DNA of 54,639 bases, taken from the IMG/VR virus record IMGVR_UViG_3300009034_000048, positions 1 to 54,639 of that record. One strand, given 5' to 3'. The notes below the pieces were generated by a model. The model was given only the letters and a program-made list of their open reading frames with translations. It was not told the DNA's origin and searched no databases. The DNA comes from a virus. Positions 1 through 54,639 of this stretch are shown one piece after another. Both the position numbers and the translations under genes were made by a program. The first letter of the stretch is position 1. Every line of letters begins with the position of its first letter.

Positions 1-32
1 TAAAAGAAGCTATTGAAACGCAAGGTAAATAA
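1..32 (+). CDS. C-terminal end of a truncated upstream gene
   Basis: One frame is open from the window edge and ends KEAIETQGK-stop at 30-32, nine bases before the next start. Its position just ahead of a well-spaced gene suggests the tail of a real gene. Too little remains to assign a function. Confidence 0.4.
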   Translation, partial: KEAIETQGK

Positions 33-41
33 GGATATAAA

Positions 42-239
42 ATGCGAACACCTTATTTTAAGTTGACTTATATTGCTAACAAAATTAAGGAAATAGAAGA
101 ATTTTTTGAAACGAAAGCATATTCATTAGAACCGTATGAAGAAATATCTCTCGGATTAAAATTATTGGAGTTAAAATTAAAATATAATAACGAAATAAGA
201 AAGGCACAGAAATACTATGACAAAGAAAAGAAAAATTGA
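42..239 (+). CDS. small helical hypothetical protein
   Basis: A 65-residue charged, mostly helical protein with a Lys/Glu-rich C-terminus that probably forms a short coiled coil. An AAGGA ribosome site precedes the ATG. The last 23 bases overlap the next gene, which indicates translational coupling. No family recognised. Confidence 0.65.
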   Translation: MRTPYFKLTYIANKIKEIEEFFETKAYSLEPYEEISLGLKLLELKLKYNNEIRKAQKYYDKEKKN

Positions 240-552
240 TATTTGGAGTGCTGAATACCCTGCGAGAAAGAAAGCAATTAGAATTATGGAATATCTTGCA
301 GAATATTTAGGCGACGAAGGGATTTTTGATTGTAAAGGTGGAGATACAACTTGGTATGACATAGAAGATACATTAACCAATATAATAAATGGGAAAACAA
401 ATACAAAAGAAATTCCAATAGAAACTTTATTGTGGAGTTTTATAGTAGAAGATGATAGAGGAAGAAAAAGAGTATCATATGATTTAGCCAAAACAATATC
501 CAAATATACAAAACGATTTGAAAAATTATTTAAACAAAGGAAAAGGAAATGA
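217..552 (+). CDS. hypothetical protein, 111 aa
   Basis: A soluble, basic 111-residue protein with mixed helix/strand character and a Lys/Arg-rich C-terminus. It overlaps the genes on both sides (ATGA-type junction at 549-552), so it belongs to a single operon with them. A minus-strand open frame across the same bases (177-566) is a compositional shadow. Function unknown. Confidence 0.65.
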   Translation: MTKKRKIDIWSAEYPARKKAIRIMEYLAEYLGDEGIFDCKGGDTTWYDIEDTLTNIINGKTNTKEIPIETLLWSFIVEDDRGRKRVSYDLAKTISKYTKRFEKLFKQRKRK

Positions 553-872
553 AGAAATTGTATCAAATTCCGAAATGTCCAGAGTGCAAAGCAGAATTAA
601 AAACGGTATATGAAAATGTTTATGAAACTTATGTTTTTGATGAGAAAAAAGGCACTTATAAAGAAGAAACTTTCACAGGAGAATTAGAAGTGAAATGTAT
701 TTATTGTGGTGTTGATTTATCTGAATTATTTGAAGAAGGAGCTTGTAATTATCAAGCAAAAAGAACAAGAGAAGATAAATTTGAAGAATACACTAATTGT
801 GTGTATTTTAGAAAATGTGCGTTGAAACAAAATGGGCGTTGTCCAAAAGATTGTATAGATTATGATGATTAA
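549..872 (+). CDS. Cys-rich zinc-ribbon-like protein
   Basis: A 107-residue protein with an N-terminal CPEC and a later CIYC about 42 residues on, which could form a two-knuckle zinc ribbon. A second Cys group (C-N-C-V-Y-F-R-K-C and CPKDC) lies in the C-terminal half. It is one of many small Cys-knuckle proteins in this window. The substrate or partner is unknown. Confidence 0.6.
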   Translation: MKKLYQIPKCPECKAELKTVYENVYETYVFDEKKGTYKEETFTGELEVKCIYCGVDLSELFEEGACNYQAKRTREDKFEEYTNCVYFRKCALKQNGRCPKDCIDYDD

Positions 873-886
873 AAAAGGGGGATAAA

Positions 887-1075
887 ATGGGAAGAATTTA
901 CAAAGTATATTGCGAGTTTTTTGTGAAAGCAAATAATCCTAAAGATGTGGAAACATTTTGCGGAGAAGATACGGATTTTGTTGAAAAGCATATTATAGTT
1001 AAAGAAGCTACTCCGACAGAATTTACAAATGACGAACAAGAAGATATTTATAAAGATTTAACAGAAAAAGAATAA
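887..1075 (+). CDS. small acidic hypothetical protein
   Basis: A 62-residue acidic protein preceded by an excellent AAGGGGG ribosome site. The N-terminal 30 residues look strand-rich and the tail is Glu/Asp-rich. Acidic DNA-mimic proteins are common in phages, but nothing here proves that role. Confidence 0.6.
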   Translation: MGRIYKVYCEFFVKANNPKDVETFCGEDTDFVEKHIIVKEATPTEFTNDEQEDIYKDLTEKE

Positions 1076-1083
1076 CAATATTT

Positions 1084-1245
1084 ATGAATAAATTACTGAA
1101 AATATTTGGCTTTAAGAGATGCTTATTTTGTAATAAATTAGTGCATAAATGGTTTGCAACAATAGGAAGATTTTGTGATGACCCTGATGAAGGGTGGGGA
1201 TATTTAGCTTGGTTATGCAAAAGGTGTGATGATTATGATAACTAA
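1084..1245 (+). CDS. 53-aa zinc-knuckle protein
   Basis: ATG at 1084 to TAA at 1243-1245 encodes 53 residues with CLFC near residue 13 and CKRC near the C-terminus. The spacing suits a single four-Cys zinc site. It lies between two genes with almost no gap and its end overlaps the next start. No clear AGGAGG precedes it, so translation may depend on coupling. Confidence 0.5.
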   Translation: MNKLLKIFGFKRCLFCNKLVHKWFATIGRFCDDPDEGWGYLAWLCKRCDDYDN

Positions 1246-1510
1246 AAAATTTCTAATAGATTTATTGAAAGGGGAAAATAAAGTGAATAAAAGAACATAT
1301 AGAAATTATGAAGATATGTGCGTATTATGTGATAAGAAACTAATAGGAAATGCGAATAAACTTTATTGGCAAGCGGAAAAAATAAGACAATATAAAGCTA
1401 ATTTTGAAGGAAAAAAAGTAAGCTATACAATCGCAAGTAAAGAATTTAAAGATGAAAAAGGTGCATATGTTTGTCGAAATAAAAGTAAATGTATAAAAGA
1501 AAGAGGATAA
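1235..1510 (+). CDS. Cys-containing hypothetical protein
   Basis: A protein of about 91 residues with CVLC and a C-terminal C-x6-C, so possibly zinc-binding. The start is uncertain: ATG at 1229 or 1235 both lie behind AAGGTG, and a GTG near 1283 has a better AAAGGGG site. It overlaps the end of the preceding small gene. No family recognised. Confidence 0.5.
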   Translation: MITKKFLIDLLKGENKVNKRTYRNYEDMCVLCDKKLIGNANKLYWQAEKIRQYKANFEGKKVSYTIASKEFKDEKGAYVCRNKSKCIKERG

Positions 1511-1511
1511 A

Positions 1512-1742
1512 ATGAAAAAATTTCAAAACCCTTGTGGATATGGCATAGACCCTCAAACAACGAGAGAAGAATTGATAGATTATATTGAAGAATTGGAAGA
1601 TGTAAGAAAACGCAGAAATAAACAAATAAGAGCATTAAAAAAAGAACGAAAAGAACTCGTAGAAACAATGAAAAAAGCTGAAAAACATCATCAAAAATTT
1701 ATAAGAGATTTACAGAAAAATACAAAAGAATTAAATCGCTAA
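1512..1742 (+). CDS. coiled-coil hypothetical protein
   Basis: A 76-residue protein with a short N-terminal segment followed by about 55 residues of uninterrupted Lys/Glu/Arg-rich heptad-like helix. GAGG precedes the ATG. It is the last gene before a hairpin terminator at 1793-1842, so it closes the first transcription unit. Confidence 0.6.
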   Translation: MKKFQNPCGYGIDPQTTREELIDYIEELEDVRKRRNKQIRALKKERKELVETMKKAEKHHQKFIRDLQKNTKELNR

Positions 1743-1756
1743 TATTTAATTGGCAC

Positions 1757-1770
1757 TCGCCCATAGGCGA
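1757..1770 (+). other. short GC-rich hairpin in intergenic region
   Basis: TCGCC-CATA-GGCGA forms a perfect 5-bp stem with a four-base loop, standing out in an AT-rich 119-base gap. Together with the nested terminator downstream it makes the gap a possible structured RNA or attenuator. Confidence 0.5.
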
Positions 1771-1792
1771 ACAAATTAGTTAAATTTACAAG

Positions 1793-1842
1793 CCCTTAAT
1801 GGCTTATAGGACTTATTATCCTAAAGTTATTAAGGGTTTTTT
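1793..1842 (+). terminator. intrinsic terminator
   Basis: CCCTTAAT (1793-1800) pairs with ATTAAGGG (1829-1836) and is followed by six T residues. A second stem, TAGGA/TCCTA (1807-1811 with 1819-1823), nests inside the loop. Stem plus T-tract between two genes is a good rho-independent terminator, although the nested stem is unusual. Confidence 0.75.
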
Positions 1843-1861
1843 ATTTGTAAGGAGAATAATA

Positions 1862-1966
1862 ATGACGCATAATGAACGCATGGCGAAACGGAAAAGAAGA
1901 AGAAAACAAAAAAAGAGATTACAAAAATTAAGAAGAATAAACATATTAAGAAAGAAGGAGAAATAA
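1862..1966 (+). CDS. 34-aa Arg/Lys-rich micropeptide
   Basis: ATG at 1862 to TAA at 1964-1966 encodes 34 residues, more than half of them Arg or Lys. GTAAGGAG lies just upstream and the next gene starts one base after the stop region. The composition suggests RNA or DNA binding. A similar 32-residue gene lies at 30903. Confidence 0.55.
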   Translation: MTHNERMAKRKRRRKQKKRLQKLRRINILRKKEK

Positions 1967-1967
1967 A

Positions 1968-3092
1968 ATGATATATTTGCTAATACTGATTACTATGATA
2001 GCGATTATAATAGTAAAAGTATTGAAAAATTGTAGAGAAAGAATACATACTTATCTTGACAAAAATACTATACAAGTTACAACTGTAACAGATGAAGAAC
2101 AATCTGAACAGCAGGAAGGGGATAAACCTTTGAAAGTAGAAGTCAAAGACCCAAGATTTGATAGCTCTAAAATCAAAGAATATCAAAAAGAAACAGTAAA
2201 TACTTACAATTGGAAACCAGAAACTTTTGAGCAATTTATTGGACAAGAAGAAGCTAAAGCAAGGGCGAAAACTATAATGAAAAAGGCAAAGAAAAATATT
2301 AAAGCTCACTTTATACTATCTGCTATTCAAGGACATGGTAAAACTACATTTGTGCAATTAGTAGCGAAACATTTAGGAGCTAAATTAATTTCAAGAGTAG
2401 GTAAGCAAATTGATGAAGATGAAGTTGTAGATATTGTCAATGAAATAAACAATTCAAAAGAGAAGTATGTAATTTTCTTTTGTGATGAAATAGATACAAC
2501 AGATTGGAAAGTTATAAAAATTCTTAATCCTATAATAGAAGAATTTAGAATTAACGAAAAAAGCATTAAACCTTTCATATTCGCTTCTGCTACAATAAAT
2601 AAGCATATATTGGTAAAAAATAATCCGGATACATTGGATAGAATACCTCATCATATTCAATTTTCGAGATATAATGCAGAAGAAATTGGTAGAATTTTAA
2701 CTCAATATAAAAATCATCTTTATTATCAAGAAGAAGTTTCTGACGAAGTTATTAAAACTATTTCCAAAAATTGCAAGTTTAATCCTCGAACAAGTTTAGC
2801 TTTATTAGAAGATTTTATTGTAGAAAAAGATATAGAGAAAGTTTTGAAGAACAATAGAATTGTGAAAAATGGATTAACAGATATTGATGTCAAAATTCTT
2901 AAAATTTTGAATAAATCTAAAAGACCAATGGGTGCTAATGCAGTAGCCCTACGAGCAGGTTTAACTCAATATCAATATGTGAGAGAATATGAGCCATTTT
3001 TATATGAATTTGGATATATAAATAGGATACCTTCAAGAGTTATTAGCGAAAAAGGAAAAAAATTATTAGAGGAATTAAATCATGCCAAATAA
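1968..3092 (+). CDS. ruvB: RuvB-like Holliday-junction ATPase with N-terminal membrane anchor
   Basis: RuvB is the AAA+ motor that drives branch migration at Holliday junctions. Residues ~82-300 carry the AAA+ core: Walker A QGHGKTT (~121-127), Walker B VIFFCDEID (~168-176) and a sensor-like ASAT. Residues ~305-370 match the RuvB winged-helix DNA-binding domain. Unusually, residues 1-19 form a strongly hydrophobic segment followed by a charged linker of about 60 residues. Bacterial RuvB has no membrane anchor, so this version may act at the membrane. AAGGAG precedes the ATG and the end overlaps the HD-GYP gene. No RuvA is seen. A different clamp-loader-like AAA+ role is possible but less likely given the C-terminal domain. 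Confidence 0.85.
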   Translation: MIYLLILITMIAIIIVKVLKNCRERIHTYLDKNTIQVTTVTDEEQSEQQEGDKPLKVEVKDPRFDSSKIKEYQKETVNTYNWKPETFEQFIGQEEAKARAKTIMKKAKKNIKAHFILSAIQGHGKTTFVQLVAKHLGAKLISRVGKQIDEDEVVDIVNEINNSKEKYVIFFCDEIDTTDWKVIKILNPIIEEFRINEKSIKPFIFASATINKHILVKNNPDTLDRIPHHIQFSRYNAEEIGRILTQYKNHLYYQEEVSDEVIKTISKNCKFNPRTSLALLEDFIVEKDIEKVLKNNRIVKNGLTDIDVKILKILNKSKRPMGANAVALRAGLTQYQYVREYEPFLYEFGYINRIPSRVISEKGKKLLEELNHAK

Positions 3093-3744
3093 ACTTAAAA
3101 AATTAATAAGAACATATAAAATATATAATCATAAATCAAAGACAATTAAAAATAAAAAGAATTATTTAGCTAAAAAGATATTAAAACATCTAACTGATAT
3201 TTTAAAATATAAGGATAAACATATTAAAGAACATGGAAAACAAATGGAGAAATTGGCGAAAAAATTTGCTTATCAATTAAGATTAAATAAAAAAGAAATT
3301 AACAATTTAAAATCATTGTCTAATTTTCACGATATAGGAAAACTATATATTCCCAATAAAATTTTATTTAAACCAGATAAACTAACACAAAAAGAGTGGA
3401 AAATTATAAAAGAACATAGCGAAGTAGGGTATCATATTTTATTAAGTATTTATCAACTTCGGAAAATAGCTATTTATGCTTTATATCATCACGAAAGGTG
3501 GGACGGAAAAGGATACCCATTTGGACTTAAACAATATGAAACTCCTTTACTTTCTCGTATTATAGCATTATTAGATACTTTTGATACTATTATTATGGGG
3601 AGACCTTACAAAAGACCTCAAACTGTCAAATGGGCTATAAAAGAGATTAAACAAAATATAGGAAAACAATTTGACCCCATATTAACTAAATTTTTTATCG
3701 AATTTATAAGGAGGGAATTTAATGAAGAACTTACATCTACCTAA
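3082..3744 (+). CDS. HD-GYP domain phosphodiesterase
   Basis: HD-GYP proteins hydrolyse cyclic di-GMP or related cyclic dinucleotides with a bi- or tri-nuclear metal centre. All signature residues are present: H51, HD at 83-84 followed by GK, H112, HHE at 136-138, DGKGYP at 141-146 and D165. The protein is one HD-GYP domain with a ~40-residue basic N-terminal extension and no sensor domain. The start lies inside the ruvB-like gene, so the two are coupled. In a phage it could lower host c-di-GMP or destroy a defence signal such as a CBASS cyclic nucleotide. That role is inference. Confidence 0.88.
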   Translation: MPNKLKKLIRTYKIYNHKSKTIKNKKNYLAKKILKHLTDILKYKDKHIKEHGKQMEKLAKKFAYQLRLNKKEINNLKSLSNFHDIGKLYIPNKILFKPDKLTQKEWKIIKEHSEVGYHILLSIYQLRKIAIYALYHHERWDGKGYPFGLKQYETPLLSRIIALLDTFDTIIMGRPYKRPQTVKWAIKEIKQNIGKQFDPILTKFFIEFIRREFNEELTST

Positions 3745-4126
3745 AAAATCAAGTAACAAGAATAATATATATTATTTAAAACAATATTTGAAGAAAAAAA
3801 AGAGAAGTTTAACTATAAAACAAAAAGAATATATCCAAAAATTAATCGGAAGAAAAGAAAAAGCTATCGAAAAAGAAGCGTTATTATATGAAAATTCCAG
3901 CTTATTGCATTTGGCAATAAAAGAATTAATAAGAGAAAAACAAATTACAAGAATAATGCAAAAAGAAAGAACCACAAAATTAATAGAAGAAAAAAGAACT
4001 ATAATAATAAAATATAAAAAAATCTCTTACAAAATAAAATCTGTTGCTGAATTAGTATTAAAAATGTTAGAAACGGTAAATTTAGCTCACGATAAAGGGT
4101 TTGGGGATACTCTTAATAGAATATAA
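3722..4126 (+). CDS. basic helical hypothetical protein
   Basis: A 134-residue, very Lys/Arg-rich, largely alpha-helical protein. AGGAGG lies at the right distance from the ATG inside the end of the HD-GYP gene. No recognised domain; the composition suggests nucleic-acid contact. Confidence 0.6.
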   Translation: MKNLHLPKKSSNKNNIYYLKQYLKKKKRSLTIKQKEYIQKLIGRKEKAIEKEALLYENSSLLHLAIKELIREKQITRIMQKERTTKLIEEKRTIIIKYKKISYKIKSVAELVLKMLETVNLAHDKGFGDTLNRI

Positions 4127-4139
4127 GGAGGAGAAAATT

Positions 4140-4367
4140 ATGAAAAAGATATTTGATTATTTAATTAAAATGTTTGTTATTACTATATTGTTTAGTTGTT
4201 ATATGGGATTTTTTACATTGACTTTGCTGGGTTTAAAGGAAGGGATTTTAGAGTATCTTTTATGCTCTTCTTGGGTTTCGTTATTATTGGGAATTGCCTT
4301 TTTTCCTGTTAGTGCTATGATTGTTTATGATATGGAATTAGAAAAGAAATCAAGGAGAAAAACCTAA
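4140..4367 (+). CDS. two-helix small membrane protein
   Basis: A 75-residue protein with two hydrophobic segments (about 8-30 and 40-62) and a basic C-terminal tail. I chose ATG 4140 because AAGGAGG precedes it. The stop overlaps the integrase start by one base. Function unknown; small holin-like proteins look like this, but no lysis genes adjoin it. Confidence 0.6.
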   Translation: MKKIFDYLIKMFVITILFSCYMGFFTLTLLGLKEGILEYLLCSSWVSLLLGIAFFPVSAMIVYDMELEKKSRRKT

Positions 4368-5164
4368 TGATAGAAAAATATAAAAATTGGTTGTTAGTTA
4401 ATGGAGCTTCGACTTTAACAGTAAAGAATTATATGGGAAAACTTAAAAAATTTCTAAAAGTTGTTAAGGTAAAAGAAATCAATGAAGAAAAAATTGCCAA
4501 ATTTCTTCTTGAATTGGGAGAAAATCAAAAAGCGTCTACTGTTAATATTTATAGAGCTATTATAAAATCTTTCTTAATATTTCTAAAAAAAGATATTTCT
4601 ATTCCTGACCAATTAAAATTAGAACAAAAATTACCTGATAGTATTACTGAAGAATTTTTTATAAAGGAAGTTATACCAGTTGTTGAGTGCATATTTACTA
4701 ATCCTTTAAAAATTAAAGCAATAATGTATTTTATATTTTATACTGGTGCAAGACGGGGAGAACTTAAACATTTAAAAAGAGAACATATTGACCTAACCTC
4801 AAGAACAGTAAAAATTTATGGAAAAGGGAAAAAAGAGAGGATAGTATTTTTCGATGAAAGAACTGCGGAAATATTACAATCTTATTTCACTACTGAACCA
4901 GAAATAATAAATGCTTTCAATATTAGAGATAAAGCATTAGAAAAAGTTTTTGAAAAGGTAAAACCTCATTTTAAAAATATAAATTTTAGACCTCATTTAC
5001 TTCGACATAGTTTTGCTACTATGTTTATAAATAATGGAGGAGATAGTGCTGTATTGAAAAGATTAATGGGACATTCTTCTATTACTACTACTGAAAGATA
5101 TATAGGAGTTGAAACGACTAAATTAAAGGAAATATACGACAAAACTATTGGAGGAAAGAAATGA
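4367..5164 (+). CDS. tyrosine recombinase (XerC/D-like integrase)
   Basis: A 265-residue site-specific recombinase that would cut and rejoin DNA through a phosphotyrosine link. The N-terminal SAM-like/core-binding domain spans ~1-85. The catalytic domain shows the full set: Arg in TGARRGE (~130), Lys in GKGKKER (~154), HLLR (210-213), the second His in GHSS (236) and nucleophile Y245 in ERYIG. Length and layout fit phage integrases or XerC/D-type dimer resolvases. It sits mid-operon, with no obvious attP core beside it, so dimer resolution is as plausible as lysogeny. Confidence 0.9.
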   Translation: MIEKYKNWLLVNGASTLTVKNYMGKLKKFLKVVKVKEINEEKIAKFLLELGENQKASTVNIYRAIIKSFLIFLKKDISIPDQLKLEQKLPDSITEEFFIKEVIPVVECIFTNPLKIKAIMYFIFYTGARRGELKHLKREHIDLTSRTVKIYGKGKKERIVFFDERTAEILQSYFTTEPEIINAFNIRDKALEKVFEKVKPHFKNINFRPHLLRHSFATMFINNGGDSAVLKRLMGHSSITTTERYIGVETTKLKEIYDKTIGGKK

Positions 5165-5418
5165 TACAAGAAATACAAGTTATATTTGGTCGTCATGTAG
5201 ATAAATTTGCTCATCTTGGTATTAGTAGTTTATTATATTTAATTGCCTTTGCTATAACAAAAAATGAACGCATATCTATTAGTATTGTATTTTTGATAGG
5301 TATGTTTAAAGAACTATTGGATTTCCTATTTTATCATGCTGAAATTGGAGATATAATTTCCAATATTTTTGGTATAGCTCTTGCAGTTTGGTTTGTAAGA
5401 TTAATTTTAAGAGGATAA
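5161..5418 (+). CDS. VanZ-like small membrane protein
   Basis: An 85-residue protein with about three hydrophobic segments. DKFAHLG near residue 14 and the GMFKELLDFL...GDIISNIFG pattern recall VanZ/YfiM-type membrane proteins. The gene overlaps the integrase stop (ATGA). Function not assigned; the family match is by eye only. Confidence 0.5.
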   Translation: MIQEIQVIFGRHVDKFAHLGISSLLYLIAFAITKNERISISIVFLIGMFKELLDFLFYHAEIGDIISNIFGIALAVWFVRLILRG

Positions 5419-5420
5419 AA

Positions 5421-5867
5421 ATGATTAATACTAAACAATATTATCAAAAACTGATACCTTTTTATTGTAAAAAATTTAAACTCTCTAATGTTACGATTAA
5501 AAAAGACAATAGAATAAAATGCTCTGCTTTTGTTGGATATAATAAAAAATTTGGGAAAAAAATTTTTACGATTGTTTGTAATATTAAAAAATTAGATAGT
5601 AATAGAGATTATAATTGGAGTTTAATAACTATGTTTCACGAATTGGGACATATTAAATATGATTTGTCTTATAATAACAAAAGACAACGAATATTATCAG
5701 AATATAAAGCCGAAAAATTTGCTCTTAAACAAATGAAAAAATATTATCCCAAAAGATATAAAAAATTAATAAAATATATAACAAAAAAAGTATTGCCTTA
5801 TTACAAAGAAAATTATCCATTACATTATAAAGCATATTTAAAAATAAAAGAATACAAAATGAGATAA
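5421..5867 (+). CDS. HExxH metalloprotease-like protein
   Basis: A 148-residue zincin-like protein. HELGH supplies two zinc-ligand His and the catalytic Glu, and a downstream SEYKAEKFALK segment supplies the likely third ligand, as in short M78/ImmA- or SprT-type proteases. ATG 5421 is chosen for its GAGGATAAAA ribosome site. The EYKAEKFALK block recurs nearly unchanged in the gene at 18023, marking the two as paralogues. The target is unknown. Confidence 0.7.
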   Translation: MINTKQYYQKLIPFYCKKFKLSNVTIKKDNRIKCSAFVGYNKKFGKKIFTIVCNIKKLDSNRDYNWSLITMFHELGHIKYDLSYNNKRQRILSEYKAEKFALKQMKKYYPKRYKKLIKYITKKVLPYYKENYPLHYKAYLKIKEYKMR

Positions 5868-5870
5868 ATA

Positions 5871-6077
5871 ATGAAACATATAACAGTTTGGGAAAGATAT
5901 AATTTAAAAAACCCTGAAAAGAAAATTTGGAAGTGGGAACATAACCATATTAGCGACGGTTGGGCTTTAAAAAGAAAACCAGAACCTATATGCGAATATC
6001 AACGAAGATGTTGGTTAGGGACGAAATGGAGAAGATTTTTGAGGCATTTAAATAAAAAGAATGAGGTAGTATTATGA
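5871..6077 (+). CDS. hypothetical protein, 68 aa
   Basis: A small, basic, Trp- and Arg-rich protein (seven Trp in 68 residues). It overlaps the following zinc-ribbon gene by four bases. No family recognised. Confidence 0.5.
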   Translation: MKHITVWERYNLKNPEKKIWKWEHNHISDGWALKRKPEPICEYQRRCWLGTKWRRFLRHLNKKNEVVL

Positions 6078-6346
6078 GATGTCCTTATTGTCATTCTGCT
6101 AATGTTTGGCTAATAGAAATTATCGGAATAATAGAACGCTGGTATTGTAAATATTGTCAAGAGGAATGGGAAATAAGACATACAGAAAAATGTGGAAAGA
6201 AAACTTTTCATTATGGAGATAATTTCCCTAACTTCAAACAAGAAAGAGAACAATATAAAGATATACCTCCAATAAGAAAAGAAGAATTTACTGATTTGAT
6301 TATTGATTTATGGGAATTAATTAATAGAAAGGAGAAAAGCAAATGA
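6074..6346 (+). CDS. zinc-ribbon protein
   Basis: A 90-residue protein with an N-terminal two-knuckle zinc ribbon, CPYC then CKYC separated by about 20 residues, as in transposase and TFIIS-type ribbons. The C-terminal half is helical. It overlaps both neighbours (ATGA-type junctions). Probably nucleic-acid binding; role unknown. Confidence 0.6.
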   Translation: MRCPYCHSANVWLIEIIGIIERWYCKYCQEEWEIRHTEKCGKKTFHYGDNFPNFKQEREQYKDIPPIRKEEFTDLIIDLWELINRKEKSK

Positions 6347-6594
6347 AAAAAGAAAATATAAAAAATTTTAGAAATGCTTTAAGAGTTTTTACTTTAATAA
6401 AATTAAACTATCGTATCAATCAAGGAGATTTTGATAGATTAATTAATAGATTTTTAGAGGGAGATGAATTGGAATTTTCGTTTACCATAAAATTATTAGC
6501 AAATGACATACTTTTAATGAGGTCTTTATCTGGCGGAAAAATAGATAAAAAAATTATCAATAAAGTAACTAACTTATGGAAACAAGGAGAATAA
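6343..6594 (+). CDS. helical hypothetical protein
   Basis: An 83-residue, mainly helical protein with AAGGAG upstream of the ATG inside the previous gene. No recognised motif. Confidence 0.55.
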   Translation: MKKENIKNFRNALRVFTLIKLNYRINQGDFDRLINRFLEGDELEFSFTIKLLANDILLMRSLSGGKIDKKIINKVTNLWKQGE

Positions 6595-6595
6595 A

Positions 6596-6784
6596 ATGAA
6601 AAACGATTGTGAACATTATCTTGACGGTTTTTGTTGTAAAGATTTAGCTTCAAGCAGAGTTTGGGATTGCACAGCACCCAATAAAGAAACAAGAATAAAA
6701 ATGTGCAAAGAAGGAGCATTATCCGCAGATTTGAATTGTCCATATCCGAAATTAGGAAAAGATGATATGAGAGAAGGAGGATAA
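6596..6784 (+). CDS. Cys-rich small protein
   Basis: A 62-residue protein with seven Cys (C-x7-CC, then single Cys to CPYP near the C-terminus), preceded by AAGGAG. The pattern fits a metal cluster or a disulfide-stabilised fold. Function unknown. Confidence 0.55.
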   Translation: MKNDCEHYLDGFCCKDLASSRVWDCTAPNKETRIKMCKEGALSADLNCPYPKLGKDDMREGG

Positions 6785-6786
6785 TA

Positions 6787-6966
6787 ATGAAAAGAAAAGA
6801 TAAATTAAAAATATTAAATCCCCAAAAAATTAGAGAAGCTATTTTAGAGATAAAAACATTACAAGAAAAATATAATGAAACTTCTACAATTATAGTTTAT
6901 CATGCTTTAGATACTGCGTTAAAAGAATTAGGTTGGTCTTTTAGTAATTTATTAGAACAAGATTAG
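6787..6966 (+). CDS. 59-aa hypothetical protein
   Basis: ATG 6787 to TAG 6964-6966 encodes 59 residues behind GAAGGAGG. A helix-turn-helix-like stretch is possible in the middle (alternating Leu/Ile/Ala). It uses TAG as a normal stop, which argues against genome-wide TAG recoding. Confidence 0.5.
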   Translation: MKRKDKLKILNPQKIREAILEIKTLQEKYNETSTIIVYHALDTALKELGWSFSNLLEQD

Positions 6967-6980
6967 ATAGGAGTTTAAAA

Positions 6981-7457
6981 ATGACAGAAAAAATATTAAT
7001 ATGGTTTCCATGTCTATTTATAGGAATAATTTTTTATATTTTGGTTATTTTAATTGTTCCTTTTGCTAAAGATTTTATTTATAAATTAAAACATAGTAAA
7101 AATATACTTAATAAAACTAAAAATTTAATGAGAAAATTAGATTTGCCTTTAATACCAATTGAATTTAATTATAACAAGTATAATGCTTGTTTTAAAGATA
7201 TACCCTTAAAAATAATATTTGGATTAAGTTATTTGAGGAACAAAAATACACAACAAATAAATTACACAATTTGCCATGAAGTAGGACATTATTTCCAATG
7301 TTATAAATTTCCTAAATGGTTTAGTAAAATTATCGAGACTGAAAAGGAAAAAAGAATTACATTAACTAATAATGAAGAATATAAAAATCTAAAATTAGAA
7401 AAAAATGCAGATAAACTTGCTAAAATTTTCATAAAAAATGAACACTCTACTATATAA
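6981..7457 (+). CDS. membrane-anchored HExxH metalloprotease-like protein
   Basis: A 158-residue protein with an N-terminal hydrophobic segment (about residues 6-30) and a cytosolic HEVGH zinc motif near residue 97. A KLEKNADKLAKIF segment follows, where an acidic third ligand would be expected. This is the second of four HExxH proteins in the window and the only one with a membrane anchor. Substrate unknown. Confidence 0.65.
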   Translation: MTEKILIWFPCLFIGIIFYILVILIVPFAKDFIYKLKHSKNILNKTKNLMRKLDLPLIPIEFNYNKYNACFKDIPLKIIFGLSYLRNKNTQQINYTICHEVGHYFQCYKFPKWFSKIIETEKEKRITLTNNEEYKNLKLEKNADKLAKIFIKNEHSTI

Positions 7458-7505
7458 GTTACAATATATAGTGTATATATCATAATTAATTAGAATACTT
7501 TATTC

Positions 7506-7523
7506 GTATAGCTAAAGCTATAC
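7506..7523 (+). other. perfect hairpin in 138-base gap
   Basis: GTATAGC-TAAA-GCTATAC is a 7-bp perfect stem-loop in the gap 7458-7595. No T-tract follows, so it is not a standard terminator. The rest of the gap is AT-rich, with a ribosome site (AAAGGGGG) for the next gene. Confidence 0.4.
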
Positions 7524-7595
7524 TCATAGAGCAAGATACAATGCGTGAAAATATGAAATACAATGAAATAAAGAAAGTAACCAAAGGGGGTTGGC

Positions 7596-7928
7596 ATGAC
7601 ATTTAAAGAATATCAAGAAAAAGCAATTACTACTCTTATAATAAACAAAAATACTCCTATGGAATTATTTGCCAGATTGGTATTAGGTTTGGCAGGGGAA
7701 AGTGGAGAAATTGCCGAGAAAGCGAAGAAGTTGTTACGAGGGGATGGTCATACGACTTTAAAATTTAAGAAGGAAATTAAGAAAGAATGTGGAGACCTTC
7801 TATGGTATTTAACAAATTTAATTGATTTTTTAGGATTGGATTTGGAGGAAATAGCAAAAGAGAATATCACTAAACTTGCTTCGAGAAAGAAACGAGACAA
7901 AATTAGGGGAAAAGGCGATAATAGATGA
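7596..7928 (+). CDS. MazG-like nucleotide pyrophosphohydrolase
   Basis: A 110-residue all-alpha NTP pyrophosphohydrolase. The family's acidic magnesium-binding signature is visible as GLAGESGEIAEKAKK (~33-47) and KKECGDLLWYL (~66-76), the E-E-x-x-D type pattern of MazG/dCTPase-like folds. Phage MazG proteins clean or reshape nucleotide pools or lower alarmones. AAAGGGGG precedes the start. It ends just before the AGTTAG-type promoter at 7995. Confidence 0.8.
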   Translation: MTFKEYQEKAITTLIINKNTPMELFARLVLGLAGESGEIAEKAKKLLRGDGHTTLKFKKEIKKECGDLLWYLTNLIDFLGLDLEEIAKENITKLASRKKRDKIRGKGDNR

Positions 7929-7994
7929 CCTGTAAATAACTAACTTTTGAGTATTTTAATTCCTAACAAGGCGAAAAGATGTTAAGAAAACAAT

Positions 7995-8040
7995 AGTTAG
8001 CTCTAAACCATTGACACCGAAGCATAGTATATGATATACT
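7995..8040 (+). promoter_or_regulatory. phage promoter P1 (AGTTAG-TTGACA-TATACT)
   Basis: AGTTAG at 7995-8000, ten bases, TTGACA at 8011-8016, eighteen bases, TATACT at 8035-8040, with TATG before the -10 (extended -10). The same layout recurs at 20855 and 35590. The -10 lies in a perfect palindrome, AGTATAT-G-ATATACT (8026-8040). An inverted CTAACT at 7940-7945 mirrors the AGTTAG. Confidence 0.85.
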
Positions 8041-8064
8041 TGAAGTAAGAGTAAGAGGAGACCT

Positions 8065-8298
8065 ATGGGAAGAAGAAACCCAATTAAGGGAAGAAGCGTA
8101 AGGACAAATCATAATAAAACGAAAGAACTTAAAAAATTCTATCGCCTTACTTTTAAACATTCAAAAGACCAAAAAGAACGCCATATGACTTTGGCTGAAC
8201 AACAAAGACCGAAAAAACAATATTTTTGTGATAAATATCCCAATGAAAAAAGTTTCATATCGAAAATTAAAATTAAAGAAGTGAATATAAGAAAATGA
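8065..8298 (+). CDS. basic hypothetical protein, first gene after P1
   Basis: A 77-residue, highly basic protein with AGAGGAGA upstream. It lies 25 bases after the P1 -10 box, so it is the leader gene of that operon. The composition suggests nucleic-acid binding. No family recognised. Confidence 0.6.
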   Translation: MGRRNPIKGRSVRTNHNKTKELKKFYRLTFKHSKDQKERHMTLAEQQRPKKQYFCDKYPNEKSFISKIKIKEVNIRK

Positions 8299-8525
8299 AA
8301 ATTACTACAAATTGCCCAAAATGTAATAGATTGATTAAAGAATTTGATGGAGTAGGGAAAGATAAAAAATCTGGGATAATAGTTTTTCTCTATTCTTGCC
8401 AAAAATGTAATTATTATTGGAAAACAATTATATTAGGAAGTGAACATTTAACAGTTAATCAAATTTTTGAAGAAAAATATGAAGACCATATAGAAAATCT
8501 GGAAAAAATAAAAAATGAAAAATAA
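8295..8525 (+). CDS. zinc-ribbon protein (CPKC...CQKC)
   Basis: A 76-residue protein with CPKC near residue 7 and CQKC near residue 35, spaced like a zinc ribbon, followed by an acidic helical tail. It overlaps the preceding gene by four bases. Function unknown. Confidence 0.6.
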   Translation: MKITTNCPKCNRLIKEFDGVGKDKKSGIIVFLYSCQKCNYYWKTIILGSEHLTVNQIFEEKYEDHIENLEKIKNEK

Positions 8526-8787
8526 AAAAATGCAACATATGTTTATAGTGGATATGGATACTGTAATGGAGATTATTGAACTTGCTCAAAAGAATGGCAA
8601 GAAAGCTGGCGATAGTATGCAAGAAGAATTTGAAATTATTTTAAAAAAATATCCAAAAAAATTTGAATTTTTAGGAGCTACAAAAAAAGATGTTGATATG
8701 CTTACTGGTAATTTGCGTGAAAAAGGTTTAAAAATTTTTAATTTAAAAGAAATAGACCGAAAAAAAAGGAGAAGAAAGAATGTTTAA
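8515..8787 (+). CDS. hypothetical protein, 90 aa
   Basis: A 90-residue mixed alpha/beta protein with a basic C-terminus. It overlaps the upstream gene, and the next gene begins within its last codons. An internal ATG (MQHMF) could also serve as the start. No recognised family. Confidence 0.5.
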   Translation: MKNKKMQHMFIVDMDTVMEIIELAQKNGKKAGDSMQEEFEIILKKYPKKFEFLGATKKDVDMLTGNLREKGLKIFNLKEIDRKKRRRKNV

Positions 8788-9064
8788 AAAGATTTTGATA
8801 ACAATTTTAATTTTCATATCTTTAGCAATGAATAGTTTTGCTGTTCCTCCAGAAGTAGCTAAACAATTTGTAGGAAAATCGGTAAATGTTTATGTTTTAG
8901 TTCCTTTTTTTGCACAAGGAAGTTATTGGGAAACAGAAACTCAAGGAATTATTAAAAAAGTAGCAATAGAAAATAACAAATATTACGTTTATTTAAAAGT
9001 CAATCCATCAGAGATATATAAATTAGATATTACAAAAATAACTCGTATTGAAAAAGTAAAATAA
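8780..9064 (+). CDS. secreted/periplasmic small protein
   Basis: A 94-residue protein with a classic signal peptide: basic N-terminus, hydrophobic core to about residue 18 and a likely cleavage site after NSFA (~22). The mature part of about 70 residues is strand-rich. Export implies action in the host envelope. AAGGAG lies upstream. Family unknown. Confidence 0.65.
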   Translation: MFKKILITILIFISLAMNSFAVPPEVAKQFVGKSVNVYVLVPFFAQGSYWETETQGIIKKVAIENNKYYVYLKVNPSEIYKLDITKITRIEKVK

Positions 9065-9073
9065 GCGATGAAC

Positions 9074-9087
9074 CGTTTTTAAAAACG
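9074..9087 (+). other. 14-base perfect palindrome before a ribosome site
   Basis: CGTTTTT-AAAAACG is a perfect inverted repeat directly upstream of GAGGAG for the gene at 9098. It could be a protein operator or an RNA element; there is no loop, so it cannot fold as a simple hairpin. Confidence 0.35.
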
Positions 9088-9097
9088 AGGAGCTAAA

Positions 9098-9736
9098 ATG
9101 AATAAAAATAAGTTTAATTGTTCTGTTGGTAAAAGTTATAAATATAATGAAAAAGTATCTGGCAAGAAATTTCTGTCAGGAATGGTAAATCTTTTTAATC
9201 CTGTTCTTTGGCTAAAAGATATATTTTCTCTTTTTAATGTAAGAAAATTAATCATATACCTGCTAATTGTGGCAGGTATTTTTGCTTATGGGTGGTATAA
9301 AGGACAGCAAGGCAAACCAGCTATGCTTGATATAGGATATGGAAATGAAGCATATATCAAATTAAATGGAGAACAACTTCATATAAAGCCAAATGGGACA
9401 GTTTTTGTTGAAGATGAAAAAGGAAATGTAATTAAACAAGTTTGTGTAAAAGATATTCCAAGTTTGAGAAGAAAATTAGCTCCTTTCGGATTAAAACTTG
9501 AACCTTTTGTGCTTGGTGGTGGTGGAATTGGTAAAGAAGGAGCTGGAGTTGAAGGAGGAGTTGGAGTATCATTTTTAAGATTTTGGAAAATGAATTTAGA
9601 TGCCTTTTTGACTAATAGAGGAGCATATCTTGGAACTTCATATAAAATTACAGATAGCTCTGGTGCAGGAATTGGCGTGGGTAAAGGTTGGGAAGGCGAT
9701 GATAGAGTTATTGTCTATTATAAATTTAAATTTTAA
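9098..9736 (+). CDS. membrane protein with C-terminal beta-rich domain
   Basis: A 212-residue protein with one transmembrane helix near residues 48-66 (YLLIVAGIFAYGWYKG). A soluble domain of about 145 residues follows, with Gly-rich repeats (GGGGIGKEGAGVEGGVGV) and alternating aromatic/hydrophobic strands near the end, resembling a small beta-structure. GAGGAG lies upstream. No family named. Confidence 0.6.
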   Translation: MNKNKFNCSVGKSYKYNEKVSGKKFLSGMVNLFNPVLWLKDIFSLFNVRKLIIYLLIVAGIFAYGWYKGQQGKPAMLDIGYGNEAYIKLNGEQLHIKPNGTVFVEDEKGNVIKQVCVKDIPSLRRKLAPFGLKLEPFVLGGGGIGKEGAGVEGGVGVSFLRFWKMNLDAFLTNRGAYLGTSYKITDSSGAGIGVGKGWEGDDRVIVYYKFKF

Positions 9737-9747
9737 GAGAGGTAATA

Positions 9748-10008
9748 ATGAGTATATTTAACGAAATAACAACAAATTTATTGAATATAATTTATATTGT
9801 TGTCGATAGAACGATATGTATGGTTGACAAAATCGCATATGAAAAACGAGGAAATGTTTTGGTAAGAAAAGGGAATACTCAAATAGAAAGAACATTGCGA
9901 GGATTAATATTTATTCCAGCATATATAGCTATAATATCAATAATATTAATGTTCGTTGTGCCTATTTGCATATGCCAATTTTTAGATAGAATAATAGGAA
10001 ACAGATGA
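9748..10008 (+). CDS. small membrane protein, 86 aa
   Basis: An 86-residue protein with a hydrophobic N-terminal stretch and one strong transmembrane helix near residues 50-75. It overlaps the next gene by four bases. Part of a run of small membrane proteins (8780-10616). Function unknown. Confidence 0.55.
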   Translation: MSIFNEITTNLLNIIYIVVDRTICMVDKIAYEKRGNVLVRKGNTQIERTLRGLIFIPAYIAIISIILMFVVPICICQFLDRIIGNR

Positions 10009-10193
10009 TAAATAAAAAAGAACTTGAAAAATTATTACATGATTTAAATCGAGCTTCTAAAGCGATTAGATTGATACGAGATGAAGAAGATGAAGGTAAA
10101 CGTCATCTTCTCGCAGGGCTTATTTCTGACGAACTTGATAGACTACATGCAGATTTGGAAGAATTATATGAAAATGGAGAAGAAAATGAATAA
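10005..10193 (+). CDS. helical acidic protein, 62 aa
   Basis: A 62-residue, amphipathic, probably all-helical protein. It overlaps its neighbours on both sides by a few bases. No recognised motif. Confidence 0.5.
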   Translation: MINKKELEKLLHDLNRASKAIRLIRDEEDEGKRHLLAGLISDELDRLHADLEELYENGEENE

Positions 10194-10323
10194 AAATTTT
10201 TTAATAACATTGGTAGTTTTTTCTGTAATATTCGGATTTCTTTATAAATTTTTTGGATTTGAATTTGTCGTTTTAGTTGCGTTGGTATCTCTTTGTGCTA
10301 AATTATTAAGTTTAGAGATGTAA
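10186..10323 (+). CDS. 45-aa membrane protein
   Basis: Start chosen at ATG 10186, behind GGAGAAG and overlapping the previous stop. The 45 residues form one long or two short hydrophobic helices (FLITLVVFSVIFGFLY and VVLVALVSLCAKLL). Holin-sized, but with no lysis partner nearby. Confidence 0.5.
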   Translation: MNKNFLITLVVFSVIFGFLYKFFGFEFVVLVALVSLCAKLLSLEM

Positions 10324-10337
10324 AAAGGAGGTAACTA

Positions 10338-10616
10338 ATGCCATATATTACTCAAGAAAACAAAGATAAATTTACAGCAAATGCTGATGATAATGGTGTT
10401 GCAGAATATTTAAGTAAACTTTCATTAGGAGACTTTGCAGGACATTTAAATTATTTAAATTTTAAAATTGTAAAGTTATGGATAAAAACTAATGGAAAAA
10501 AATATTTTGCTTTTGCTAGTATTATTGGCACACTTATTTGTTGTGTTTTAGAAATTTATCGTCGTCTGGTAGCTCCATATGAAGATGAGAAAATAAAGAA
10601 AAATGGAGATGTATAA
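10338..10616 (+). CDS. conserved small phage protein (DUF6899-like)
   Basis: A 92-residue protein beginning MPYITQENK and ending YRRLVAPYEDEKIKKNGDV. The start motif and the FYRRxxAPYEDxKIxxNGDV ending are typical of a small protein family of unknown function found in many phages (I believe DUF6899). AAAAGGAGG precedes it and it overlaps the next start. The family name is from memory. Confidence 0.65.
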   Translation: MPYITQENKDKFTANADDNGVAEYLSKLSLGDFAGHLNYLNFKIVKLWIKTNGKKYFAFASIIGTLICCVLEIYRRLVAPYEDEKIKKNGDV

Positions 10617-11290
10617 TGTTTAAATCTTTACAAAGAATTAAACTATTTTATACATATCTTATTGGTGCAATAGAAGCTGATAAAAAAGAGGGCGGAGCAA
10701 AATGGAGAGATGCTATTACTCCTGCATTAGATAAAGTAGGAATTTATGTGCAAGACCCTGTAAAAACAGAACCTCTTGTTACAGACATGACAGTAATAGA
10801 AGCTCAAGATAAATTTAATAAGTGGATAATATCTGGCAATTATGATAAATTTGCTGAAAATTTTAAAAAAGTTGTAGAAAAAGATATTCGTATGGTTCAT
10901 AGAAGCGATTTTGTTATTGTTCATTTATTTGAAGATATTCCTACTACTGGTGGTATCCACGAAATGGCAGAAGCATGGAGATTAAAGAAAAAAATTTATT
11001 TAATATGGCGAGAAGCAAAAAATAAAATCCCAAAATGGGCATTATTTTTGACTACTGACTCTGGTGGACAAGTTTTTGATAATCCAAAACAATTAACAGA
11101 TTTTATTTCTCTTGTTTATAGTAAAAAAAGACAAAGTTTACGAGTGCAGACAATTCAATTTGTTAAAGGTATAATTCGTTTAGTAGATGAAATCTTCTAC
11201 GCAAGAAAACTTCAAAAGATAAAAGTCAACTTACCTAAATTAGAAGAAAAGAAAGAAGAACCAAAAGAGAAAAAAGAGAAAGAAAAATAA
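10616..11290 (+). CDS. nucleoside 2-deoxyribosyltransferase-like enzyme
   Basis: A 224-residue protein whose first ~150 residues match the nucleoside deoxyribosyltransferase/SLOG-like Rossmann fold: YLIGAIE near the N-terminus, a middle RSDFVIVHL strand and GGIHEMAEAW, where the Glu aligns with the catalytic nucleophile. These enzymes swap bases on deoxynucleosides or hydrolyse N-glycosidic bonds. A Lys/Glu-rich tail follows. A role in nucleotide salvage or in removing a nucleotide signal is inference. Confidence 0.7.
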   Translation: MFKSLQRIKLFYTYLIGAIEADKKEGGAKWRDAITPALDKVGIYVQDPVKTEPLVTDMTVIEAQDKFNKWIISGNYDKFAENFKKVVEKDIRMVHRSDFVIVHLFEDIPTTGGIHEMAEAWRLKKKIYLIWREAKNKIPKWALFLTTDSGGQVFDNPKQLTDFISLVYSKKRQSLRVQTIQFVKGIIRLVDEIFYARKLQKIKVNLPKLEEKKEEPKEKKEKEK

Positions 11291-11291
11291 T

Positions 11292-11594
11292 ATGCAATTA
11301 ACTTATTGCGATATTTGCCAAGCCCTTATTAAATCAGGCGAAGAAAAATATGTTTTGGCTATTAATCCAGTTACACAAACAGATATTGGAGATTATGACG
11401 AAAGACAACAGCGAGATATGCAAGAATATTTAAAAAAATATTATCAACATCAACTATTCAGTAAAATTAAAATATATGAAATTTGCAAAGAATGTAAAGA
11501 TATTTTAACTTATTTATTTAAAATGAAAAGACAAAAACGAGAAGAACTTTCAAAAGAAATAGATAAATTAACACAAAGAGGAAAGAAAAAGTAA
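11292..11594 (+). CDS. zinc-finger-like protein, 100 aa
   Basis: A 100-residue protein with CDIC near the N-terminus and CKEC near residue 62, the two halves of a possible zinc site, then a basic helical tail. It starts two bases after the upstream stop. Function unknown. Confidence 0.55.
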   Translation: MQLTYCDICQALIKSGEEKYVLAINPVTQTDIGDYDERQQRDMQEYLKKYYQHQLFSKIKIYEICKECKDILTYLFKMKRQKREELSKEIDKLTQRGKKK

Positions 11595-11595
11595 T

Positions 11596-12141
11596 ATGAA
11601 TATTAAAAACTTAATTTTTTTCCTTAATTTAATAAGGTCGCAATTCGAATATGGTGGTCAAAAATATGCTTATTCAAAAGAAAAAGAAAGCACTGATTGT
11701 TTATTTGATGATTTCGGGAAAAATTGGCTATTTGGAACTTTAGCAAAATATTGTAAACGATATTCTAATCTTGCAAGAGAACGAGACCTTCTAAAAATAG
11801 CCTGTTATTGTTTTATACTTTGGTTAAAAAGAGGATTTCATATTGATAGACAAGGAACAAAAGAAATTATTAATACAACAGTTGAAACTAAAACTAAATA
11901 TTTTCAAACTTTTATAGACAGAGTAGGAGATTATATGGGAGATTATACTGAACCCCCTACTTCTGCTGATATATTAGATATAGTTTATTTAATGTTAAAA
12001 GGATTTGCTGATACTGAATTTCGATGGATTTATGAAAAAGAATTGTTAGAAATTTTTGCTTTGTGTTATTTTCAATGGAATAAAGATATTAAAAACAAAG
12101 GCAAAGACCAAGACGTATATAATGAGAAAAAGAAACAATGA
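11596..12141 (+). CDS. helical protein, possibly NTP-pyrophosphohydrolase-like
   Basis: A 181-residue, mostly helical protein. The segment from FGKNWLFGTLAKYCKRY to LLKIACYCFILWLKRG resembles the helical pairing seen in phage all-alpha NTP-PPase (MazG-related) proteins, but no clear acidic metal motif is seen. Its last bases overlap the bS21 gene. Assignment weak. Confidence 0.5.
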   Translation: MNIKNLIFFLNLIRSQFEYGGQKYAYSKEKESTDCLFDDFGKNWLFGTLAKYCKRYSNLARERDLLKIACYCFILWLKRGFHIDRQGTKEIINTTVETKTKYFQTFIDRVGDYMGDYTEPPTSADILDIVYLMLKGFADTEFRWIYEKELLEIFALCYFQWNKDIKNKGKDQDVYNEKKKQ

Positions 12142-12302
12142 AAATTATTGTTAATGGAAATAATATAGAAAAAGCATTAAAACTTCTAAAAAAGAAAACG
12201 ATTGCTATGCTTAAAAAACATAGGGAAAAAAGATATTACAAAAAACCTTCACAAATTCGCCGAGAGAGGGATAAAAATAGCAAAAGAAAGAGGAAAAAGT
12301 GA
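12138..12302 (+). CDS. rpsU: ribosomal protein bS21 homologue
   Basis: ATG 12138 to TGA 12300-12302 encodes 54 residues. The order IEKALKLLKKK, KHREKRYYKKPSQIRRERD and a basic tail follows the bS21 pattern (ALRRFKR, R-R-x-F/Y-Y-x-K-P-S/T-x-x-R-K-R). bS21 binds the 30S platform near the anti-Shine-Dalgarno and affects initiation. Phage-encoded bS21 is known from large phages and is thought to bias host ribosomes to phage messages. It overlaps both neighbours. Length fits the family (55-70). Confidence 0.85.
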   Translation: MKIIVNGNNIEKALKLLKKKTIAMLKKHREKRYYKKPSQIRRERDKNSKRKRKK

Positions 12303-12457
12303 AAATCCATCGTAGAATTTATAACAAAGAAACTGGTAAAACAAAAACGGTAATTGAAACTGTAGAATTAATAAAGAAAAAAGATAGAACAATTTTAGTT
12401 AAATTAAGTAATGGGGATATTATCAAAAGAAAATTGAAAGATATTGTGGAGGAATAA
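12299..12457 (+). CDS. 52-aa hypothetical protein (GTG start)
   Basis: GTG 12299 overlaps the bS21 stop, with AGAGGAAAAA upstream. The 52 residues are strand-rich and basic (VKLSNGDIIKRKLKDI), like a small SH3/beta-barrel. Probably coupled to bS21 translation. Function unknown. Confidence 0.5.
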   Translation: MKIHRRIYNKETGKTKTVIETVELIKKKDRTILVKLSNGDIIKRKLKDIVEE

Positions 12458-12458
12458 T

Positions 12459-12617
12459 ATGAAGACAATTAAAGATAAAATGACTATAATAGATTTCCAA
12501 AATTATGTTAAAGAATTTTTTCATAGAATATTAATCGTGCATGAACCAAAAATTGAATTAACTTTTGATGAATGGATAGAATGTTTGAAAAACACAGAGA
12601 AGGCGATTAATGAATAA
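12459..12617 (+). CDS. 52-aa hypothetical protein
   Basis: ATG 12459, behind GGAGGAATA, to TAA 12615-12617. Helical 52-residue protein with one Cys. It overlaps the start of the nuclease gene. No family recognised. Confidence 0.5.
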   Translation: MKTIKDKMTIIDFQNYVKEFFHRILIVHEPKIELTFDEWIECLKNTEKAINE

Positions 12618-13437
12618 ATTAATAATACTTGATTATAACATCTTTGTTCATAGAAGTATATTTGCTTGGAGAAAAAATAAACAAATTCCTCCAACATATA
12701 CCGCCCTCAATATGATTTTATCTTGTCTTCGTAAAATAGGAGTAGACCCTTTTGATGAAATTATACTTGCTTGTGATGGAATTGGAAATTGGCGAAAAGA
12801 CTATGAGAAAGAATATAAAGCAAACAGAAAAGCTTTCAGAGATAGTTTCGAAGATGTGAACTGGAAAGAAATGTATAATAATTTTAATGATTTGCGTGAT
12901 AAATTAGATGCAGGAACGACTTGGCAAGTTATTCAAATTGATAAAATAGAAGCGGATGATATAGCAAGTGTAGCTTGTAGATATTTTAAAGAAGCGGAAA
13001 TAATATTAGTATCTTATGATAGTGATTGGGAACAACTTTGGGCTTATGAAAATGTGAAAATATTTTCTCTTTTAAAAAAATATAAAGGAGTAAAAGGAAG
13101 TTATAAAGTGCGACCTTTGAATTTTAATGTATATAATGTTATTTCTAAAAAAATAGAAAAAGAAGTTACAGATAATTTGGTCAATCCAATACTTAATGCT
13201 AAAGATTATGAAAATAGAAAAACAATAGTATCTTTGATAGAATTGCCTGATTTTGTAGAAGGTAGAGTTATAGAGGAATTTAAAAATTTGAAAGAAAAAG
13301 ACGATAATTTAGATTTAGTGCCATATGATACTTTAAGAGAAAAATTGGGAAATCTTTATAATGATAAAAAGAAAATTATCAAATATGAAGATTGTATAGA
13401 AAAAGAATTAAAAAAGAAAATAAAAAAAAAAAAATAA
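12610..13437 (+). CDS. 5'-3' exonuclease (FEN/PIN-like, T4 RNase H type)
   Basis: A 275-residue flap-endonuclease-family protein. ILDYNIFVHRS at the N-terminus gives the first metal Asp, IEADDIAS (~113-120) the central acidic cluster and SYDSDWEQL (~134-142) the third. These match the order in T4 RNase H and the Pol I 5' nuclease. It would remove RNA primers and flaps during lagging-strand synthesis. The usual helix-hairpin-helix region is hard to see and the C-terminus is Lys-rich. Fits the replication genes downstream. Confidence 0.8.
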   Translation: MNKLIILDYNIFVHRSIFAWRKNKQIPPTYTALNMILSCLRKIGVDPFDEIILACDGIGNWRKDYEKEYKANRKAFRDSFEDVNWKEMYNNFNDLRDKLDAGTTWQVIQIDKIEADDIASVACRYFKEAEIILVSYDSDWEQLWAYENVKIFSLLKKYKGVKGSYKVRPLNFNVYNVISKKIEKEVTDNLVNPILNAKDYENRKTIVSLIELPDFVEGRVIEEFKNLKEKDDNLDLVPYDTLREKLGNLYNDKKKIIKYEDCIEKELKKKIKKKK

Positions 13438-13452
13438 AAAGGAGAAAATAAC

Positions 13453-13608
13453 ATGGAAAAGTATGTAGGTTATTGTGTCAAATGTAAAACTAAGCGAGAT
13501 ATGTTAGAAACAGGGATAACAAAAACTAAAAATGGCAGAAGAATGGCAAAAGGGAAGTGTCAAAATTGTGGCATGAAAATGTGTAAATTTCTAAAAAAGG
13601 AGAAATAA
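13453..13608 (+). CDS. DUF5679-like zinc-ribbon protein
   Basis: ATG 13453 behind AAAGGAG encodes 51 residues: YCVKCKTKRDM, then KNGRRMAKGKCQNCG. This is the pattern of DUF5679 proteins (YCVKCK-x-KREM...KNGRPA-x-G-x-CPxCG), small zinc ribbons of unknown role. The family assignment rests on motif memory. Confidence 0.65.
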   Translation: MEKYVGYCVKCKTKRDMLETGITKTKNGRRMAKGKCQNCGMKMCKFLKKEK

Positions 13609-13794
13609 GTGATAGAACATAAACATTGTAAAAAATGTAAAGAAGTTATAGAAAAACCGCTTTTATATATAGGTAAAAATTATAATTTGAATTGTGAATT
13701 TTATCATATAGAAGTTTGTATAGATTGTGTTATAAAAGAAGGAATAATGAGTTACAAGAGAAAACTAAAAAAGACAAAAAAGGAGGAAAAGTAA
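13609..13794 (+). CDS. zinc-finger-like protein (GTG start)
   Basis: A 61-residue protein starting GTG 13609 directly after the previous stop, with AAGGAG upstream. HCKKC and CIDC form a likely metal site and the tail is Lys-rich. Function unknown. Confidence 0.5.
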   Translation: MIEHKHCKKCKEVIEKPLLYIGKNYNLNCEFYHIEVCIDCVIKEGIMSYKRKLKKTKKEEK

Positions 13795-14166
13795 ATGGAA
13801 ATAAGCAAAAACATACCAGAAGAGATTAAAAATCAAAAAACTCCTGATGGAAAACCGAGAGTTATCACTGAAAAGATTCCTGAAGATTTGGTAAAAGATA
13901 TTAAAGAAAAAATAGGCAAGAAAAATGGTCTATTACAAAATTTTCTTAGAATATCTTTACAAATAGCAAATGCAAATACTCAACAGGCTCAATTGTTAGA
14001 GAAAATGAAAAATCAGGAAGATGTTATTGGTTCTGCTATTAACCACGCTTTTAGAAAAATGAAGTTAAAGAAAAAGGCAGAATATCAATTTAGATTCGAT
14101 GGGAAGGAGAATTTCGTCGGAGTTTATAATCCCCCACGACCAAAGAAAAAAGAAGAAAAGAAATAA
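13795..14166 (+). CDS. hypothetical protein, 123 aa
   Basis: A 123-residue charged protein with a central Gln-rich helical region (ANANTQQAQLLEKM) and a Pro/Lys-rich tail. AAAGGAGG lies upstream. No recognised domain. Confidence 0.55.
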   Translation: MEISKNIPEEIKNQKTPDGKPRVITEKIPEDLVKDIKEKIGKKNGLLQNFLRISLQIANANTQQAQLLEKMKNQEDVIGSAINHAFRKMKLKKKAEYQFRFDGKENFVGVYNPPRPKKKEEKK

Positions 14167-14179
14167 GGAGGAAAATTAG

Positions 14180-14350
14180 ATGAAGTTGTTTACCTTAACG
14201 ATTTCAGAATTGTTACAAAAATTAGAGGAAGGAAAAACTAATAAAAATAATCCTTATTTTTATGAATTAAAGAGAAAATTAAAAAGACTGAATCTAGACC
14301 ATATAAATATCGATGGAAACTATGAGAAATTCAAAAAGGAGGAAAAGTAA
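14180..14350 (+). CDS. 56-aa hypothetical protein
   Basis: ATG 14180, behind AAGGAGG, to TAA 14348-14350. The protein is helical and basic. The next gene starts at the following base. No family recognised. Confidence 0.5.
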   Translation: MKLFTLTISELLQKLEEGKTNKNNPYFYELKRKLKRLNLDHINIDGNYEKFKKEEK

Positions 14351-14848
14351 ATGATATTTAAACATGTTTGCACTAAAGGAAATAAGTATTTAGCCAGAAT
14401 AGAATATGATGATAAAGGAGATAAATGGGCAACTACTACAAAAGCAGTTCATGATTGGGCAAAAAAGAATTTTAATGAAGGTGATGAAGTTGATGTTGAA
14501 TATAATATCAAAAATGGTCAATATTTTGTAACAAGAATTTCTGCTCCAGGTCAAAGTTCAAAAAAATCTACAACTCCTGAAGGAGAAAAATCTAAAGGCA
14601 AATATACTTGCGAGGATTGTGGTAAAGAATTAAAAGATGGAAAATATGAAAAATGTTACACATGCAACAAGAAAAATCCATCTAAATTTAAAAATACAGA
14701 TACCGCAGATGCCATCTCAAGACAAAATGCTAATCATGCTACTTCAAGAGCATTAATAGCATTACAAGGTCAAGTTGATGTGAATAATATTTTCGATATA
14801 ACTAAAAGATTACATGAAATGTTTTTGAGGTTAGCAAGAGGCGAATAA
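14351..14848 (+). CDS. putative nucleic-acid-binding protein with zinc ribbon
   Basis: A 165-residue protein. Residues 1-70 look like a small OB-type or beta-barrel domain (EYDDKGDKWATTT...DEVDVEYNIKNGQYFV). After a Ser/Lys linker comes a four-Cys zinc ribbon, CEDCG...CYTCNKK (~92-111), then a helical C-terminal segment. The layout suggests a phage single-strand-DNA-binding accessory protein; it is not a confident SSB. Confidence 0.55.
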   Translation: MIFKHVCTKGNKYLARIEYDDKGDKWATTTKAVHDWAKKNFNEGDEVDVEYNIKNGQYFVTRISAPGQSSKKSTTPEGEKSKGKYTCEDCGKELKDGKYEKCYTCNKKNPSKFKNTDTADAISRQNANHATSRALIALQGQVDVNNIFDITKRLHEMFLRLARGE

Positions 14849-14870
14849 CAGATTATAGAAGGAGAATAAT

Positions 14871-15425
14871 ATGGCTAAAAGAAAAAATAAAAAGAAACGT
14901 ATTAGAGCTAAAATAGATATAGACCAAATTTTATTGCGAAATAGACAAGTTTTTTTATTTGAACCAATAACTAGTGAATCAGCAAAAAGAATAGTCAAAC
15001 AATTAATAGTTTTAGATAAATTGAAAATTGCTCCAATTGCTCTTTATATAAATTCTCCAGGTGGATATATGAATGATGGATTTGCAATTATCGATGTAAT
15101 TCGAGGACTGCGTTCACCTATCGTAACATTTATTACTGGAGAAGCTTGTTCAATGGCTGGTCTTGTTTCTGTAGCTGGTCATAAAAAAGTAATGAGCACA
15201 ACTGCTACTTGGATGTCGCATGATATTCGTTCTGGACAATATGCTAGAGTTACTGAAGTAATCGATAGGGCAGAATTTTTAAAAGAAGAACAAAAGAAAG
15301 TGTTTGATTTTTTAAGTCAAAATACTAAACTTTCAAAAGCAGATTTAGATAAAGCAGTAAAAGGCGAATTGTGGTTAAACGCTAAAGAATGTTTAAAGAA
15401 AGGTATTGTAGATAAGGTGGTATAG
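14871..15425 (+). CDS. clpP: ClpP-like serine protease
   Basis: A 184-residue ClpP/crotonase-fold protease. The oxyanion strand reads YINSPGGYMNDG (~59-70), the nucleophile is Ser94 in GEACSMAG and the His is H117 in WMSHD. The usual catalytic Asp before the WLNA-x-E motif appears as Glu (KGELWLNA, ~E166), an unusual substitution. There is no signal peptide, so it acts in the cytoplasm. No ClpX/ClpA ATPase lies in the window, so it may use a host unfoldase or act as a prohead-type protease, as ClpP-fold enzymes do in some phages. Confidence 0.85.
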   Translation: MAKRKNKKKRIRAKIDIDQILLRNRQVFLFEPITSESAKRIVKQLIVLDKLKIAPIALYINSPGGYMNDGFAIIDVIRGLRSPIVTFITGEACSMAGLVSVAGHKKVMSTTATWMSHDIRSGQYARVTEVIDRAEFLKEEQKKVFDFLSQNTKLSKADLDKAVKGELWLNAKECLKKGIVDKVV

Positions 15426-15607
15426 TGAGAAATAAAAAAAGAATTAAAAAAATATTGAAACTTATTGAAGATATTTGGACAAAAAATCCAGATTTCAGGT
15501 TATGTCAACTCATAGGAAATTGTTGGGAAGCTGGAGATAATTATTATAGAGAAGACGATATATTAGAAAAACGATTACGAGAGATTTACAACACAAAGGA
15601 AAATTAA
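15425..15607 (+). CDS. small conserved phage protein (GTG start)
   Basis: A 60-residue protein starting GTG 15425 inside the clpP stop. The pattern W-x-K-N-P-D-F-R-L-C-Q-L-I followed by YYREDDILEKRL is a recurrent small phage protein type of unknown function. It overlaps the protease gene downstream by one base. Confidence 0.55.
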   Translation: MRNKKRIKKILKLIEDIWTKNPDFRLCQLIGNCWEAGDNYYREDDILEKRLREIYNTKEN

Positions 15608-16473
15608 TGTTTAAAAAAATTCTTAGAATAGTAACCTATTTTGTAGATATAATATGGTATCATTGGCACAAAATTGTGTTAATTCTTTGTGCTATGTTAT
15701 TATTTTTCAATATAAATTTACAATATGCTAATTTGAAAGCAAATTTTTTAAATAGTTTAGATGGAAGTTACTTAATAGAACTAGTAGAAAGAAATCATAC
15801 TATTCAAATGAGATTTATTCGTCAAATTATAAATGACGTTAATAAATTACAAGAAATTCAAAAATTGGACTCGATTCCGAAAGCAACTAGAAAACTTAAT
15901 ATAGATTATATTAAACAAGCAAATGTAATTTTTGATGGATATATTACTAAAGATAAAGGACATATCGGGTCTGCAACTCATATAAAAATAAACAATAAAA
16001 GTTATATTTTAACAACAGCCCATTTGCTTGAAAATATAATAAAAGCAATAATTATTACTGATAATTGGGAAAAATATGAATTGGAAATTTTAAAAATAGA
16101 TAACAAAATAGATTTGGCTTTATTAAAATTTAAATATCCTTTTATTGATTTTCCTTATTTAGAAATTTCGGAAGAACGACCTCAAGAAGGAGATGAAGTA
16201 TTGGTTATCGGCAATCCAGCAGATTATCGAGATATAATTACTGATGGCATTATAGCAAAATGTTTAAAAAAATCTTATTTTTTGACTAATCCAGTTTTTG
16301 ACGGAAGTAGTGGGGGAGCTATTCTATATAAAAGGAAAGTAGTAGGAGTAATTACTCAATTATATACCATTGGTCATAAAGAAGAACTCCGTTCTATTAG
16401 TTATGGTATAGGTATAAATTTTAAAACACTTAAAGAATTTTTGAAGGAATTCGAAAATGAAACTAAAGAATAA
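15607..16473 (+). CDS. membrane-anchored trypsin-like serine protease (S1C)
   Basis: A 288-residue protein with a transmembrane helix near residues 22-36, a helical stalk and a trypsin/DegP-type domain from about 105. The triad is visible: H139 in TTAHL, D169 in KIDLALLK and S235 in DGSSGGA. Topology suggests the protease faces the periplasm. It is the first of two related proteases in tandem and lacks a PDZ domain. Possible roles are superinfection exclusion or envelope remodelling; both are inference. Confidence 0.85.
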   Translation: MFKKILRIVTYFVDIIWYHWHKIVLILCAMLLFFNINLQYANLKANFLNSLDGSYLIELVERNHTIQMRFIRQIINDVNKLQEIQKLDSIPKATRKLNIDYIKQANVIFDGYITKDKGHIGSATHIKINNKSYILTTAHLLENIIKAIIITDNWEKYELEILKIDNKIDLALLKFKYPFIDFPYLEISEERPQEGDEVLVIGNPADYRDIITDGIIAKCLKKSYFLTNPVFDGSSGGAILYKRKVVGVITQLYTIGHKEELRSISYGIGINFKTLKEFLKEFENETKE

Positions 16474-16594
16474 AAATTCAAAAAAAGAAATATCTAAATG
16501 CTGTAAAAAACCTGTAAAAGTAGGAGGGAAAGGAACAACTCACTATTACGTTTGCACAAAGTGTAAACAAGCATGTGATGTTCTAAGAATGTAA
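16457..16594 (+). CDS. 45-aa zinc-ribbon protein
   Basis: ATG 16457 overlaps the protease end by 17 bases. The 45 residues contain SKCCKKP and YVCTKCKQAC, a compact two-knuckle zinc ribbon. It lies between the two protease genes. Role unknown. Confidence 0.5.
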   Translation: MKLKNKNSKKEISKCCKKPVKVGGKGTTHYYVCTKCKQACDVLRM

Positions 16595-16610
16595 TAAGGA
16601 GGCGATTATT

Positions 16611-17426
16611 TTGAAAAGAAAATTAACAACATTGGCAATATGGATTTTGGTAATTGTAATAGGATTTCAATTTTGTTACACGGAAGTAACGATTAGGAGA
16701 TTAAATAAAAATTTGAATACATTAAAACAAACAATAACAAATATATCTACAGCAACATTAGATGCGATAAAAAATTTAGACAAAAAGCCAGATTTTCACA
16801 AATTGAAATTAGCTACTGTGCAAATTAAATTAGGAAAATTTGATAAAAAACCAGCACCTGGTGGAGCAGGAGTATTAATAAAAGGAACAAAAAAACATTT
16901 ATATATTTTAACTGTTCAACATATAACTAAGAAAAAAAGCATATTATCAGTTAAAATTAGAAAAACAAATGACGAATATATAACATTAGAGAATATAAAT
17001 AAAAAACTTATTTATCAAGACGATAAAGTAGATTTAGCTTTAATTAAAATTCCAAAACCAAAAGGAGAATTTATTTATTTGGATTTGGCTGAAAACAATC
17101 CAAACATAGGCAATAAAGTTACTATAATAGGACATCCTTTTTGTTTCCCTTATACTTTAAATGAAGGTATAATTACTAATTATAGTAAAAGAATCTCTTG
17201 CACTAAAGAAAAAGCAGAATATTTTCAATTAAATGCTCCAGCCATTAATGGAAATTCTGGAGGAGCTGTAGTAAATAATAATACAGAATTAATAGGAATT
17301 ATGATGGGAATTATGTATATAGATAAAGGAACTTTTTTTAAAGATATTATGTTATTTCCTACTTATTCCTTTGCAGTAAAAACAGAAGATATTAAAAGAT
17401 TCTTACAAGAAGTCGAAAATAAATGA
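16611..17426 (+). CDS. second membrane-anchored trypsin-like serine protease (TTG start)
   Basis: A 271-residue paralogue of the upstream protease. The start is TTG 16611, supported by AAGGAGG eight bases before it; no ATG fits. An N-terminal signal anchor (residues ~7-24) and coiled stalk precede the protease domain. The triad is H104 in TVQHI, D141 in KVDLALIK and S216 in NGNSGGA. It overlaps the deformylase start by four bases. The two proteases may form a pair with different specificities. Confidence 0.85.
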   Translation: MKRKLTTLAIWILVIVIGFQFCYTEVTIRRLNKNLNTLKQTITNISTATLDAIKNLDKKPDFHKLKLATVQIKLGKFDKKPAPGGAGVLIKGTKKHLYILTVQHITKKKSILSVKIRKTNDEYITLENINKKLIYQDDKVDLALIKIPKPKGEFIYLDLAENNPNIGNKVTIIGHPFCFPYTLNEGIITNYSKRISCTKEKAEYFQLNAPAINGNSGGAVVNNNTELIGIMMGIMYIDKGTFFKDIMLFPTYSFAVKTEDIKRFLQEVENK

Positions 17427-17848
17427 AAAGAAATATTATTACAAATATAAAATTTCTTAAACAAAAAAGCGAATCAGTTTCTTCTTGGGAAGCTAAAAGA
17501 ATTATTCGTGATTTAGAAGATAGTCTTAATTTAAATAAAGGAATTGGATTAACAGCTATTCAAATCGGAATTCCAAAATGTGTTTCGATTATTCGAATTC
17601 ATGGTTTAAAAATAAATTTAGTAAATCCAAAAATTGTAATAAAAGAGGAAAGATTTAGAATGAGAGGAGAAGCTTGTTTAAGTTTTCCAGGATTATCAAT
17701 TGATACAGTTAGATTTAAAAAAGTTGATATTATAAATAATGGTCGGAAAGAAAATTATGAAGGATTAGAAGCCATTGCTATACAACACGAAATAGACCAT
17801 ATGAAAGGCATTACAATTTTAGACCGCAAATGGAGGAAAAAACGATGA
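17423..17848 (+). CDS. def: peptide deformylase
   Basis: A 141-residue deformylase that removes N-formyl groups from nascent proteins at the ribosome exit. All three family motifs are present: GIGLTAIQIG (40-49), EACLS with metal ligand C85 (canonical EGCLS, here Gly to Ala) and QHEIDH with H122, E123 and H126. It is shorter than bacterial enzymes (~170) and lacks the C-terminal extension, as in known phage deformylases. It overlaps the genes before and after by four bases. Confidence 0.92.
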   Translation: MKRNIITNIKFLKQKSESVSSWEAKRIIRDLEDSLNLNKGIGLTAIQIGIPKCVSIIRIHGLKINLVNPKIVIKEERFRMRGEACLSFPGLSIDTVRFKKVDIINNGRKENYEGLEAIAIQHEIDHMKGITILDRKWRKKR

Positions 17849-18030
17849 AAATTATTTTCGAATACGATGAAAATCGAAAAGTAGAAATTTCTACAACAGC
17901 AGAAGATATTTATGAAGTTATGGACGAAATTAAAAGAGCTTTAATTGCCTATGGTTTTCATCCAAAAACAGTGGATGATGGTTTTTTAGGAATGGCAGAA
18001 AGTGTAGATGCAAAAGAAGTAGATGAATAA
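17845..18030 (+). CDS. 61-aa acidic hypothetical protein
   Basis: Start chosen at ATG 17845, behind GGAGG and overlapping the deformylase stop (ATGA). The 61 residues look like beta-beta-alpha and are acidic. It overlaps the next gene by eight bases. No family recognised. Confidence 0.55.
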   Translation: MKIIFEYDENRKVEISTTAEDIYEVMDEIKRALIAYGFHPKTVDDGFLGMAESVDAKEVDE

Positions 18031-18445
18031 AATAAAGTTTTTTCAAAATAAAGTCTTAGAATTAAGCGGTAAATTAAAAATTAAAAGACCTTATATTAGA
18101 CAAGATAATAGATTAGGAGGTTATATCGCTTCTCTTGCGACAGGTGTGCATGTAGTAACAGAAAAAAAGGGTTATTTTTTAACTTATAATGCCAAAATAC
18201 TTAATAAATTATCTAAACGAATGATTATTCACAGTATTTTGCATGAATTTGGGCATATCAAAACAGATGCACGAAGCGTTATAAAAAGAGAATATAAAGC
18301 AGAAAAATTTGCTTTAAAAGCAATAAAAAACCATTTTCCAAGATATTATAGACAAAGTATAAATTATGTAAAAAGATTTGTGGGTAGTGGAATGAAAGTA
18401 TATGATAAAGCTTTTACTAAATTAATTAAGGAAATGAATGAATAA
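18023..18445 (+). CDS. HExxH metalloprotease-like protein
   Basis: A 140-residue zincin-like protein: HEFGH near residue 75 and REYKAEKFALKAIKNHFP about 15 residues on, where the Glu probably completes the zinc site. It is a clear paralogue of the gene at 5421. A possible N-terminal Ser/Lys-rich strand region precedes it. Target unknown. Confidence 0.7.
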   Translation: MNKIKFFQNKVLELSGKLKIKRPYIRQDNRLGGYIASLATGVHVVTEKKGYFLTYNAKILNKLSKRMIIHSILHEFGHIKTDARSVIKREYKAEKFALKAIKNHFPRYYRQSINYVKRFVGSGMKVYDKAFTKLIKEMNE

Positions 18446-18599
18446 ATTATATGTAGGATTAATATTAGAAATTGTTGGAGCTGGAGGAATTTTAGTATTT
18501 CCTTTATCATTTCTTATGACATTTCGTAAAAGATACATAATTTTGAGCCTAATGAGTTTGATTATATTATTATCTGGATTTGTAATAACATTATTATAG
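18438..18599 (+). CDS. 53-aa membrane protein
   Basis: ATG 18438 overlaps the zincin stop and the gene ends TAG 18597-18599. Two hydrophobic helices are separated by FRKRY, giving a hairpin topology. Function unknown. Confidence 0.55.
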   Translation: MNKLYVGLILEIVGAGGILVFPLSFLMTFRKRYIILSLMSLIILLSGFVITLL

Positions 18600-18608
18600 A
18601 AGGTAAAA

Positions 18609-19238
18609 ATGAGATATTTTTTTACTGCGGATTTACATTTAGGTCATGCGAATATAATAAAATATTGTGGAAGAATTTTATTTATGTCAAATAAAGAAAA
18701 AGATATATATTATAATTTATTAAATAAATCTCAAGAAAAACAGAGAAAATTTAAAATAAGTAATTCGTCATTAATGAAAATGAATCGAGAATTAATTAGA
18801 CGATGGAATGAAAGAGTGCGACCTGATGATATAATTTTTCATATAGGAGATTTTTGCTTCAAAAATAGTTCAAATAAAAGAGGCGAAGGAATCAATAAAT
18901 TATCGACATATTGGGAACAAAAACTTAATGGTAAAATAATTCATTTAAAAGGAAATCACGACAGAAATAATTCTACCAAAACTATAATTGAAAGATTAGT
19001 AATAGGTTATGGAGGTAAACGAATTAATTTAGTTCATGTTCCAGATTTTGTTGATTGCAATTATGAAATAAATTTTACGGGACATGTTCATAATAAATGG
19101 AAAATCAAAAGGATAAGAAGAGGAGAAACTTTTACTGACTGTATTAATGTGGGCATAGATGTATGGAATTTTTATCCTGTAACATTTGAAGAAATTATGA
19201 GAAGATATTCTAAATGGTTAAAACGAGGTAACAAATGA
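18609..19238 (+). CDS. calcineurin-like metallophosphoesterase
   Basis: A 209-residue phosphoesterase with the standard metal-binding series: TADLHLGH (D-x-H), HIGDF (GD), LKGNHDR (GNHD), LVHVPD and TGHVHNK (GHxH). This type (YfcE/Lin-like) acts on phosphomonoesters or diesters. It is separate from the SbcD-like gene at 39260 and the HTH-fused one at 36474. Substrate unknown. Confidence 0.85.
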   Translation: MRYFFTADLHLGHANIIKYCGRILFMSNKEKDIYYNLLNKSQEKQRKFKISNSSLMKMNRELIRRWNERVRPDDIIFHIGDFCFKNSSNKRGEGINKLSTYWEQKLNGKIIHLKGNHDRNNSTKTIIERLVIGYGGKRINLVHVPDFVDCNYEINFTGHVHNKWKIKRIRRGETFTDCINVGIDVWNFYPVTFEEIMRRYSKWLKRGNK

Positions 19239-19492
19239 TTGCTAAAATACTTTATGGTATTAGTGGGACACTTTGGGCGATTGAACTTATTCCTCAACTT
19301 CGTAAAACATATAGAAGAAAAACAGTTGACGATATTTCTATATTTTTTCCTTTCATATGTTTTGTATCTTTTTGTTTTTTCTTTGTTGCAAGTATTCTTA
19401 CTAAAAATTGGACATTGGTATTAACACATTTATTACCATTTTTATGCAATACAATTTGGTTAATAATGACTATATTATATAGGGGGAAATAA
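19235..19492 (+). CDS. SemiSWEET/PQ-loop membrane protein
   Basis: An 85-residue protein with three predicted helices and IPQLRKTYRRKTVDDIS, the PQ-loop signature, near residues 19-36. Single PQ-loop triple-helix proteins (SemiSWEETs) dimerise into small sugar or metabolite transporters. Length and motif fit well. It overlaps the phosphoesterase stop by four bases. Such a transporter in a phage is unusual. Confidence 0.8.
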   Translation: MIAKILYGISGTLWAIELIPQLRKTYRRKTVDDISIFFPFICFVSFCFFFVASILTKNWTLVLTHLLPFLCNTIWLIMTILYRGK

Positions 19493-19496
19493 AAAA

Positions 19497-20075
19497 ATGA
19501 ACAGAGAATTAAAAAAGGGTCTAAAAGACGCTAAAGAAGGAAAAATAACTAAAGTTAGAAGTGTTGAAGATGTATTTAAAGAACCAAAGTCTCGAATATA
19601 TAAACTCTATTTATACTTTTATAGATTATTTTGGCGAATAGTTAGATTGCCTAAAGACATTAGAAGATATATTAGAGATTTTATTCAAAGAGGTCGACGA
19701 GGTTGGGCTAATAGTGATACTTGGAGTTTCGAGCATTATCTTTCAAAAATAATTGCAGAAGGAGTAAAACATCTTAAAGAAATTAATTATACATTACCAA
19801 CTTGGAAAGAAGGAAAAACAGAATTGGAATGTGTAAACGAATGGGACGTTATCCTTAATACAATTATCAATACTTTTCAGATAGCAAAAGAAATTTCAGA
19901 AGGGAAAGTATATTATCTTCCTCTTAAAGAATTTACAGAAAAAGAATATAAAAGATTGGTTAAATCGTTACAAAATTCTAAATATCGCATGAAAGTTTTA
20001 AATAGAAAAGAAGTTAAAGAGTTTGAAAAAGGATTCGATTTATTTAAGGAACATTTTTTTAGCTTACAGGATTAA
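19497..20075 (+). CDS. conserved phage hypothetical protein
   Basis: A 192-residue helical protein containing RGRRGWANSDTWSFEHYLS, a pattern seen in a family of unassigned phage proteins. It has a basic N-terminal half and an acidic C-terminal half. GGGG lies upstream. Function unknown. Confidence 0.6.
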   Translation: MNRELKKGLKDAKEGKITKVRSVEDVFKEPKSRIYKLYLYFYRLFWRIVRLPKDIRRYIRDFIQRGRRGWANSDTWSFEHYLSKIIAEGVKHLKEINYTLPTWKEGKTELECVNEWDVILNTIINTFQIAKEISEGKVYYLPLKEFTEKEYKRLVKSLQNSKYRMKVLNRKEVKEFEKGFDLFKEHFFSLQD

Positions 20076-20076
20076 T

Positions 20077-20874
20077 ATGAAAAAGAAACTAATATTTATA
20101 TGTGGATTGTGTGTCATTGAGAACGAAGCCCAAACTTTAAAAGTTGCTAGATATTTAAAAAAGATAACTTCTAAATATCCTGAAGTAGACTTTTATTTTA
20201 AAGCCAGTTATGATAAAGCCAATCGCACTTCAATAGATTCATTTAGAGGAGTAGGATTTAGAAAAGGTAAAGAAATTTTAGGAAAAGTTAAAAATGATTT
20301 AAATATTAAAATTTTGACGGATGTCCATTCTATTCCTCAAGCTATCGCAATCAATAATAAATATAATTGGATAGATGTTCTTCAAATTCCAGCTTTCCTT
20401 TGTAGACAAACAGATTTAGTAAAAGCAATTGCAGATACAAACTCAATAGTTAATATTAAAAAAGGACAATTTATTGCACCAGAAGATGTAAAATATATAA
20501 TCGAAAAAATAGAATCAACAGGAAACAAAAATATAATGATAACAGAAAGAGGAACTTGTTTCGGATACAGAGATTTAATAGTCGATTATAGGTCTTTTAT
20601 TAAACTAAAAAAATATGGTTATCCTGTTATATTTGATGCTACCCATAGCCAACAAAAACCTTCTGCTGATAAAGGACAATCAGGAGGAACACCAGAATAT
20701 ACTCGTCAAATGATTTTGGGAGCAATTGCTACAGGAGTGGATGGCATATTTATGGAAGTTCATCCTAACCCTTCAAAAGCAAAATCAGATAGTGCTACTA
20801 GTCTATATTTAGAAGATGTAGATATTATATTGAAACAGGCGTTAGAAATAAAAAAGTTAGTTTCAAAGTATTGA
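20077..20874 (+). CDS. kdsA: 3-deoxy-D-manno-octulosonate 8-phosphate synthase
   Basis: KdsA condenses phosphoenolpyruvate with arabinose 5-phosphate to give Kdo 8-phosphate. The 265-residue protein shows FKASYDKANRTS, LTDVHS, QIPAFLCRQTDL, KKGQFIAPED, TERGTCFGY, IFDATHS, FMEVHPNP and SDSATS in the correct order. The N-terminal Cys in GLCVIE, with the His, Glu and Asp of the later motifs, fits the metal-dependent class. ATG 20077 is chosen; an upstream ATG lies in the previous gene. Promoter P2 overlaps the stop, so kdsA closes its operon. kdsB lies 20 kb downstream. Confidence 0.93.
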   Translation: MKKKLIFICGLCVIENEAQTLKVARYLKKITSKYPEVDFYFKASYDKANRTSIDSFRGVGFRKGKEILGKVKNDLNIKILTDVHSIPQAIAINNKYNWIDVLQIPAFLCRQTDLVKAIADTNSIVNIKKGQFIAPEDVKYIIEKIESTGNKNIMITERGTCFGYRDLIVDYRSFIKLKKYGYPVIFDATHSQQKPSADKGQSGGTPEYTRQMILGAIATGVDGIFMEVHPNPSKAKSDSATSLYLEDVDIILKQALEIKKLVSKY

Positions 20875-20900
20875 CAATTAAGGAGATAATATGGTATACT
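20855..20900 (+). promoter_or_regulatory. phage promoter P2 (AGTTAG-TTGACA-TATACT)
   Basis: AGTTAG at 20855-20860, TTGACA at 20871-20876 and TATACT at 20895-20900, with spacings of 10 and 18 as in P1 and P3. TATG precedes the -10. The upstream element lies inside the kdsA coding region and the -35 overlaps its stop. The leader to the next ATG is only about 12-14 bases. Confidence 0.85.
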
Positions 20901-20919
20901 TGATGAAAGGGAACTATAA

Positions 20920-21129
20920 ATGAAAAATCCTAAATTAAAGCTAAAAATCCGAAAAAATAGAACATCAGGGGTTAAAAGATTAAGAAATCTTATTAGAGAA
21001 GATGTGCATTATTGTTTGTTAGATATAGAACCTTATATAGTTAGTGATATAATGCGACGTTTGAAAAAAGAAGGTATCATCTATGTCAAGAAAAACAAGA
21101 AGAAAAATAAAAAGAAGAAAAAGAAATAA
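20920..21129 (+). CDS. basic hypothetical protein, first gene after P2
   Basis: A 69-residue, strongly basic protein ending in a Lys/Asn run. Residues ~15-55 could form a winged-helix-like unit (RLRNLIREDVHYCLLDIEP). AAGGG lies upstream. It overlaps the following gene. Confidence 0.55.
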   Translation: MKNPKLKLKIRKNRTSGVKRLRNLIREDVHYCLLDIEPYIVSDIMRRLKKEGIIYVKKNKKKNKKKKKK

Positions 21130-21307
21130 ATCTAAAAGAACTAAAAATTTCTTTTTCCGTTGGTCGGATAGACCAATTTCAAATAGATTTACAAGATTGA
21201 GCACTTGGGTTATGTTAATAGTAGAAATTGCTTTTTTGATAGTATGTGCATATTGGGCATTTATTGAAACGACAGCCAGATTATTTGGCTGGTGGGGAGG
21301 ATACTAA
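21083..21307 (+). CDS. basic N-terminus plus one transmembrane helix
   Basis: A 74-residue protein: about 25 very basic residues, a short linker and one transmembrane helix (WVMLIVEIAFLIVCAYWAF) with an aromatic Gly-rich end. It overlaps the genes on both sides; its stop overlaps the MgtC-like start. A membrane partner for the next gene is possible. Confidence 0.5.
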   Translation: MSRKTRRKIKRRKRNKSKRTKNFFFRWSDRPISNRFTRLSTWVMLIVEIAFLIVCAYWAFIETTARLFGWWGGY

Positions 21308-21768
21308 TGATAGAGTTAATGTATTTAGGAAGATTAGGATTGTCATTACTTCTGAGTGGGATAATTGGATTCGAAAGAGAAGGACAAGATAAAAATGCAG
21401 GATTAAGAACTTTAATGCTTATAAGTCTTGGTTCTACAATTTTTACTTTGCTTCCATTTCTTTTACTTCCAATTTCCAAACAAATGGGATTTACTTATGA
21501 CTTTTCAAGAATTATTGCTTATACAGTAGCAGGAGTTGGTTTTCTTGCTGGTATAGTAATAATGGGAGATAAACGAAAAGTCAAAGGAGTAACTACCTCT
21601 GCATGTATTTGGTCTACAGTAGGAATTGGAATCTTATGTGGTATAGGAGCATTTCTATTGGCAATTGTATCTGCGTTATTTATTTATGGAGTTTTGAAAT
21701 TGAAATATGTTAAAATCACGATAGAGAAAAGGAGAAAAAGATGTCGAAGAAAAAGAAAACAAAAATAG
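21307..21768 (+). CDS. MgtC/SapB-family membrane protein
   Basis: A 153-residue protein with four to five hydrophobic helices. LSGIIGFEREGQDKNAGLRTLML, an Asp/Arg-containing loop, and the later VGFLAGIVIMGD...VKGVTTSACIW are the MgtC/SapB signature. MgtC proteins modulate the F1Fo-ATPase and membrane potential and affect survival under low magnesium. The C-terminal ACT-like domain of SapB is missing; a short Lys/Arg tail remains. ATG 21307 is chosen over an earlier in-frame start in the previous gene. Confidence 0.85.
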   Translation: MIELMYLGRLGLSLLLSGIIGFEREGQDKNAGLRTLMLISLGSTIFTLLPFLLLPISKQMGFTYDFSRIIAYTVAGVGFLAGIVIMGDKRKVKGVTTSACIWSTVGIGILCGIGAFLLAIVSALFIYGVLKLKYVKITIEKRRKRCRRKRKQK

Positions 21769-21917
21769 AATTCATTCCTATAATGACACCATGCACCTAT
21801 CATCACTTAGATGAAAAAGGCAATTGTCGCAATTGTAATAATACAGGACAATACAAAGACGGTTATTACATGATTATAAACGATAAGGTGGCATTTACTG
21901 TAGATACCATAAAATAA
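21741..21917 (+). CDS. 58-aa Cys/His protein
   Basis: ATG 21741, behind AAAGGAG, to TAA 21915-21917. CTYHHLDEKGNCRNCNNTG is a compact metal-binding knuckle related to DnaJ-type zinc repeats (C-x-x-C-x-x-T-G). It overlaps the end of the MgtC-like gene. Function unknown. Confidence 0.55.
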   Translation: MSKKKKTKIEFIPIMTPCTYHHLDEKGNCRNCNNTGQYKDGYYMIINDKVAFTVDTIK

Positions 21918-21927
21918 AAAGGAAGAA

Positions 21928-22512
21928 ATGAAAATATGGTGGTTTGACGTAGAAACAACTGGATTAGACCCAAATAGAAATGATATAATTTCTTTAGCAT
22001 GTATTATTGATATTGATGGAGAAATAAAAGAAGAATTTAAACTTAATATCCAACCTTTTGATTGGAATAATATCGAATTATCTGCTTTAAAAATCAATGG
22101 TATTACTGTTGAACAATTAAAAACTTTTATGACTCCTAAAGAAGCTCATTTAAAATTAAAATCTTATTTACAGAAATATGTCGACCCTTATAATAAGAAC
22201 GATAAATTTCAACCAGGGGGATATAATAACGATTTCGATATTAAATTTATGAGCAGTTTTTTTAAAAAATGTGGAGACCAATATTTCGGTAGTTGGATAG
22301 ATTATCATCGATTCGACCCACAATCGATGTTACAATTTTTACATTTAAAAGGAGATGTAAAAATACCTAATTACAAATTAGAAACAGTTGCTAATTATTT
22401 TGGAATAAAAATAAAGGCTCATGATGCAATGAGTGATATTAAAACTACAAGAGAAATTGTGTATAAACTTTTACCAAAAATAACATACCAAGAAAGAAGA
22501 GAAAATGTATAA
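21928..22512 (+). CDS. DnaQ-like 3'-5' exonuclease
   Basis: A 194-residue DEDDh exonuclease: FDVETTG at the N-terminus (Asp/Glu), a middle Asp in NNDFDIKF and HDAMSDIKTT near residue 170 giving the His and last Asp. It would serve as proofreader or single-strand nuclease. AAGGAAG lies upstream. It overlaps the PrimPol gene by eight bases, so it belongs to the replication operon. Confidence 0.85.
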   Translation: MKIWWFDVETTGLDPNRNDIISLACIIDIDGEIKEEFKLNIQPFDWNNIELSALKINGITVEQLKTFMTPKEAHLKLKSYLQKYVDPYNKNDKFQPGGYNNDFDIKFMSSFFKKCGDQYFGSWIDYHRFDPQSMLQFLHLKGDVKIPNYKLETVANYFGIKIKAHDAMSDIKTTREIVYKLLPKITYQERRENV

Positions 22513-22954
22513 AGAAATAATTAACACTCACTTACTTCAATATTTAAAATTAAAAAAGATACCTTATAAAAAAGCTGGTAAAATTGTAATGGTAAAATGT
22601 CCTTTTTGTCATCAAGACAAAACAGTGTCACAGCTAATTCCAAATACTCATATTGTAAATTGTTACCTTTGCAAGAAGCATTATACTATTATAGATTATG
22701 CCAAAAAAATGGAAAAAAATTTTCCAGAAAAAGAAGAAGAACAATATCACTTTCTTAAAGAACTTTTGAAAGTAAAAGTAATGACAAAAACAGATGAAAC
22801 AAATATAGAAAAAGTTTTAGATTTTTATGTTAAAAATGGATTCGATTTAGTCCCAATAGCTAATAATCAAAAAGTTCCTATCGAAAAAGATTGGACAAAT
22901 AAAACTCATAAACAAAAAAACGAATGGCAAAAAACGAATGGCAAAATTGGATAG
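22505..22954 (+). pseudogene. N-terminal part of split PrimPol-helicase (zinc finger and start of PrimPol)
   Basis: 149 residues before a premature stop. A CHC2-type zinc finger, CPFC...CYLC (~38-58), precedes the start of a bifunctional primase/polymerase domain: FYVKNGFDLVPIANNQKVP (~108-126). The reading frame ends after a 14-base duplication at 22915-22942. The rest of the PrimPol domain continues in the -1 frame at 22924. Removing one repeat copy restores one frame (…KNEWQNWIANG…). A -1 slip on A-AAA-AAC at 22915-22921 would also join the frames. Confidence 0.8.
22915..22942 (+). repeat. 14-base tandem duplication causing frameshift
   Basis: AAAAAACGAATGGC is present twice in tandem (22915-22928 and 22929-22942). 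Fourteen is not a multiple of three, so the extra copy shifts the frame. The first copy starts within the heptamer A-AAA-AAC, which is in register for a -1 ribosomal slip. Confidence 0.85.
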
Positions 22955-24411
22955 CGAATGGATTAAATATAGGAATAAAAACAGGAATTAAAAGTAATGT
23001 AACTATTATTGATATAGACCAGAAACCTATTCCTGAAGAAATAAAAAAATTGATGGGAAATACTTTAATACAAGAATCTACTAATGGTTTTCATCTTTTT
23101 TATAAATACGATAAAGAGTTCCCAAAAACTAGAATTGATTCTCTCAAAATCGATATAGAAAATGATGGCGGTCAAGTTGTAATATATCCTTCTAAAATTA
23201 AAGAAGTTGAAAGAAAAATCCAAATACATCCGATTATAAAAATATCTAAAGAATTGAAAGAATTTTTACTCTCTAAAACAACAATTCCAAGAAAAACTCA
23301 TAGCGAAGAATTGAGAGAAGCGATTAAAACGGAAGATTTTAAAATAGACCCTACAAAATTTGCTTTAAAAAATAATCAATTAGAAGGAAGTTGTAATACC
23401 GAATTTATAAAATTGGGAGGAATTCTAAGAAAACAATTGACCACAAATCAAACAGGCTATGTGTTAAATATTTTAAATAAACATATGTTAGAAAATCCTA
23501 TGCAACAAAGAGCTATAAATGCTATGATTAGAGAATTAGATAAATACAATATATTTGATGAAAAAGAATTGGCTCATAAAGTATTAGAATATTTAAAAGA
23601 TGTCGAAGAGGCGAGTCGAAATGAAATTGCTATGACAATCGTAGGCACTAATAGGGGAGAAGATAAAAAAAGAGTAGATAAAGCATTAAAATATTTAGTT
23701 AAAGAAGAATACATAGTTAAAAGAGGAACTCGTTATGCAATTATGCAAAAAGCGAATTGGTCTGAAGATTTAATAGAACAAAGTAAACCTATTAATTTTA
23801 CAATGTCTTATTTTTCTGATATAGCTAATTTTAATTGGGGAGACCTTTTATTGATAGGGTCTAAAAATAAACGTGGCAAAACTCATATCAGTATGAATAT
23901 CGTAAAACACTTAGTGGAACAAGGAATAAAACCTTATTATATATCATTAGAAACAGGGTCTCGTTTTAAAAAGATAGCATTACAATTAGGATTAAAAGAA
24001 GGAGATTTTTATCATGATTTTCAAATAGACCCTACGAAAATAGAACTTCCTAAAAATGCAGTAACTATTATTGACTGGCTTTTGATTGTAGATAAAAGCA
24101 AAACAGACTTAGTATTTAGACATTTAGTTGAACAATTGTATAAGACCAATGGAATCATAATTTGTTTCCAACAATTAAAACAAGATAACGGTTGGTTTGC
24201 TCCTAATATGGCTATGCAGTTTCCAGCCCTTTCTGCAAGATATATTTATGATTCCGATGACGTTGGAGAATTTGGAAAATTTGATATAGATGTTATAAGA
24301 GACCCTAAATTGAAAGTTAAACATTACGAAATTCCTTGTCGTTATGATTGGGAAGCAAAAACTTTAACAAAAATTACTGAAAATGAATTACCTGAAGAGG
24401 AAAATAAATGA
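22924..24411 (+). CDS. C-terminal part of PrimPol-helicase
   Basis: 495 residues. The start continues the PrimPol domain (GLNIGIKTG, VTIIDID, QESTNGFHLFYKY and a GGQVVIYPS motif with metal/nucleotide residues). After a helical and winged-helix-like linker (~160-280) comes a RecA/DnaB-like ATPase: P-loop GSKNKRGKTH, Walker B TIIDWL and a Gln-switch FQQLKQ. ATG 22924 exists, but independent translation would lose the zinc finger and the first PrimPol strands. The whole is a primase-helicase for replication start and unwinding. Confidence 0.85.
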   Translation: MAKNEWQNWIANGLNIGIKTGIKSNVTIIDIDQKPIPEEIKKLMGNTLIQESTNGFHLFYKYDKEFPKTRIDSLKIDIENDGGQVVIYPSKIKEVERKIQIHPIIKISKELKEFLLSKTTIPRKTHSEELREAIKTEDFKIDPTKFALKNNQLEGSCNTEFIKLGGILRKQLTTNQTGYVLNILNKHMLENPMQQRAINAMIRELDKYNIFDEKELAHKVLEYLKDVEEASRNEIAMTIVGTNRGEDKKRVDKALKYLVKEEYIVKRGTRYAIMQKANWSEDLIEQSKPINFTMSYFSDIANFNWGDLLLIGSKNKRGKTHISMNIVKHLVEQGIKPYYISLETGSRFKKIALQLGLKEGDFYHDFQIDPTKIELPKNAVTIIDWLLIVDKSKTDLVFRHLVEQLYKTNGIIICFQQLKQDNGWFAPNMAMQFPALSARYIYDSDDVGEFGKFDIDVIRDPKLKVKHYEIPCRYDWEAKTLTKITENELPEEENK

Positions 24412-24518
24412 ATCAAATAAAATCTGATTTGAAATTTGTTGGATGGTGTATTATTATTTCTTTGTTTCTTTCTTCATTAGTTTTTCTTACAGTATTAGTA
24501 ACATTTGGAATGTTATAA
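24408..24518 (+). CDS. 36-aa single-helix membrane peptide
   Basis: ATG 24408 overlaps the helicase stop (ATGA) behind GAGGAAA. 36 residues with one hydrophobic helix (IIISLFLSSLVFLTVLVTF). A real micro-membrane protein is likely; role unknown. Confidence 0.5.
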   Translation: MNQIKSDLKFVGWCIIISLFLSSLVFLTVLVTFGML

Positions 24519-24530
24519 AAGAGAAAAATA

Positions 24531-24713
24531 ATGTGGAGTAAAAAAACTTATTGTAAAGTTCATGATACTTTCATGGCAGGGGAAGACGATATGTGTCCGA
24601 AAAGAAAAAATGTGTGTGTATATTGTTGTTTAAAATGCTACAATGGTAAATGTGAATTTGAAGGAAATAAAAATTCTATAGAATTTACAATAAATTGTGA
24701 AAAAGTAAAATGA
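24531..24713 (+). CDS. 60-aa Cys-rich protein
   Basis: Nine Cys in 60 residues, including C-V-Y-C-C and C-Y-N-G-K-C, fitting one or two zinc sites. It overlaps the RuvC-like start by four bases. Function unknown. Confidence 0.55.
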   Translation: MWSKKTYCKVHDTFMAGEDDMCPKRKNVCVYCCLKCYNGKCEFEGNKNSIEFTINCEKVK

Positions 24714-25279
24714 AATATCTCAAGAAAATTAGGATAGATAGAGTAGAAGCTTTTTTAGGAATAAAATTGAAACCCAATATTATTTCTATAGGTTGGGATG
24801 TCAGTGTTAGAAGCACAGGAATAGCAGTTATTAGAACTACCGATACTTATCTTATTGTGGATAAAACTCATAAAATAACTATTCCTAAAAATGTGGCTCA
24901 AATAGATGCTCTCGATTTATTCATTAATCAGCTTAATGAATTTGCTAGGGAAATTAGTAAGACATATAAAATTGATATTAATATTATTGAAGATTGTTAT
25001 TTTGGGACTAATGTGAATACTTTAAAAGCATTGGCTAGACATAGTGTTTTGGTTTATGATAAATTTAAAGGATTGACTCGTAAGCAATTATTTTTATTAC
25101 CGACTTCAGCAAGGAACAAAGTCAACTTTAAAAAATCATCTAAGAAAATAAAAGGACATGCACTTAAAAAAGAGATAGTAGAATATATTAATAACGCACT
25201 AGATTTAAAATTAAAAATGAAAGACCAAGATATTAGTGATGCTTGTGTTTTGGTTTTAGCAGGGTTAAGAGAGGAATAA
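24710..25279 (+). CDS. RuvC-like Holliday-junction resolvase
   Basis: A 189-residue RNase H-fold nuclease. Acidic residues at the RuvC positions: D30 in SIGWDVSVRSTGIAV, E94 in NIIEDCYFG, and D174 and D177 in KDQDISDACVL. RuvC-type enzymes cut four-way junctions formed in replication and recombination. It lies between the helicase and RecA genes. Phage versions can also debranch DNA before packaging. Confidence 0.85.
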   Translation: MKYLKKIRIDRVEAFLGIKLKPNIISIGWDVSVRSTGIAVIRTTDTYLIVDKTHKITIPKNVAQIDALDLFINQLNEFAREISKTYKIDINIIEDCYFGTNVNTLKALARHSVLVYDKFKGLTRKQLFLLPTSARNKVNFKKSSKKIKGHALKKEIVEYINNALDLKLKMKDQDISDACVLVLAGLREE

Positions 25280-25489
25280 ATGAAAAATCTAATAAAATAT
25301 ACTATAGGATTACCAATATTAATAGTGATGACTATTGCATTTATTTTAAGTGCAATTATAATGGCAATTTTTGAATTATGGGCAGGGATAATGGGTAACA
25401 TATTATTTGGAGATAGATTTTATAGTTGTGATATTGGTTTAGACATATTAAAAGAAATAATAAGAATTTGGCAACCTATAGGATATTAA
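25280..25489 (+). CDS. small membrane protein, 69 aa
   Basis: Starts at the base after the RuvC-like stop. One long or two short hydrophobic helices within residues 8-45 (LPILIVMTIAFILSAIIM). Function unknown. Confidence 0.55.
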   Translation: MKNLIKYTIGLPILIVMTIAFILSAIIMAIFELWAGIMGNILFGDRFYSCDIGLDILKEIIRIWQPIGY

Positions 25490-25496
25490 AAAATAA

Positions 25497-25664
25497 ATGA
25501 TTGATTTAAACGGAACAGACAAAAGAATAATAGCCGAATTTTATAAAGGCAAAACATTAAAAAGAATTGCTCGTTTAATAGGACGACCTGGAGATATAGA
25601 AAGAGTAAAAGAAGGACTGAAACGAGGAGAAATCCCAAAGGAGAGATGGAATGAAAATCAATAA
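25497..25664 (+). CDS. 55-aa HTH-like protein
   Basis: ATG 25497 to TAA 25662-25664. The segment DKRIIAEFYKGKTLKRIARLIG resembles a resolvase or sigma-4-type helix-turn-helix. It overlaps the following gene by 14 bases. Possible small transcription regulator; weak. Confidence 0.45.
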   Translation: MIDLNGTDKRIIAEFYKGKTLKRIARLIGRPGDIERVKEGLKRGEIPKERWNENQ

Positions 25665-25839
25665 AGTAAAATATACCTTAGATTTAAAAGATAAACAAGA
25701 TTTAGAAAGAATTAAAAAATTGTTTGATAATTATTTTGGAATATTGAAAATCATGACAGAAGATAGTAAAAATGCTTTAGATGGCGGAGGTATGCCTAAT
25801 TACATAGTTAATATTGAAATTAAAGAGGATTGGGTATGA
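25651..25839 (+). CDS. hypothetical protein, 62 aa
   Basis: A 62-residue protein with AAAGGAGAG upstream and four-base overlap with the next gene. Mixed alpha/beta, no recognised motif. Confidence 0.5.
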   Translation: MKINKVKYTLDLKDKQDLERIKKLFDNYFGILKIMTEDSKNALDGGGMPNYIVNIEIKEDWV

Positions 25840-25985
25840 AGAAAAAAATAAAATGCCCATTAGGACATATTCAAAAGAAATTTGATATTAGAAATATAAT
25901 TGTAAAAACTTGTCATAAATGTGGATGTGTTTTTATTCTTGAAACTCCTTATAGGAATTGGAAATCTAAAAATTGGTGTAAATAA
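25836..25985 (+). CDS. 49-aa zinc-finger-like protein
   Basis: ATG 25836 overlaps the previous stop; TAA at 25983-25985. CPLGH, then CHKCGC, gives a likely zinc site. Basic. Function unknown. Confidence 0.5.
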   Translation: MKKKIKCPLGHIQKKFDIRNIIVKTCHKCGCVFILETPYRNWKSKNWCK

Positions 25986-25986
25986 A

Positions 25987-26154
25987 ATGTATAAAGAGAA
26001 AGTTCTTTTTGACGATTGGTTTAAAATTATAGACCATCAAGAAAGATGGGTGCATTTAGTTATTGTAGAAGATGAATTTAATTATATTAAACTTTATGAA
26101 AATGGAATATTAAGATTAAAAAAGGATAAAAATGAAAAACGAAAAGTTAAATAA
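25987..26154 (+). CDS. 55-aa hypothetical protein
   Basis: Start chosen at ATG 25987, one base after the previous stop. An earlier in-frame codon would lie inside the neighbouring gene. Strand-rich, acidic-to-basic protein. It overlaps the RecA-like gene by 23 bases. Confidence 0.5.
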   Translation: MYKEKVLFDDWFKIIDHQERWVHLVIVEDEFNYIKLYENGILRLKKDKNEKRKVK

Positions 26155-27094
26155 ACTTTTATCTTCATTAGAGAAAAAATATAAAACCCAAAAAGGTTCT
26201 GATATTATTATTGAACCCAAAATAAGAACAGGCATATATCCTCTTGATTATGTTTTAGATGGAGGATTTTCTCAATATTCAGGTGGACACATGTGTGAAT
26301 TTTATGGTGGAGAATCTTCTGGCAAAACAACCTTTGCATTGAAAGTAATTGCACGATACCAAGAATTAGGTAAAACTTGTGCTTTTATTAATGCCGAATC
26401 TTCTTATGACCCTAAATGGGCTACAACAAACGGTGTCGACAATGATAATATTTTGGTAATAAAACCTGATACTTTAGAAGAAGCAGGGGGATGTTTGCTT
26501 GAATTAATTCCTAAAGTAGATTTAATAGTTATAGATAGTATTGTAGCTTTAGTTCCAGAGGAAGAAAAAGATAGAGATTTAGTTGATAAAACTATGGCTT
26601 CTCAAGCAAAAGTAAATGCTCCATTGTGTAGAAAAATTAATCGCATAAGAAATAATTCTAAAACTACAGTTATTTTTATTAACCAATTAAGAGAGAAAGT
26701 CGGTGTTATGTATGGTAATCCAGAACATACTGCTGGAGGAAGAGCTTTAAAACATCTTTATGATAGCCGAATTCAATTTAAAGCTGGAAAACCTATAGAT
26801 ATAGGAAGTGGCGATAAAAAAGAAAGAATCGGAATGGAAATTAATATTTTTGCAAAGAAAAATAAAAAAGGTAGGGCTTATCGAAGAGGAGTTATTGATT
26901 TTTTTATAACTGGGGAAATAGACAATAAGAAATGTTTATTTTTTAGTGCATTAAAATATTCAGTAATAGAATTATCAGGAAAGACCTATACTTATGGAAA
27001 AAAGAGAGCTGTTGGAAAAGACGCTTTTATGAAATTATTAACTGACAAAGATTATGAAAAAATAGAGGAACAAATATGGAAAGTAATGAAATAA
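26132..27094 (+). CDS. recA: RecA/UvsX-like recombinase
   Basis: A 320-residue strand-exchange protein. Walker A GGESSGKTT (59-67), the base-contact segment AESSYDPKWA (~88-97), Walker B LIVIDS (131-136), the INQLREKVGVMYGNPEHTAGG L2-type segment and RALKH mark the RecA core. The usual RecA C-terminal domain is reduced or absent, as in phage UvsX-type proteins. It coats single-stranded DNA and drives recombination-dependent replication. It overlaps the RusA-like gene by 19 bases. Confidence 0.9.
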   Translation: MKNEKLNKLLSSLEKKYKTQKGSDIIIEPKIRTGIYPLDYVLDGGFSQYSGGHMCEFYGGESSGKTTFALKVIARYQELGKTCAFINAESSYDPKWATTNGVDNDNILVIKPDTLEEAGGCLLELIPKVDLIVIDSIVALVPEEEKDRDLVDKTMASQAKVNAPLCRKINRIRNNSKTTVIFINQLREKVGVMYGNPEHTAGGRALKHLYDSRIQFKAGKPIDIGSGDKKERIGMEINIFAKKNKKGRAYRRGVIDFFITGEIDNKKCLFFSALKYSVIELSGKTYTYGKKRAVGKDAFMKLLTDKDYEKIEEQIWKVMK

Positions 27095-27477
27095 AAATAA
27101 AAGACATTTCATCGGATTGTCTCAAATTTATTGTATATAATCCTTCATTTTTAATTGACAACTTTAATAAATCGACATCACAAATTTTACTTCCTTTGCC
27201 TTCAATTGATTTTATATTAGATGGGCTTATTTCAATAGATATGACTTTTATATTTAATAATGAACAAGCTTTTAAAAAACGAGATATAGATAATTTAGCT
27301 AAAGCAATAATAGATAGAATCAAAGGTCGTTTATTTATTGGAGATGACAATCGAGTAGTAAAATTAACTGCTTACAAAGCTTTGAATTGTAATATAGATT
27401 CTTTAGTTGCTATTACTATTAAAGGACAAAAAAAGATGCAAATTTTCCCAAGTATGAGAAAAAGGATGAAGTGGTAA
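27076..27477 (+). CDS. RusA-like Holliday-junction resolvase
   Basis: A 133-residue protein with the RusA family core KRDIDNLAKAIIDRIKG (~74-90) followed by FIGDDNRVVKLTAYK, the conserved DxDN and DD acidic pair. RusA cuts four-way junctions. Together with the RuvC-like protein it gives the phage two unrelated resolvases. AGAGG lies inside the RecA-like gene end, so translation is coupled. Confidence 0.85.
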   Translation: MESNEIKIKDISSDCLKFIVYNPSFLIDNFNKSTSQILLPLPSIDFILDGLISIDMTFIFNNEQAFKKRDIDNLAKAIIDRIKGRLFIGDDNRVVKLTAYKALNCNIDSLVAITIKGQKKMQIFPSMRKRMKW

Positions 27478-27478
27478 T

Positions 27479-27625
27479 ATGAATAAAGAATTAGAATGTT
27501 ATTGTTGTCAAAAAGAATTAAAAGAATCAGAAGGAGATTATATTTCGGCGACTCCATCTGGAAAATGTAGAGATGGAACAAATGCAGAAAAAAGATTTGT
27601 ATGTAAGGAATGTAATCATGGATAA
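27479..27625 (+). CDS. 48-aa Cys-knuckle protein
   Basis: ATG 27479 to TAA 27623-27625. CYCCQKEL and VCKEC form a four-Cys knuckle. It overlaps the next gene by eight bases. Function unknown. Confidence 0.5.
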   Translation: MNKELECYCCQKELKESEGDYISATPSGKCRDGTNAEKRFVCKECNHG

Positions 27626-28280
27626 AGATAAAAAAATAATATTAAAAGTTCTCGTCGGAAGTAGGGCTCATGGTCTTGCAAATAAAGATTCTGATTATGA
27701 CTATCGAGCTGTGTATGTGCTTCCTACTTCTAAAATCCTTTCTTTAGGATATAAGTATAAAGGAAATGATTAGATAGAAGGCAAAGAAGATAATACTTCT
27801 TACGAAATAGGACATTTTTTAAAATTAGCTATGCAATGTAATCCGACAATATTGGAAGTCTTCAAAGCTCCAATTGTCGAAGCAACTGAAGAAGGTAAAA
27901 AATTAAGAGAGTTATTTCAATATGTCTGGACTGCAAAAAAAGCCTATGACGCTTTTGTCGGATATGGATTAAACCAAAGGAAGAAATTTTTGGATAAGAA
28001 AGATAATCGTCAAAATAAATTTGCAATAGCATATATTAGAACTCTTTGGAATTTAATTGAACTATTAAAACTTGAAAATTTTTACGTTAAAATTGAAGAA
28101 GGTAATTTTAAAGAAAGACTAAAAAAATACAAACAAGGAAATTACACTATAGGAGACATAATTAATTATGCAGAATCATTAACTAATTTTGCTAAAGGAG
28201 TTTTAAAATATTGTAAACACGAAGCGAATATAGAAAAAATAAATGAATTTTTAATTGACATACGAAAGAGGTATTGGTAA
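27618..28280 (+). pseudogene. RlaP-like nucleotidyltransferase with in-frame TAG
   Basis: Residues from ATG 27618 include LVGSRAHGLANKDSDYDYR, the pol-beta nucleotidyltransferase signature (GS, DxD) of RlaP-type proteins (RNA-repair-pathway pol-beta family, PF10127). At 27771-27773 the frame hits TAG, then stays open in the same frame through IGHFLKLAMQCNPTILEVF, the typical next block, to 28280. The TAG replaces what reads like a Trp (TGG) position (GND-x-IEG). It is either a nonsense mutation, a readthrough site or an error; TAG serves as a normal stop elsewhere in the window. Confidence 0.8.
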
Positions 28281-28714
28281 TGGTCATAATATTTGATTTA
28301 GACGGAACTTTAGCGGATATAGAACATAGAAGACATCTTGTAACTGATGGAAATGTTGATTGGGATAACTTTTATAAATTATGTATAGATGATTCGCCTA
28401 ATATGCCAATTGTGGAATTATATAAAACTCTTCAAAAATCAGGTAAATATACAATGACAATATTTTCTGGACGAGGAGAAATTGCTAAAAAAGAAACAAA
28501 AAAATGGCTGAAAGATAATTTTATTAAATATGATATATTAAAAATGAGACCAAAAGGAGATTATACTCCTGATGAAATATTAAAATTAGGATGGCTAAAA
28601 GAATTACAACAAAAAGAAATGATAATGTGTGTTTTTGATGATAGAAAAAAAGTCGTAGATATGTGGAGAAAACAGGGACTTATTTGTTGTCAAGTAGCAA
28701 AAGGAGATTTTTGA
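28280..28714 (+). CDS. HAD-family 3'-phosphatase (PNKP/T4 Pnkp type)
   Basis: A 144-residue HAD phosphatase. Motif I is FDLDGTLA, motif II is FSGRGE and the C-terminal FDDRKKVVDMWRKQG...VAKGDF closely follows the phosphatase domain of T4 polynucleotide kinase. It would remove 3'-phosphates or 2',3'-cyclic phosphates from broken RNA. No kinase domain is attached. It starts at the last base of the RlaP-like gene (TAATG), so the two form one module. Confidence 0.85.
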   Translation: MVIIFDLDGTLADIEHRRHLVTDGNVDWDNFYKLCIDDSPNMPIVELYKTLQKSGKYTMTIFSGRGEIAKKETKKWLKDNFIKYDILKMRPKGDYTPDEILKLGWLKELQQKEMIMCVFDDRKKVVDMWRKQGLICCQVAKGDF

Positions 28715-29034
28715 TGAATGAAAATTATTTAAAATTATTTCAAAAGTATGGATTTAATTTCGCTAGATGTCTTGGAAGTAAAAGCGGTTATCGAGAAACA
28801 CATTCTCAAAATTTAGTTATTTTCAATGCTCGTATATATTTGAAAAATACTTACAACAAAGAAACAGAAGATATTAAAGATTTTTTCAAAGGACAAGAAC
28901 ATGAAATCTGGTATGGGGATTTGGATTTAACTAAAGACCTCTTTCTTCTTTATAGATTAATAATATTAGACCTTAAACAATCAATAGTAGTAACTACCGA
29001 ACATGGTCATAAAATATTGGAACTTAATTATTAA
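28714..29034 (+). CDS. hypothetical protein, 106 aa
   Basis: Start at ATG 28714, overlapping the phosphatase stop behind AAAGGAGA. An earlier in-frame ATG lies within the phosphatase gene. Mixed alpha/beta protein with no recognised motif. As the third gene of the RNA-repair unit it may be functionally linked. Confidence 0.55.
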   Translation: MNENYLKLFQKYGFNFARCLGSKSGYRETHSQNLVIFNARIYLKNTYNKETEDIKDFFKGQEHEIWYGDLDLTKDLFLLYRLIILDLKQSIVVTTEHGHKILELNY

Positions 29035-29052
29035 TAAATGGGAGGACTTATT

Positions 29053-29265
29053 ATGAAGAAGAAATTTAATTGTGATTGTGAATTTCATCAAATTGGCGTA
29101 GATTTTTCAAAAGTAGGAAGTTTCGATATTATAAGTATTGTTATTTATGAGCATCGTTCAGGATATACAGGAAAATTATACAAAAAACCTAAAATAATGG
29201 GAGATGTAGTTTTGCTCGGTAAAGAAGCACAGAAATTTTTAAAGTTTGTTAAGGAGGCAAAGTAA
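29053..29265 (+). CDS. hypothetical protein, 70 aa
   Basis: ATG 29053 behind GGGAGGAC. An N-terminal CDCEFH may bind metal; the rest is alpha/beta. It overlaps the next start by one base. Confidence 0.5.
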   Translation: MKKKFNCDCEFHQIGVDFSKVGSFDIISIVIYEHRSGYTGKLYKKPKIMGDVVLLGKEAQKFLKFVKEAK

Positions 29266-29630
29266 TGCTTAAACATTATGTAAAATTTTTATATCCAGCA
29301 ATATTATTTCCAGAATCCATTGAACGAGAAATTAAGAGTAGGAATTATAAAAAACTTAATAGAATTCCAAAAGATTGTTTTGGGTTTAGATTTTTTGATA
29401 GAGAAGAAGTAAAAAAGAACGGAGAAATATTAAAAGGAAGAATTAAAAATTGGTCTGGAATGTATTACTTTGGAAAAATATATACTATAGACCAACTTAA
29501 AAAAGAATTCCCAAAGGAAAGAATTTTAATAGGAAATGTAGAAAGAAACTCTAGGACAGGAAAAGCAATTAGAACCAGATGTGGCAATTGGCAAATTTTT
29601 GAAAAAGGTGATAAACTAATAGGAGAATAG
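29265..29630 (+). CDS. hypothetical protein, 121 aa
   Basis: A 121-residue basic protein, strand-rich (FGFRFFDREEV, WSGMYYFGKIYT). AAGGAGG lies upstream. It ends TAG 29628-29630. It resembles small phage proteins of unknown function. Confidence 0.55.
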   Translation: MLKHYVKFLYPAILFPESIEREIKSRNYKKLNRIPKDCFGFRFFDREEVKKNGEILKGRIKNWSGMYYFGKIYTIDQLKKEFPKERILIGNVERNSRTGKAIRTRCGNWQIFEKGDKLIGE

Positions 29631-29632
29631 AT

Positions 29633-29887
29633 ATGGATGGTAATAAATTATATAGTGGTTTAAGAGTTAAAGTATGGAAAATACCTTGCGGAGATAATAA
29701 ATTTGCTGGAGGTTATACAATTGAAAATGTAGATATGTTTTCTTCAAAAGCAATGATAGAATTATCAGGAGGACAACCATTTGAAACTGCATATAAAGAA
29801 GCAGAATTGCTTGCTGTTATTATAAATGCCGAATTAGAATTGAATGGAAAAATAATTAGGAAACCAATAGAAGGAGTATATAAATGA
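29633..29887 (+). CDS. hypothetical protein, 84 aa
   Basis: An 84-residue protein with a beta-rich N-terminus and alpha C-terminus. GGAG lies upstream and there is a four-base overlap with the next gene. No recognised family. Confidence 0.5.
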   Translation: MDGNKLYSGLRVKVWKIPCGDNKFAGGYTIENVDMFSSKAMIELSGGQPFETAYKEAELLAVIINAELELNGKIIRKPIEGVYK

Positions 29888-30330
29888 GAATATTAGAATT
29901 AGAATCGAAATTTAAATCTGAAGAAACTTTAAGTGAAGTATTAGAAGAATTAAAAGAGGACTTTGAGAAGGTGGATTATTGGAGTGGAGTAAGAAAAATG
30001 AATCTTACAGAGAATAGTGAAGAAATAAATAAAGCCCTTAACGAATTATCTGGTGTATATTCCAATCTTCGCACAGCATTAGGTATAGCCGAAACTGAAA
30101 AAAGAAATAGAGAAGCAAGGCATAAAGAATCTATTCGAGCCGATACAGAAAATGCTGGCAATAAATATGTAGATAGTAAAGCCCAAACTCAATCAAGTGC
30201 TTATGTTGCTGAATATAGAAGAGTTAGAAATATTATAGAAGCTTATGTAGAGGCTTGTGATAAACATATTGGAACACTTCAAAGTATATTAAAAGATGTT
30301 GGAAGAGACTATAATCATCCACAAGGATAA
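29884..30330 (+). CDS. helical recombination-accessory-like protein
   Basis: A 148-residue, nearly all-helical protein with long charged heptads and an ending YRRVRNIIEAYVEACDKHIGTLQSILKD. This pattern recurs in small phage proteins beside recombination genes, but no function is known for it. AAGGAG lies upstream. Confidence 0.5.
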   Translation: MRILELESKFKSEETLSEVLEELKEDFEKVDYWSGVRKMNLTENSEEINKALNELSGVYSNLRTALGIAETEKRNREARHKESIRADTENAGNKYVDSKAQTQSSAYVAEYRRVRNIIEAYVEACDKHIGTLQSILKDVGRDYNHPQG

Positions 30331-30340
30331 GGAATAAATA

Positions 30341-30742
30341 ATGAGTAATGGAAGCATATTCAAAATCTGGGGTGAACGTCGTCGGATTCTTTTAACCGAC
30401 CAAACAGAAATAGACCTTCTTTATCTTAAAAAAGACTCATTCTGTTCTACTCACTCACATGTTACCAAAATTAATAAGTTTGTAGTTATCGAAGGCAAAG
30501 TTAGAATTGAAACTGAATTTGGTAAAAAAACATTAATTAAAAATCAAAGTTTCGAGGTAATCCCTCCTTTAGTCCATAGATTCTTTGCTTTAGAAGATAG
30601 CGTAATGATTGAGTTAGCATATGTAACAGAAAATTATATCCAACCAAAAGATATTAAAAGATTATCACAAGGTGGTCGGGTAATTAATGGCAAAGAATAT
30701 ACTAAAAAACAACTAAGAGCAAAAGGATTATTAGATTTATGA
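30341..30742 (+). CDS. cupin-domain protein
   Basis: A 133-residue single-domain cupin. THSHVTKINKFVVIEGKVRIET gives the first cupin motif with metal His (HSH) and Glu/Lys, and VIPPLVHRFFALED the second with its His. These domains resemble the C-terminal part of mannose-6-phosphate isomerase and dTDP-sugar epimerases. With the Kdo genes, a sugar role is attractive but unproven. Confidence 0.75.
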   Translation: MSNGSIFKIWGERRRILLTDQTEIDLLYLKKDSFCSTHSHVTKINKFVVIEGKVRIETEFGKKTLIKNQSFEVIPPLVHRFFALEDSVMIELAYVTENYIQPKDIKRLSQGGRVINGKEYTKKQLRAKGLLDL

Positions 30743-30906
30743 GGAATAAATATATTTTTGAAATTGTAAACGTCAAAAAAATACGCAAAGGTTATCAACT
30801 AAGAGTTGATGTTTATTATAAATATAAAAATTATAGAATGTATGAAGGTTATATATTTATAGATACTACTTTATCTATTGAACCAATCAAAGAAATATTT
30901 AAATGA
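30739..30906 (+). CDS. 55-aa hypothetical protein
   Basis: ATG 30739 overlaps the cupin stop and TGA is at 30904-30906. Strand-rich, Tyr- and Lys-rich protein. It overlaps the next micropeptide by four bases. Function unknown. Confidence 0.5.
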   Translation: MRNKYIFEIVNVKKIRKGYQLRVDVYYKYKNYRMYEGYIFIDTTLSIEPIKEIFK

Positions 30907-31001
30907 AAAATAAAAAAAGAAATTTACGATTAAGAAAAAGAAGACGTAGACGAAAACATAGAAAATTGGCTTATAAAGGAAATGGGAGATATAAAAAATG
31001 A
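30903..31001 (+). CDS. 32-aa Arg/Lys-rich micropeptide
   Basis: ATG 30903 to TGA 30999-31001; 32 residues with about 18 Arg/Lys, in an ATGA chain with both neighbours. Composition like a protamine or short RNA-binding peptide, and similar in kind to the 34-residue peptide at 1862. The conserved operon packing supports reality. Confidence 0.5.
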   Translation: MKNKKRNLRLRKRRRRRKHRKLAYKGNGRYKK

Positions 31002-31612
31002 ATCACAATATAAGATTTAATAAATGGGCTCGTAGATATGATAGGTCTATATTGCAATTATTAGTTTTTAATCAAGCACATATTATGCTATTAAAACAGA
31101 TAAGACTTAAATATTTTCATGCTAAACAACCTGTTAGAATTTTAGATGTGGCTTGTGGAACAGGTCGATTTATAGCATGTCTACGAAAATTGATGCCTGA
31201 TTCAGTAGAATTATATGGAATTGATTATTCCGAAAAAATGATAGAAAAAGCGAAAACAAAAGCTGGTTATGTCAGTTGGAATGTAGCAAATATTAATGAA
31301 TTACCATATAAAGAAAATACTTTTGATATAATAACTTGTAGCCATGCTTTTCATCATTTTCCTTCTCAAACAAAAGCTTTAGCAGAAATATATAGAGTTT
31401 TAAAACCAGGTGGAATTTTAATGATAGTAGATGGTTATCGAGATAATTTATTAGGACAAATTATATATGGAATTGTAACATTTATCGAAAAAAATGTTTA
31501 TCATGTTCCACAAAAAGAAATGAAAGAAATGTTTTTAAAAGTAGGATTTAAAAATACCAAACAAATTAGATTTCATTATATACCTTTGCTTTTTACTTCA
31601 GGAGAGAAATAA
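30998..31612 (+). CDS. SAM-dependent methyltransferase (class I, UbiE-like)
   Basis: A 204-residue Rossmann methyltransferase: motif I LDVACGTGRF (~47-56), motif II GIDYSEKM, HAFHHFPS and LKPGGILMIVDGY. Substrate unknown; lipid, quinone or glycan methylation are family options. GGGAGA lies upstream and it overlaps the next gene by one base. Confidence 0.8.
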   Translation: MNHNIRFNKWARRYDRSILQLLVFNQAHIMLLKQIRLKYFHAKQPVRILDVACGTGRFIACLRKLMPDSVELYGIDYSEKMIEKAKTKAGYVSWNVANINELPYKENTFDIITCSHAFHHFPSQTKALAEIYRVLKPGGILMIVDGYRDNLLGQIIYGIVTFIEKNVYHVPQKEMKEMFLKVGFKNTKQIRFHYIPLLFTSGEK

Positions 31613-32202
31613 TGTCTAATATATATCCATATGAAAAATTAAGTTGGTTAATGAAAGGCAAAAGACGATATATCCTTAGAATGGATGGAGATGAAGCCAA
31701 ATATTTATATGATTTGGTAGCTTCTCTTGATAATCCTTATTGTGTAGAAATTGGCAGAATGGAAGGAGGTTCGGTATTGTTGATAACTTATGCAGGAGGA
31801 AGAGTATTTTCTTTGGATTTACATATTTCGAAAACAGTTGCACAAGGAAGAGGAGCTCATTTTGACGCATATCTAAAAGAAGTATTGAATTTAGTAGGCT
31901 TAAAAGATAGAGCACAAATTATAGTAGCAAATAGTCAAAAATATGATACCTCTGAATTTTCTAATAAAGTGGATATATTATTTATAGATGGAGACCATAG
32001 TTACGAAGGAGTGAAAAAAGATTATGAAAATTGGGTAGATACTGTAAAACCAAGCGGACATATTCTTTTCCACGATGCTTGTAGAACTAGAGGGGGAGCA
32101 ACTTTAGTGCCTGGTGTTAAAAAGTTTGTAGATACTGTTCCTTTAAAAAGAATAAATGAAATAGGGTCTATAGTTCATTTTGTAAAAACAAAAGAGGATT
32201 AA
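31612..32202 (+). CDS. SAM-dependent methyltransferase (Methyltransf_24-like)
   Basis: A 196-residue methyltransferase of the TylF/cephalosporin-hydroxylase-like type: VEIGRMEGGS (SAM loop), VFSLDLHIS, DILFIDGDHSYEGVKKDYENW and ILFHDAC. Members often modify sugars or capsular glycans. It sits beside another methyltransferase and the cupin, a possible small-molecule or glycan cassette. Confidence 0.8.
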   Translation: MSNIYPYEKLSWLMKGKRRYILRMDGDEAKYLYDLVASLDNPYCVEIGRMEGGSVLLITYAGGRVFSLDLHISKTVAQGRGAHFDAYLKEVLNLVGLKDRAQIIVANSQKYDTSEFSNKVDILFIDGDHSYEGVKKDYENWVDTVKPSGHILFHDACRTRGGATLVPGVKKFVDTVPLKRINEIGSIVHFVKTKED

Positions 32203-32212
32203 AACATATTTT

Positions 32213-34558
32213 ATGAATCTAATTAATATATATAATAATCGTCGAGAAATATTTCTTTTCCTTCGTAATAAAGAAGGTTATCAAGAAATAAAAAAGATTA
32301 ATAACTTTTTTCCATACATGTATGAATATGACCCTAATGGAACTCAAAAAGGATTTGATGGAACTCCTTTAAGAAAAGTATTCGTATCCACCCCTGCTGA
32401 TGTTCGTAAACAAAGAACTAATAGAGCTTATGAGGCAGATATTATTTTTACTCGACGATATATGATTGATACTGTAAATAAGTTAGAAAAGTGTCCAATT
32501 AAATATGCTTTTATAGATATAGAAATATTATCAGATGATTTGCCTGATATTAAAAAAGCGAATAAGCCTGTTTCTTGCATAAGCATTTCTAATTCTTTTC
32601 AAGATGATTTATCTTGCGGTATTGTTACTTTTTATCTTGAGGATTATGAAACCGAATATAAAATGATAGAAGCTTTTATAGAATATCTTAAACAAGAAAA
32701 ATTCGATATTTTACTGGGTTGGAATTTTACGAAATTTGACTTTCCTTATTTATGCCAAAGATTTCCAGAATTTGCAGAAAAAATTAGTCCTATAGGACAG
32801 ACCAGATATGGAGATGGTGAGATTTATTACCCCGCTGGAATAAGTATTATAGATTATCTCTCATGGTTTAAGAAAACAACTTTAAATAGAGAACAAGAAT
32901 ATTCTCTCGATTATATTGCAAAAAAACATTTAGGATATGGTAAAAAATATATGAAATTAAATTTCGCTGAATTATCCCCTGCAATGAAAGAACGTAATAT
33001 AGATGATGTTAAGATATTAGTTGAGTTAGAAAAGAAGTATAAGATTATTCCTTACTTTGATGAAATAAGAAGACTATCTAAAATAGAATGGGAAGACCTT
33101 TTATGGAATTCCAGAGTTTTGGATATGCTTTTATTATCAGAAGCTAAAACTCAAAAAGTAGCTCTTCCTATGAAACCAGATGAAGAACGAGGAACATTGT
33201 CCGATAAAGAAGAATTCGCAGGAGCATTTAGAGAAGCCTTTAAAACTGGAAGATTTTTTAATGTAGGTAAATATGACCTTTCAAGTTGTTATCCATCAAT
33301 GATTATAGATTTTTGTTTAGACCCTGCTAATATTTGTCAAGTGCCCATAGGAACTCCAGTTAAAGAAGGAGATTTAAGAATAGAAGAGTCGGTATTTCGG
33401 CAAAATTCAAATGCTCTTCTTCCTACAGTTGCCAAGAAGTTGACCACTTTAAAAACTCAAATTAAACAAAAGTTGTCAACTCTTAAACTTAATACTCCAG
33501 AATATGAAGATATGAAAAAACGGTATGACGCAATAAAAACAGTAGTAAATTCTGCATATGGAGTCTTTGGTAATCGTTTCTTCCGTTTATATAATAAAAA
33601 TGTTGCTTCTACTACCACATTTCTTGTCAGAGATTTGCTTGATTATGTTATAACTGCTTTAAAATCAAAGGGTTACGACGTTATTTATGCTGACACGGAT
33701 GGACTTATGATAGACAAAAACGAAGAAGATTTATCTAGTCTTTTAAATGAATTAGTCAATCAATGGGCTAAAGAAAAATATGACAAAGAAAATATCACCA
33801 CAGAATTTGGATATGAAGGATATTATGAAAAAATATTGATACTTACAAAATGTAGATATTTGGGTTATGTTCGCACAGATAAAGGATTAGAAGAAGAAGT
33901 AAAAGGCATAGAAGCAAAAAGAAAAGATAGCACGATTTTTATGAAAAAGTTTCAAAGAGAATTAATAGATAAAATTCTTAATAAAGAAAAGAAAGAAGAT
34001 ATTTTTAGATGGATAAATAACCATATTGTTAATCTTAAATATTGTCCTTTACAAGAAATCGCTTTCCCATGTAAAATAGGAAAAGCTTTAGATGAATATA
34101 AGAATGTGCCTATATTCGTCAGAGCTTTAAAATATGCTCAAGAATTAGTTCCCTCTTTTAAGAAGAAAGTAGGACAATTATTTTATTATATCTATATAAA
34201 TTCGGATGAATATGAAGAAAATGAAAAAAACGCTTTTTGGTATAATGGAGCAAAATTAACTCCAGCAAAATTAAAGAAAGAATGGGAGCTTTATTTTGGG
34301 GAAAAAATTCTAGTAAAAAATATGGATAAAGATAGGCAAGAACAGTTAATTGAAAAATTAATGCAAGAAGGAAAGATAACAACTAACACAATAAAAACTA
34401 AAGGCAAATTAAAGAATATAATGGCATTTGATGAAGAAACTTATAAACATATCGATAAAAATAAAATAGATTGGGAAACTATGAAAAATAGGAATATTTA
34501 TATGAAATTATCTACAATTTTCGAAGCACTTAAATGGGATATTAAGGAGATTATATAA
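32213..34558 (+). CDS. family B DNA polymerase
   Basis: A 781-residue replicative polymerase with proofreading. Exo I is IDIEIL (D102/E104), Exo II GWNFTKFDFPY (N171-D176) and an Exo III-like NIDDVK near 262. Polymerase motif A is YDLSSCYPS (354-362), motif B K-x3-NSAYG (442-450) and motif C YADTDG (492-497), with Gly in place of the usual Ser. KCRYLGYV follows. Length is close to compact phage enzymes. It lies at the end of the replication block. Confidence 0.95.
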   Translation: MNLINIYNNRREIFLFLRNKEGYQEIKKINNFFPYMYEYDPNGTQKGFDGTPLRKVFVSTPADVRKQRTNRAYEADIIFTRRYMIDTVNKLEKCPIKYAFIDIEILSDDLPDIKKANKPVSCISISNSFQDDLSCGIVTFYLEDYETEYKMIEAFIEYLKQEKFDILLGWNFTKFDFPYLCQRFPEFAEKISPIGQTRYGDGEIYYPAGISIIDYLSWFKKTTLNREQEYSLDYIAKKHLGYGKKYMKLNFAELSPAMKERNIDDVKILVELEKKYKIIPYFDEIRRLSKIEWEDLLWNSRVLDMLLLSEAKTQKVALPMKPDEERGTLSDKEEFAGAFREAFKTGRFFNVGKYDLSSCYPSMIIDFCLDPANICQVPIGTPVKEGDLRIEESVFRQNSNALLPTVAKKLTTLKTQIKQKLSTLKLNTPEYEDMKKRYDAIKTVVNSAYGVFGNRFFRLYNKNVASTTTFLVRDLLDYVITALKSKGYDVIYADTDGLMIDKNEEDLSSLLNELVNQWAKEKYDKENITTEFGYEGYYEKILILTKCRYLGYVRTDKGLEEEVKGIEAKRKDSTIFMKKFQRELIDKILNKEKKEDIFRWINNHIVNLKYCPLQEIAFPCKIGKALDEYKNVPIFVRALKYAQELVPSFKKKVGQLFYYIYINSDEYEENEKNAFWYNGAKLTPAKLKKEWELYFGEKILVKNMDKDRQEQLIEKLMQEGKITTNTIKTKGKLKNIMAFDEETYKHIDKNKIDWETMKNRNIYMKLSTIFEALKWDIKEII

Positions 34559-34872
34559 TGGATATTTTAATTTATGCAAAACCAGAAAAAGTAGAACATA
34601 AGATGAGAGATAAAGTTTCTGATGATATTATTTATTGTTATTGGAGAGTTTCAGTTCATCCGAAAATAACAAATAAAATAATTAATAAAGTTTATTTCTC
34701 AGATGGGTCGAGAATATTTGCTCAAGGAGATTATATTGGTAACGATTATGAGCCAAATGAATATGGAGAAGGAAAAGTTATTAGTTTTGAGCCTTTAGAA
34801 AGAGTAAATTTAAAACAACCCAAAAAACCTCCCACAAGAGGATGGTGTTATATTAATGACTCAATATTGTAA
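34558..34872 (+). CDS. hypothetical protein, 104 aa
   Basis: A 104-residue, strand-rich protein whose ATG overlaps the polymerase stop. AAGGAG lies upstream. No recognised motif. It overlaps the next gene by 17 bases. Confidence 0.55.
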   Translation: MDILIYAKPEKVEHKMRDKVSDDIIYCYWRVSVHPKITNKIINKVYFSDGSRIFAQGDYIGNDYEPNEYGEGKVISFEPLERVNLKQPKKPPTRGWCYINDSIL

Positions 34873-35086
34873 ATGCAAAGTCCCAATACCACAGAAACAA
34901 ATATCACATGAGATTGGAATTTCTTTATCTAAATTATTAGCTTGTAAGAAATGTTTGAAATTAATCAAACTTTTAAAAGTTAGAAAAACATGGAAAAGAA
35001 AACCTCAAACTCAAATAAAGAAGTCTGATAAAATATATAATCGTAAAAAGGCGAAACATAAATTGAAGAAATTAAAGGAGGAATAG
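34856..35086 (+). CDS. basic Cys-containing protein, 76 aa
   Basis: A 76-residue protein with CKCK and CKKC, a possible zinc pair, followed by a very basic tail. It ends TAG 35084-35086. Function unknown. Confidence 0.5.
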   Translation: MTQYCKCKVPIPQKQISHEIGISLSKLLACKKCLKLIKLLKVRKTWKRKPQTQIKKSDKIYNRKKAKHKLKKLKEE

Positions 35087-35290
35087 ATGACATTAGTTGA
35101 TATTTACAATCTTATATTAACAGGATTTTTCTTTGCGACAGGAGTTATATTGGCTTGGGCTATATTTCAATTGTTAATGCTTTATTTACAAAGAGTTTTT
35201 TTACATCGACTTTATAAAAAATATATGAATCCGACTAAGAAATCCCAAAAGAAGCCTGAAGGCATGGAATTTGGGAAATTTACTGATTAA
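35087..35290 (+). CDS. single-pass membrane protein, 67 aa
   Basis: A 67-residue protein with one or two hydrophobic helices (residues 8-40) and a basic tail. AAGGAGG lies upstream. Function unknown. Confidence 0.55.
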   Translation: MTLVDIYNLILTGFFFATGVILAWAIFQLLMLYLQRVFLHRLYKKYMNPTKKSQKKPEGMEFGKFTD

Positions 35291-35305
35291 GAAAGGAGGA
35301 AGTTC

Positions 35306-35521
35306 ATGATAACTGCTAAAGACGCAAAAGGAGATTTGGCTAAAATAGTTGAAGAGTTAAAAACTAGAGATGCTACTCTAAAAGATGTTGTTATTGTTCT
35401 AGGATTGCTTCTGAAGCTAGTGATAGACATTAGAGGTAATCAAGTAGCAATTATGAGGAAAACAGGCGTAGAGTTAAGGAAACCTCGAACTACTGAAGAT
35501 GGCGATAAGAAAGTAAAATAA
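35306..35521 (+). CDS. hypothetical protein, 71 aa
   Basis: A 71-residue amphipathic protein with a basic C-terminus, behind AAAGGAGG. Last gene of the P2 unit, followed by a strong hairpin. No recognised motif. Confidence 0.55.
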   Translation: MITAKDAKGDLAKIVEELKTRDATLKDVVIVLGLLLKLVIDIRGNQVAIMRKTGVELRKPRTTEDGDKKVK

Positions 35522-35529
35522 GGCACAAC

Positions 35530-35565
35530 GCTGGGGGGATTTATATATAATTTATTCCTCCCAGC
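35530..35565 (+). other. strong hairpin upstream of P3
   Basis: GCTGGGGGGA (35530-35539) pairs with TCCTCCCAGC (35556-35565), ten pairs including one G-T wobble, around an AT loop that can itself pair (TTATATATAA). It is among the most stable structures in the window, but no T-tract follows. It is therefore a candidate factor-dependent terminator, processing site or RNA-stability element. Confidence 0.6.
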
Positions 35566-35589
35566 TTACCTTATCGTTAAGAATACAAA

Positions 35590-35635
35590 AGTTAGTTCAA
35601 AAATATTGACACCAGACCACATTATGTGGTATACT
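35590..35635 (+). promoter_or_regulatory. phage promoter P3 with spacer palindrome
   Basis: AGTTAG at 35590-35595, TTGACA at 35606-35611, TATACT at 35630-35635; spacings 10 and 18 as in P1 and P2, and TGTG before the -10. The spacer contains a perfect palindrome CCACAT-T-ATGTGG (35617-35629), a candidate operator lying between -35 and -10. Confidence 0.85.
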
Positions 35636-35663
35636 AGTAATGTAAAGGACACAATAAATAGAT

Positions 35664-36206
35664 ATGAATAAAAAAGATTTTTTAATAAAAGCACATAAAT
35701 GGTATAAAAAAAGAAAGATAAAAGAAAAAGAATATGCTAAAAAATATAGAGAAAAAAATAAACAAAAATTAGCAATGAAAAGAAAAAAATATTATGAAAA
35801 TAACAAAGAAAAAATAAAATTGTATATCAAAAACAACGAAAATAAGATAAGAGAATATAAAAGAAAATATCATATTAAAAAAATGAGAAACGATACAAAA
35901 TATAAACTGATTTTAAATTTGAGAATAAGAATACACCATGCTTTAAAACGCAATTCTAAAAGCAAATCAACAATGAAATTATTAGGTTGCACAATACCAC
36001 AATTAAAGCAACATTTGCAACAGCGATTTAAACCAGAGATGGATTGGAGTAATTATGGAACTTATTGGGAAATAGACCATATAAAACCTTGTAGTGCTTT
36101 TGATTTAAATAAAAAATCCGAACAGTATAAATGTTTTCATTATAGTAACCTGCAACCATTACGGAAGACTGAAAATAGGAAAAAGAAAGATAATTATGGA
36201 ACGTAA
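35664..36206 (+). CDS. HNH endonuclease
   Basis: A 180-residue protein with a long basic helical N-terminal half and a C-terminal HNH domain: EIDHIKPCSAFDL (DH), HYSNLQPL (N) and ENRKKKD. Resembles phage homing-type HNH nucleases with an added DNA-binding region. It is the first gene after P3. It may be a mobile element or a packaging-associated nuclease. Confidence 0.8.
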   Translation: MNKKDFLIKAHKWYKKRKIKEKEYAKKYREKNKQKLAMKRKKYYENNKEKIKLYIKNNENKIREYKRKYHIKKMRNDTKYKLILNLRIRIHHALKRNSKSKSTMKLLGCTIPQLKQHLQQRFKPEMDWSNYGTYWEIDHIKPCSAFDLNKKSEQYKCFHYSNLQPLRKTENRKKKDNYGT

Positions 36207-36468
36207 AAATATCGGTAGAAAATTTGAAGAAAAAATTCAGAAATGTATTAATAGCGGTGCTCTCTTTTTCGATAAGGGAGACTTAAAAACAGATGATTAT
36301 CTTATTGAATGTAAATATACGGAGAAGAAAGGATTTAGAGTTACGAAGAAGATTCTCGAAAAAATTTGGTCAGAAGCATTTGAAACAAATAAACTTCCGA
36401 AGTTAATAGTAGGGATTAAAGATAATGGAAAAGATTGGATTTTAGATATAACTATAAACAGGAGGTAA
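36196..36468 (+). CDS. PD-(D/E)XK nuclease, Holliday-resolvase-like
   Basis: A 90-residue minimal nuclease: GRKFEEKIQ (Glu), KGDLKTDDYLIECKYTEKKGF (Asp and E-x-K) and a terminal helix-strand. The order matches archaeal Hjc/phage resolvase-like or RecB-type folds. It overlaps the HNH gene by eleven bases. Probably acts on branched or damaged DNA. Confidence 0.75.
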   Translation: MERKNIGRKFEEKIQKCINSGALFFDKGDLKTDDYLIECKYTEKKGFRVTKKILEKIWSEAFETNKLPKLIVGIKDNGKDWILDITINRR

Positions 36469-36473
36469 AGAAA

Positions 36474-37619
36474 ATGAGTAAAAAGCTGTGGACAAAGGAA
36501 AAGTTAGATGTTTTAAAGATGTATCTCGAAGCTGGAGCTAGTTATCGAGAAATAGCTCAAAAATTAAATCTAACTTATGGTCAAGTAGAACATGCTGTTC
36601 GTAGATATAATTTGCGAGCCGATGTGAATCCAGAGTTAGTTTTGCCCAAAGACAAATCTAAGTTAAAGAAAGCAGATATTACTAAATTGGCTCGGCTTAT
36701 AGGACAGAATATCTATGAAAATTACAGAACAATTAAACTTCGAGAACCTAAATCTTTAAAAAGCAAGGCTAAAAGAGAAGAAATATCTATTTTGGATATT
36801 TCAGATATTCATCTTGGGATGATTAATGAAGTGTTTGACAGCAAAACGGGTAAGAAAGAAATAACTTATAATTCAACTATTTTTGAACAAGAACTTGAAA
36901 ATCTTCAAGAATCGGTATTTCAAATTCACGAAATTCTGAGAAATGCTTATAAGTTAAAAGAATTGAATATTTTCTTACTTGGTGATATTGTAACAAATGA
37001 CCGTATATTCCCTGAGCAAACATTTGAAATTGAAAAAGTAGTTGGACTTCAAATATGGGATGCGGTAGGATATTTGAGTAAATTTATCAATAATTTGCTT
37101 AAAATCTATGAAAAAATTACAGTAGTAGGAGTAGTAGGTAATCATGGAAGGTCAAATCCTACTCATTATAACGAACCAGTAGAAAACAACTTTGAGTATT
37201 TCATCTACAAGACATTACAAAAACAATTTGAAAAAAGTAAACGAGTAACTATTATTGTTCCTGAAACACGAAGATATGTTCATACGGTTTACGGTTGGAG
37301 ACATCTTATTGAACATGGAGATAGTATGAGAGGGTCAAGTCGAAATTACATTGAAAAACAGATAAAAGATTTAAAACTTAATGTTGGCGGTTTTGATGTG
37401 TTGCATTTTGGACATTTCCATAAATTAGAAGAATTGGAAATTTCAGATAGTGTAATAGTTAAACAAAACGGTTGCTGGATTCCAAAGGATAATTATGGAT
37501 TTGTCAAATTTAAAAATTATAGTATCCCTAAACAGCATTTCTTTGGTTGCAACAAAACAAGACCAGAGACATGGAGCTATAAAATAGACCTTCGTAGTTT
37601 AAAAGGAGGAGAAAGATAA
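36474..37619 (+). CDS. HTH-fused calcineurin-like phosphoesterase
   Basis: A 381-residue protein. The N-terminal ~50 residues form a Myb/sigma-like helix-turn-helix (YREIAQKLNLTYGQVEHAVRRY). The catalytic part has ISDIHLG, LLGDIV, VVGNHGR, IEHGD and FGHFHK, all metallophosphoesterase motifs. ATG 36474 is chosen for AGGAGG six bases upstream. The DNA-binding module suggests a nuclease or DNA-end enzyme. Seen in various phages; exact substrate unknown. Confidence 0.85.
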   Translation: MSKKLWTKEKLDVLKMYLEAGASYREIAQKLNLTYGQVEHAVRRYNLRADVNPELVLPKDKSKLKKADITKLARLIGQNIYENYRTIKLREPKSLKSKAKREEISILDISDIHLGMINEVFDSKTGKKEITYNSTIFEQELENLQESVFQIHEILRNAYKLKELNIFLLGDIVTNDRIFPEQTFEIEKVVGLQIWDAVGYLSKFINNLLKIYEKITVVGVVGNHGRSNPTHYNEPVENNFEYFIYKTLQKQFEKSKRVTIIVPETRRYVHTVYGWRHLIEHGDSMRGSSRNYIEKQIKDLKLNVGGFDVLHFGHFHKLEELEISDSVIVKQNGCWIPKDNYGFVKFKNYSIPKQHFFGCNKTRPETWSYKIDLRSLKGGER

Positions 37620-37912
37620 TGGCAAAAGAAAAATTTGAAAAAGTGAATGAAACAAAATTAAAAATTACAAAGGAAGTAGAAAATGTTGTTAATATAACTC
37701 AATTATTACAAGCTGAAGAACAAGCAAAAATGGGAATTAAACAATACGAAAATCAAATAGTTTTTGCTAAAGGACAACTTAAAAAGCTTCAAGATTTAAT
37801 TAAAACCGCTTACGAATTAGGAATTAAAAAACCAGAAAAGAAAACATGTCCTTTATGTAAAGGAACAGATATTCCTTGTCCACAATGTAATAAACACTTA
37901 AAGGAGAAATAA
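37619..37912 (+). CDS. coiled coil plus zinc ribbon
   Basis: A 97-residue protein: helical coiled region then CPLCKGTDIPCPQC, a zinc hook-like C-terminus. AAGGAGG lies upstream; it overlaps the phosphoesterase stop by one base. Possibly a partner of that gene. Function unknown. Confidence 0.55.
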   Translation: MAKEKFEKVNETKLKITKEVENVVNITQLLQAEEQAKMGIKQYENQIVFAKGQLKKLQDLIKTAYELGIKKPEKKTCPLCKGTDIPCPQCNKHLKEK

Positions 37913-37914
37913 TA

Positions 37915-38079
37915 ATGAAGTGGTTACAGAAATGTTTAGTATGTGAATATAAAGCTGAAATTGAAGGCAAATCCGAAGATGAAACTACTATTCGTGCTTG
38001 TTGTTTGCCTTGTGGACATCAAGGATTATTTATATTAGAGGAAATAAAGGAAACCAAAAATGACAGCAGAAATAATTAA
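37915..38079 (+). CDS. 54-aa zinc-binding protein
   Basis: ATG 37915 behind AAGGAGA; TAA at 38077-38079. CLVC and CCLPCGHQG, a RING/ribbon-like arrangement. It overlaps the next gene by 20 bases. Confidence 0.5.
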   Translation: MKWLQKCLVCEYKAEIEGKSEDETTIRACCLPCGHQGLFILEEIKETKNDSRNN

Positions 38080-38308
38080 AATACAAAAAAAGAAATCAAG
38101 ATATGGAGGATATTTTTATTATGTATTCTTCAAATCTTTAACAGGGAAATCTTACTATTCTTGTGTCTATGAGAGGATGCGTAATTATGCTCGTTGGAAA
38201 AAGATATTAGATGTGGGCGTTGTTTTATCAGGACTTAAATTAGCAAAAACAAAGCCTAATCTTATAGATGCAGATAGTAGATTTCAAGTTATTGGGAGGG
38301 ATAAATGA
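38060..38308 (+). CDS. hypothetical protein, 82 aa
   Basis: An 82-residue basic protein with several aromatic residues in a strand-rich region (YGGYFYYVFFKSL). It looks like a small beta-barrel nucleic-acid binder; weak. Four-base overlap with the next gene. Confidence 0.5.
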   Translation: MTAEIIKIQKKKSRYGGYFYYVFFKSLTGKSYYSCVYERMRNYARWKKILDVGVVLSGLKLAKTKPNLIDADSRFQVIGRDK

Positions 38309-38463
38309 AAAATAAACCAAGCAAAAAAGAGTCTTTATTTTTTCGACTATTTAACAGAATTTTGAAATTAAAACATCTTAGACTTTTTGAATTAGCGATT
38401 GGATTTGTGAAGGGTTTCTCTGTGAAAGTCGAATTTTTTAAAGAACATAATGGTCAGAAATAA
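38305..38463 (+). CDS. 52-aa basic protein
   Basis: ATG 38305 behind GGGAGG; TAA at 38461-38463. Amphipathic basic helices. Ends one base before the ATG of the next gene. Function unknown. Confidence 0.5.
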   Translation: MKNKPSKKESLFFRLFNRILKLKHLRLFELAIGFVKGFSVKVEFFKEHNGQK

Positions 38464-38464
38464 T

Positions 38465-38749
38465 ATGTCTACACATCCATCATTAAAACGCAACAAATGG
38501 AAAGAATTTAGAAGTGTGAGAACTCGTAGAGAACGCTTACAAAAATTACAACGCAATTTAAAATGGATGGAAAACAATAAATCAGTCTTTGGTTTACCAA
38601 AAGAAAAAATAGAACGTCTCAAATTTAAAATTAAGAAAGAAAAAGAAGAAGTCAAAAGTTTAGCTGACTATGCTACTTCTCTTCCTTCTAAAACAGAATC
38701 AACTAAGAAAAGGAAAACCAGTCGTGATGACAGAGAAACTCGCAAATAA
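38465..38749 (+). CDS. TIGR04137-like small basic protein
   Basis: A 94-residue protein from ATG 38465. Residues ~3-60 follow the family pattern: SLKR, SVRTRRERLQKL, W...NKSVFGLPKEKI, KFKIKKEK. I recall TIGR04137 as a short, strongly basic protein of Chlamydiae, Verrucomicrobia, Planctomycetes and Elusimicrobia, possibly ribosome-linked. Family members are ~60-70 residues; this one has a ~30-residue Lys/Ser/Thr-rich extension. ATG 38450 is an alternative start inside the previous gene. A phage copy points to the host lineage. Confidence 0.75.
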   Translation: MSTHPSLKRNKWKEFRSVRTRRERLQKLQRNLKWMENNKSVFGLPKEKIERLKFKIKKEKEEVKSLADYATSLPSKTESTKKRKTSRDDRETRK

Positions 38750-38847
38750 AAAAAAAACGTAAGAAAAAACAACGCAAATCAAAAAAACAAAAACAAGATT
38801 TATTATTAAATACATATTTTCATATACAACAAAGGAATCAAGTTTGA
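38727..38847 (+). pseudogene. Lys-rich micro-ORF broken in an A10 tract
   Basis: ATG 38727 opens a Lys-rich frame that stops after 11 codons because of the A10 run at 38748-38757. With nine A's the frame would stay open to TGA 38845-38847, overlapping the TTG start of the next gene, the usual packing here. It would give about 39 residues (…NKKKRKKKQRKSKKQ…). A10 tracts allow transcriptional slippage, so this may be expressed, mutated or an assembly slip. Confidence 0.4.
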
Positions 38848-39272
38848 AATTTTTAGTATTAAGTAGACAAGAAATAGAACTATATAAACCTCCAAATAAA
38901 AAACATATTGTTATTTCTATAGCTGACCCCGAAGCGAAAACATATGCAAAAATTCCTAATTCTAATTTTAGATTAGGAGTATTGCAACTTCGTTTTCCAG
39001 ATTTTGATAGAGAATGGGAAGGATATAAATATAATTATTTGGTATTTAATCAGCAATTTGCTAAAGAGATTTTAGCTTTTGTTAATTACTGGAAATATAC
39101 AACCCAATTAATTATTTGTCAATGTGAAGCTGGGATTTCTCGTTCCGCAGGAGTAGCTGGAGCATTAGCGAAAATTTTGAATGGCGATGATAATTATTTC
39201 TTTAAACATTATCTTCCTAATAAATTAGTATATAATACAATACTCAAAGAGGCAAACAAATGCGAACCTTAA
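38844..39272 (+). CDS. dual-specificity/tyrosine phosphatase-like protein (TTG start)
   Basis: A 142-residue protein with the cysteine phosphatase loop ICQCEAGISRSAG (C-x5-R-S near residue 94). TTG 38844 is chosen for the AAAGGAA ribosome site and overlap with the preceding frame; no ATG fits. Substrates could be phosphoproteins, RNA 5' ends or signalling nucleotides. An Asp general-acid loop is not certain. Confidence 0.8.
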   Translation: MKFLVLSRQEIELYKPPNKKHIVISIADPEAKTYAKIPNSNFRLGVLQLRFPDFDREWEGYKYNYLVFNQQFAKEILAFVNYWKYTTQLIICQCEAGISRSAGVAGALAKILNGDDNYFFKHYLPNKLVYNTILKEANKCEP

Positions 39273-39898
39273 TCGTGGGCGATGTCCATATATCAGAAAA
39301 AACAATCCCTGAATTAACAGGGATTTTTAATGAAATAATAAAAATTGAAGCAGATAAAGTAATACAACTAGGAGACTTTTTTGAACACAATCGTCCTACT
39401 CCTCTCGAATTAAAATTTGCAACAAGAATAATCAAAGGTTTAAAAGATAAATATAAAGAAGTAACTATTCTTTCTGGAACAGGTGAACATGATTTATATC
39501 ACGATTATAGCGTGGTAGAATATTTGACAGAATTGGGAGTTAATATTGTTAGAGGAGAATATATAGATAACAATATTTTATATGGACATTTTATGCTTCA
39601 TGAATCACAATTACAATATGGAACTGGTAAATGTGGAATTAAAGATTTAGAGAAATATGACAAAGTTTTTCTTGGACATCAACATCTATTTCAAGAATTA
39701 AAACAGGATAAAATTTTTCATCCAGGTTCAATAAGATTTGTTAATTTTAATGAGGTTACAGACCCTTTTAAACGAGTTATTATTTTAAATAATGGAGAAG
39801 TGCAATTTAAGAAATTAGATTCTCCCTATCTTATGAAAGATTTTTATAATATTAAAGAAATAGAAACTTTTATTAATAGTTACCAAACAAAAAAATAA
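39260..39898 (+). CDS. SbcD/Mre11-like nuclease subunit
   Basis: A 212-residue metallophosphoesterase: VGDVHIS, LGDFFEHNRP, SGTGEHDLY, YGHFMLHES and GHQHLF. The order matches SbcD/T4 gp47, the nuclease that pairs with the SbcC/Rad50-like ATPase. The usual GNHD reads GEHD (Asn to Glu), which may alter activity. The presumed partner lies at 42199, separated by other genes. It overlaps the phosphatase gene by 13 bases. Confidence 0.8.
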   Translation: MRTLIVGDVHISEKTIPELTGIFNEIIKIEADKVIQLGDFFEHNRPTPLELKFATRIIKGLKDKYKEVTILSGTGEHDLYHDYSVVEYLTELGVNIVRGEYIDNNILYGHFMLHESQLQYGTGKCGIKDLEKYDKVFLGHQHLFQELKQDKIFHPGSIRFVNFNEVTDPFKRVIILNNGEVQFKKLDSPYLMKDFYNIKEIETFINSYQTKK

Positions 39899-39901
39899 AA
39901 A

Positions 39902-40447
39902 ATGAAAATTCTGTTAGGTAAAAAGAAAATAACTACTTTATACAATATACATAAACAATTAGAAAAATATTATCATAAACAAGAAAAAAGATTATTAATA
40001 GCATTAAAAAAGACAAGAGGCACTATAATTTGCAAAAATATTAAAAATCGATATTATTATTATTTGGTAGAAGGCAGAAAAAATTGGACTTATGTAGGAA
40101 GAAATTGTCCTTATAAATTAATAAAAGAAATCAAAAGAAGACGACATAAAAAATTAGAATTAAAACAGCAATTGCATACAGTTAAAAATAATTTATATGC
40201 TATAAATAAATTAAAAAGAGACCAAACTTCTAATTTAAATTCCGCTATAAGATTTCAGATATTGAAAAGAGATAATTTTAAATGCCAATATTGTGGAAGA
40301 ACTATAAGGAATGGAATTATATTAGAAGTTGACCATATTATACCAAAGAAAAGTGGAGGGTCAGATAGACCTAAAAATTTGATTACAGCCTGTAATTTAT
40401 GTAATAGTGGAAAAGGAAAAAAATATGCGACAAATTCCTCGAATTAA
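39902..40447 (+). CDS. HNH endonuclease
   Basis: A 181-residue protein with a helical Lys/Arg-rich N-terminal region and a canonical HNH domain: KCQYCG, LEVDHIIPKKSGGSD, NLITACNLCNSGKG. The four Cys bind structural zinc. Typical of phage homing or restriction-like HNH nucleases; it separates the SbcD and SbcC genes, so it may be an insertion. Confidence 0.88.
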   Translation: MKILLGKKKITTLYNIHKQLEKYYHKQEKRLLIALKKTRGTIICKNIKNRYYYYLVEGRKNWTYVGRNCPYKLIKEIKRRRHKKLELKQQLHTVKNNLYAINKLKRDQTSNLNSAIRFQILKRDNFKCQYCGRTIRNGIILEVDHIIPKKSGGSDRPKNLITACNLCNSGKGKKYATNSSN

Positions 40448-40694
40448 AGCAAGATTAATTATCTCTTCTTTTGAACAATTTAAAAAAGAAGTTAATGAAA
40501 TTAATAAATATAAACACATGTTTAACGTATTCAAACTAAAATTAGATTTTAAAAAAGATGCACTTGTATCTTCTGCAAAAATACCAAATAAATCATCGAA
40601 AAAACTTAAAGATATTATTATAGAAGGTATTGATAAAATTAAAGACAAAGACATTAAAGACTTATTAAAAGGAGTTATAAATGAAAAAGAATAA
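40425..40694 (+). CDS. hypothetical protein, 89 aa
   Basis: Start chosen at ATG 40425 (AAAGGAAAAA upstream); an in-frame GTG at 40407 lies inside the HNH gene. Basic, helical protein. Overlaps the HNH stop region and the next gene. Confidence 0.5.
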   Translation: MRQIPRIKARLIISSFEQFKKEVNEINKYKHMFNVFKLKLDFKKDALVSSAKIPNKSSKKLKDIIIEGIDKIKDKDIKDLLKGVINEKE

Positions 40695-40830
40695 AACAAA
40701 AAGTTTAGCAATGGTTATAAGAGATAAATTGAAAGAAAGTTTTGAATGGTTTGTCCCTCCTCAATATATTCCAACCAATAAAGAACTTTATTATGAAGCT
40801 TTGCGAATTCAGAAAGCGATTAAAAAATGA
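40681..40830 (+). CDS. 49-aa hypothetical protein
   Basis: ATG 40681, behind AAAGGAG, to TGA 40828-40830. Basic N-terminus, then FEWFVPPQYIPTNKEL and a helical end. Overlaps both neighbours by a few bases. Confidence 0.5.
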   Translation: MKKNKTKSLAMVIRDKLKESFEWFVPPQYIPTNKELYYEALRIQKAIKK

Positions 40831-41060
40831 AATGTAAATATTGTAATATAGATATACATCCAGCAAATTTAATATATATAGAAAATAAACCTTATCATTG
40901 TATATGTGTCGAATTAATAAATCAAAAAACAAAAAAAGAAAAAGCTCCAATTTTAATACAATATTTGGTATTTGGAATATTAATAATAATTGGTTTAATC
41001 GGAAATTATTTTATTTTTAAATTAGGAATATATTTGGCTAAATTACTGACGGGAAGGTAA
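40827..41060 (+). CDS. zinc-knuckle membrane protein, 77 aa
   Basis: A 77-residue protein with N-terminal CKYC and HCIC as a zinc knuckle, and a strong transmembrane helix (FGILIIIGLIGNYFIF) in the second half. ATGA overlap with the previous gene. Function unknown. Confidence 0.55.
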   Translation: MKCKYCNIDIHPANLIYIENKPYHCICVELINQKTKKEKAPILIQYLVFGILIIIGLIGNYFIFKLGIYLAKLLTGR

Positions 41061-41061
41061 A

Positions 41062-41760
41062 ATGAAGGCAGTTGGAATTATCCCTGCACGCTATAATTCT
41101 ACAAGATTCCCAGGAAAATTGCTTGTAAAAGTTAAAGGGAAATCTATTCTTCAACATGTTTATGACCGAGCCAAACAAGCCAAAAGTTTGGATTCTATTA
41201 TTATAGCAACGGGGGATATGAAGATATTTAGAGATATTATGGAATTTACTGATAATATTTATCTTAATTTATCGAAACATGACTCAGGCACAAGTAGAGT
41301 AGCTGAAGTAGCCAAAACTTTAAAAGATGTAAATATTATTGTAAATATTCAAGGAGATGAACCATTAATTCATCCAACTATGATAGATGCTTTAGTAGAA
41401 ACAATGAAAAAAAATGAGCAACTTCAAGTAGCTACTATAGTTAAAAAGATAACAAATCCCGAAGATTTGCATTATGCAAATATAGTTAAAGTTGCAGTAG
41501 AGAAAGGATATGCTACTTGGTTTGGAAGACATCATCTAGCTTCTTACAAACATATAGGAATATATGCTTATAGAAAAGACTTTTTATTGAAGTTAATCAA
41601 TTTGCCAAAATCTAAAAAAGAAGAGCAAGAATCTTTAGAACAATATAGAATCTTAGATAATAATTATAAAATTAAAGCTATTGAGACTAGTTATGATACT
41701 GTTGCTATCGATAGACCTGATGACTTAAAGAAATTTAAACGTATATTATTAAGGAAATAA
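41062..41760 (+). CDS. kdsB: CMP-Kdo synthetase
   Basis: KdsB activates Kdo with CTP to CMP-Kdo. The 232 residues show IIPARYNSTRFPGKLL (nucleotide loop), HDSGTSRVAEV, NIQGDEPLI (metal Asp), HIGIYAYRKDFL, ESLEQYRIL and the VAIDRPDDL end. It is shorter than bacterial enzymes (~245-255). The usual SRSPIP segment before HIGIYAYR is replaced by FGRHHLASYK, a possible specificity change. A related CMP-sugar synthetase is the main alternative. GGGAAGG lies upstream. Confidence 0.9.
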   Translation: MKAVGIIPARYNSTRFPGKLLVKVKGKSILQHVYDRAKQAKSLDSIIIATGDMKIFRDIMEFTDNIYLNLSKHDSGTSRVAEVAKTLKDVNIIVNIQGDEPLIHPTMIDALVETMKKNEQLQVATIVKKITNPEDLHYANIVKVAVEKGYATWFGRHHLASYKHIGIYAYRKDFLLKLINLPKSKKEEQESLEQYRILDNNYKIKAIETSYDTVAIDRPDDLKKFKRILLRK

Positions 41761-41761
41761 A

Positions 41762-42202
41762 ATGAAAGTAATTAAAGGAAATATTTGGGATTATTGGCAA
41801 AAAGGATATGTTATTGTGATTCCGACAAATAGAACTATCAAAAAAGATGGGTCGTTAGTAATGGGGAAAGGTTTAGCTTATCAATGTAAAAATAAATTTG
41901 AAAATATAGAATATCAATGGGGAGCACAAATAACACAAAGTTGCGAAATTATTCCTCAAATATTTTACGATGCAAGAAGATTAATATATTTTCCTGTTAA
42001 ATATAATTGGTGGGAAAAAGCTGATTTGGATTTAATAAGACATTCCATTATAGAATTAAAATCTTTGTTGATAGAAGGAATAGTAGAAAAAATTGCTATC
42101 CCTAAAGTTGGATGCGGAAATGGACAATTAAATTGGAAAGAAGTAGAGCCAATTTTGGATAAGTATTTGAATGATAGATTTATAGTGGTGGACTTAAAAT
42201 GA
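41762..42202 (+). CDS. macro-domain ADP-ribose-binding protein
   Basis: A 146-residue macro domain: VIKGNIWDY at the start, VIPTNR, GSLVMGKGLAYQCK (adenine/phosphate loop) and IAIPKVGCGNGQLNW (second phosphate loop). Closest in style to ADP-ribose-1''-phosphatase-type phage macro proteins. It could reverse ADP-ribosylation used by host defences or act in RNA repair. Overlaps the SbcC-like gene by four bases. Confidence 0.85.
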   Translation: MKVIKGNIWDYWQKGYVIVIPTNRTIKKDGSLVMGKGLAYQCKNKFENIEYQWGAQITQSCEIIPQIFYDARRLIYFPVKYNWWEKADLDLIRHSIIELKSLLIEGIVEKIAIPKVGCGNGQLNWKEVEPILDKYLNDRFIVVDLK

Positions 42203-43629
42203 TAATAAAAAGCGTAAAATTAACTAATTTTAAGTGTTTTAAGGGGGCTAAATTCCTATTTGACCCTATGACCCTTCTAAAGGGCAGGAATGGCTCTGGG
42301 AAGACTACAGTGGCTCTGGAGGCACTATTGTTCGCCTTATATGGCTACACTTCGCTAGAATTACTCTCAGATTTACCCACAAAGGGCGTATCCAAGAGTT
42401 GTTCCGTAGAAGTAGAGCTTAAAAAGGACGAAAATACCTATGTTATAAAGAGGTCTTATCCTACTAAGTTATCTATTAGAAAAAATGATAAAAACATGAT
42501 TTTTAGCACTAGTGTAGAAGGCAATAAATATATTTATGATTTATTAGGGTCTAGGGAATATTTTCAGAAGTTTAGAGTAATAGATACTGCTAAAGAAAGC
42601 AATTTATTAGAACAGGGTAATATCGTTTTGAAAAGGGTAATATTTGCAGAATCAGACGCAATTTTTAATACCATTAGAAAAAGATTGTTTGAAATTAAGA
42701 ATGAAAGAGAACGTTTTAATAAAGACCAAGCAGTGGTGCATACACACTATCCTTCTGAAAAAAGATTACAACTTATAAGTAGTAAAATCCAAGAGTTAGA
42801 AGAACAGGATAGAGATTTATACAAAACTGTTATAGAGTTTGAAAAAGACTATCGCAAAGTAGAAAGAGAAATTGGACATTTAGAACAAAGGAAAAAAACT
42901 GTAAAAAATAATCAAGATAAAGTTCGCAAGGAAAATATTTGTTTTACTTGTAAACAAAAGATTCCTAATCCAACTCAAAAAGAATTGGTTAATGAGATAA
43001 ATAAAGAAATTAAAGAAATAAATAGTTCTCTTTCCATTCAAAACTCAGAAGTAAAAGACTTAAAAGATTTGGTAGAATCTCATCGCAAAATTCAAGAAAC
43101 TGTTTCTACCAAATTGCAAAAATTATCTCATTTAAAGATTAAATTAGAAGGAAGATTACATCAAAAGGATTTTATTTATACCAATAAAGATGTTGAAATA
43201 GTAAAAAGAACTATTAAAGAATTAGATAATCTTTCTACTTATTATTTGACAGAAACTACTAAAGTTTTAGAACCCATAATTAATTCCATTTTAGAAAATA
43301 TACATTTTTACGTAAAATTTGAAATAGATAATAAAGGCAAATTTGTTATTCGTTTACAGAATAATAATATAATTTACAAATATAAAGACTTATCTACTGG
43401 ACAAAAATTATTACTTCAGATAGCATTTAAACTAGCTCTATTATTACAAAATAATGATACAGGAATTGTAATAGCAGATGAAGGAATGTCTAGTTTAGAT
43501 TCAGAAAATTTGCAACATATTTTGCAGATTTTTGAAGGATTACCTTTTCAATTATTTTTGGTATTACATAGATTCGAAGATATTCCAGAAAATATCAAAA
43601 CAATAAATTTGGACGAATATAATGACTAA
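42199..43629 (+). CDS. SbcC/Rad50-like ATPase (T4 gp46 type)
   Basis: A 476-residue SMC-family protein. N-terminal FKCFKGAKF and GRNGSGKTT (Walker A) and C-terminal LSTGQKLLLQIA (signature) and VIADEGMSSLD (Walker B) flank a ~200-residue coiled coil with a zinc hook CFTCKQKIP (~250). With SbcD it would process DNA ends. The first ~80 codons are much richer in G+C (about 45-50% against roughly 28-30%) and use different codons from the rest, suggesting a patch of other origin. Confidence 0.9.
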   Translation: MIIKSVKLTNFKCFKGAKFLFDPMTLLKGRNGSGKTTVALEALLFALYGYTSLELLSDLPTKGVSKSCSVEVELKKDENTYVIKRSYPTKLSIRKNDKNMIFSTSVEGNKYIYDLLGSREYFQKFRVIDTAKESNLLEQGNIVLKRVIFAESDAIFNTIRKRLFEIKNERERFNKDQAVVHTHYPSEKRLQLISSKIQELEEQDRDLYKTVIEFEKDYRKVEREIGHLEQRKKTVKNNQDKVRKENICFTCKQKIPNPTQKELVNEINKEIKEINSSLSIQNSEVKDLKDLVESHRKIQETVSTKLQKLSHLKIKLEGRLHQKDFIYTNKDVEIVKRTIKELDNLSTYYLTETTKVLEPIINSILENIHFYVKFEIDNKGKFVIRLQNNNIIYKYKDLSTGQKLLLQIAFKLALLLQNNDTGIVIADEGMSSLDSENLQHILQIFEGLPFQLFLVLHRFEDIPENIKTINLDEYND

Positions 43630-43798
43630 TTCTTATTATAGTCAAACAGTTCGATGTGAATACTGTGGACACACTTGGATAATAATTTCTGACAAAAAAA
43701 TAACTCCAATTCAAATGGTAAATTGGGTCAAAATTTTTATAGTAGAACATTTACAAGTAGAATTCGACCAACTTAGAAAAAAATATGAAGAAGAATAG
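43622..43798 (+). CDS. 58-aa zinc-knuckle protein
   Basis: ATG 43622 overlaps the SbcC-like stop; TAG at 43796-43798. One CEYCGHTW knuckle and a helical tail. TAG is used as an ordinary stop. Function unknown. Confidence 0.5.
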   Translation: MTNSYYSQTVRCEYCGHTWIIISDKKITPIQMVNWVKIFIVEHLQVEFDQLRKKYEEE

Positions 43799-43803
43799 GA
43801 GAA

Positions 43804-44340
43804 ATGGAAATGGATTTTAAAGAAATATTAAAAAAGATTGTTGGAGGATTTTTCGGTGGACTTTTAGGAGCTTGGGGCGGAGCTAAAGGCACGAATAAAC
43901 TTTGGAGAAGATTAGGACTTCCAATTTTAATTACTACTATTGTTTTATTAGTTTTAAAATCTTGGTTAGTTTTATCTATATTTAGTTTAATGATTGTTCT
44001 TTCTTTAGGATATGGAATTCCTGACAACTTTCCTGGAGGAGATAAAGGAAGTCCATTAGGAAGAATTTATTACTTCCTTTTTGGACGGAATTATTTTCTG
44101 GCAGATATATTTACAAGAGGCACAATAGGGCTTTTATCATGTTTGACTTTTTTAAGTATTCCTTTATTAAAGTCAAATTGGATTATGTATATTGTAGGAG
44201 CTCTTATTACGATAGTAATTTATGCTACTTTTAGTTGGAGAACTTTAGGAAGTGTTGTTATATTTGGTAAAAATTTAATATGGAGTGAAATTTTAACATA
44301 CTTCGCCTTGACAACTTTTGCCATGTTCTTAATATTTTAA
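43804..44340 (+). CDS. multi-pass membrane protein, 178 aa
   Basis: A 178-residue protein with about four to five transmembrane segments and a Gly-rich start (FFGGLLGAWGGAKG). ATG 43810 is an alternative start. No known transporter motif. A short gap follows before the glycan cluster. Confidence 0.6.
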   Translation: MEMDFKEILKKIVGGFFGGLLGAWGGAKGTNKLWRRLGLPILITTIVLLVLKSWLVLSIFSLMIVLSLGYGIPDNFPGGDKGSPLGRIYYFLFGRNYFLADIFTRGTIGLLSCLTFLSIPLLKSNWIMYIVGALITIVIYATFSWRTLGSVVIFGKNLIWSEILTYFALTTFAMFLIF

Positions 44341-44380
44341 TATGTAAAGTAACTAATAAATAACTAAACAAAAATACATT

Positions 44381-44995
44381 ATGGAAATATTAGTAGTTTT
44401 AGTAGGAAATAGTCCCAAAAAATTAAAAAGACTTCAAAAGCTTTATGCTAATAATATACCCAAAGAAAAACATCGCACTATAGTAGTATATAATGGGTCA
44501 AAAAATTATAATAAAATAAATTTATATGTTCCTAATAATATACGAAGTAAAGATATAGGAATGTATTATGAAGCTGTCAAAAATTACAAAGCCGATTTTT
44601 ATTTTTTTCTTAATGACGATATAATATACATTAAAGATAATAATTGGTTATATACAGCTCTTAAATTGCAAAGAAATGCAGAAGTAATAGGAGTGCAAAC
44701 CAATCTTTCGTCTATTATTTCGATGAATACGATAAAAAAAATTGCGACCTATGTGCCAGCTAAATGGTCAGGTTGGGGAATCAATCCTAAATTTATACGA
44801 ACTTCTGCTTTTGGATGCACTAGAGAATATTTTTTGCGTGTTTGGAAAGCTTCTGATGGAAATGGGCAGAAATTTGAAAAAAATACTTTGAAATTAGCAA
44901 ATAGTTTTGGATTGTTTAATGACCCTTTTTATATTTTTGACGAAAACCTAAAACCTTACTTTAAATATTTGCAGGGAAATAATGAAAAATATTGA
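44381..44995 (+). CDS. GT-A-fold glycosyltransferase
   Basis: A 204-residue protein with a GT2-like start (EILVVLVGNSPKKLKRLQ), a helix rich in charge and FFLNDDIIY, where Asp-Asp sits at the DxD-like metal site. It has no membrane anchor. It opens a cluster of glycan genes after kdsB and overlaps the GT29-like gene by 14 bases. Sugar donor unknown. Confidence 0.7.
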   Translation: MEILVVLVGNSPKKLKRLQKLYANNIPKEKHRTIVVYNGSKNYNKINLYVPNNIRSKDIGMYYEAVKNYKADFYFFLNDDIIYIKDNNWLYTALKLQRNAEVIGVQTNLSSIISMNTIKKIATYVPAKWSGWGINPKFIRTSAFGCTREYFLRVWKASDGNGQKFEKNTLKLANSFGLFNDPFYIFDENLKPYFKYLQGNNEKY

Positions 44996-45521
44996 TAATT
45001 TTTTAGCAGGGAAAAAGATTGCACTTATCGGAAATGCAAAAAGCGTATTTAATAAAGAGAAATTTATAGACAATAAGTATGATATTGTTTGTCGTATAAA
45101 CGCTGGCTTTCCACAAGGGAAAGAAAAATATATAGGAAGTAGAACAGATATTTTATTTTTATCATCAGCTCTATCCGAAGGTGCTATAAAAAGATTTGGA
45201 ACAAAATATACTGTATGGTGCACTCCAAAAGTTCAATATATGACCAATTGGATAAGAAAAAATGCTTTACGTTATCCTATTGAAAATTGGAATGTGCTAT
45301 ATGCTGATTTGAGCCATCGACCTTCTACTGGAATAATGGCATTTGATTATCTTTTGTGTTTTGGTTTCAAAAGTTTAACATTGATTGGATTTGATTTTTG
45401 GAAAACTTCTACTTGGTATACTAATAATATACATTTGGCAAAACACAGTCCGAAAGATGAAGAAAGATATATTAAAGCCAAAATCAAAGAATATAAAGGC
45501 AAAATAATTTTGGAGGAATAA
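44982..45521 (+). CDS. GT29-like (sialyl/Kdo-transferase-type) glycosyltransferase
   Basis: A 179-residue protein resembling bacterial GT29: KIALIGNAKSVF, then DIVCRINAGFPQG and a GSRTD segment (like sialyl motif L), and PSTGIMAFDYLLCFGFKSLTLIGFDFW with a later His/Glu (like motif S). GT29 enzymes take CMP-linked acidic sugars. A plant member transfers Kdo. With kdsA and kdsB nearby, CMP-Kdo is the likely donor. The specificity is inference. Confidence 0.75.
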   Translation: MKNIDNFLAGKKIALIGNAKSVFNKEKFIDNKYDIVCRINAGFPQGKEKYIGSRTDILFLSSALSEGAIKRFGTKYTVWCTPKVQYMTNWIRKNALRYPIENWNVLYADLSHRPSTGIMAFDYLLCFGFKSLTLIGFDFWKTSTWYTNNIHLAKHSPKDEERYIKAKIKEYKGKIILEE

Positions 45522-45522
45522 A

Positions 45523-45927
45523 ATGAAAAAATTACTTTGGTCTTATTCTAAACAATTTAAAAAAAAGATAGAAAGAATGTTTAATAAGCAGAAAGAAATA
45601 TACGATTTAAAAACTTCTTTAGAACTTACGAATTATATACAAGATACTTTCTATGATACAGATAAAGATAAAATAAGGTCATTCATTCCACTTAAATATC
45701 AACAATTAAAGGATATGGCTATTTTTGGATTATTTCATGAATTAAAACATGCAATAGATTATAAATCTAATCCTAAAAAATTTGCGATTGAAATAGGAAA
45801 AGCAGGGAATCAAGGAGCTTTTGGGCTATATAAAAATCATAGTAATTTGCCTTTTGAGAAAAGAGCAAATAAATTCGCTGAACTTAAATCTGGTTTAAAA
45901 ACAGACAATGTTAATTCAATATTATAA
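45523..45927 (+). CDS. HExxH metalloprotease-like protein
   Basis: A 134-residue zincin-like protein: GLFHELKHAIDYK supplies the HExxH site, and FEKRANKFAELK may give the third acidic ligand. It lies inside the glycan cluster. It is the fourth HExxH protein of the window and differs in sequence from the 5421/18023 pair. Target unknown. Confidence 0.6.
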   Translation: MKKLLWSYSKQFKKKIERMFNKQKEIYDLKTSLELTNYIQDTFYDTDKDKIRSFIPLKYQQLKDMAIFGLFHELKHAIDYKSNPKKFAIEIGKAGNQGAFGLYKNHSNLPFEKRANKFAELKSGLKTDNVNSIL

Positions 45928-45935
45928 ATTAAATT

Positions 45936-46823
45936 ATGAAGTATAAAAAAGCTATATTAATAAACGACACGTCCAATGAAAGCCATCTTGGTTGCGATAG
46001 CGTTATTAGAAATATCAAACTTCTATGCAAAAAAAATGACATGGAAGTTATTAGGACATTTACACGCCAAGATATTAATAATCGTCGTAATCTTGAACAT
46101 ATTAAAGATGGTGACATTATAATTGTAAATGGAGAAGGAACTCTTCATGATGGATGGGGAAAACAATGGCTTACTAAATTTCTTAAACTCATACCTAAAG
46201 GAACAAAAGCAGTGTTGATTAATAGTGTATGGCATAATATGGGGAAGATTGAGAGAATGGCGAAATTCTCTTTAATTTCTGTAAGAGAGTTGAATTCTTT
46301 TGAGTCTATAGTAAAAGATTATCCATATCCAGAAAAAATATGGGTAGTGCCTGATGTTATTTTTTATACTGAACTCCCGAAAGAATTAAATATAGGATAT
46401 GGAGATAGTAATAATGGTTCGATTACAGCCATATTGAATAAAAATGGAAATTATTTTCCATTGCATTATAAACGTCCAGGAACGTATCAACACCCTGCCG
46501 AATTAAAATCTCAAAATTTAAAGTCTTATCGTAAGTGGTTAAAATCATTGGACTTATATATTACAGGTAGGTTTCATGGAGTTTGTTTATCTGCTATGAC
46601 AGCTACTCCTTTTTTAGCTTTTGCTTCTAATGCAACAAAAATCGAAGGTATTTTAAGAGATATGAATTGTTCTGATTTATTAATTAAAAATTTAGATGAA
46701 GTCGAAAAGAAGAAAGAATTGGCTATTGAATTGATTCCAAGAGCTTATTTATATGCTACACAAGCGAAAGAAGCGATTGAGAGTTTGTTTAAAAAGATAA
46801 GAAGGATAGCTTATGAAGAATAA
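45936..46823 (+). CDS. polysaccharide pyruvyltransferase-family protein
   Basis: A 295-residue CsaB/WcaK-type enzyme that adds pyruvate ketals to sugars from phosphoenolpyruvate. SHLGCDSVIRNIKLL at the N-terminus, VNGEGTLHDGWG, and TGRFHGVCLSAMTATPFLAFASNATKIEG in the second half are family hallmarks. Pyruvylation creates acidic surface glycans. Fits the cluster with GT29-like and Kdo genes. Some members act as glycosyltransferases instead. Confidence 0.88.
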   Translation: MKYKKAILINDTSNESHLGCDSVIRNIKLLCKKNDMEVIRTFTRQDINNRRNLEHIKDGDIIIVNGEGTLHDGWGKQWLTKFLKLIPKGTKAVLINSVWHNMGKIERMAKFSLISVRELNSFESIVKDYPYPEKIWVVPDVIFYTELPKELNIGYGDSNNGSITAILNKNGNYFPLHYKRPGTYQHPAELKSQNLKSYRKWLKSLDLYITGRFHGVCLSAMTATPFLAFASNATKIEGILRDMNCSDLLIKNLDEVEKKKELAIELIPRAYLYATQAKEAIESLFKKIRRIAYEE

Positions 46824-47454
46824 ACAATTAATTATAATCGGCGGTGGAGCAAGTATAAAAGAAGGTATAAAAAAAGACCTTTGGAAAAGGTTAAAGAATA
46901 AATTCGTTTGTGGGATAAATTATTCCTATCGTTATTTTGACTCCACATATTTATGTTGTATGAATTATACTGATTTCTATGATACAAATAGAAAAGAACT
47001 TAAACAATTACCTTTGGTTTTAATACCTTCAAGACCCCATCCAAGTATTTATGAAGCAAATACATTGGCTATATATAGCACTAGTGATTATCGTTTGTCT
47101 GGGATTTTTGCTTTAGATGTAGGATTACATTTATTAGATGAAGGGGAGGTTTTTTTACTTGGTTATGACTATGGAACAATAAATAATAAGACCCATTTCT
47201 ATCAAGGTCAAATAGAACATAGAGGTATAGGGAAATCCCAATATTATAATCGTCCTGGTCATGCTGAAAGAGATTTTGAAATATTTAAGCAGGGGAAGAA
47301 AGTTCGTATTTATAATGTATCTTTAGATAGCAAGATAACTACTTTCCCTAAAATAAGTTATGAGGAATTTTTTAAGAAATTAAATGACAAATCTTACGAC
47401 CAAAAAAAATTAGTAAAAAGTATAAGACAGAAACTGGACAAAGTATCATGTTAA
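46813..47454 (+). CDS. DUF115/MptE-like sugar-transferase-type protein
   Basis: A 213-residue Rossmann-like protein: IIIGGGASIKEGI near the start, GINYSYRY, FLLGYDYG and an HRGIGKSQYY segment. The fold recalls DUF115/GT42-type proteins that bind nucleotide-linked acids. Overlaps the pyruvyltransferase by eleven bases. A clear tandem paralogue follows. Confidence 0.65.
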   Translation: MKNKQLIIIGGGASIKEGIKKDLWKRLKNKFVCGINYSYRYFDSTYLCCMNYTDFYDTNRKELKQLPLVLIPSRPHPSIYEANTLAIYSTSDYRLSGIFALDVGLHLLDEGEVFLLGYDYGTINNKTHFYQGQIEHRGIGKSQYYNRPGHAERDFEIFKQGKKVRIYNVSLDSKITTFPKISYEEFFKKLNDKSYDQKKLVKSIRQKLDKVSC

Positions 47455-48134
47455 AAAAACCATTGCAATTGGTGATAATAGGTGGGGGAAGTAGTATCCA
47501 AGAAGGTGTCTCTAAAGATTTATGGAATAAATTGAAAGATAAGTTTGTGATAGGGATTAATTATTCATATAATTATTTTAAAGACCCTACTATTTTATGT
47601 TATTGTGATAAGAAATTTTATAACGATGAAAGAAAAAAAATAAAGAATCTTCCTTTAGTAATAGGAAAAGAACACGGTCAATTACACCCTGAACCAAATA
47701 CTATAATGCTTAAAACTATAGCTTCTAAATATTCTAGAGATTTGAAAAATGGAGTTTGGAAATCCAGTTTAACAGGTATTTTTGCCTTAACTTTAGCAAT
47801 ACATTTGTTAGATGAAGGCGAGATATTTTTATTAGGATATGATTATTCTGCAATAGGTAAAAGCAAAAGAAGCGAATCTCTTACTCATTTTTATCAAGAA
47901 GAGATTCAACACAGAGGGACAGGACGAACAAATTATTATGATTCAAGTGGGCGAGCTGATAAAGATTTTTTACCTTATAAAAACGAGAAAAAAATAAAAA
48001 TTTATAACGTCAGTATGAATAGTCGTATAAATACTTTTAAAAAAATTTCTTATGACCAATTCTTCAAAATGCTAGATAAGAAAACTTATAATCAAGAAGA
48101 GTTACGGAAGTTTATTAAGGAGAAATTAAAATGA
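47448..48134 (+). CDS. DUF115/MptE-like paralogue
   Basis: A 228-residue paralogue of the previous gene: VIIGGGSSIQEGV, GINYSYNYF, FLLGYDYSA, HFYQEEIQHRGTGRTNYY. The two copies diverged in the middle, which may change the acceptor. Both could transfer CMP-activated sugars, as GT42 enzymes do; family placement is by eye. Confidence 0.65.
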   Translation: MLKKPLQLVIIGGGSSIQEGVSKDLWNKLKDKFVIGINYSYNYFKDPTILCYCDKKFYNDERKKIKNLPLVIGKEHGQLHPEPNTIMLKTIASKYSRDLKNGVWKSSLTGIFALTLAIHLLDEGEIFLLGYDYSAIGKSKRSESLTHFYQEEIQHRGTGRTNYYDSSGRADKDFLPYKNEKKIKIYNVSMNSRINTFKKISYDQFFKMLDKKTYNQEELRKFIKEKLK

Positions 48135-48616
48135 TACGCAAGGGGGATATACTTTTGGTAAGGAATTTATTAGACCCTGTATCTTGGATAATCTCTTTGG
48201 TAACTAAAAGCAAGTGGACTCATACTGCTTGGTGTATAAGTGAAACCCAATTATTTGAGTTAAGAAGCAATGGTTTGACAGCTCATCCTATAAACAAATA
48301 TTATAGAAAGCCATATTATAAAATTAAATTATTACGTTTAAAAGGATTAAAAAAACAAAAAATAAAAAAAGCAATGAACTATATTTGGGGGTTTGGACAT
48401 AATAGAAACTACTTTAAATTTTTTTGGACATTAATTTTGATAGGTTTTGGTTATGTTAGAAAAAGTCCCATAGTAAGTTGTTCTGGATGTATAGCTTATT
48501 GTTTGAGTCAGGTAGGGTTTTATTTTAAAAAAGGAAAGAATCCGCTTTTAATCACTCCAGCCGATATTGACCAATCTAAGAAAACCATAAATATTACTGC
48601 GAAAGAATTGTTTTAA
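48131..48616 (+). CDS. YiiX-like permuted papain-fold protein
   Basis: A 161-residue protein: RKGDILLVRNL and SKWTHTAW (His), followed by VSCSGCIAYCLSQVG (nucleophile Cys) and LLITPADID. The order fits the YiiX/NlpC-P60 permuted amidases, which cleave peptides, lipids or cell-wall linkages. Last plus-strand gene; two bases separate its stop from the minus-strand tail gene. Could act in lysis or envelope remodelling. Confidence 0.75.
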   Translation: MIRKGDILLVRNLLDPVSWIISLVTKSKWTHTAWCISETQLFELRSNGLTAHPINKYYRKPYYKIKLLRLKGLKKQKIKKAMNYIWGFGHNRNYFKFFWTLILIGFGYVRKSPIVSCSGCIAYCLSQVGFYFKKGKNPLLITPADIDQSKKTINITAKELF

Positions 48617-48618
48617 TT

Positions 48619-50103
48619 TTACTTAGTTATTTTTATAGGAGTAACTAATTTAAAAGAACACCACCCAGTGCCAGATGGTAAAGTTTTTCCTGCAATATTA
48701 AATCCTAATCCAGATATAAATTGTATATATTTAATACGATAAATACTAGGTAATGTAGTCAAAGTATTTAATAATATTTTATATTCTCCATCGGCAATTA
48801 TTCCTGTATAAGATAAAATGCTTTCTGGTTGACCAGTTTGGCTCATGTCTATTATTCTGATATATACTCCTAACCCTGCTGAAAGTCCTGGATAAGATAA
48901 AGGGTCTCCAGAATAACCCCTATTCATATTTTCTATTTCAAAAGAAATTTTAGTATCGTTACTACCTTCAAAATAATTATCAGTATTGAAATGATAAGTC
49001 AAATAATGCCAAAAATTCCCTCCAACTGCTACAGTAGTAGTATTAGAATCATGAGATGCCGATAAATAAGATTCAAAAAGAACATCTTTATTGTTCCCAC
49101 TTACTTTAGGTGTAAATGATATTTTAGAATTGGAGAAATTATATATTCGATGCAATGTAAAATCTGTTTGGATAAAAACTAAACCACTCCATTGACCAAT
49201 TACTGCTCCCCAATAACTACTTTTGAAAGGATAATTACTCCAGGGTAAAGCGTGTTGATACAAACTCCAAGTAAATTTGTTGGCTTGTGGTTGAGGATAA
49301 AGATTGGAAGTTAAATTTCCATCTAAATCAATATAATCGATATTTGTTACTATAGGGTAAGGACTCCACCAACCAGGTGTTCCAGGGTCGCCAGGGTCAT
49401 AAGGAGGCGATGGAAGAGGTAATTGAGTAGTTTTAAGTCTAGTTCCTAAATAATTTCCTTCTCTTTTAAGCAAAAGAAGACGACTTTGAGTATCATCAAA
49501 TGAAGAAGGAGGCTCGCCACTTTCTTGTTCTGTAATCCAAAAAGAACCATAGATATTATTTACTATTCCTACAGTATTTGGAGTGAAATTTTCAATTAAT
49601 GTTGTAATTGCTAAAAAATGTCTCAAATCTTCTATATGATAAGCTTTTATATCTACAAGTTTTTTTGCCTCTAAATTGGTATCTTTCCAATCAGTTTGAT
49701 GGTCTCCTATATTATATTCAGTTCCATTTTCATCATAATTAAAATAAGTGTCTTTAGTTTGTCCAAGTGCTGTTAATATTTTTTCTGTTGATTCTCGAAG
49801 TTCCAATATATGTTTTTTATATATATCAACTAAATTTGTTTCCGTATCTATTTCGGTAAATTGAGTTTTAGAATTATCGCCACCTTCGACATAACCAGTA
49901 TCGTCTTCAGAAAAAAAACCTAAATCTTCTTCTTGCTGGGCTCTAATTTCTTGTAATTCTTGTATATGGATAGGATTAATATGGGTAAATCCCTTATATT
50001 CGTCTCCAGCTTCGCCTTTTGGAGTCTTTATAGGGTCATTAGTCCAGTCTGGAGCTGTGATATTAATTTCACTGAAACATCTTGGGCATCGTTCTTCTGC
50101 CAT
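48619..50103 (-). CDS. tail-fibre-like structural protein with repeated HIxELR motif
   Basis: A 494-residue minus-strand protein. The N-terminal part has a CPRC pair and three copies of a helical motif (HIQELQEIR, HILELREST, HIEDLRHFL), typical of tail-spike or fibre shafts that trimerise. The C-terminal ~250 residues are rich in Gly, Ser, Tyr and Trp and resemble a receptor-binding or carbohydrate-binding beta-sandwich. It lies downstream of the large tail protein. Confidence 0.7.
   Translation of the reverse strand: MAEERCPRCFSEINITAPDWTNDPIKTPKGEAGDEYKGFTHINPIHIQELQEIRAQQEEDLGFFSEDDTGYVEGGDNSKTQFTEIDTETNLVDIYKKHILELRESTEKILTALGQTKDTYFNYDENGTEYNIGDHQTDWKDTNLEAKKLVDIKAYHIEDLRHFLAITTLIENFTPNTVGIVNNIYGSFWITEQESGEPPSSFDDTQSRLLLLKREGNYLGTRLKTTQLPLPSPPYDPGDPGTPGWWSPYPIVTNIDYIDLDGNLTSNLYPQPQANKFTWSLYQHALPWSNYPFKSSYWGAVIGQWSGLVFIQTDFTLHRIYNFSNSKISFTPKVSGNNKDVLFESYLSASHDSNTTTVAVGGNFWHYLTYHFNTDNYFEGSNDTKISFEIENMNRGYSGDPLSYPGLSAGLGVYIRIIDMSQTGQPESILSYTGIIADGEYKILLNTLTTLPSIYRIKYIQFISGLGFNIAGKTLPSGTGWCSFKLVTPIKITK
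48623..48648. other. inverted repeat at convergent gene ends
   Basis: TTAGTTA (48623-48629) and TAACTAA (48642-48648) form a 7-bp stem with a 12-base loop where the plus- and minus-strand operons meet. There is no proper T-tract on either strand. Weak candidate bidirectional terminator. Confidence 0.3.
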
Positions 50104-50318
50104 TATTCTTCCTCATCATCTTTATATACTGCATAAGTTTTCCATTTACCTGATTTACCATCAAATACCGAATCTTGATTACCAAATTTATTTTGTTTAC
50201 CTGTTTTAGTAAAAGGTTTATTTTTACCTTCTTCTATGTTATCAAAGATATAATCTAGTTGTTCTCGTAAATATTTAATTTCATCTTCTAATTTTTTTAT
50301 TCTATCGTTTAAAGTCAT
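50103..50318 (-). CDS. coiled-coil protein in tail operon
   Basis: A 71-residue protein: N-terminal trimeric-type coiled coil (RIKKLEDEIKYLREQLDYI) and a Lys/Gly/Asn-rich tail. It sits between two tail genes with one-base overlap to the next. Possible chaperone or tip protein. Confidence 0.6.
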   Translation of the reverse strand: MTLNDRIKKLEDEIKYLREQLDYIFDNIEEGKNKPFTKTGKQNKFGNQDSVFDGKSGKWKTYAVYKDDEEE

Positions 50319-50332
50319 ATTCTTTACCGTCC

Positions 50333-53300
50333 TTACTCGCCTCTTGATTGGAGACTGACACTACGTTTATAATATCTTCCATTCTCTAATCCCAAAGCAA
50401 CTCTCCAACCTCCAATATTATAAGAAATAGAAACTATATTTAAAGGATTTTCTATTACTCCATCTATCATTATTCTATTTGACAAATTTATATTATAAAA
50501 ACATACACTATCGATTGTTATTTCTATTGTTCCAATTATTTTTTTATCAGCTTTTTTGCTTAATTGCCAGTTAGCATAATCCTTTGCGAAATTAGTGTCA
50601 TCCCAAGAAGGAATATACCTATATGTAAGGGGTCTTCCTTCTCCATCTCTTTCTAATACATACCATCCACCGATTTGGATTCCTAATCCATTTAGAGATA
50701 AATTTTCCATAATAGTTTCTGGATAATCTCCCATTTTTGGTGTAAAAAACATCAAAGGATTAGAAATATCGGAAGTAGGGTCATCGCTTGGGTCTTCTGT
50801 ATGAGAATAATTTTCTTTCTTCCATAAATATAAAGTTAAACTATGGGCTCTTGCGTTGACCATTTTTCCTGTCTCATCTGATTGAAATAAATAGGCAGGT
50901 TGATTTAATGTTACCTCACCAGTTTCATAATCGACAGTAAAACCTTCCATGCCTTTTTTAAGTTCCCAAGTTCCAAATATTCCCAAACTAGATTTGTAAT
51001 TAAAACCAGGTCTTTCTGCTTCTAATTCTGGAGGAAATTCATCTGTCCAAGAAGCCCATCCTTGTGTTGGTTCTTCACCTAATCCAAGTTTATATAGCCA
51101 ATATGTAGGGATACTATATTTAGTAAAAACGTCTTTATATAAATCATTTTCGTCAACTGTATGATTAAATACTCCACTAGTTCCTACTTGTGTTTCAGGG
51201 TTGTAGTCATCCGAAGCTAATCTTTCATAAGTAGCATCCCAAGCTGGAGTTAAAGTTGTAGTTACATATACTTTCCTTGTTCCCTGTTCTTTACTTCCTC
51301 CTCTATCATTAAATCTTCTCCAAACAAAATTACCTATTTGAACTCTAAATTTATTTACTATTCCTTCTATTGATTCTCTAAAAGAATGTCTTATTACTTG
51401 ATATAATCCTAAATTTTTATCTATTTCTTGTCTTTCCAAATAAACAATATCTCCTTTTCCAGCTTGCCACAATTTTTTAGTTTCATTAATATCATAATAC
51501 CAACCAAAATTCCCAGCATTAGTTACTAAATTACTGATAGCATCTGATTCCCCTGTGCCAAATAAACTTATAGTTTGAGGAACAAATCCACCAACATCAA
51601 AACTAGCTCCACAAGCAGATAAACCTTCCGATATAGAATTATAATAAAGTTCTCGATTGTCTTGTGGTCTATGTCCTACAAAGAAATATTTTTTAGTTTT
51701 ATTGCGTTTCCAGTATTTATCTTGGCATGTAATTCTTATTGAATCGGGACTATTGGTAGGATTGATTTGTGTAACATATCCTTTATATAAAGTCCATATA
51801 TGATATTTGATTTCTACAGATAATTCCATATCAGGTTTGGTATTATCATAAGGTCTACCTAATAGAAAACTCGCTGTATGAGGAGAGTTCAGGGATTTTG
51901 TTATTGTAATACTATCTACATCTACATCAGTTTGTTCAACAGAATTAATATATACTTTTACATATTCTTTTCCTAAAGATTGATAACCAGCATCTCCTGG
52001 CACTTGCCAAGATTGTAAAAATCCTACTTTATTATTAATGTCTGATTTACTCTCTGCTAACATTCCAAATTTATTATCAATATCTTCAATTGTTCCATTA
52101 ACCATACCAAAAATATTATTAATATCATTTACGGAGGGTTCAACAGTGTCTATAGTTATTGCGTCGGCTAAAGTTAAAGTTTCTGATAATTCTCTAGATA
52201 ACATAATATCTAGATTATCACTAAGAGCAAGAATGTCTGATGATTCTTGTTGTATCAAAAATGCTACATTTATTTCATCGTTGAGTGTGACAGTATCACT
52301 TTCTTCTTGTTTTGCAAGGGTAAGATTTAATTCTATAGCGTCTGTTAAAGTTACAGTCTCTGACTCGTAATGATATGGATAAGGATAGATAGGAGCAGAA
52401 TAGCCCATATAATCTTCGTAAGGAGAACCTTCTCCTGCGGTAGCACATGGGGAAGTAAAATAAATTTCATAAGTTTCACCAGTGCCAGTTAATAATTCGG
52501 GGTCTGTTTCTGAGGTATTGTCTCCTGTTTTATCATCAACAGTGCCAAGATAATTACCTGTGCAATTATAAAACCAATTATATCTACTTGTCAAAGTTCC
52601 ATCAAGTTGTCGCAAAGCGTTTCCTGTAAATGTGTGAAAAATACAATTGCGAACAACAGCAGTTGCCCCTGCTTGGAACACATATATAGCAGAATCTCCA
52701 TCATAAAATGTGCAATTAGTTACAGTGACTGAACCAGTAGAAAAAACTTTGATTACATGGTCGACATTGCCTGGGAAATCGTAAAATAGCCCATAATTAA
52801 TTTCCGTAGATTGCTGTATGTCTATTGCATCATTATTTCCAGATGGAAGAATAAAATCGTGGCATTTAAGACGATTATATATAACTTTTGTTGAACCTTG
52901 AGAAGGAGTTGCTTGATTTAGTAAAGCTGTAATATCATAAACCTCTAAATCATTAAATGTGACAGTTTGACAATTTTTCACTTGTAAACCAGGAGTATAT
53001 CCAGAAGGGGATATATCATGGGCTATAGTTAAATTATTGCAAGTAAAATCAGAAGTAAAATCAAGAAAGACCAGTCCTCCATAATAAGAAATATATTGAA
53101 CTGTATTATTATCAAAATAGGCAGGTGCATAATTTCGGAAATCAATATTGCCATCTATATATTCGAATATACAATATCTAAAATCATTCAGATTTCCATA
53201 TGTATTTGTTGCATAAGAATATAGTTTTTCCCAATTATTAGCAGTATTTTTTGTAAATATTATTTCATTACCTAAAGTGCCAACGGCGACTATACTACCA

Positions 53301-54046
53301 CTTTGAATTTCAATTTTTTTACTGGCATCAACCTGAACTTGACAACCTGCTTCTATAGTTACTTGTGCTCCACTTTTAATATATAAATGGTCTGTTACGA
53401 TATGAGGACTACTTGCTAAAGTCCAAGTCTCGTTACTAGTTATATCTCCACTATGGATATAAGGAAGATTTAAATTTTTAACATATCCAGTATAAGTGCT
53501 TCCGCTTCCTGCTCCACCAAGTCTTTGTAAACAAAAAATGTAACGGAAATCTACCTTTTCATGTAAATCTAATTGTAAAGTATCTAATAAAGTTGTTCGG
53601 TTAGAATCACTATAAATATAACAATAAATTCTTCCATAAGTCCCAATACTTTCGTCTCTTTCTATAGTTAAATAATAATCCGTATTTTCAGTATAGTTTC
53701 CATAATCGCTATATTCAGTGCTAGAATTTCGTTCATAAAGTTCAATCCATCTATTGCCTCCCCTATGATTAAACGCTACTCCTAATCCATCAGAACAACT
53801 TTTAAAATCAGTAATAGTATTAGTTAATGACCAAACCATTGCTCGTCCATATCCACCAGTTTGACCAGTAATTTTTACTTGAACTTCATGGTTAAAATCC
53901 CCATCGAAAAAATCTACTCCTTCATCTTTATAAACCCAAGCATTTGCACCATTATCTAAAGTGTCAAAGGAGCAAGTATCCGAAGTAAGAGTTATATCGC
54001 TATTAGGGTCTACTTCCGTAAATGTAGTAAAATCTACATAAGCCAT
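50333..54046 (-). CDS. large chimeric tail protein (beta-helix plus hub-like domain)
   Basis: A 1237-residue protein. Residues ~1-190 look like a LamG/lectin-like sandwich. Residues ~200-550 form a right-handed parallel beta-helix (repeated short strands, Asn ladders and NNTVQY-type turns). Two repeat blocks follow (four ~25-residue TLTD/TLND-type units, then three DINN-FGM-type units). The last ~550 residues start with YVKVYINSVEQTDVD and resemble phage hub/late-control proteins. A fused receptor-binding and baseplate protein is inferred. Confidence 0.75.
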   Translation of the reverse strand: MAYVDFTTFTEVDPNSDITLTSDTCSFDTLDNGANAWVYKDEGVDFFDGDFNHEVQVKITGQTGGYGRAMVWSLTNTITDFKSCSDGLGVAFNHRGGNRWIELYERNSSTEYSDYGNYTENTDYYLTIERDESIGTYGRIYCYIYSDSNRTTLLDTLQLDLHEKVDFRYIFCLQRLGGAGSGSTYTGYVKNLNLPYIHSGDITSNETWTLASSPHIVTDHLYIKSGAQVTIEAGCQVQVDASKKIEIQSGSIVAVGTLGNEIIFTKNTANNWEKLYSYATNTYGNLNDFRYCIFEYIDGNIDFRNYAPAYFDNNTVQYISYYGGLVFLDFTSDFTCNNLTIAHDISPSGYTPGLQVKNCQTVTFNDLEVYDITALLNQATPSQGSTKVIYNRLKCHDFILPSGNNDAIDIQQSTEINYGLFYDFPGNVDHVIKVFSTGSVTVTNCTFYDGDSAIYVFQAGATAVVRNCIFHTFTGNALRQLDGTLTSRYNWFYNCTGNYLGTVDDKTGDNTSETDPELLTGTGETYEIYFTSPCATAGEGSPYEDYMGYSAPIYPYPYHYESETVTLTDAIELNLTLAKQEESDTVTLNDEINVAFLIQQESSDILALSDNLDIMLSRELSETLTLADAITIDTVEPSVNDINNIFGMVNGTIEDIDNKFGMLAESKSDINNKVGFLQSWQVPGDAGYQSLGKEYVKVYINSVEQTDVDVDSITITKSLNSPHTASFLLGRPYDNTKPDMELSVEIKYHIWTLYKGYVTQINPTNSPDSIRITCQDKYWKRNKTKKYFFVGHRPQDNRELYYNSISEGLSACGASFDVGGFVPQTISLFGTGESDAISNLVTNAGNFGWYYDINETKKLWQAGKGDIVYLERQEIDKNLGLYQVIRHSFRESIEGIVNKFRVQIGNFVWRRFNDRGGSKEQGTRKVYVTTTLTPAWDATYERLASDDYNPETQVGTSGVFNHTVDENDLYKDVFTKYSIPTYWLYKLGLGEEPTQGWASWTDEFPPELEAERPGFNYKSSLGIFGTWELKKGMEGFTVDYETGEVTLNQPAYLFQSDETGKMVNARAHSLTLYLWKKENYSHTEDPSDDPTSDISNPLMFFTPKMGDYPETIMENLSLNGLGIQIGGWYVLERDGEGRPLTYRYIPSWDDTNFAKDYANWQLSKKADKKIIGTIEITIDSVCFYNINLSNRIMIDGVIENPLNIVSISYNIGGWRVALGLENGRYYKRSVSLQSRGE
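52019..52130 (-). repeat. DINN-type protein repeats
   Basis: Three units of about 14-15 residues in the large tail protein: DINNIFGMV, DIDNKFGML and DINNKVGFL. They probably form a short linker rod before the hub-like domain. Confidence 0.7.
52143..52372 (-). repeat. TLTD-type protein repeats
   Basis: Four units of about 22-25 residues in the large tail protein, each with S-x-T-x-TL-x-D-x-I/L-x-x-x-L (ETVTLTDAI, DTVTLNDEI, DILALSDNL, ETLTLADAI). A flexible or stalk-forming spacer after the beta-helix. Confidence 0.75.
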
Positions 54047-54090
54047 TTAGATATATTTCTCCTTATAATTATTTTATTTATACACTAATT

Positions 54091-54549
54091 TTATGAAACC
54101 GTAATTGTGATTTTTACATAAAGGTCAGTATCTGCATCAACAGCTTTAATTGAAAATGTAAATCTATCTAATAAAGTATCACCAGTTTCAGTAGCACTAT
54201 CACCAACTCCAGCTTCTGTTATATTGTAACTAACTCCACTTCCAAAACTAAAAGTTTTTTCGAAAGTAACTTGGTCTGTTGATACAGAAGCGACAGTGGC
54301 AGATGCTCTTTCAACTTCCGTTTCAAGAGAAGTATCTCCAACAACAGGCGAAGCTGTTCCAGTTCCTATAGTAATATAACCAAATCCTGTAATACCAGTT
54401 GCTCCTATACCTTCTCCAAGCAAATCTCTTACTCTTGATTTACCTGTAGTCAATATAAGATTTTTAATTTCTTCTTTATCTATAATCGAACCATCTTTTC
54501 TTCTTCTTTCGATAACTGCATTTCCTATCAATTTTAATCCTTCTTTCAT
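54091..54549 (-). CDS. tail-fibre/baseplate-associated protein
   Basis: A 152-residue protein. GYITIGTGTASPVVGDTSLETEVER is a common motif in phage tail-fibre or baseplate proteins, followed by Gly/Thr-rich strands. The N-terminal part is charged and helical. GGAGGAAG lies upstream on the minus strand. Part of the tail operon. Confidence 0.7.
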   Translation of the reverse strand: MKEGLKLIGNAVIERRRKDGSIIDKEEIKNLILTTGKSRVRDLLGEGIGATGITGFGYITIGTGTASPVVGDTSLETEVERASATVASVSTDQVTFEKTFSFGSGVSYNITEAGVGDSATETGDTLLDRFTFSIKAVDADTDLYVKITITVS

Positions 54550-54561
54550 TTTCTTCCTCCT

Positions 54562-54639
54562 TTATTTCCAACCATTTTTATTAAGTTTTTTGACAAAGTT
54601 ATCTTCTTCATCAAATATTTTTCGTTCCATATTTCCTGT
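54562..54639 (-). CDS. partial minus-strand tail gene (C-terminal end)
   Basis: The minus-strand frame is open from the window edge to TAA at 54562-54564, ending DEEDNFVKKLNKNGWK. It stops 12 bases before the next tail gene. It belongs to the same operon; its function is not seen here. A 22-residue peptide starting at the ATG inside is the alternative. Confidence 0.5.
   Translation of the reverse strand, partial: TGNMERKIFDEEDNFVKKLNKNGWK

Follow-up and report, generated by a model that had tools for sequence, protein, structure and literature searches.

Gene content of the viral record

The window analysed here is the whole 54,639-nucleotide stretch of viral DNA from IMGVR_UViG_3300009034_000048, a linear IMG/VR entry of 54,640 bases, so that the record may be incomplete. 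Its plus strand carries kdsA at about 20 kb, a cupin gene at about 30 kb, kdsB at about 41 kb and a cluster of putative transferase genes at 44–48 kb, which is adjoined by tail genes both in the window and in its relatives. Kdo is an acidic sugar of the bacterial outer membrane. Spread across 28 kb, these genes form no single operon, and the contiguous pathway implied by a preliminary description of this DNA is unsupported. Close to the cupin gene lies a predicted class I SAM methyltransferase gene (30998–31612; PF08241, E 4.9e-28), followed by one of the Methyltransf_24 type (31612–32202; PF13578, E 2.4e-17).

Kdo synthesis genes

Family score and active-site residues indicate that 20077–20874 encodes a genuine KdsA, a Kdo-8-phosphate synthase predicted to be metal-dependent (class II). 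The protein reached 337.1 bits against TIGR01362 (equivalog cut-off 314), its nearest PDB entry was the Aquifex aeolicus KDO8PS (1fwn, E 8.3e-75), and it keeps the motifs KANRxS, RQTDL, KKGQ and ERGxxFGY along with the Cys/His/Glu/Asp metal site. Metal and substrate residues C12, H190, E227, D238 and K42/K47/N49/R50/R110/K128/K129/R158 are invariant in the phage KdsA set. The same two lines of evidence point to a genuine KdsB, or CMP-Kdo synthetase, at 41062–41760, with 163.0 bits against TIGR00466 (equivalog cut-off 155.2) and an E-value of 7.7e-40 with KpsU (1gq9). Residues R10, S13, R15, K19, R79, Q97, D99, E193 and D221 are invariant, among them the nucleotide/metal site (R10, R15, K19, D99 and D221). 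The loop past the S/G-R motif (around residue 157) is approximately 10 residues shorter than in KpsU, a shortening common to the phage contigs L092 and L095; it was not used to define KdsB, as no catalytic residue is concerned, but the shortening may affect the enzyme. The kdsA and kdsB calls of the preliminary description are thus upheld, with the key active-site residues retained in both proteins.

Phages gained kdsA on more than one occasion: a tree of the gene requires at least two phage origins, with four on the best tree. The KdsA of the window and that of phage contig L004 cluster with Elusimicrobiota KdsA, albeit with weak support, Elusimicrobiota being the most-sampled genomes.

A search of the whole record found neither KdsC nor an SIS-type KdsD, in agreement with what had been claimed for these two steps. 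Among 18 phage records searched with TIGR01670 (KdsC), none had a match save for one at chance level in LR756500. The small HAD protein encoded at 28274–28714 was considered as KdsC and rejected, as it is a PNKP-type phosphatase.

The cupin (30341–30742) had been correctly recognised (PF01050, 25.4 bits, cut-off 23.6) and is of the PMI-C-terminal type, with invariant CSxHxH, K43, H79, E91 and R107, the metal-ligand histidines being H38, H40 and H79. Its Foldseek matches include the phosphomannose isomerases 7zvm/7zvy, among many other cupins. We tentatively regard it, from these sequence features, as a candidate arabinose-5-phosphate (A5P) isomerase. The role of KdsD is an attractive one for this protein because A5P, mannose-6-phosphate and heptose phosphate share the C2 configuration and because the heptose clusters of cyanophages contain cupins, the supposed phosphoheptose isomerase gene of these clusters being in fact a small HAD. 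The cupin adjoins kdsA in L004 and in the L067 group of contigs. It is also found in relatives that have no kdsA, at a fixed place near PolB, which weakens the case. SIS-type KdsD and the cupin never occur together in kdsA-bearing phage records: G002, G003, G029, G036 and LR756500 have SIS; the window, L004, the L067 group and S-SCSM2R have the cupin; and five shorter fragments have neither. In the most far-reaching reading the CMP-Kdo route would be nearly self-sufficient: the cupin would stand in for KdsD and supply KdsA and KdsB, a transferase of family GT29 would be the first viral member to transfer Kdo, and a pyruvyltransferase would turn the product into a pyruvylated Kdo cap, either on the host surface or on the virion. 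This nevertheless seems to us decidedly unlikely.

The transferase cluster

The cluster opens with an ORF (44381–44995) that contains FLNDD and had been called a GT-A transferase; that call was not borne out, since no convincing match was obtained in Pfam, PHROGs, NCBIfam, PDB or phages. The next gene (44982–45521) encodes a glycosyltransferase which, alone, scored 19.2 bits against PF00777 (E 8.6e-4), under the 23-bit cut-off. All 22 phage members of its family matched PF00777 at E ≤ 0.01 (best 1.6e-26), and a profile built from these 22 matched porcine ST3Gal-I (2wml) in the PDB with an E-value of 4.6e-18 over profile positions 11–186, and ST8SiaIII with 6.6e-11. Residues of sialylmotifs L, S and VS are kept (G17 N18, G52, S115–G117, D138 F139, H155 and E160), with G17 N18, G52, G117, D138 F139, H155 and E160 invariant. 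By profile and motifs the protein is thus a true GT29; it had been described as GT29-like, and it falls firmly within that family rather than in an unrelated one. With the mammalian sialyltransferases ST3Gal-I and ST8SiaIII it shares the three sialylmotifs, whereas these enzymes are larger, act in the secretory pathway and use CMP-Neu5Ac as donor.

The preliminary description had further suggested CMP-Kdo as the donor of this transferase. A eukaryotic precedent exists in Arabidopsis RCKT1, a GT29 for which genetic evidence supports a role as the CMP-Kdo transferase of pectin (PMC11288761), and the linkage of kds genes with GT29 described below is consistent with the suggestion; for the phage enzyme itself CMP-Kdo is a candidate donor, donor specificity being beyond what the sequence can tell. 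Plant RCKT1/MGP2, acting on rhamnogalacturonan II, has the GT29 fold and motifs in common with the phage protein, for which Kdo transfer is our proposal, but is a Golgi enzyme with a pectin acceptor, while the phage GT29 is small and soluble.

The product of 45936–46823 is, as had been proposed, a predicted polysaccharide pyruvyltransferase (PF04230, 47.5 bits, cut-off 25.3, E 3e-12). Single-protein scans of IMG/VR with the window GT29, pyruvyltransferase and KdsB returned no matches.

The last two genes of the cluster, copy a (46813–47454) and copy b (47448–48134), encode paralogues with 54% identity that belong to the MptE/DUF115 superfamily. Both matched phrog_4603, 'alpha-2,3-sialyltransferase' (E 1.2e-9 and 2e-11, respectively), and PF01973 was matched by 4 of 19 proteins of this kind (best 1.1e-5) but not by the window copy on its own. 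The predicted structure of copy b (pLDDT 91.8) gave Foldseek matches to MptE/HPPK (probability 1.00) and ST8SiaIII (probability 0.97), with TM about 0.4. They had been introduced as DUF115/GT42-like, of which the first part stands and the second is unsupported: the profile had no PDB match, the 50 top Foldseek matches comprised GT29 and MptE but no GT42, and no CstII-type sequence or fold was recovered. WaaZ, a named Kdo transferase that adds Kdo III to the LPS core of E. coli, shares the MptE-like superfamily with the pair. Comparisons by hhalign gave 93.5% (E 2.3e-7) with WaaZ plus a WaaZ-like set, the Rhizobium proteins being added, 38.7% with E. coli WaaZ alone and 0.1% with KdsB, the negative control. 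The likeness is at the superfamily level only, and membership of WaaZ/GT73 was rejected, the NCBIfam WaaZ model matching none of the 19 phage proteins.

Co-occurrence in phages and bacteria

GT29 was detected in 3 of 50,697 phage records and KdsA (at least 39% identity) in 4, two of which are 'Acinetobacter phage MD-2021a' records that may be bacterial contigs and were given no other weight. LR756500 is among both, where by our own arithmetic about 2.4e-4 records with GT29 and KdsA together would be expected by chance. This jumbo phage, together with G036, holds GT29, pyruvyltransferase, KdsA, KdsB and KdsD, in LR756500 as one run; G029 carries GT29, KdsA, KdsB and SIS, and G030 carries GT29, KdsB and KdsD. 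In the T4-like contigs L067, L068 and L070, kdsA-cupin-GT29 lies ahead of the tail sheath, and in the phage contig L050 a homologue of the window pyruvyltransferase adjoins GT29.

Bacterial GT29 loci (PMC5811610; L102–L104, L107, L110 and L111 among them) show similar neighbourhoods. GT29 adjoins a homologue of the window pyruvyltransferase in 9 of 14 loci, 2 of the 9 having a KdsB-family gene in the cluster, and an MptE/WaaZ-like protein is at times present. These loci differ from the window in belonging to cellular genomes, and a complete KdsA-KdsB-GT29 set was not found in any one locus among those examined. That phages unrelated to one another repeatedly carry kds genes along with GT29, together with these bacterial neighbours, supports a linkage.

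Phage kdsA and kdsB are already known, and are counted among marine viral auxiliary genes (PMC10653327). The two enzymes of the window are shared with S-SCSM2R, LR756500 and marine viromes; LR756500 differs by its extra SIS-type KdsD, and S-SCSM2R, where kdsA and kdsB sit amid other host-like metabolic genes, by the lack of a PF00777 match, in a search whose controls were silent too. Many marine phage contigs likewise have kdsA-kdsB pairs with no GT29 detected. The kdsA and kdsB of the window might accordingly be ordinary auxiliary genes that sustain LPS synthesis once host transcription stops, the transferases being separate in purpose. As this would not account for unrelated phages repeatedly combining kds genes with GT29 and pyruvyltransferase, we consider it unlikely.

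Most phages with relatives of the window transferases have no kdsA and kdsB, GT29 and MptE/DUF115 relatives being common in such phages; the transferases therefore do not depend on CMP-Kdo from the phage and may draw on other CMP-sugars of the host. It could be, then, that their donor is a CMP-activated nonulosonic acid of the host and that the kds genes are coincidental, and one bacterial cluster (L103) does additionally have a PseF-like cytidylyltransferase gene. However, the kds linkage recurs in several lineages and the window proteins scanned match no enzyme of other CMP-sugar pathways, which makes this very improbable.

Proposed function

The predicted enzyme families, their conserved residues and their recurrent co-occurrence can be read from the sequences; we infer from them the donor, the acceptor, the site of pyruvylation and the benefit. 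With KdsA, KdsB and GT29 present, the phage may give a new coat of Kdo to its host cell or to its own particle. Our preferred explanation, which we hold as plausible but short of probable, is that the phage makes CMP-Kdo with the help of host KdsC and that GT29 passes Kdo to a glycan of the host envelope. KdsA would convert arabinose-5-phosphate and PEP to Kdo-8-phosphate, the host phosphatase KdsC would dephosphorylate this to Kdo, and phage KdsB would form CMP-Kdo. GT29, as a soluble inverting transferase with a sialyltransferase fold, would then attach Kdo to a glycan facing the cytoplasm, most likely a precursor of the host envelope, either of the LPS core or of the capsule. The pyruvyltransferase may cap the transferred sugar or its acceptor, and the MptE/WaaZ-superfamily pair may add further CMP-activated sugars. 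Kdo on an envelope precursor would alter the infected surface, so that later phages would adsorb less well. Counting against this explanation are the relatives without kds genes, the lack of kdsB in L004 (which has kdsA) and in G002 and G003 (which have kdsA and KdsD), the scattered genes, the short KdsB loop and the superfamily-only likeness to WaaZ.

Alternatively, the acceptor for the same enzymes might be a protein of the tail or capsid, where Kdo, pyruvylated or not, would alter adsorption or shield the particle. The transferase cluster has tail genes as neighbours in the window as in its relatives, the kdsA-cupin-GT29-GT cassette of L067 stops one ORF short of the tail sheath gene, and all of the products look soluble. 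Neighbours of phage tail genes, however, have many functions, the bacterial GT29 and pyruvyltransferase relatives lie in cellular genomes, some amid sugar-biosynthesis genes and not by virion genes, and Kdo on phage proteins was not found in the literature searched; decoration of the virion thus appears somewhat unlikely.

No earlier description of a viral GT29 tied to CMP-Kdo was found in the literature searched. If Kdo transfer by the phage GT29 is confirmed, phages would carry Kdo synthesis plus a dedicated Kdo-using transferase, from a family whose best-known members are animal sialyltransferases. This would provide a small soluble GT29 for studying Kdo transfer outside plants and a testable mechanism of surface change or virion glycosylation, and it would give a reason for the repeated acquisition of kdsA by phages.

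Kdo-pathway enzymes encoded by the phage

Two of the genes on which the preliminary description had built a phage Kdo pathway, kdsA and kdsB, proved to be genuine members of it. The product of kdsA (Kdo-8-phosphate synthase, 20077-20874) scored 337.1 bits against TIGR01362 (cut-off 314 bits), and that of kdsB (CMP-Kdo synthetase, 41062-41760) 163.0 bits against TIGR00466 (cut-off 155.2 bits); the KdsB found no match in PHROGs. The metal-site Cys, His, Glu and Asp are present in the window KdsA, as in every phage KdsA compared, and the nearest solved structure is that of Aquifex aeolicus KdsA, on the basis of which the enzyme is expected to be metal-dependent. KdsB retains its nucleotide and metal residues, with one loop about 10 residues shorter than its counterpart in KpsU. 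The base composition of both genes is that of the remaining genome, a linear IMG/VR record of about 54,640 bases with 28.1% G+C, which encodes a family B DNA polymerase, a RuvB/clamp-loader-like ATPase, a tyrosine integrase and, toward its right end, tail-like proteins.

Two genes upstream of kdsA lies a small PQ-loop/SemiSWEET-like membrane protein, possibly a sugar transporter (19235-19492), and kdsB is immediately followed by a macro-domain protein (41762-42202). Lengthened Kdo-pathway enzymes were seen in other phages: in the T4-like contig L067 (366-1736), KdsA is longer by about 190 residues at its C terminus, and in the phage record L003 (16731-17957), KdsD is longer by about 200 residues at its N terminus.

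Missing steps and a candidate isomerase

As the preliminary description had remarked, the Kdo 8-P phosphatase and the arabinose 5-P isomerase are not evident in the window, and our searches recovered neither KdsC nor an SIS-type KdsD there. None of the compared phages yielded a KdsC, and this activity must therefore be supplied by the host. For the KdsD step, a PMI-type cupin at 30341-30742, above the PF01050 cut-off and with conserved histidines, is a tentative isomerase candidate. It adjoins kdsA in the phage record L004 and in the L067 group, and cupin and SIS genes never occurred together in the kdsA-bearing records examined, a small and non-independent sample; because of the nature of this sample, and because relatives without kdsA also carry the cupin, at a fixed position, the assignment stays provisional.

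In two cyanophages, Sf-FS3 and S-SSM7 (L090 and L091), genes annotated as ‘phosphoheptose isomerase’ encode small HAD-like proteins, and the neighbouring cupin groups with the window's cupin family, the S-SSM7 copy being annotated as ‘cysteine dioxygenase’. Upstream of the cupin-kdsA pair of L004 (118-7967), methyltransferase, GT-like and sulfotransferase-like genes are densely packed, with one protein confirmed as a sulfotransferase.

A viral GT29 protein

On sequence grounds, the protein encoded at 44982-45521, previously described as GT29-like, belongs to GT29, the family that includes the animal sialyltransferases. As a single sequence it scored under the Pfam cut-off; a profile built from 22 phage relatives matched porcine ST3Gal-I (E 4.6e-18) as well as ST8SiaIII and ST6Gal-I (E about 1e-10), PF00777 was matched by all 22 family members, and the sialylmotif residues are conserved throughout the phage family. 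GT29 proteins have been reported from bacteria (PMC5811610), and a plant GT29 provides a precedent for Kdo transfer (PMC11288761). A further relative, annotated as hypothetical, is encoded by the cultured Stenotrophomonas phage vB_SmaS-DLP_6 (L134, 6001-6792), where it adjoins a nucleotide-diphospho-sugar transferase gene.

Genomic linkage of kds genes with GT29

Gene context supports a functional link of GT29 with the kds genes. In jumbo phage LR756500, a stretch of about 10 kb encodes GT29, pyruvyltransferase, KdsA, KdsB and an SIS-type KdsD; the T4-like contigs L067, L068 and L070 share the order kdsA-cupin-GT29, which in L067 lies shortly ahead of the tail sheath gene. Two further phages combine GT29 with KdsA, KdsB and SIS (G029) or with KdsB and KdsD (G030). 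The kdsA tree requires a minimum of two phage origins, with four on the best tree, so that phages acquired this gene repeatedly. In 9 of 14 bacterial loci, a gene homologous to the window pyruvyltransferase (45936-46823) is found no more than about 1 kb from GT29, and a KdsB-family gene is present in two of these nine clusters. Against the link, however, stands the absence of kds genes from most phages with GT29 or MptE-like genes.

The paralogous pair and other genes

The two proteins encoded at 46813-48134 are paralogues (54% identity), and their confident predicted model (pLDDT 91.8) bears a loose likeness to MptE/HPPK and to GT29 sialyltransferases (TM about 0.4). The Kdo transferase WaaZ belongs to the same MptE-like superfamily; together with WaaZ-like proteins it aligns with the pair at 93.5%, as against 38.7% for E. 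coli WaaZ by itself. Despite the common superfamily, no member of the pair's family matched the WaaZ model. In relatives of the window phage an MptE-like gene directly precedes the tail genes, with or without kds genes. A candidate C92 papain-like amidase (48131-48616), conserved in this lineage, likewise adjoins the tail genes.

Elsewhere, a ClpP-type protease, two trypsin-like proteases and a peptide deformylase form a consecutive run (14871-17848), and relatives of the trypsin-like proteases also occur in L004. An HExxH motif occurs in two small, possibly metalloprotease-like ORFs (18023-18445 and 45523-45927, the latter without a match in a Pfam scan), and an MgtC-family protein is encoded at 21292-21768.

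Implications

The presence of kdsA and kdsB in phages has been described before (PMC10653327), and phage S-SCSM2R also carries both. What is new is their association with a viral GT29 and a pyruvyltransferase, of which we found no description in the literature searched, which left most subscription journals out of reach. The window phage is likely to make CMP-Kdo with the help of its host, and transfer of Kdo by its GT29 is plausible. The main rival reading of the acceptor is that the sugar decorates the virion; we favour the host envelope as the target.

Follow-up and report, generated by a model that had tools for sequence, protein, structure and literature searches.

A phage-encoded homologue of the PVC signature protein TIGR04137 in tailed phages with probable Omnitrophota hosts

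A homologue of the small basic signature protein of PVC bacteria (family TIGR04137) is encoded by a virus whose 54,639-nucleotide IMG/VR record, IMGVR_UViG_3300009034_000048, was analyzed over its whole length (hereafter the window), and the same gene occupies the same position in four other phage contigs. The interpretation preferred here, to which we assign a probability of about 0.55, is that the phages carry their own form of the PVC signature protein, a captured host RNA- or ribosome-associated protein that would be supplied during infection in the manner of phage bS21. Sequence comparisons favor Omnitrophota as the hosts of these phages.

The signature protein of the window

The protein of 94 aa begins MSTHPSLKRNKWKEFRSVRTRRERLQKLQRNLKWMENNKSVFGLPKEKIERLKFKIKKEK. 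The longest possible start of the open reading frame is the in-frame ATG at 38450, which would add five residues relative to the ATG at 38465; since all relatives begin with MSxHPSL or MSxHxSL, 38465 is the likely start codon, and the stop codon ends at 38749. In an NCBIfam hmmscan, residues 1-50 matched the complete TIGR04137.1 profile (positions 1-50 of 50) with an E value of 2.6e-10 and 40 bits, and a six-frame search of the whole record with TIGR04137 gave 9.4e-12 and 41.1 bits, whereas none of 14 control genomes had a match in the six-frame search. The curated cut-off of this NCBIfam model (Chlam_Ver_rRNA, 'small basic protein') is 50 bits, and host copies from the 12 genomes checked scored 64-90 bits against it; the window copy, at 40 bits, is therefore termed a divergent homologue and not a curated member. 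Among the phage orthologues, those of L169 (53.2 bits) and L171 (52.2 bits) exceeded the cut-off, and those of L104 and L107 scored 42.1 and 41.7 bits, respectively. The earlier note on this DNA, made from the letters alone, had assigned the protein to TIGR04137 and proposed a profile search as the check; the full-length match bears out the assignment, though under the curated cut-off. No significant match for the protein was found in Pfam or PHROGs. The AlphaFold2 model (pLDDT 73, pTM 0.43) showed a confident helix at residues 21-31, a less confident helix at 56-71 and otherwise extended segments, with a low-confidence tail, and had no structural match in PDB or BFVD (Foldseek).

The charged C-terminal extension had been regarded as an addition made by the phage, a view that had to be abandoned. 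Host copies range from about 48 to 135 aa, most of them with tails, and those of Omnitrophota continue with the same RFKIKKEK stretch, followed by a long Ala/Pro/Lys-rich tail, implying that the extension was inherited and is not a phage invention. Phage copies have kept this stretch as LKFKIKKEK with a two-residue insert, and a shorter, variable tail replaces the Ala-rich one. Coordinates of the gene, its orthologues and its neighbors are given in Table 1.

Table 1. Features of the window and orthologues of the signature-protein gene in related phage contigs
Feature	Location	Position	Strand	Basis or remarks
KdsA (KDO-8-phosphate synthase), second independent Omnitrophota marker	window	20077..20874	+	TIGR01362, 337 bits
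Family B DNA polymerase (PolB), used to find related phages	window	32213..34558	+	781 aa
HTH and metallophosphoesterase protein, part of the conserved block	window	36435..37619	+	
82-aa conserved phage gene, upstream	window	38060..38308	+	also L104:15520-15771, L169:5267-5512, L171:2882-3124
52-aa ORF	window	38305..38463	+	stop 1 base before the start codon of the signature-protein gene
Phage-borne TIGR04137 / PVC signature protein homologue, 94 aa, pI 10.7	window	38465..38749	+	NCBIfam hmmscan, six-frame search, orthologues
TIGR04137 domain (MSTHPSLK...RSVRTRRERLQKL...W...NKSVFGLPKEKIER)	window	38465..38614	+	profile 1-50 of 50
C-terminal extension; FKIKKEK common to Omnitrophota copies, remainder phage-variable	window	38615..38749	+	alignment; low confidence in AlphaFold2
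SbcD-like phosphoesterase, downstream	window	39260..39898	+	order same in L104 and L171
Orthologue in L104	contig 3300033148_004210, 101.6 kb	15775-16011		PolB 78% identical to window
Orthologue in L107	contig 3300002052_000634, 100.6 kb	10001-10276		PolB 58% identical to window
Orthologue in L169	contig 3300017991_000442, 20.6 kb	6001-6243		
Orthologue in L171	contig 3300033148_005240, 54.5 kb	3803-4069		

Related phages and gene neighborhood

Scans of IMG/VR with the plain protein and with a family consensus returned no matches, and the relatives were found via PolB and via alignments containing true relatives. PolB alone led to L104, whereas the signature-protein gene itself was what brought up L107, L169 and L171, so that its presence in all five contigs (the window, L104, L107, L169 and L171) provides no estimate of its frequency in this phage group. 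At the sensitivity used, no copy was detected with either phage or host queries in 50,697 GenBank phage records (INPHARED). The L107 contig carries a tape-measure protein and baseplate-type genes, which identifies the carriers as tailed phages as opposed to host contamination.

All five contigs have the gene in the same place within a block that runs PolB, HTH-metallophosphoesterase protein, a small coiled gene, an 80-83-aa gene (in four of the five), the signature protein and SbcD/SbcC-type genes, except that the L171 stretch does not reach PolB and L169 ends soon after the signature-protein gene; HNH-type genes are inserted near the latter in both L169 and L171. The neighbors of the phage copy are SbcC/SbcD, nuclease and polymerase genes, with no translation genes among them, which weighs against a role in translation, and translational coupling of the 52-aa ORF with the signature-protein gene is possible. 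For pairs with unsaturated dS, dN/dS was 0.37-0.49 (over the first 60 aligned codons, 0.37 for both window-L104 and L104-L107, dS being saturated for window-L107). The phage gene is thus under purifying selection, with dN/dS of about 0.4, and these values together with the position kept in five contigs show that the gene in the window is real and not a chance reading frame.

In L104 (10001-13201) the PolB frame is fused C-terminally to a domain of the Mom family (PF25680, E 8.6e-45), to which the DNA-modification protein of phage Mu belongs; the window PolB has no such domain. The PolB of L169 (31-2154) is split by a LAGLIDADG-containing, intein-like insertion. A leucyl aminopeptidase (Peptidase_M17) is encoded near the SbcC/SbcD block in L171 (5391-6302) and, by resemblance only, in L104 (17181-18089).

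Distribution of the family in bacteria

The family presumably corresponds to CT421.2 of Chlamydia trachomatis, with which it agrees in distribution, size and description. Gupta and co-workers reported CT421.2 as the sole protein limited to Planctomycetes, Verrucomicrobia, Chlamydiae and Lentisphaerae (PMC3444138), and the PVC signature protein has also been treated in PMC2474590. When 84,980 bacterial and archaeal genomes were searched for the conserved stretches, with a hand-written consensus as the confirming query, 72 loci were returned, all real genome sequence with the family motif. The named phyla among them were Planctomycetota, Omnitrophota, Lentisphaerota, Chlamydiota and Auribacterota, a few loci being titled only 'bacterium'. 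When the window protein was used as query, matches were found in 335 of 384 Omnitrophota genomes, nearly always as a single copy (best 50.7 bits, 56% identity), compared with 94 of 149 in Planctomycetota (best 38.3 bits), 20 of 145 in Verrucomicrobiota/Lentisphaerota (best 34.2 bits) and 20 of 44 in Chlamydiota (best 30.3 bits); more than 100 Omnitrophota genomes outscored the best of Verrucomicrobiota, with sample sizes that differ between phyla. In every search run the family was confined to PVC bacteria, and the phages were the only non-cellular carriers found.

Next to the host gene, Omnitrophota encode a SPOR protein together with 3-dehydroquinate synthase or else an SH3 protein (in L054:2355-4470, for example, the gene has a SPOR-domain gene on one side and 3-dehydroquinate synthase on the other). 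Scalindua has an aminotransferase there, and in Chlamydiota and Auribacterota the gene that follows encodes an RsuA-type pseudouridine synthase. Membership of the host gene in a ribosomal operon was rejected, as these neighbors vary and offer no steady ribosomal context.

Origin of the phage copies and probable hosts

Because the family is limited to PVC bacteria, a PVC host can be assigned to the phages. In a tree of 108 copies, the five phage copies formed one clade (100/98) that joined Omnitrophota (95/76), the nearest copies being L076 and L077, with which they have the unusual LPKEK/LPKDK motif in common. Given only 64 alignment columns, this placement is not decisive, and the AU test rejected no PVC phylum as the source (p 0.29 for Planctomycetota, 0.33 for Chlamydiota/Verrucomicrobiota and 0.44 for a position just outside Omnitrophota). 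KdsA serves as a second, independent marker: its best match was 57% identical in Omnitrophota vs 50% in Verrucomicrobiota (protein search), and the phage protein nested in an Omnitrophota subclade (97/95) in a tree with few reference sequences from outside Omnitrophota. One 20-kb part of the window, compared with 384 Omnitrophota genomes, yielded no CRISPR spacer match, the two short spacer-candidate matches examined both lying outside repeat arrays, and a literature search surfaced no dedicated phage study for Omnitrophota.

It might be argued that the phages infect another PVC phylum, such as Planctomycetota, and that their likeness to Omnitrophota reflects divergent-sequence attraction or an older transfer; a grouping with Planctomycetota or with Chlamydiota/Verrucomicrobiota is compatible with the AU test. 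We regard this as improbable, since the best Omnitrophota score exceeds that of any other phylum by at least 12 bits and KdsA provides an independent placement within Omnitrophota. Omnitrophota are accordingly the favored hosts on sequence evidence, and the earlier suggestion that the protein hints at the host lineage stands at the level of PVC bacteria, whereas the Chlamydiae, Verrucomicrobia and Planctomycetes that it had named gave way to Omnitrophota as the nearest relatives.

Other genes of the window

In addition to KdsA, the window encodes KdsB (CMP-KDO synthetase, 41062-41760), both above NCBIfam cut-offs, a polysaccharide pyruvyl transferase (45936-46823) and a weak sialyltransferase-like match (44982-45521), which together represent a KDO or surface-sugar pathway on the phage; Synechococcus phage S-SCSM2R is also annotated with a KdsA/KdsB pair. 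A tyrosine recombinase of the phage integrase family (4367-5164, E 5e-24), 67% identical to a copy in the related phage contig L163, possibly has a temperate or resolution function. A trypsin-like protease domain was detected at 16611-17426 (PF13365, E 3.6e-17), and there are no tRNA genes in the window.

Relation to the ribosome and uL30

We know of no experiment that puts the host signature protein in the ribosome. Cavalier-Smith and Chao, citing Lagkouvardos 2014, regarded the protein as small and RNA-binding and as a possible replacement for ribosomal protein L30, which according to them is missing from the PVC group (PMC7203096). In Omnitrophota, uL30 (PF00327) was detected in one of 193 genomes, and this match was partial (22 positions within a 435-aa frame), compared with 13 of 14 controls; the pattern is complementary, with uL30 absent and the signature protein present in the genomes counted above (335/384). 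That the phage protein targets the ribosome, as the earlier note had suggested, is plausible only indirectly, through the absence of uL30 from Omnitrophota combined with the published proposal of a substitute.

The idea that the signature protein is itself a diverged uL30 was rejected: profile comparison gave a probability of 0.2%, using a uL30 profile of four sequences, three entered by hand (of which the E. coli one was an exact PDB match) and one taken from a PDB alignment. No uL30-like fold was seen in the AlphaFold2 model, and a search of PDB sequences yielded no related or ribosomal chain save a low-complexity match with an E value of 1.2. Any replacement of uL30 would thus be by an unrelated protein.

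Proposed role and alternatives

Under the interpretation preferred here, a single capture by the ancestor of this tailed-phage group, most probably from an Omnitrophota host, would have introduced the gene, which has been kept under selection since then. The phage copy would be expressed during infection and would bind RNA, probably in association with the ribosome and possibly as the PVC stand-in for the missing uL30; by joining or replacing the host copy, it may maintain or tune translation for the phage. The analogy is with phage-encoded bS21, which is thought to act likewise. A more far-reaching version, in which tailed Omnitrophota phages encode a PVC-specific ribosomal protein that replaces uL30 and remodels the host ribosome with a part absent from other bacteria, is tentative, and we would sooner bet against it.

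Two other roles have to be weighed. The fixed position of the gene among DNA-metabolism genes in related phages would suit a nucleic-acid-binding accessory of phage DNA replication or recombination that works with its SbcCD-like, polymerase and nuclease neighbors and has retained the basic RNA/DNA-binding surface of the host protein; the high pI of the phage proteins (10.3-10.7) and their divergence from host copies, seen in the phage-specific LPKEK and two-residue insert before FKIKKEK, are in line with such a role. However, gene order in phages often mirrors timing and not function, and the pan-PVC residues (MSxHxSL, RSV..R.ER, FGLPK) are largely kept, suggesting that the binding partner of the host protein is kept too, so that we consider this role unlikely. 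A competitive inhibitor, which would oust the host signature protein from a ribosomal or RNA site and thereby stop or reprogram host translation, could explain a conserved core with an altered tail and the changes from LPK(V/T)-(K/R) to LPKEK and, in L104, from FGLPK to FRLPK. In vitro, ribosomes with pelagiphage bS21 had almost no activity (about 5% of wild type), which, as the authors pointed out, may reflect incompatibility with E. coli (PMC6375957). CFRLPKEK also stands in L076, the Omnitrophota copy closest to those of the phages, so the phage changes fall within natural variation among host copies and do not mark inactivation, which makes an inhibitor quite improbable. By analogy with phage bS21, an RNA- or ribosome-associated role would be favored over both, at about even odds.

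Recognition of the PVC signature protein dates back more than 10 years. Retention of a copy by a group of phages suggests that the protein acts where phages gain from control, as the ribosome hypothesis predicts. The gene can also serve as a host marker for phage contigs that otherwise have no host, tying them to PVC bacteria and, in combination with KdsA, to Omnitrophota.

Comparison with known systems

The comparison with uL30 is one of distribution: the two are complementary in Omnitrophota and a replacement has been suggested (PMC7203096), whereas they have no profile similarity and no fold in common in the model. Virus-encoded bS21 and bL12 are able to enter ribosomes, bS21 into those of E. 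coli (PMC6375957). Like the virus-encoded ribosomal proteins bS21, bL12 and bL9 (PMC6375957, PMC9723584), the phage signature protein is a small captured host protein under purifying selection; in contrast to them, the ribosomal membership of its family is a proposal, and the searches detected no similarity in sequence to a ribosomal protein. From the TIGR04137 copies of hosts it differs in being phage-encoded, in forming its own clade (100/98), in the LPKEK motif with the two-residue insert, in a shorter tail without the Ala-rich part and, for the window copy, in a score of 40 bits, whereas the full-length domain, the size, the basic character and the invariant residues are those of TIGR04137/CT421.2.
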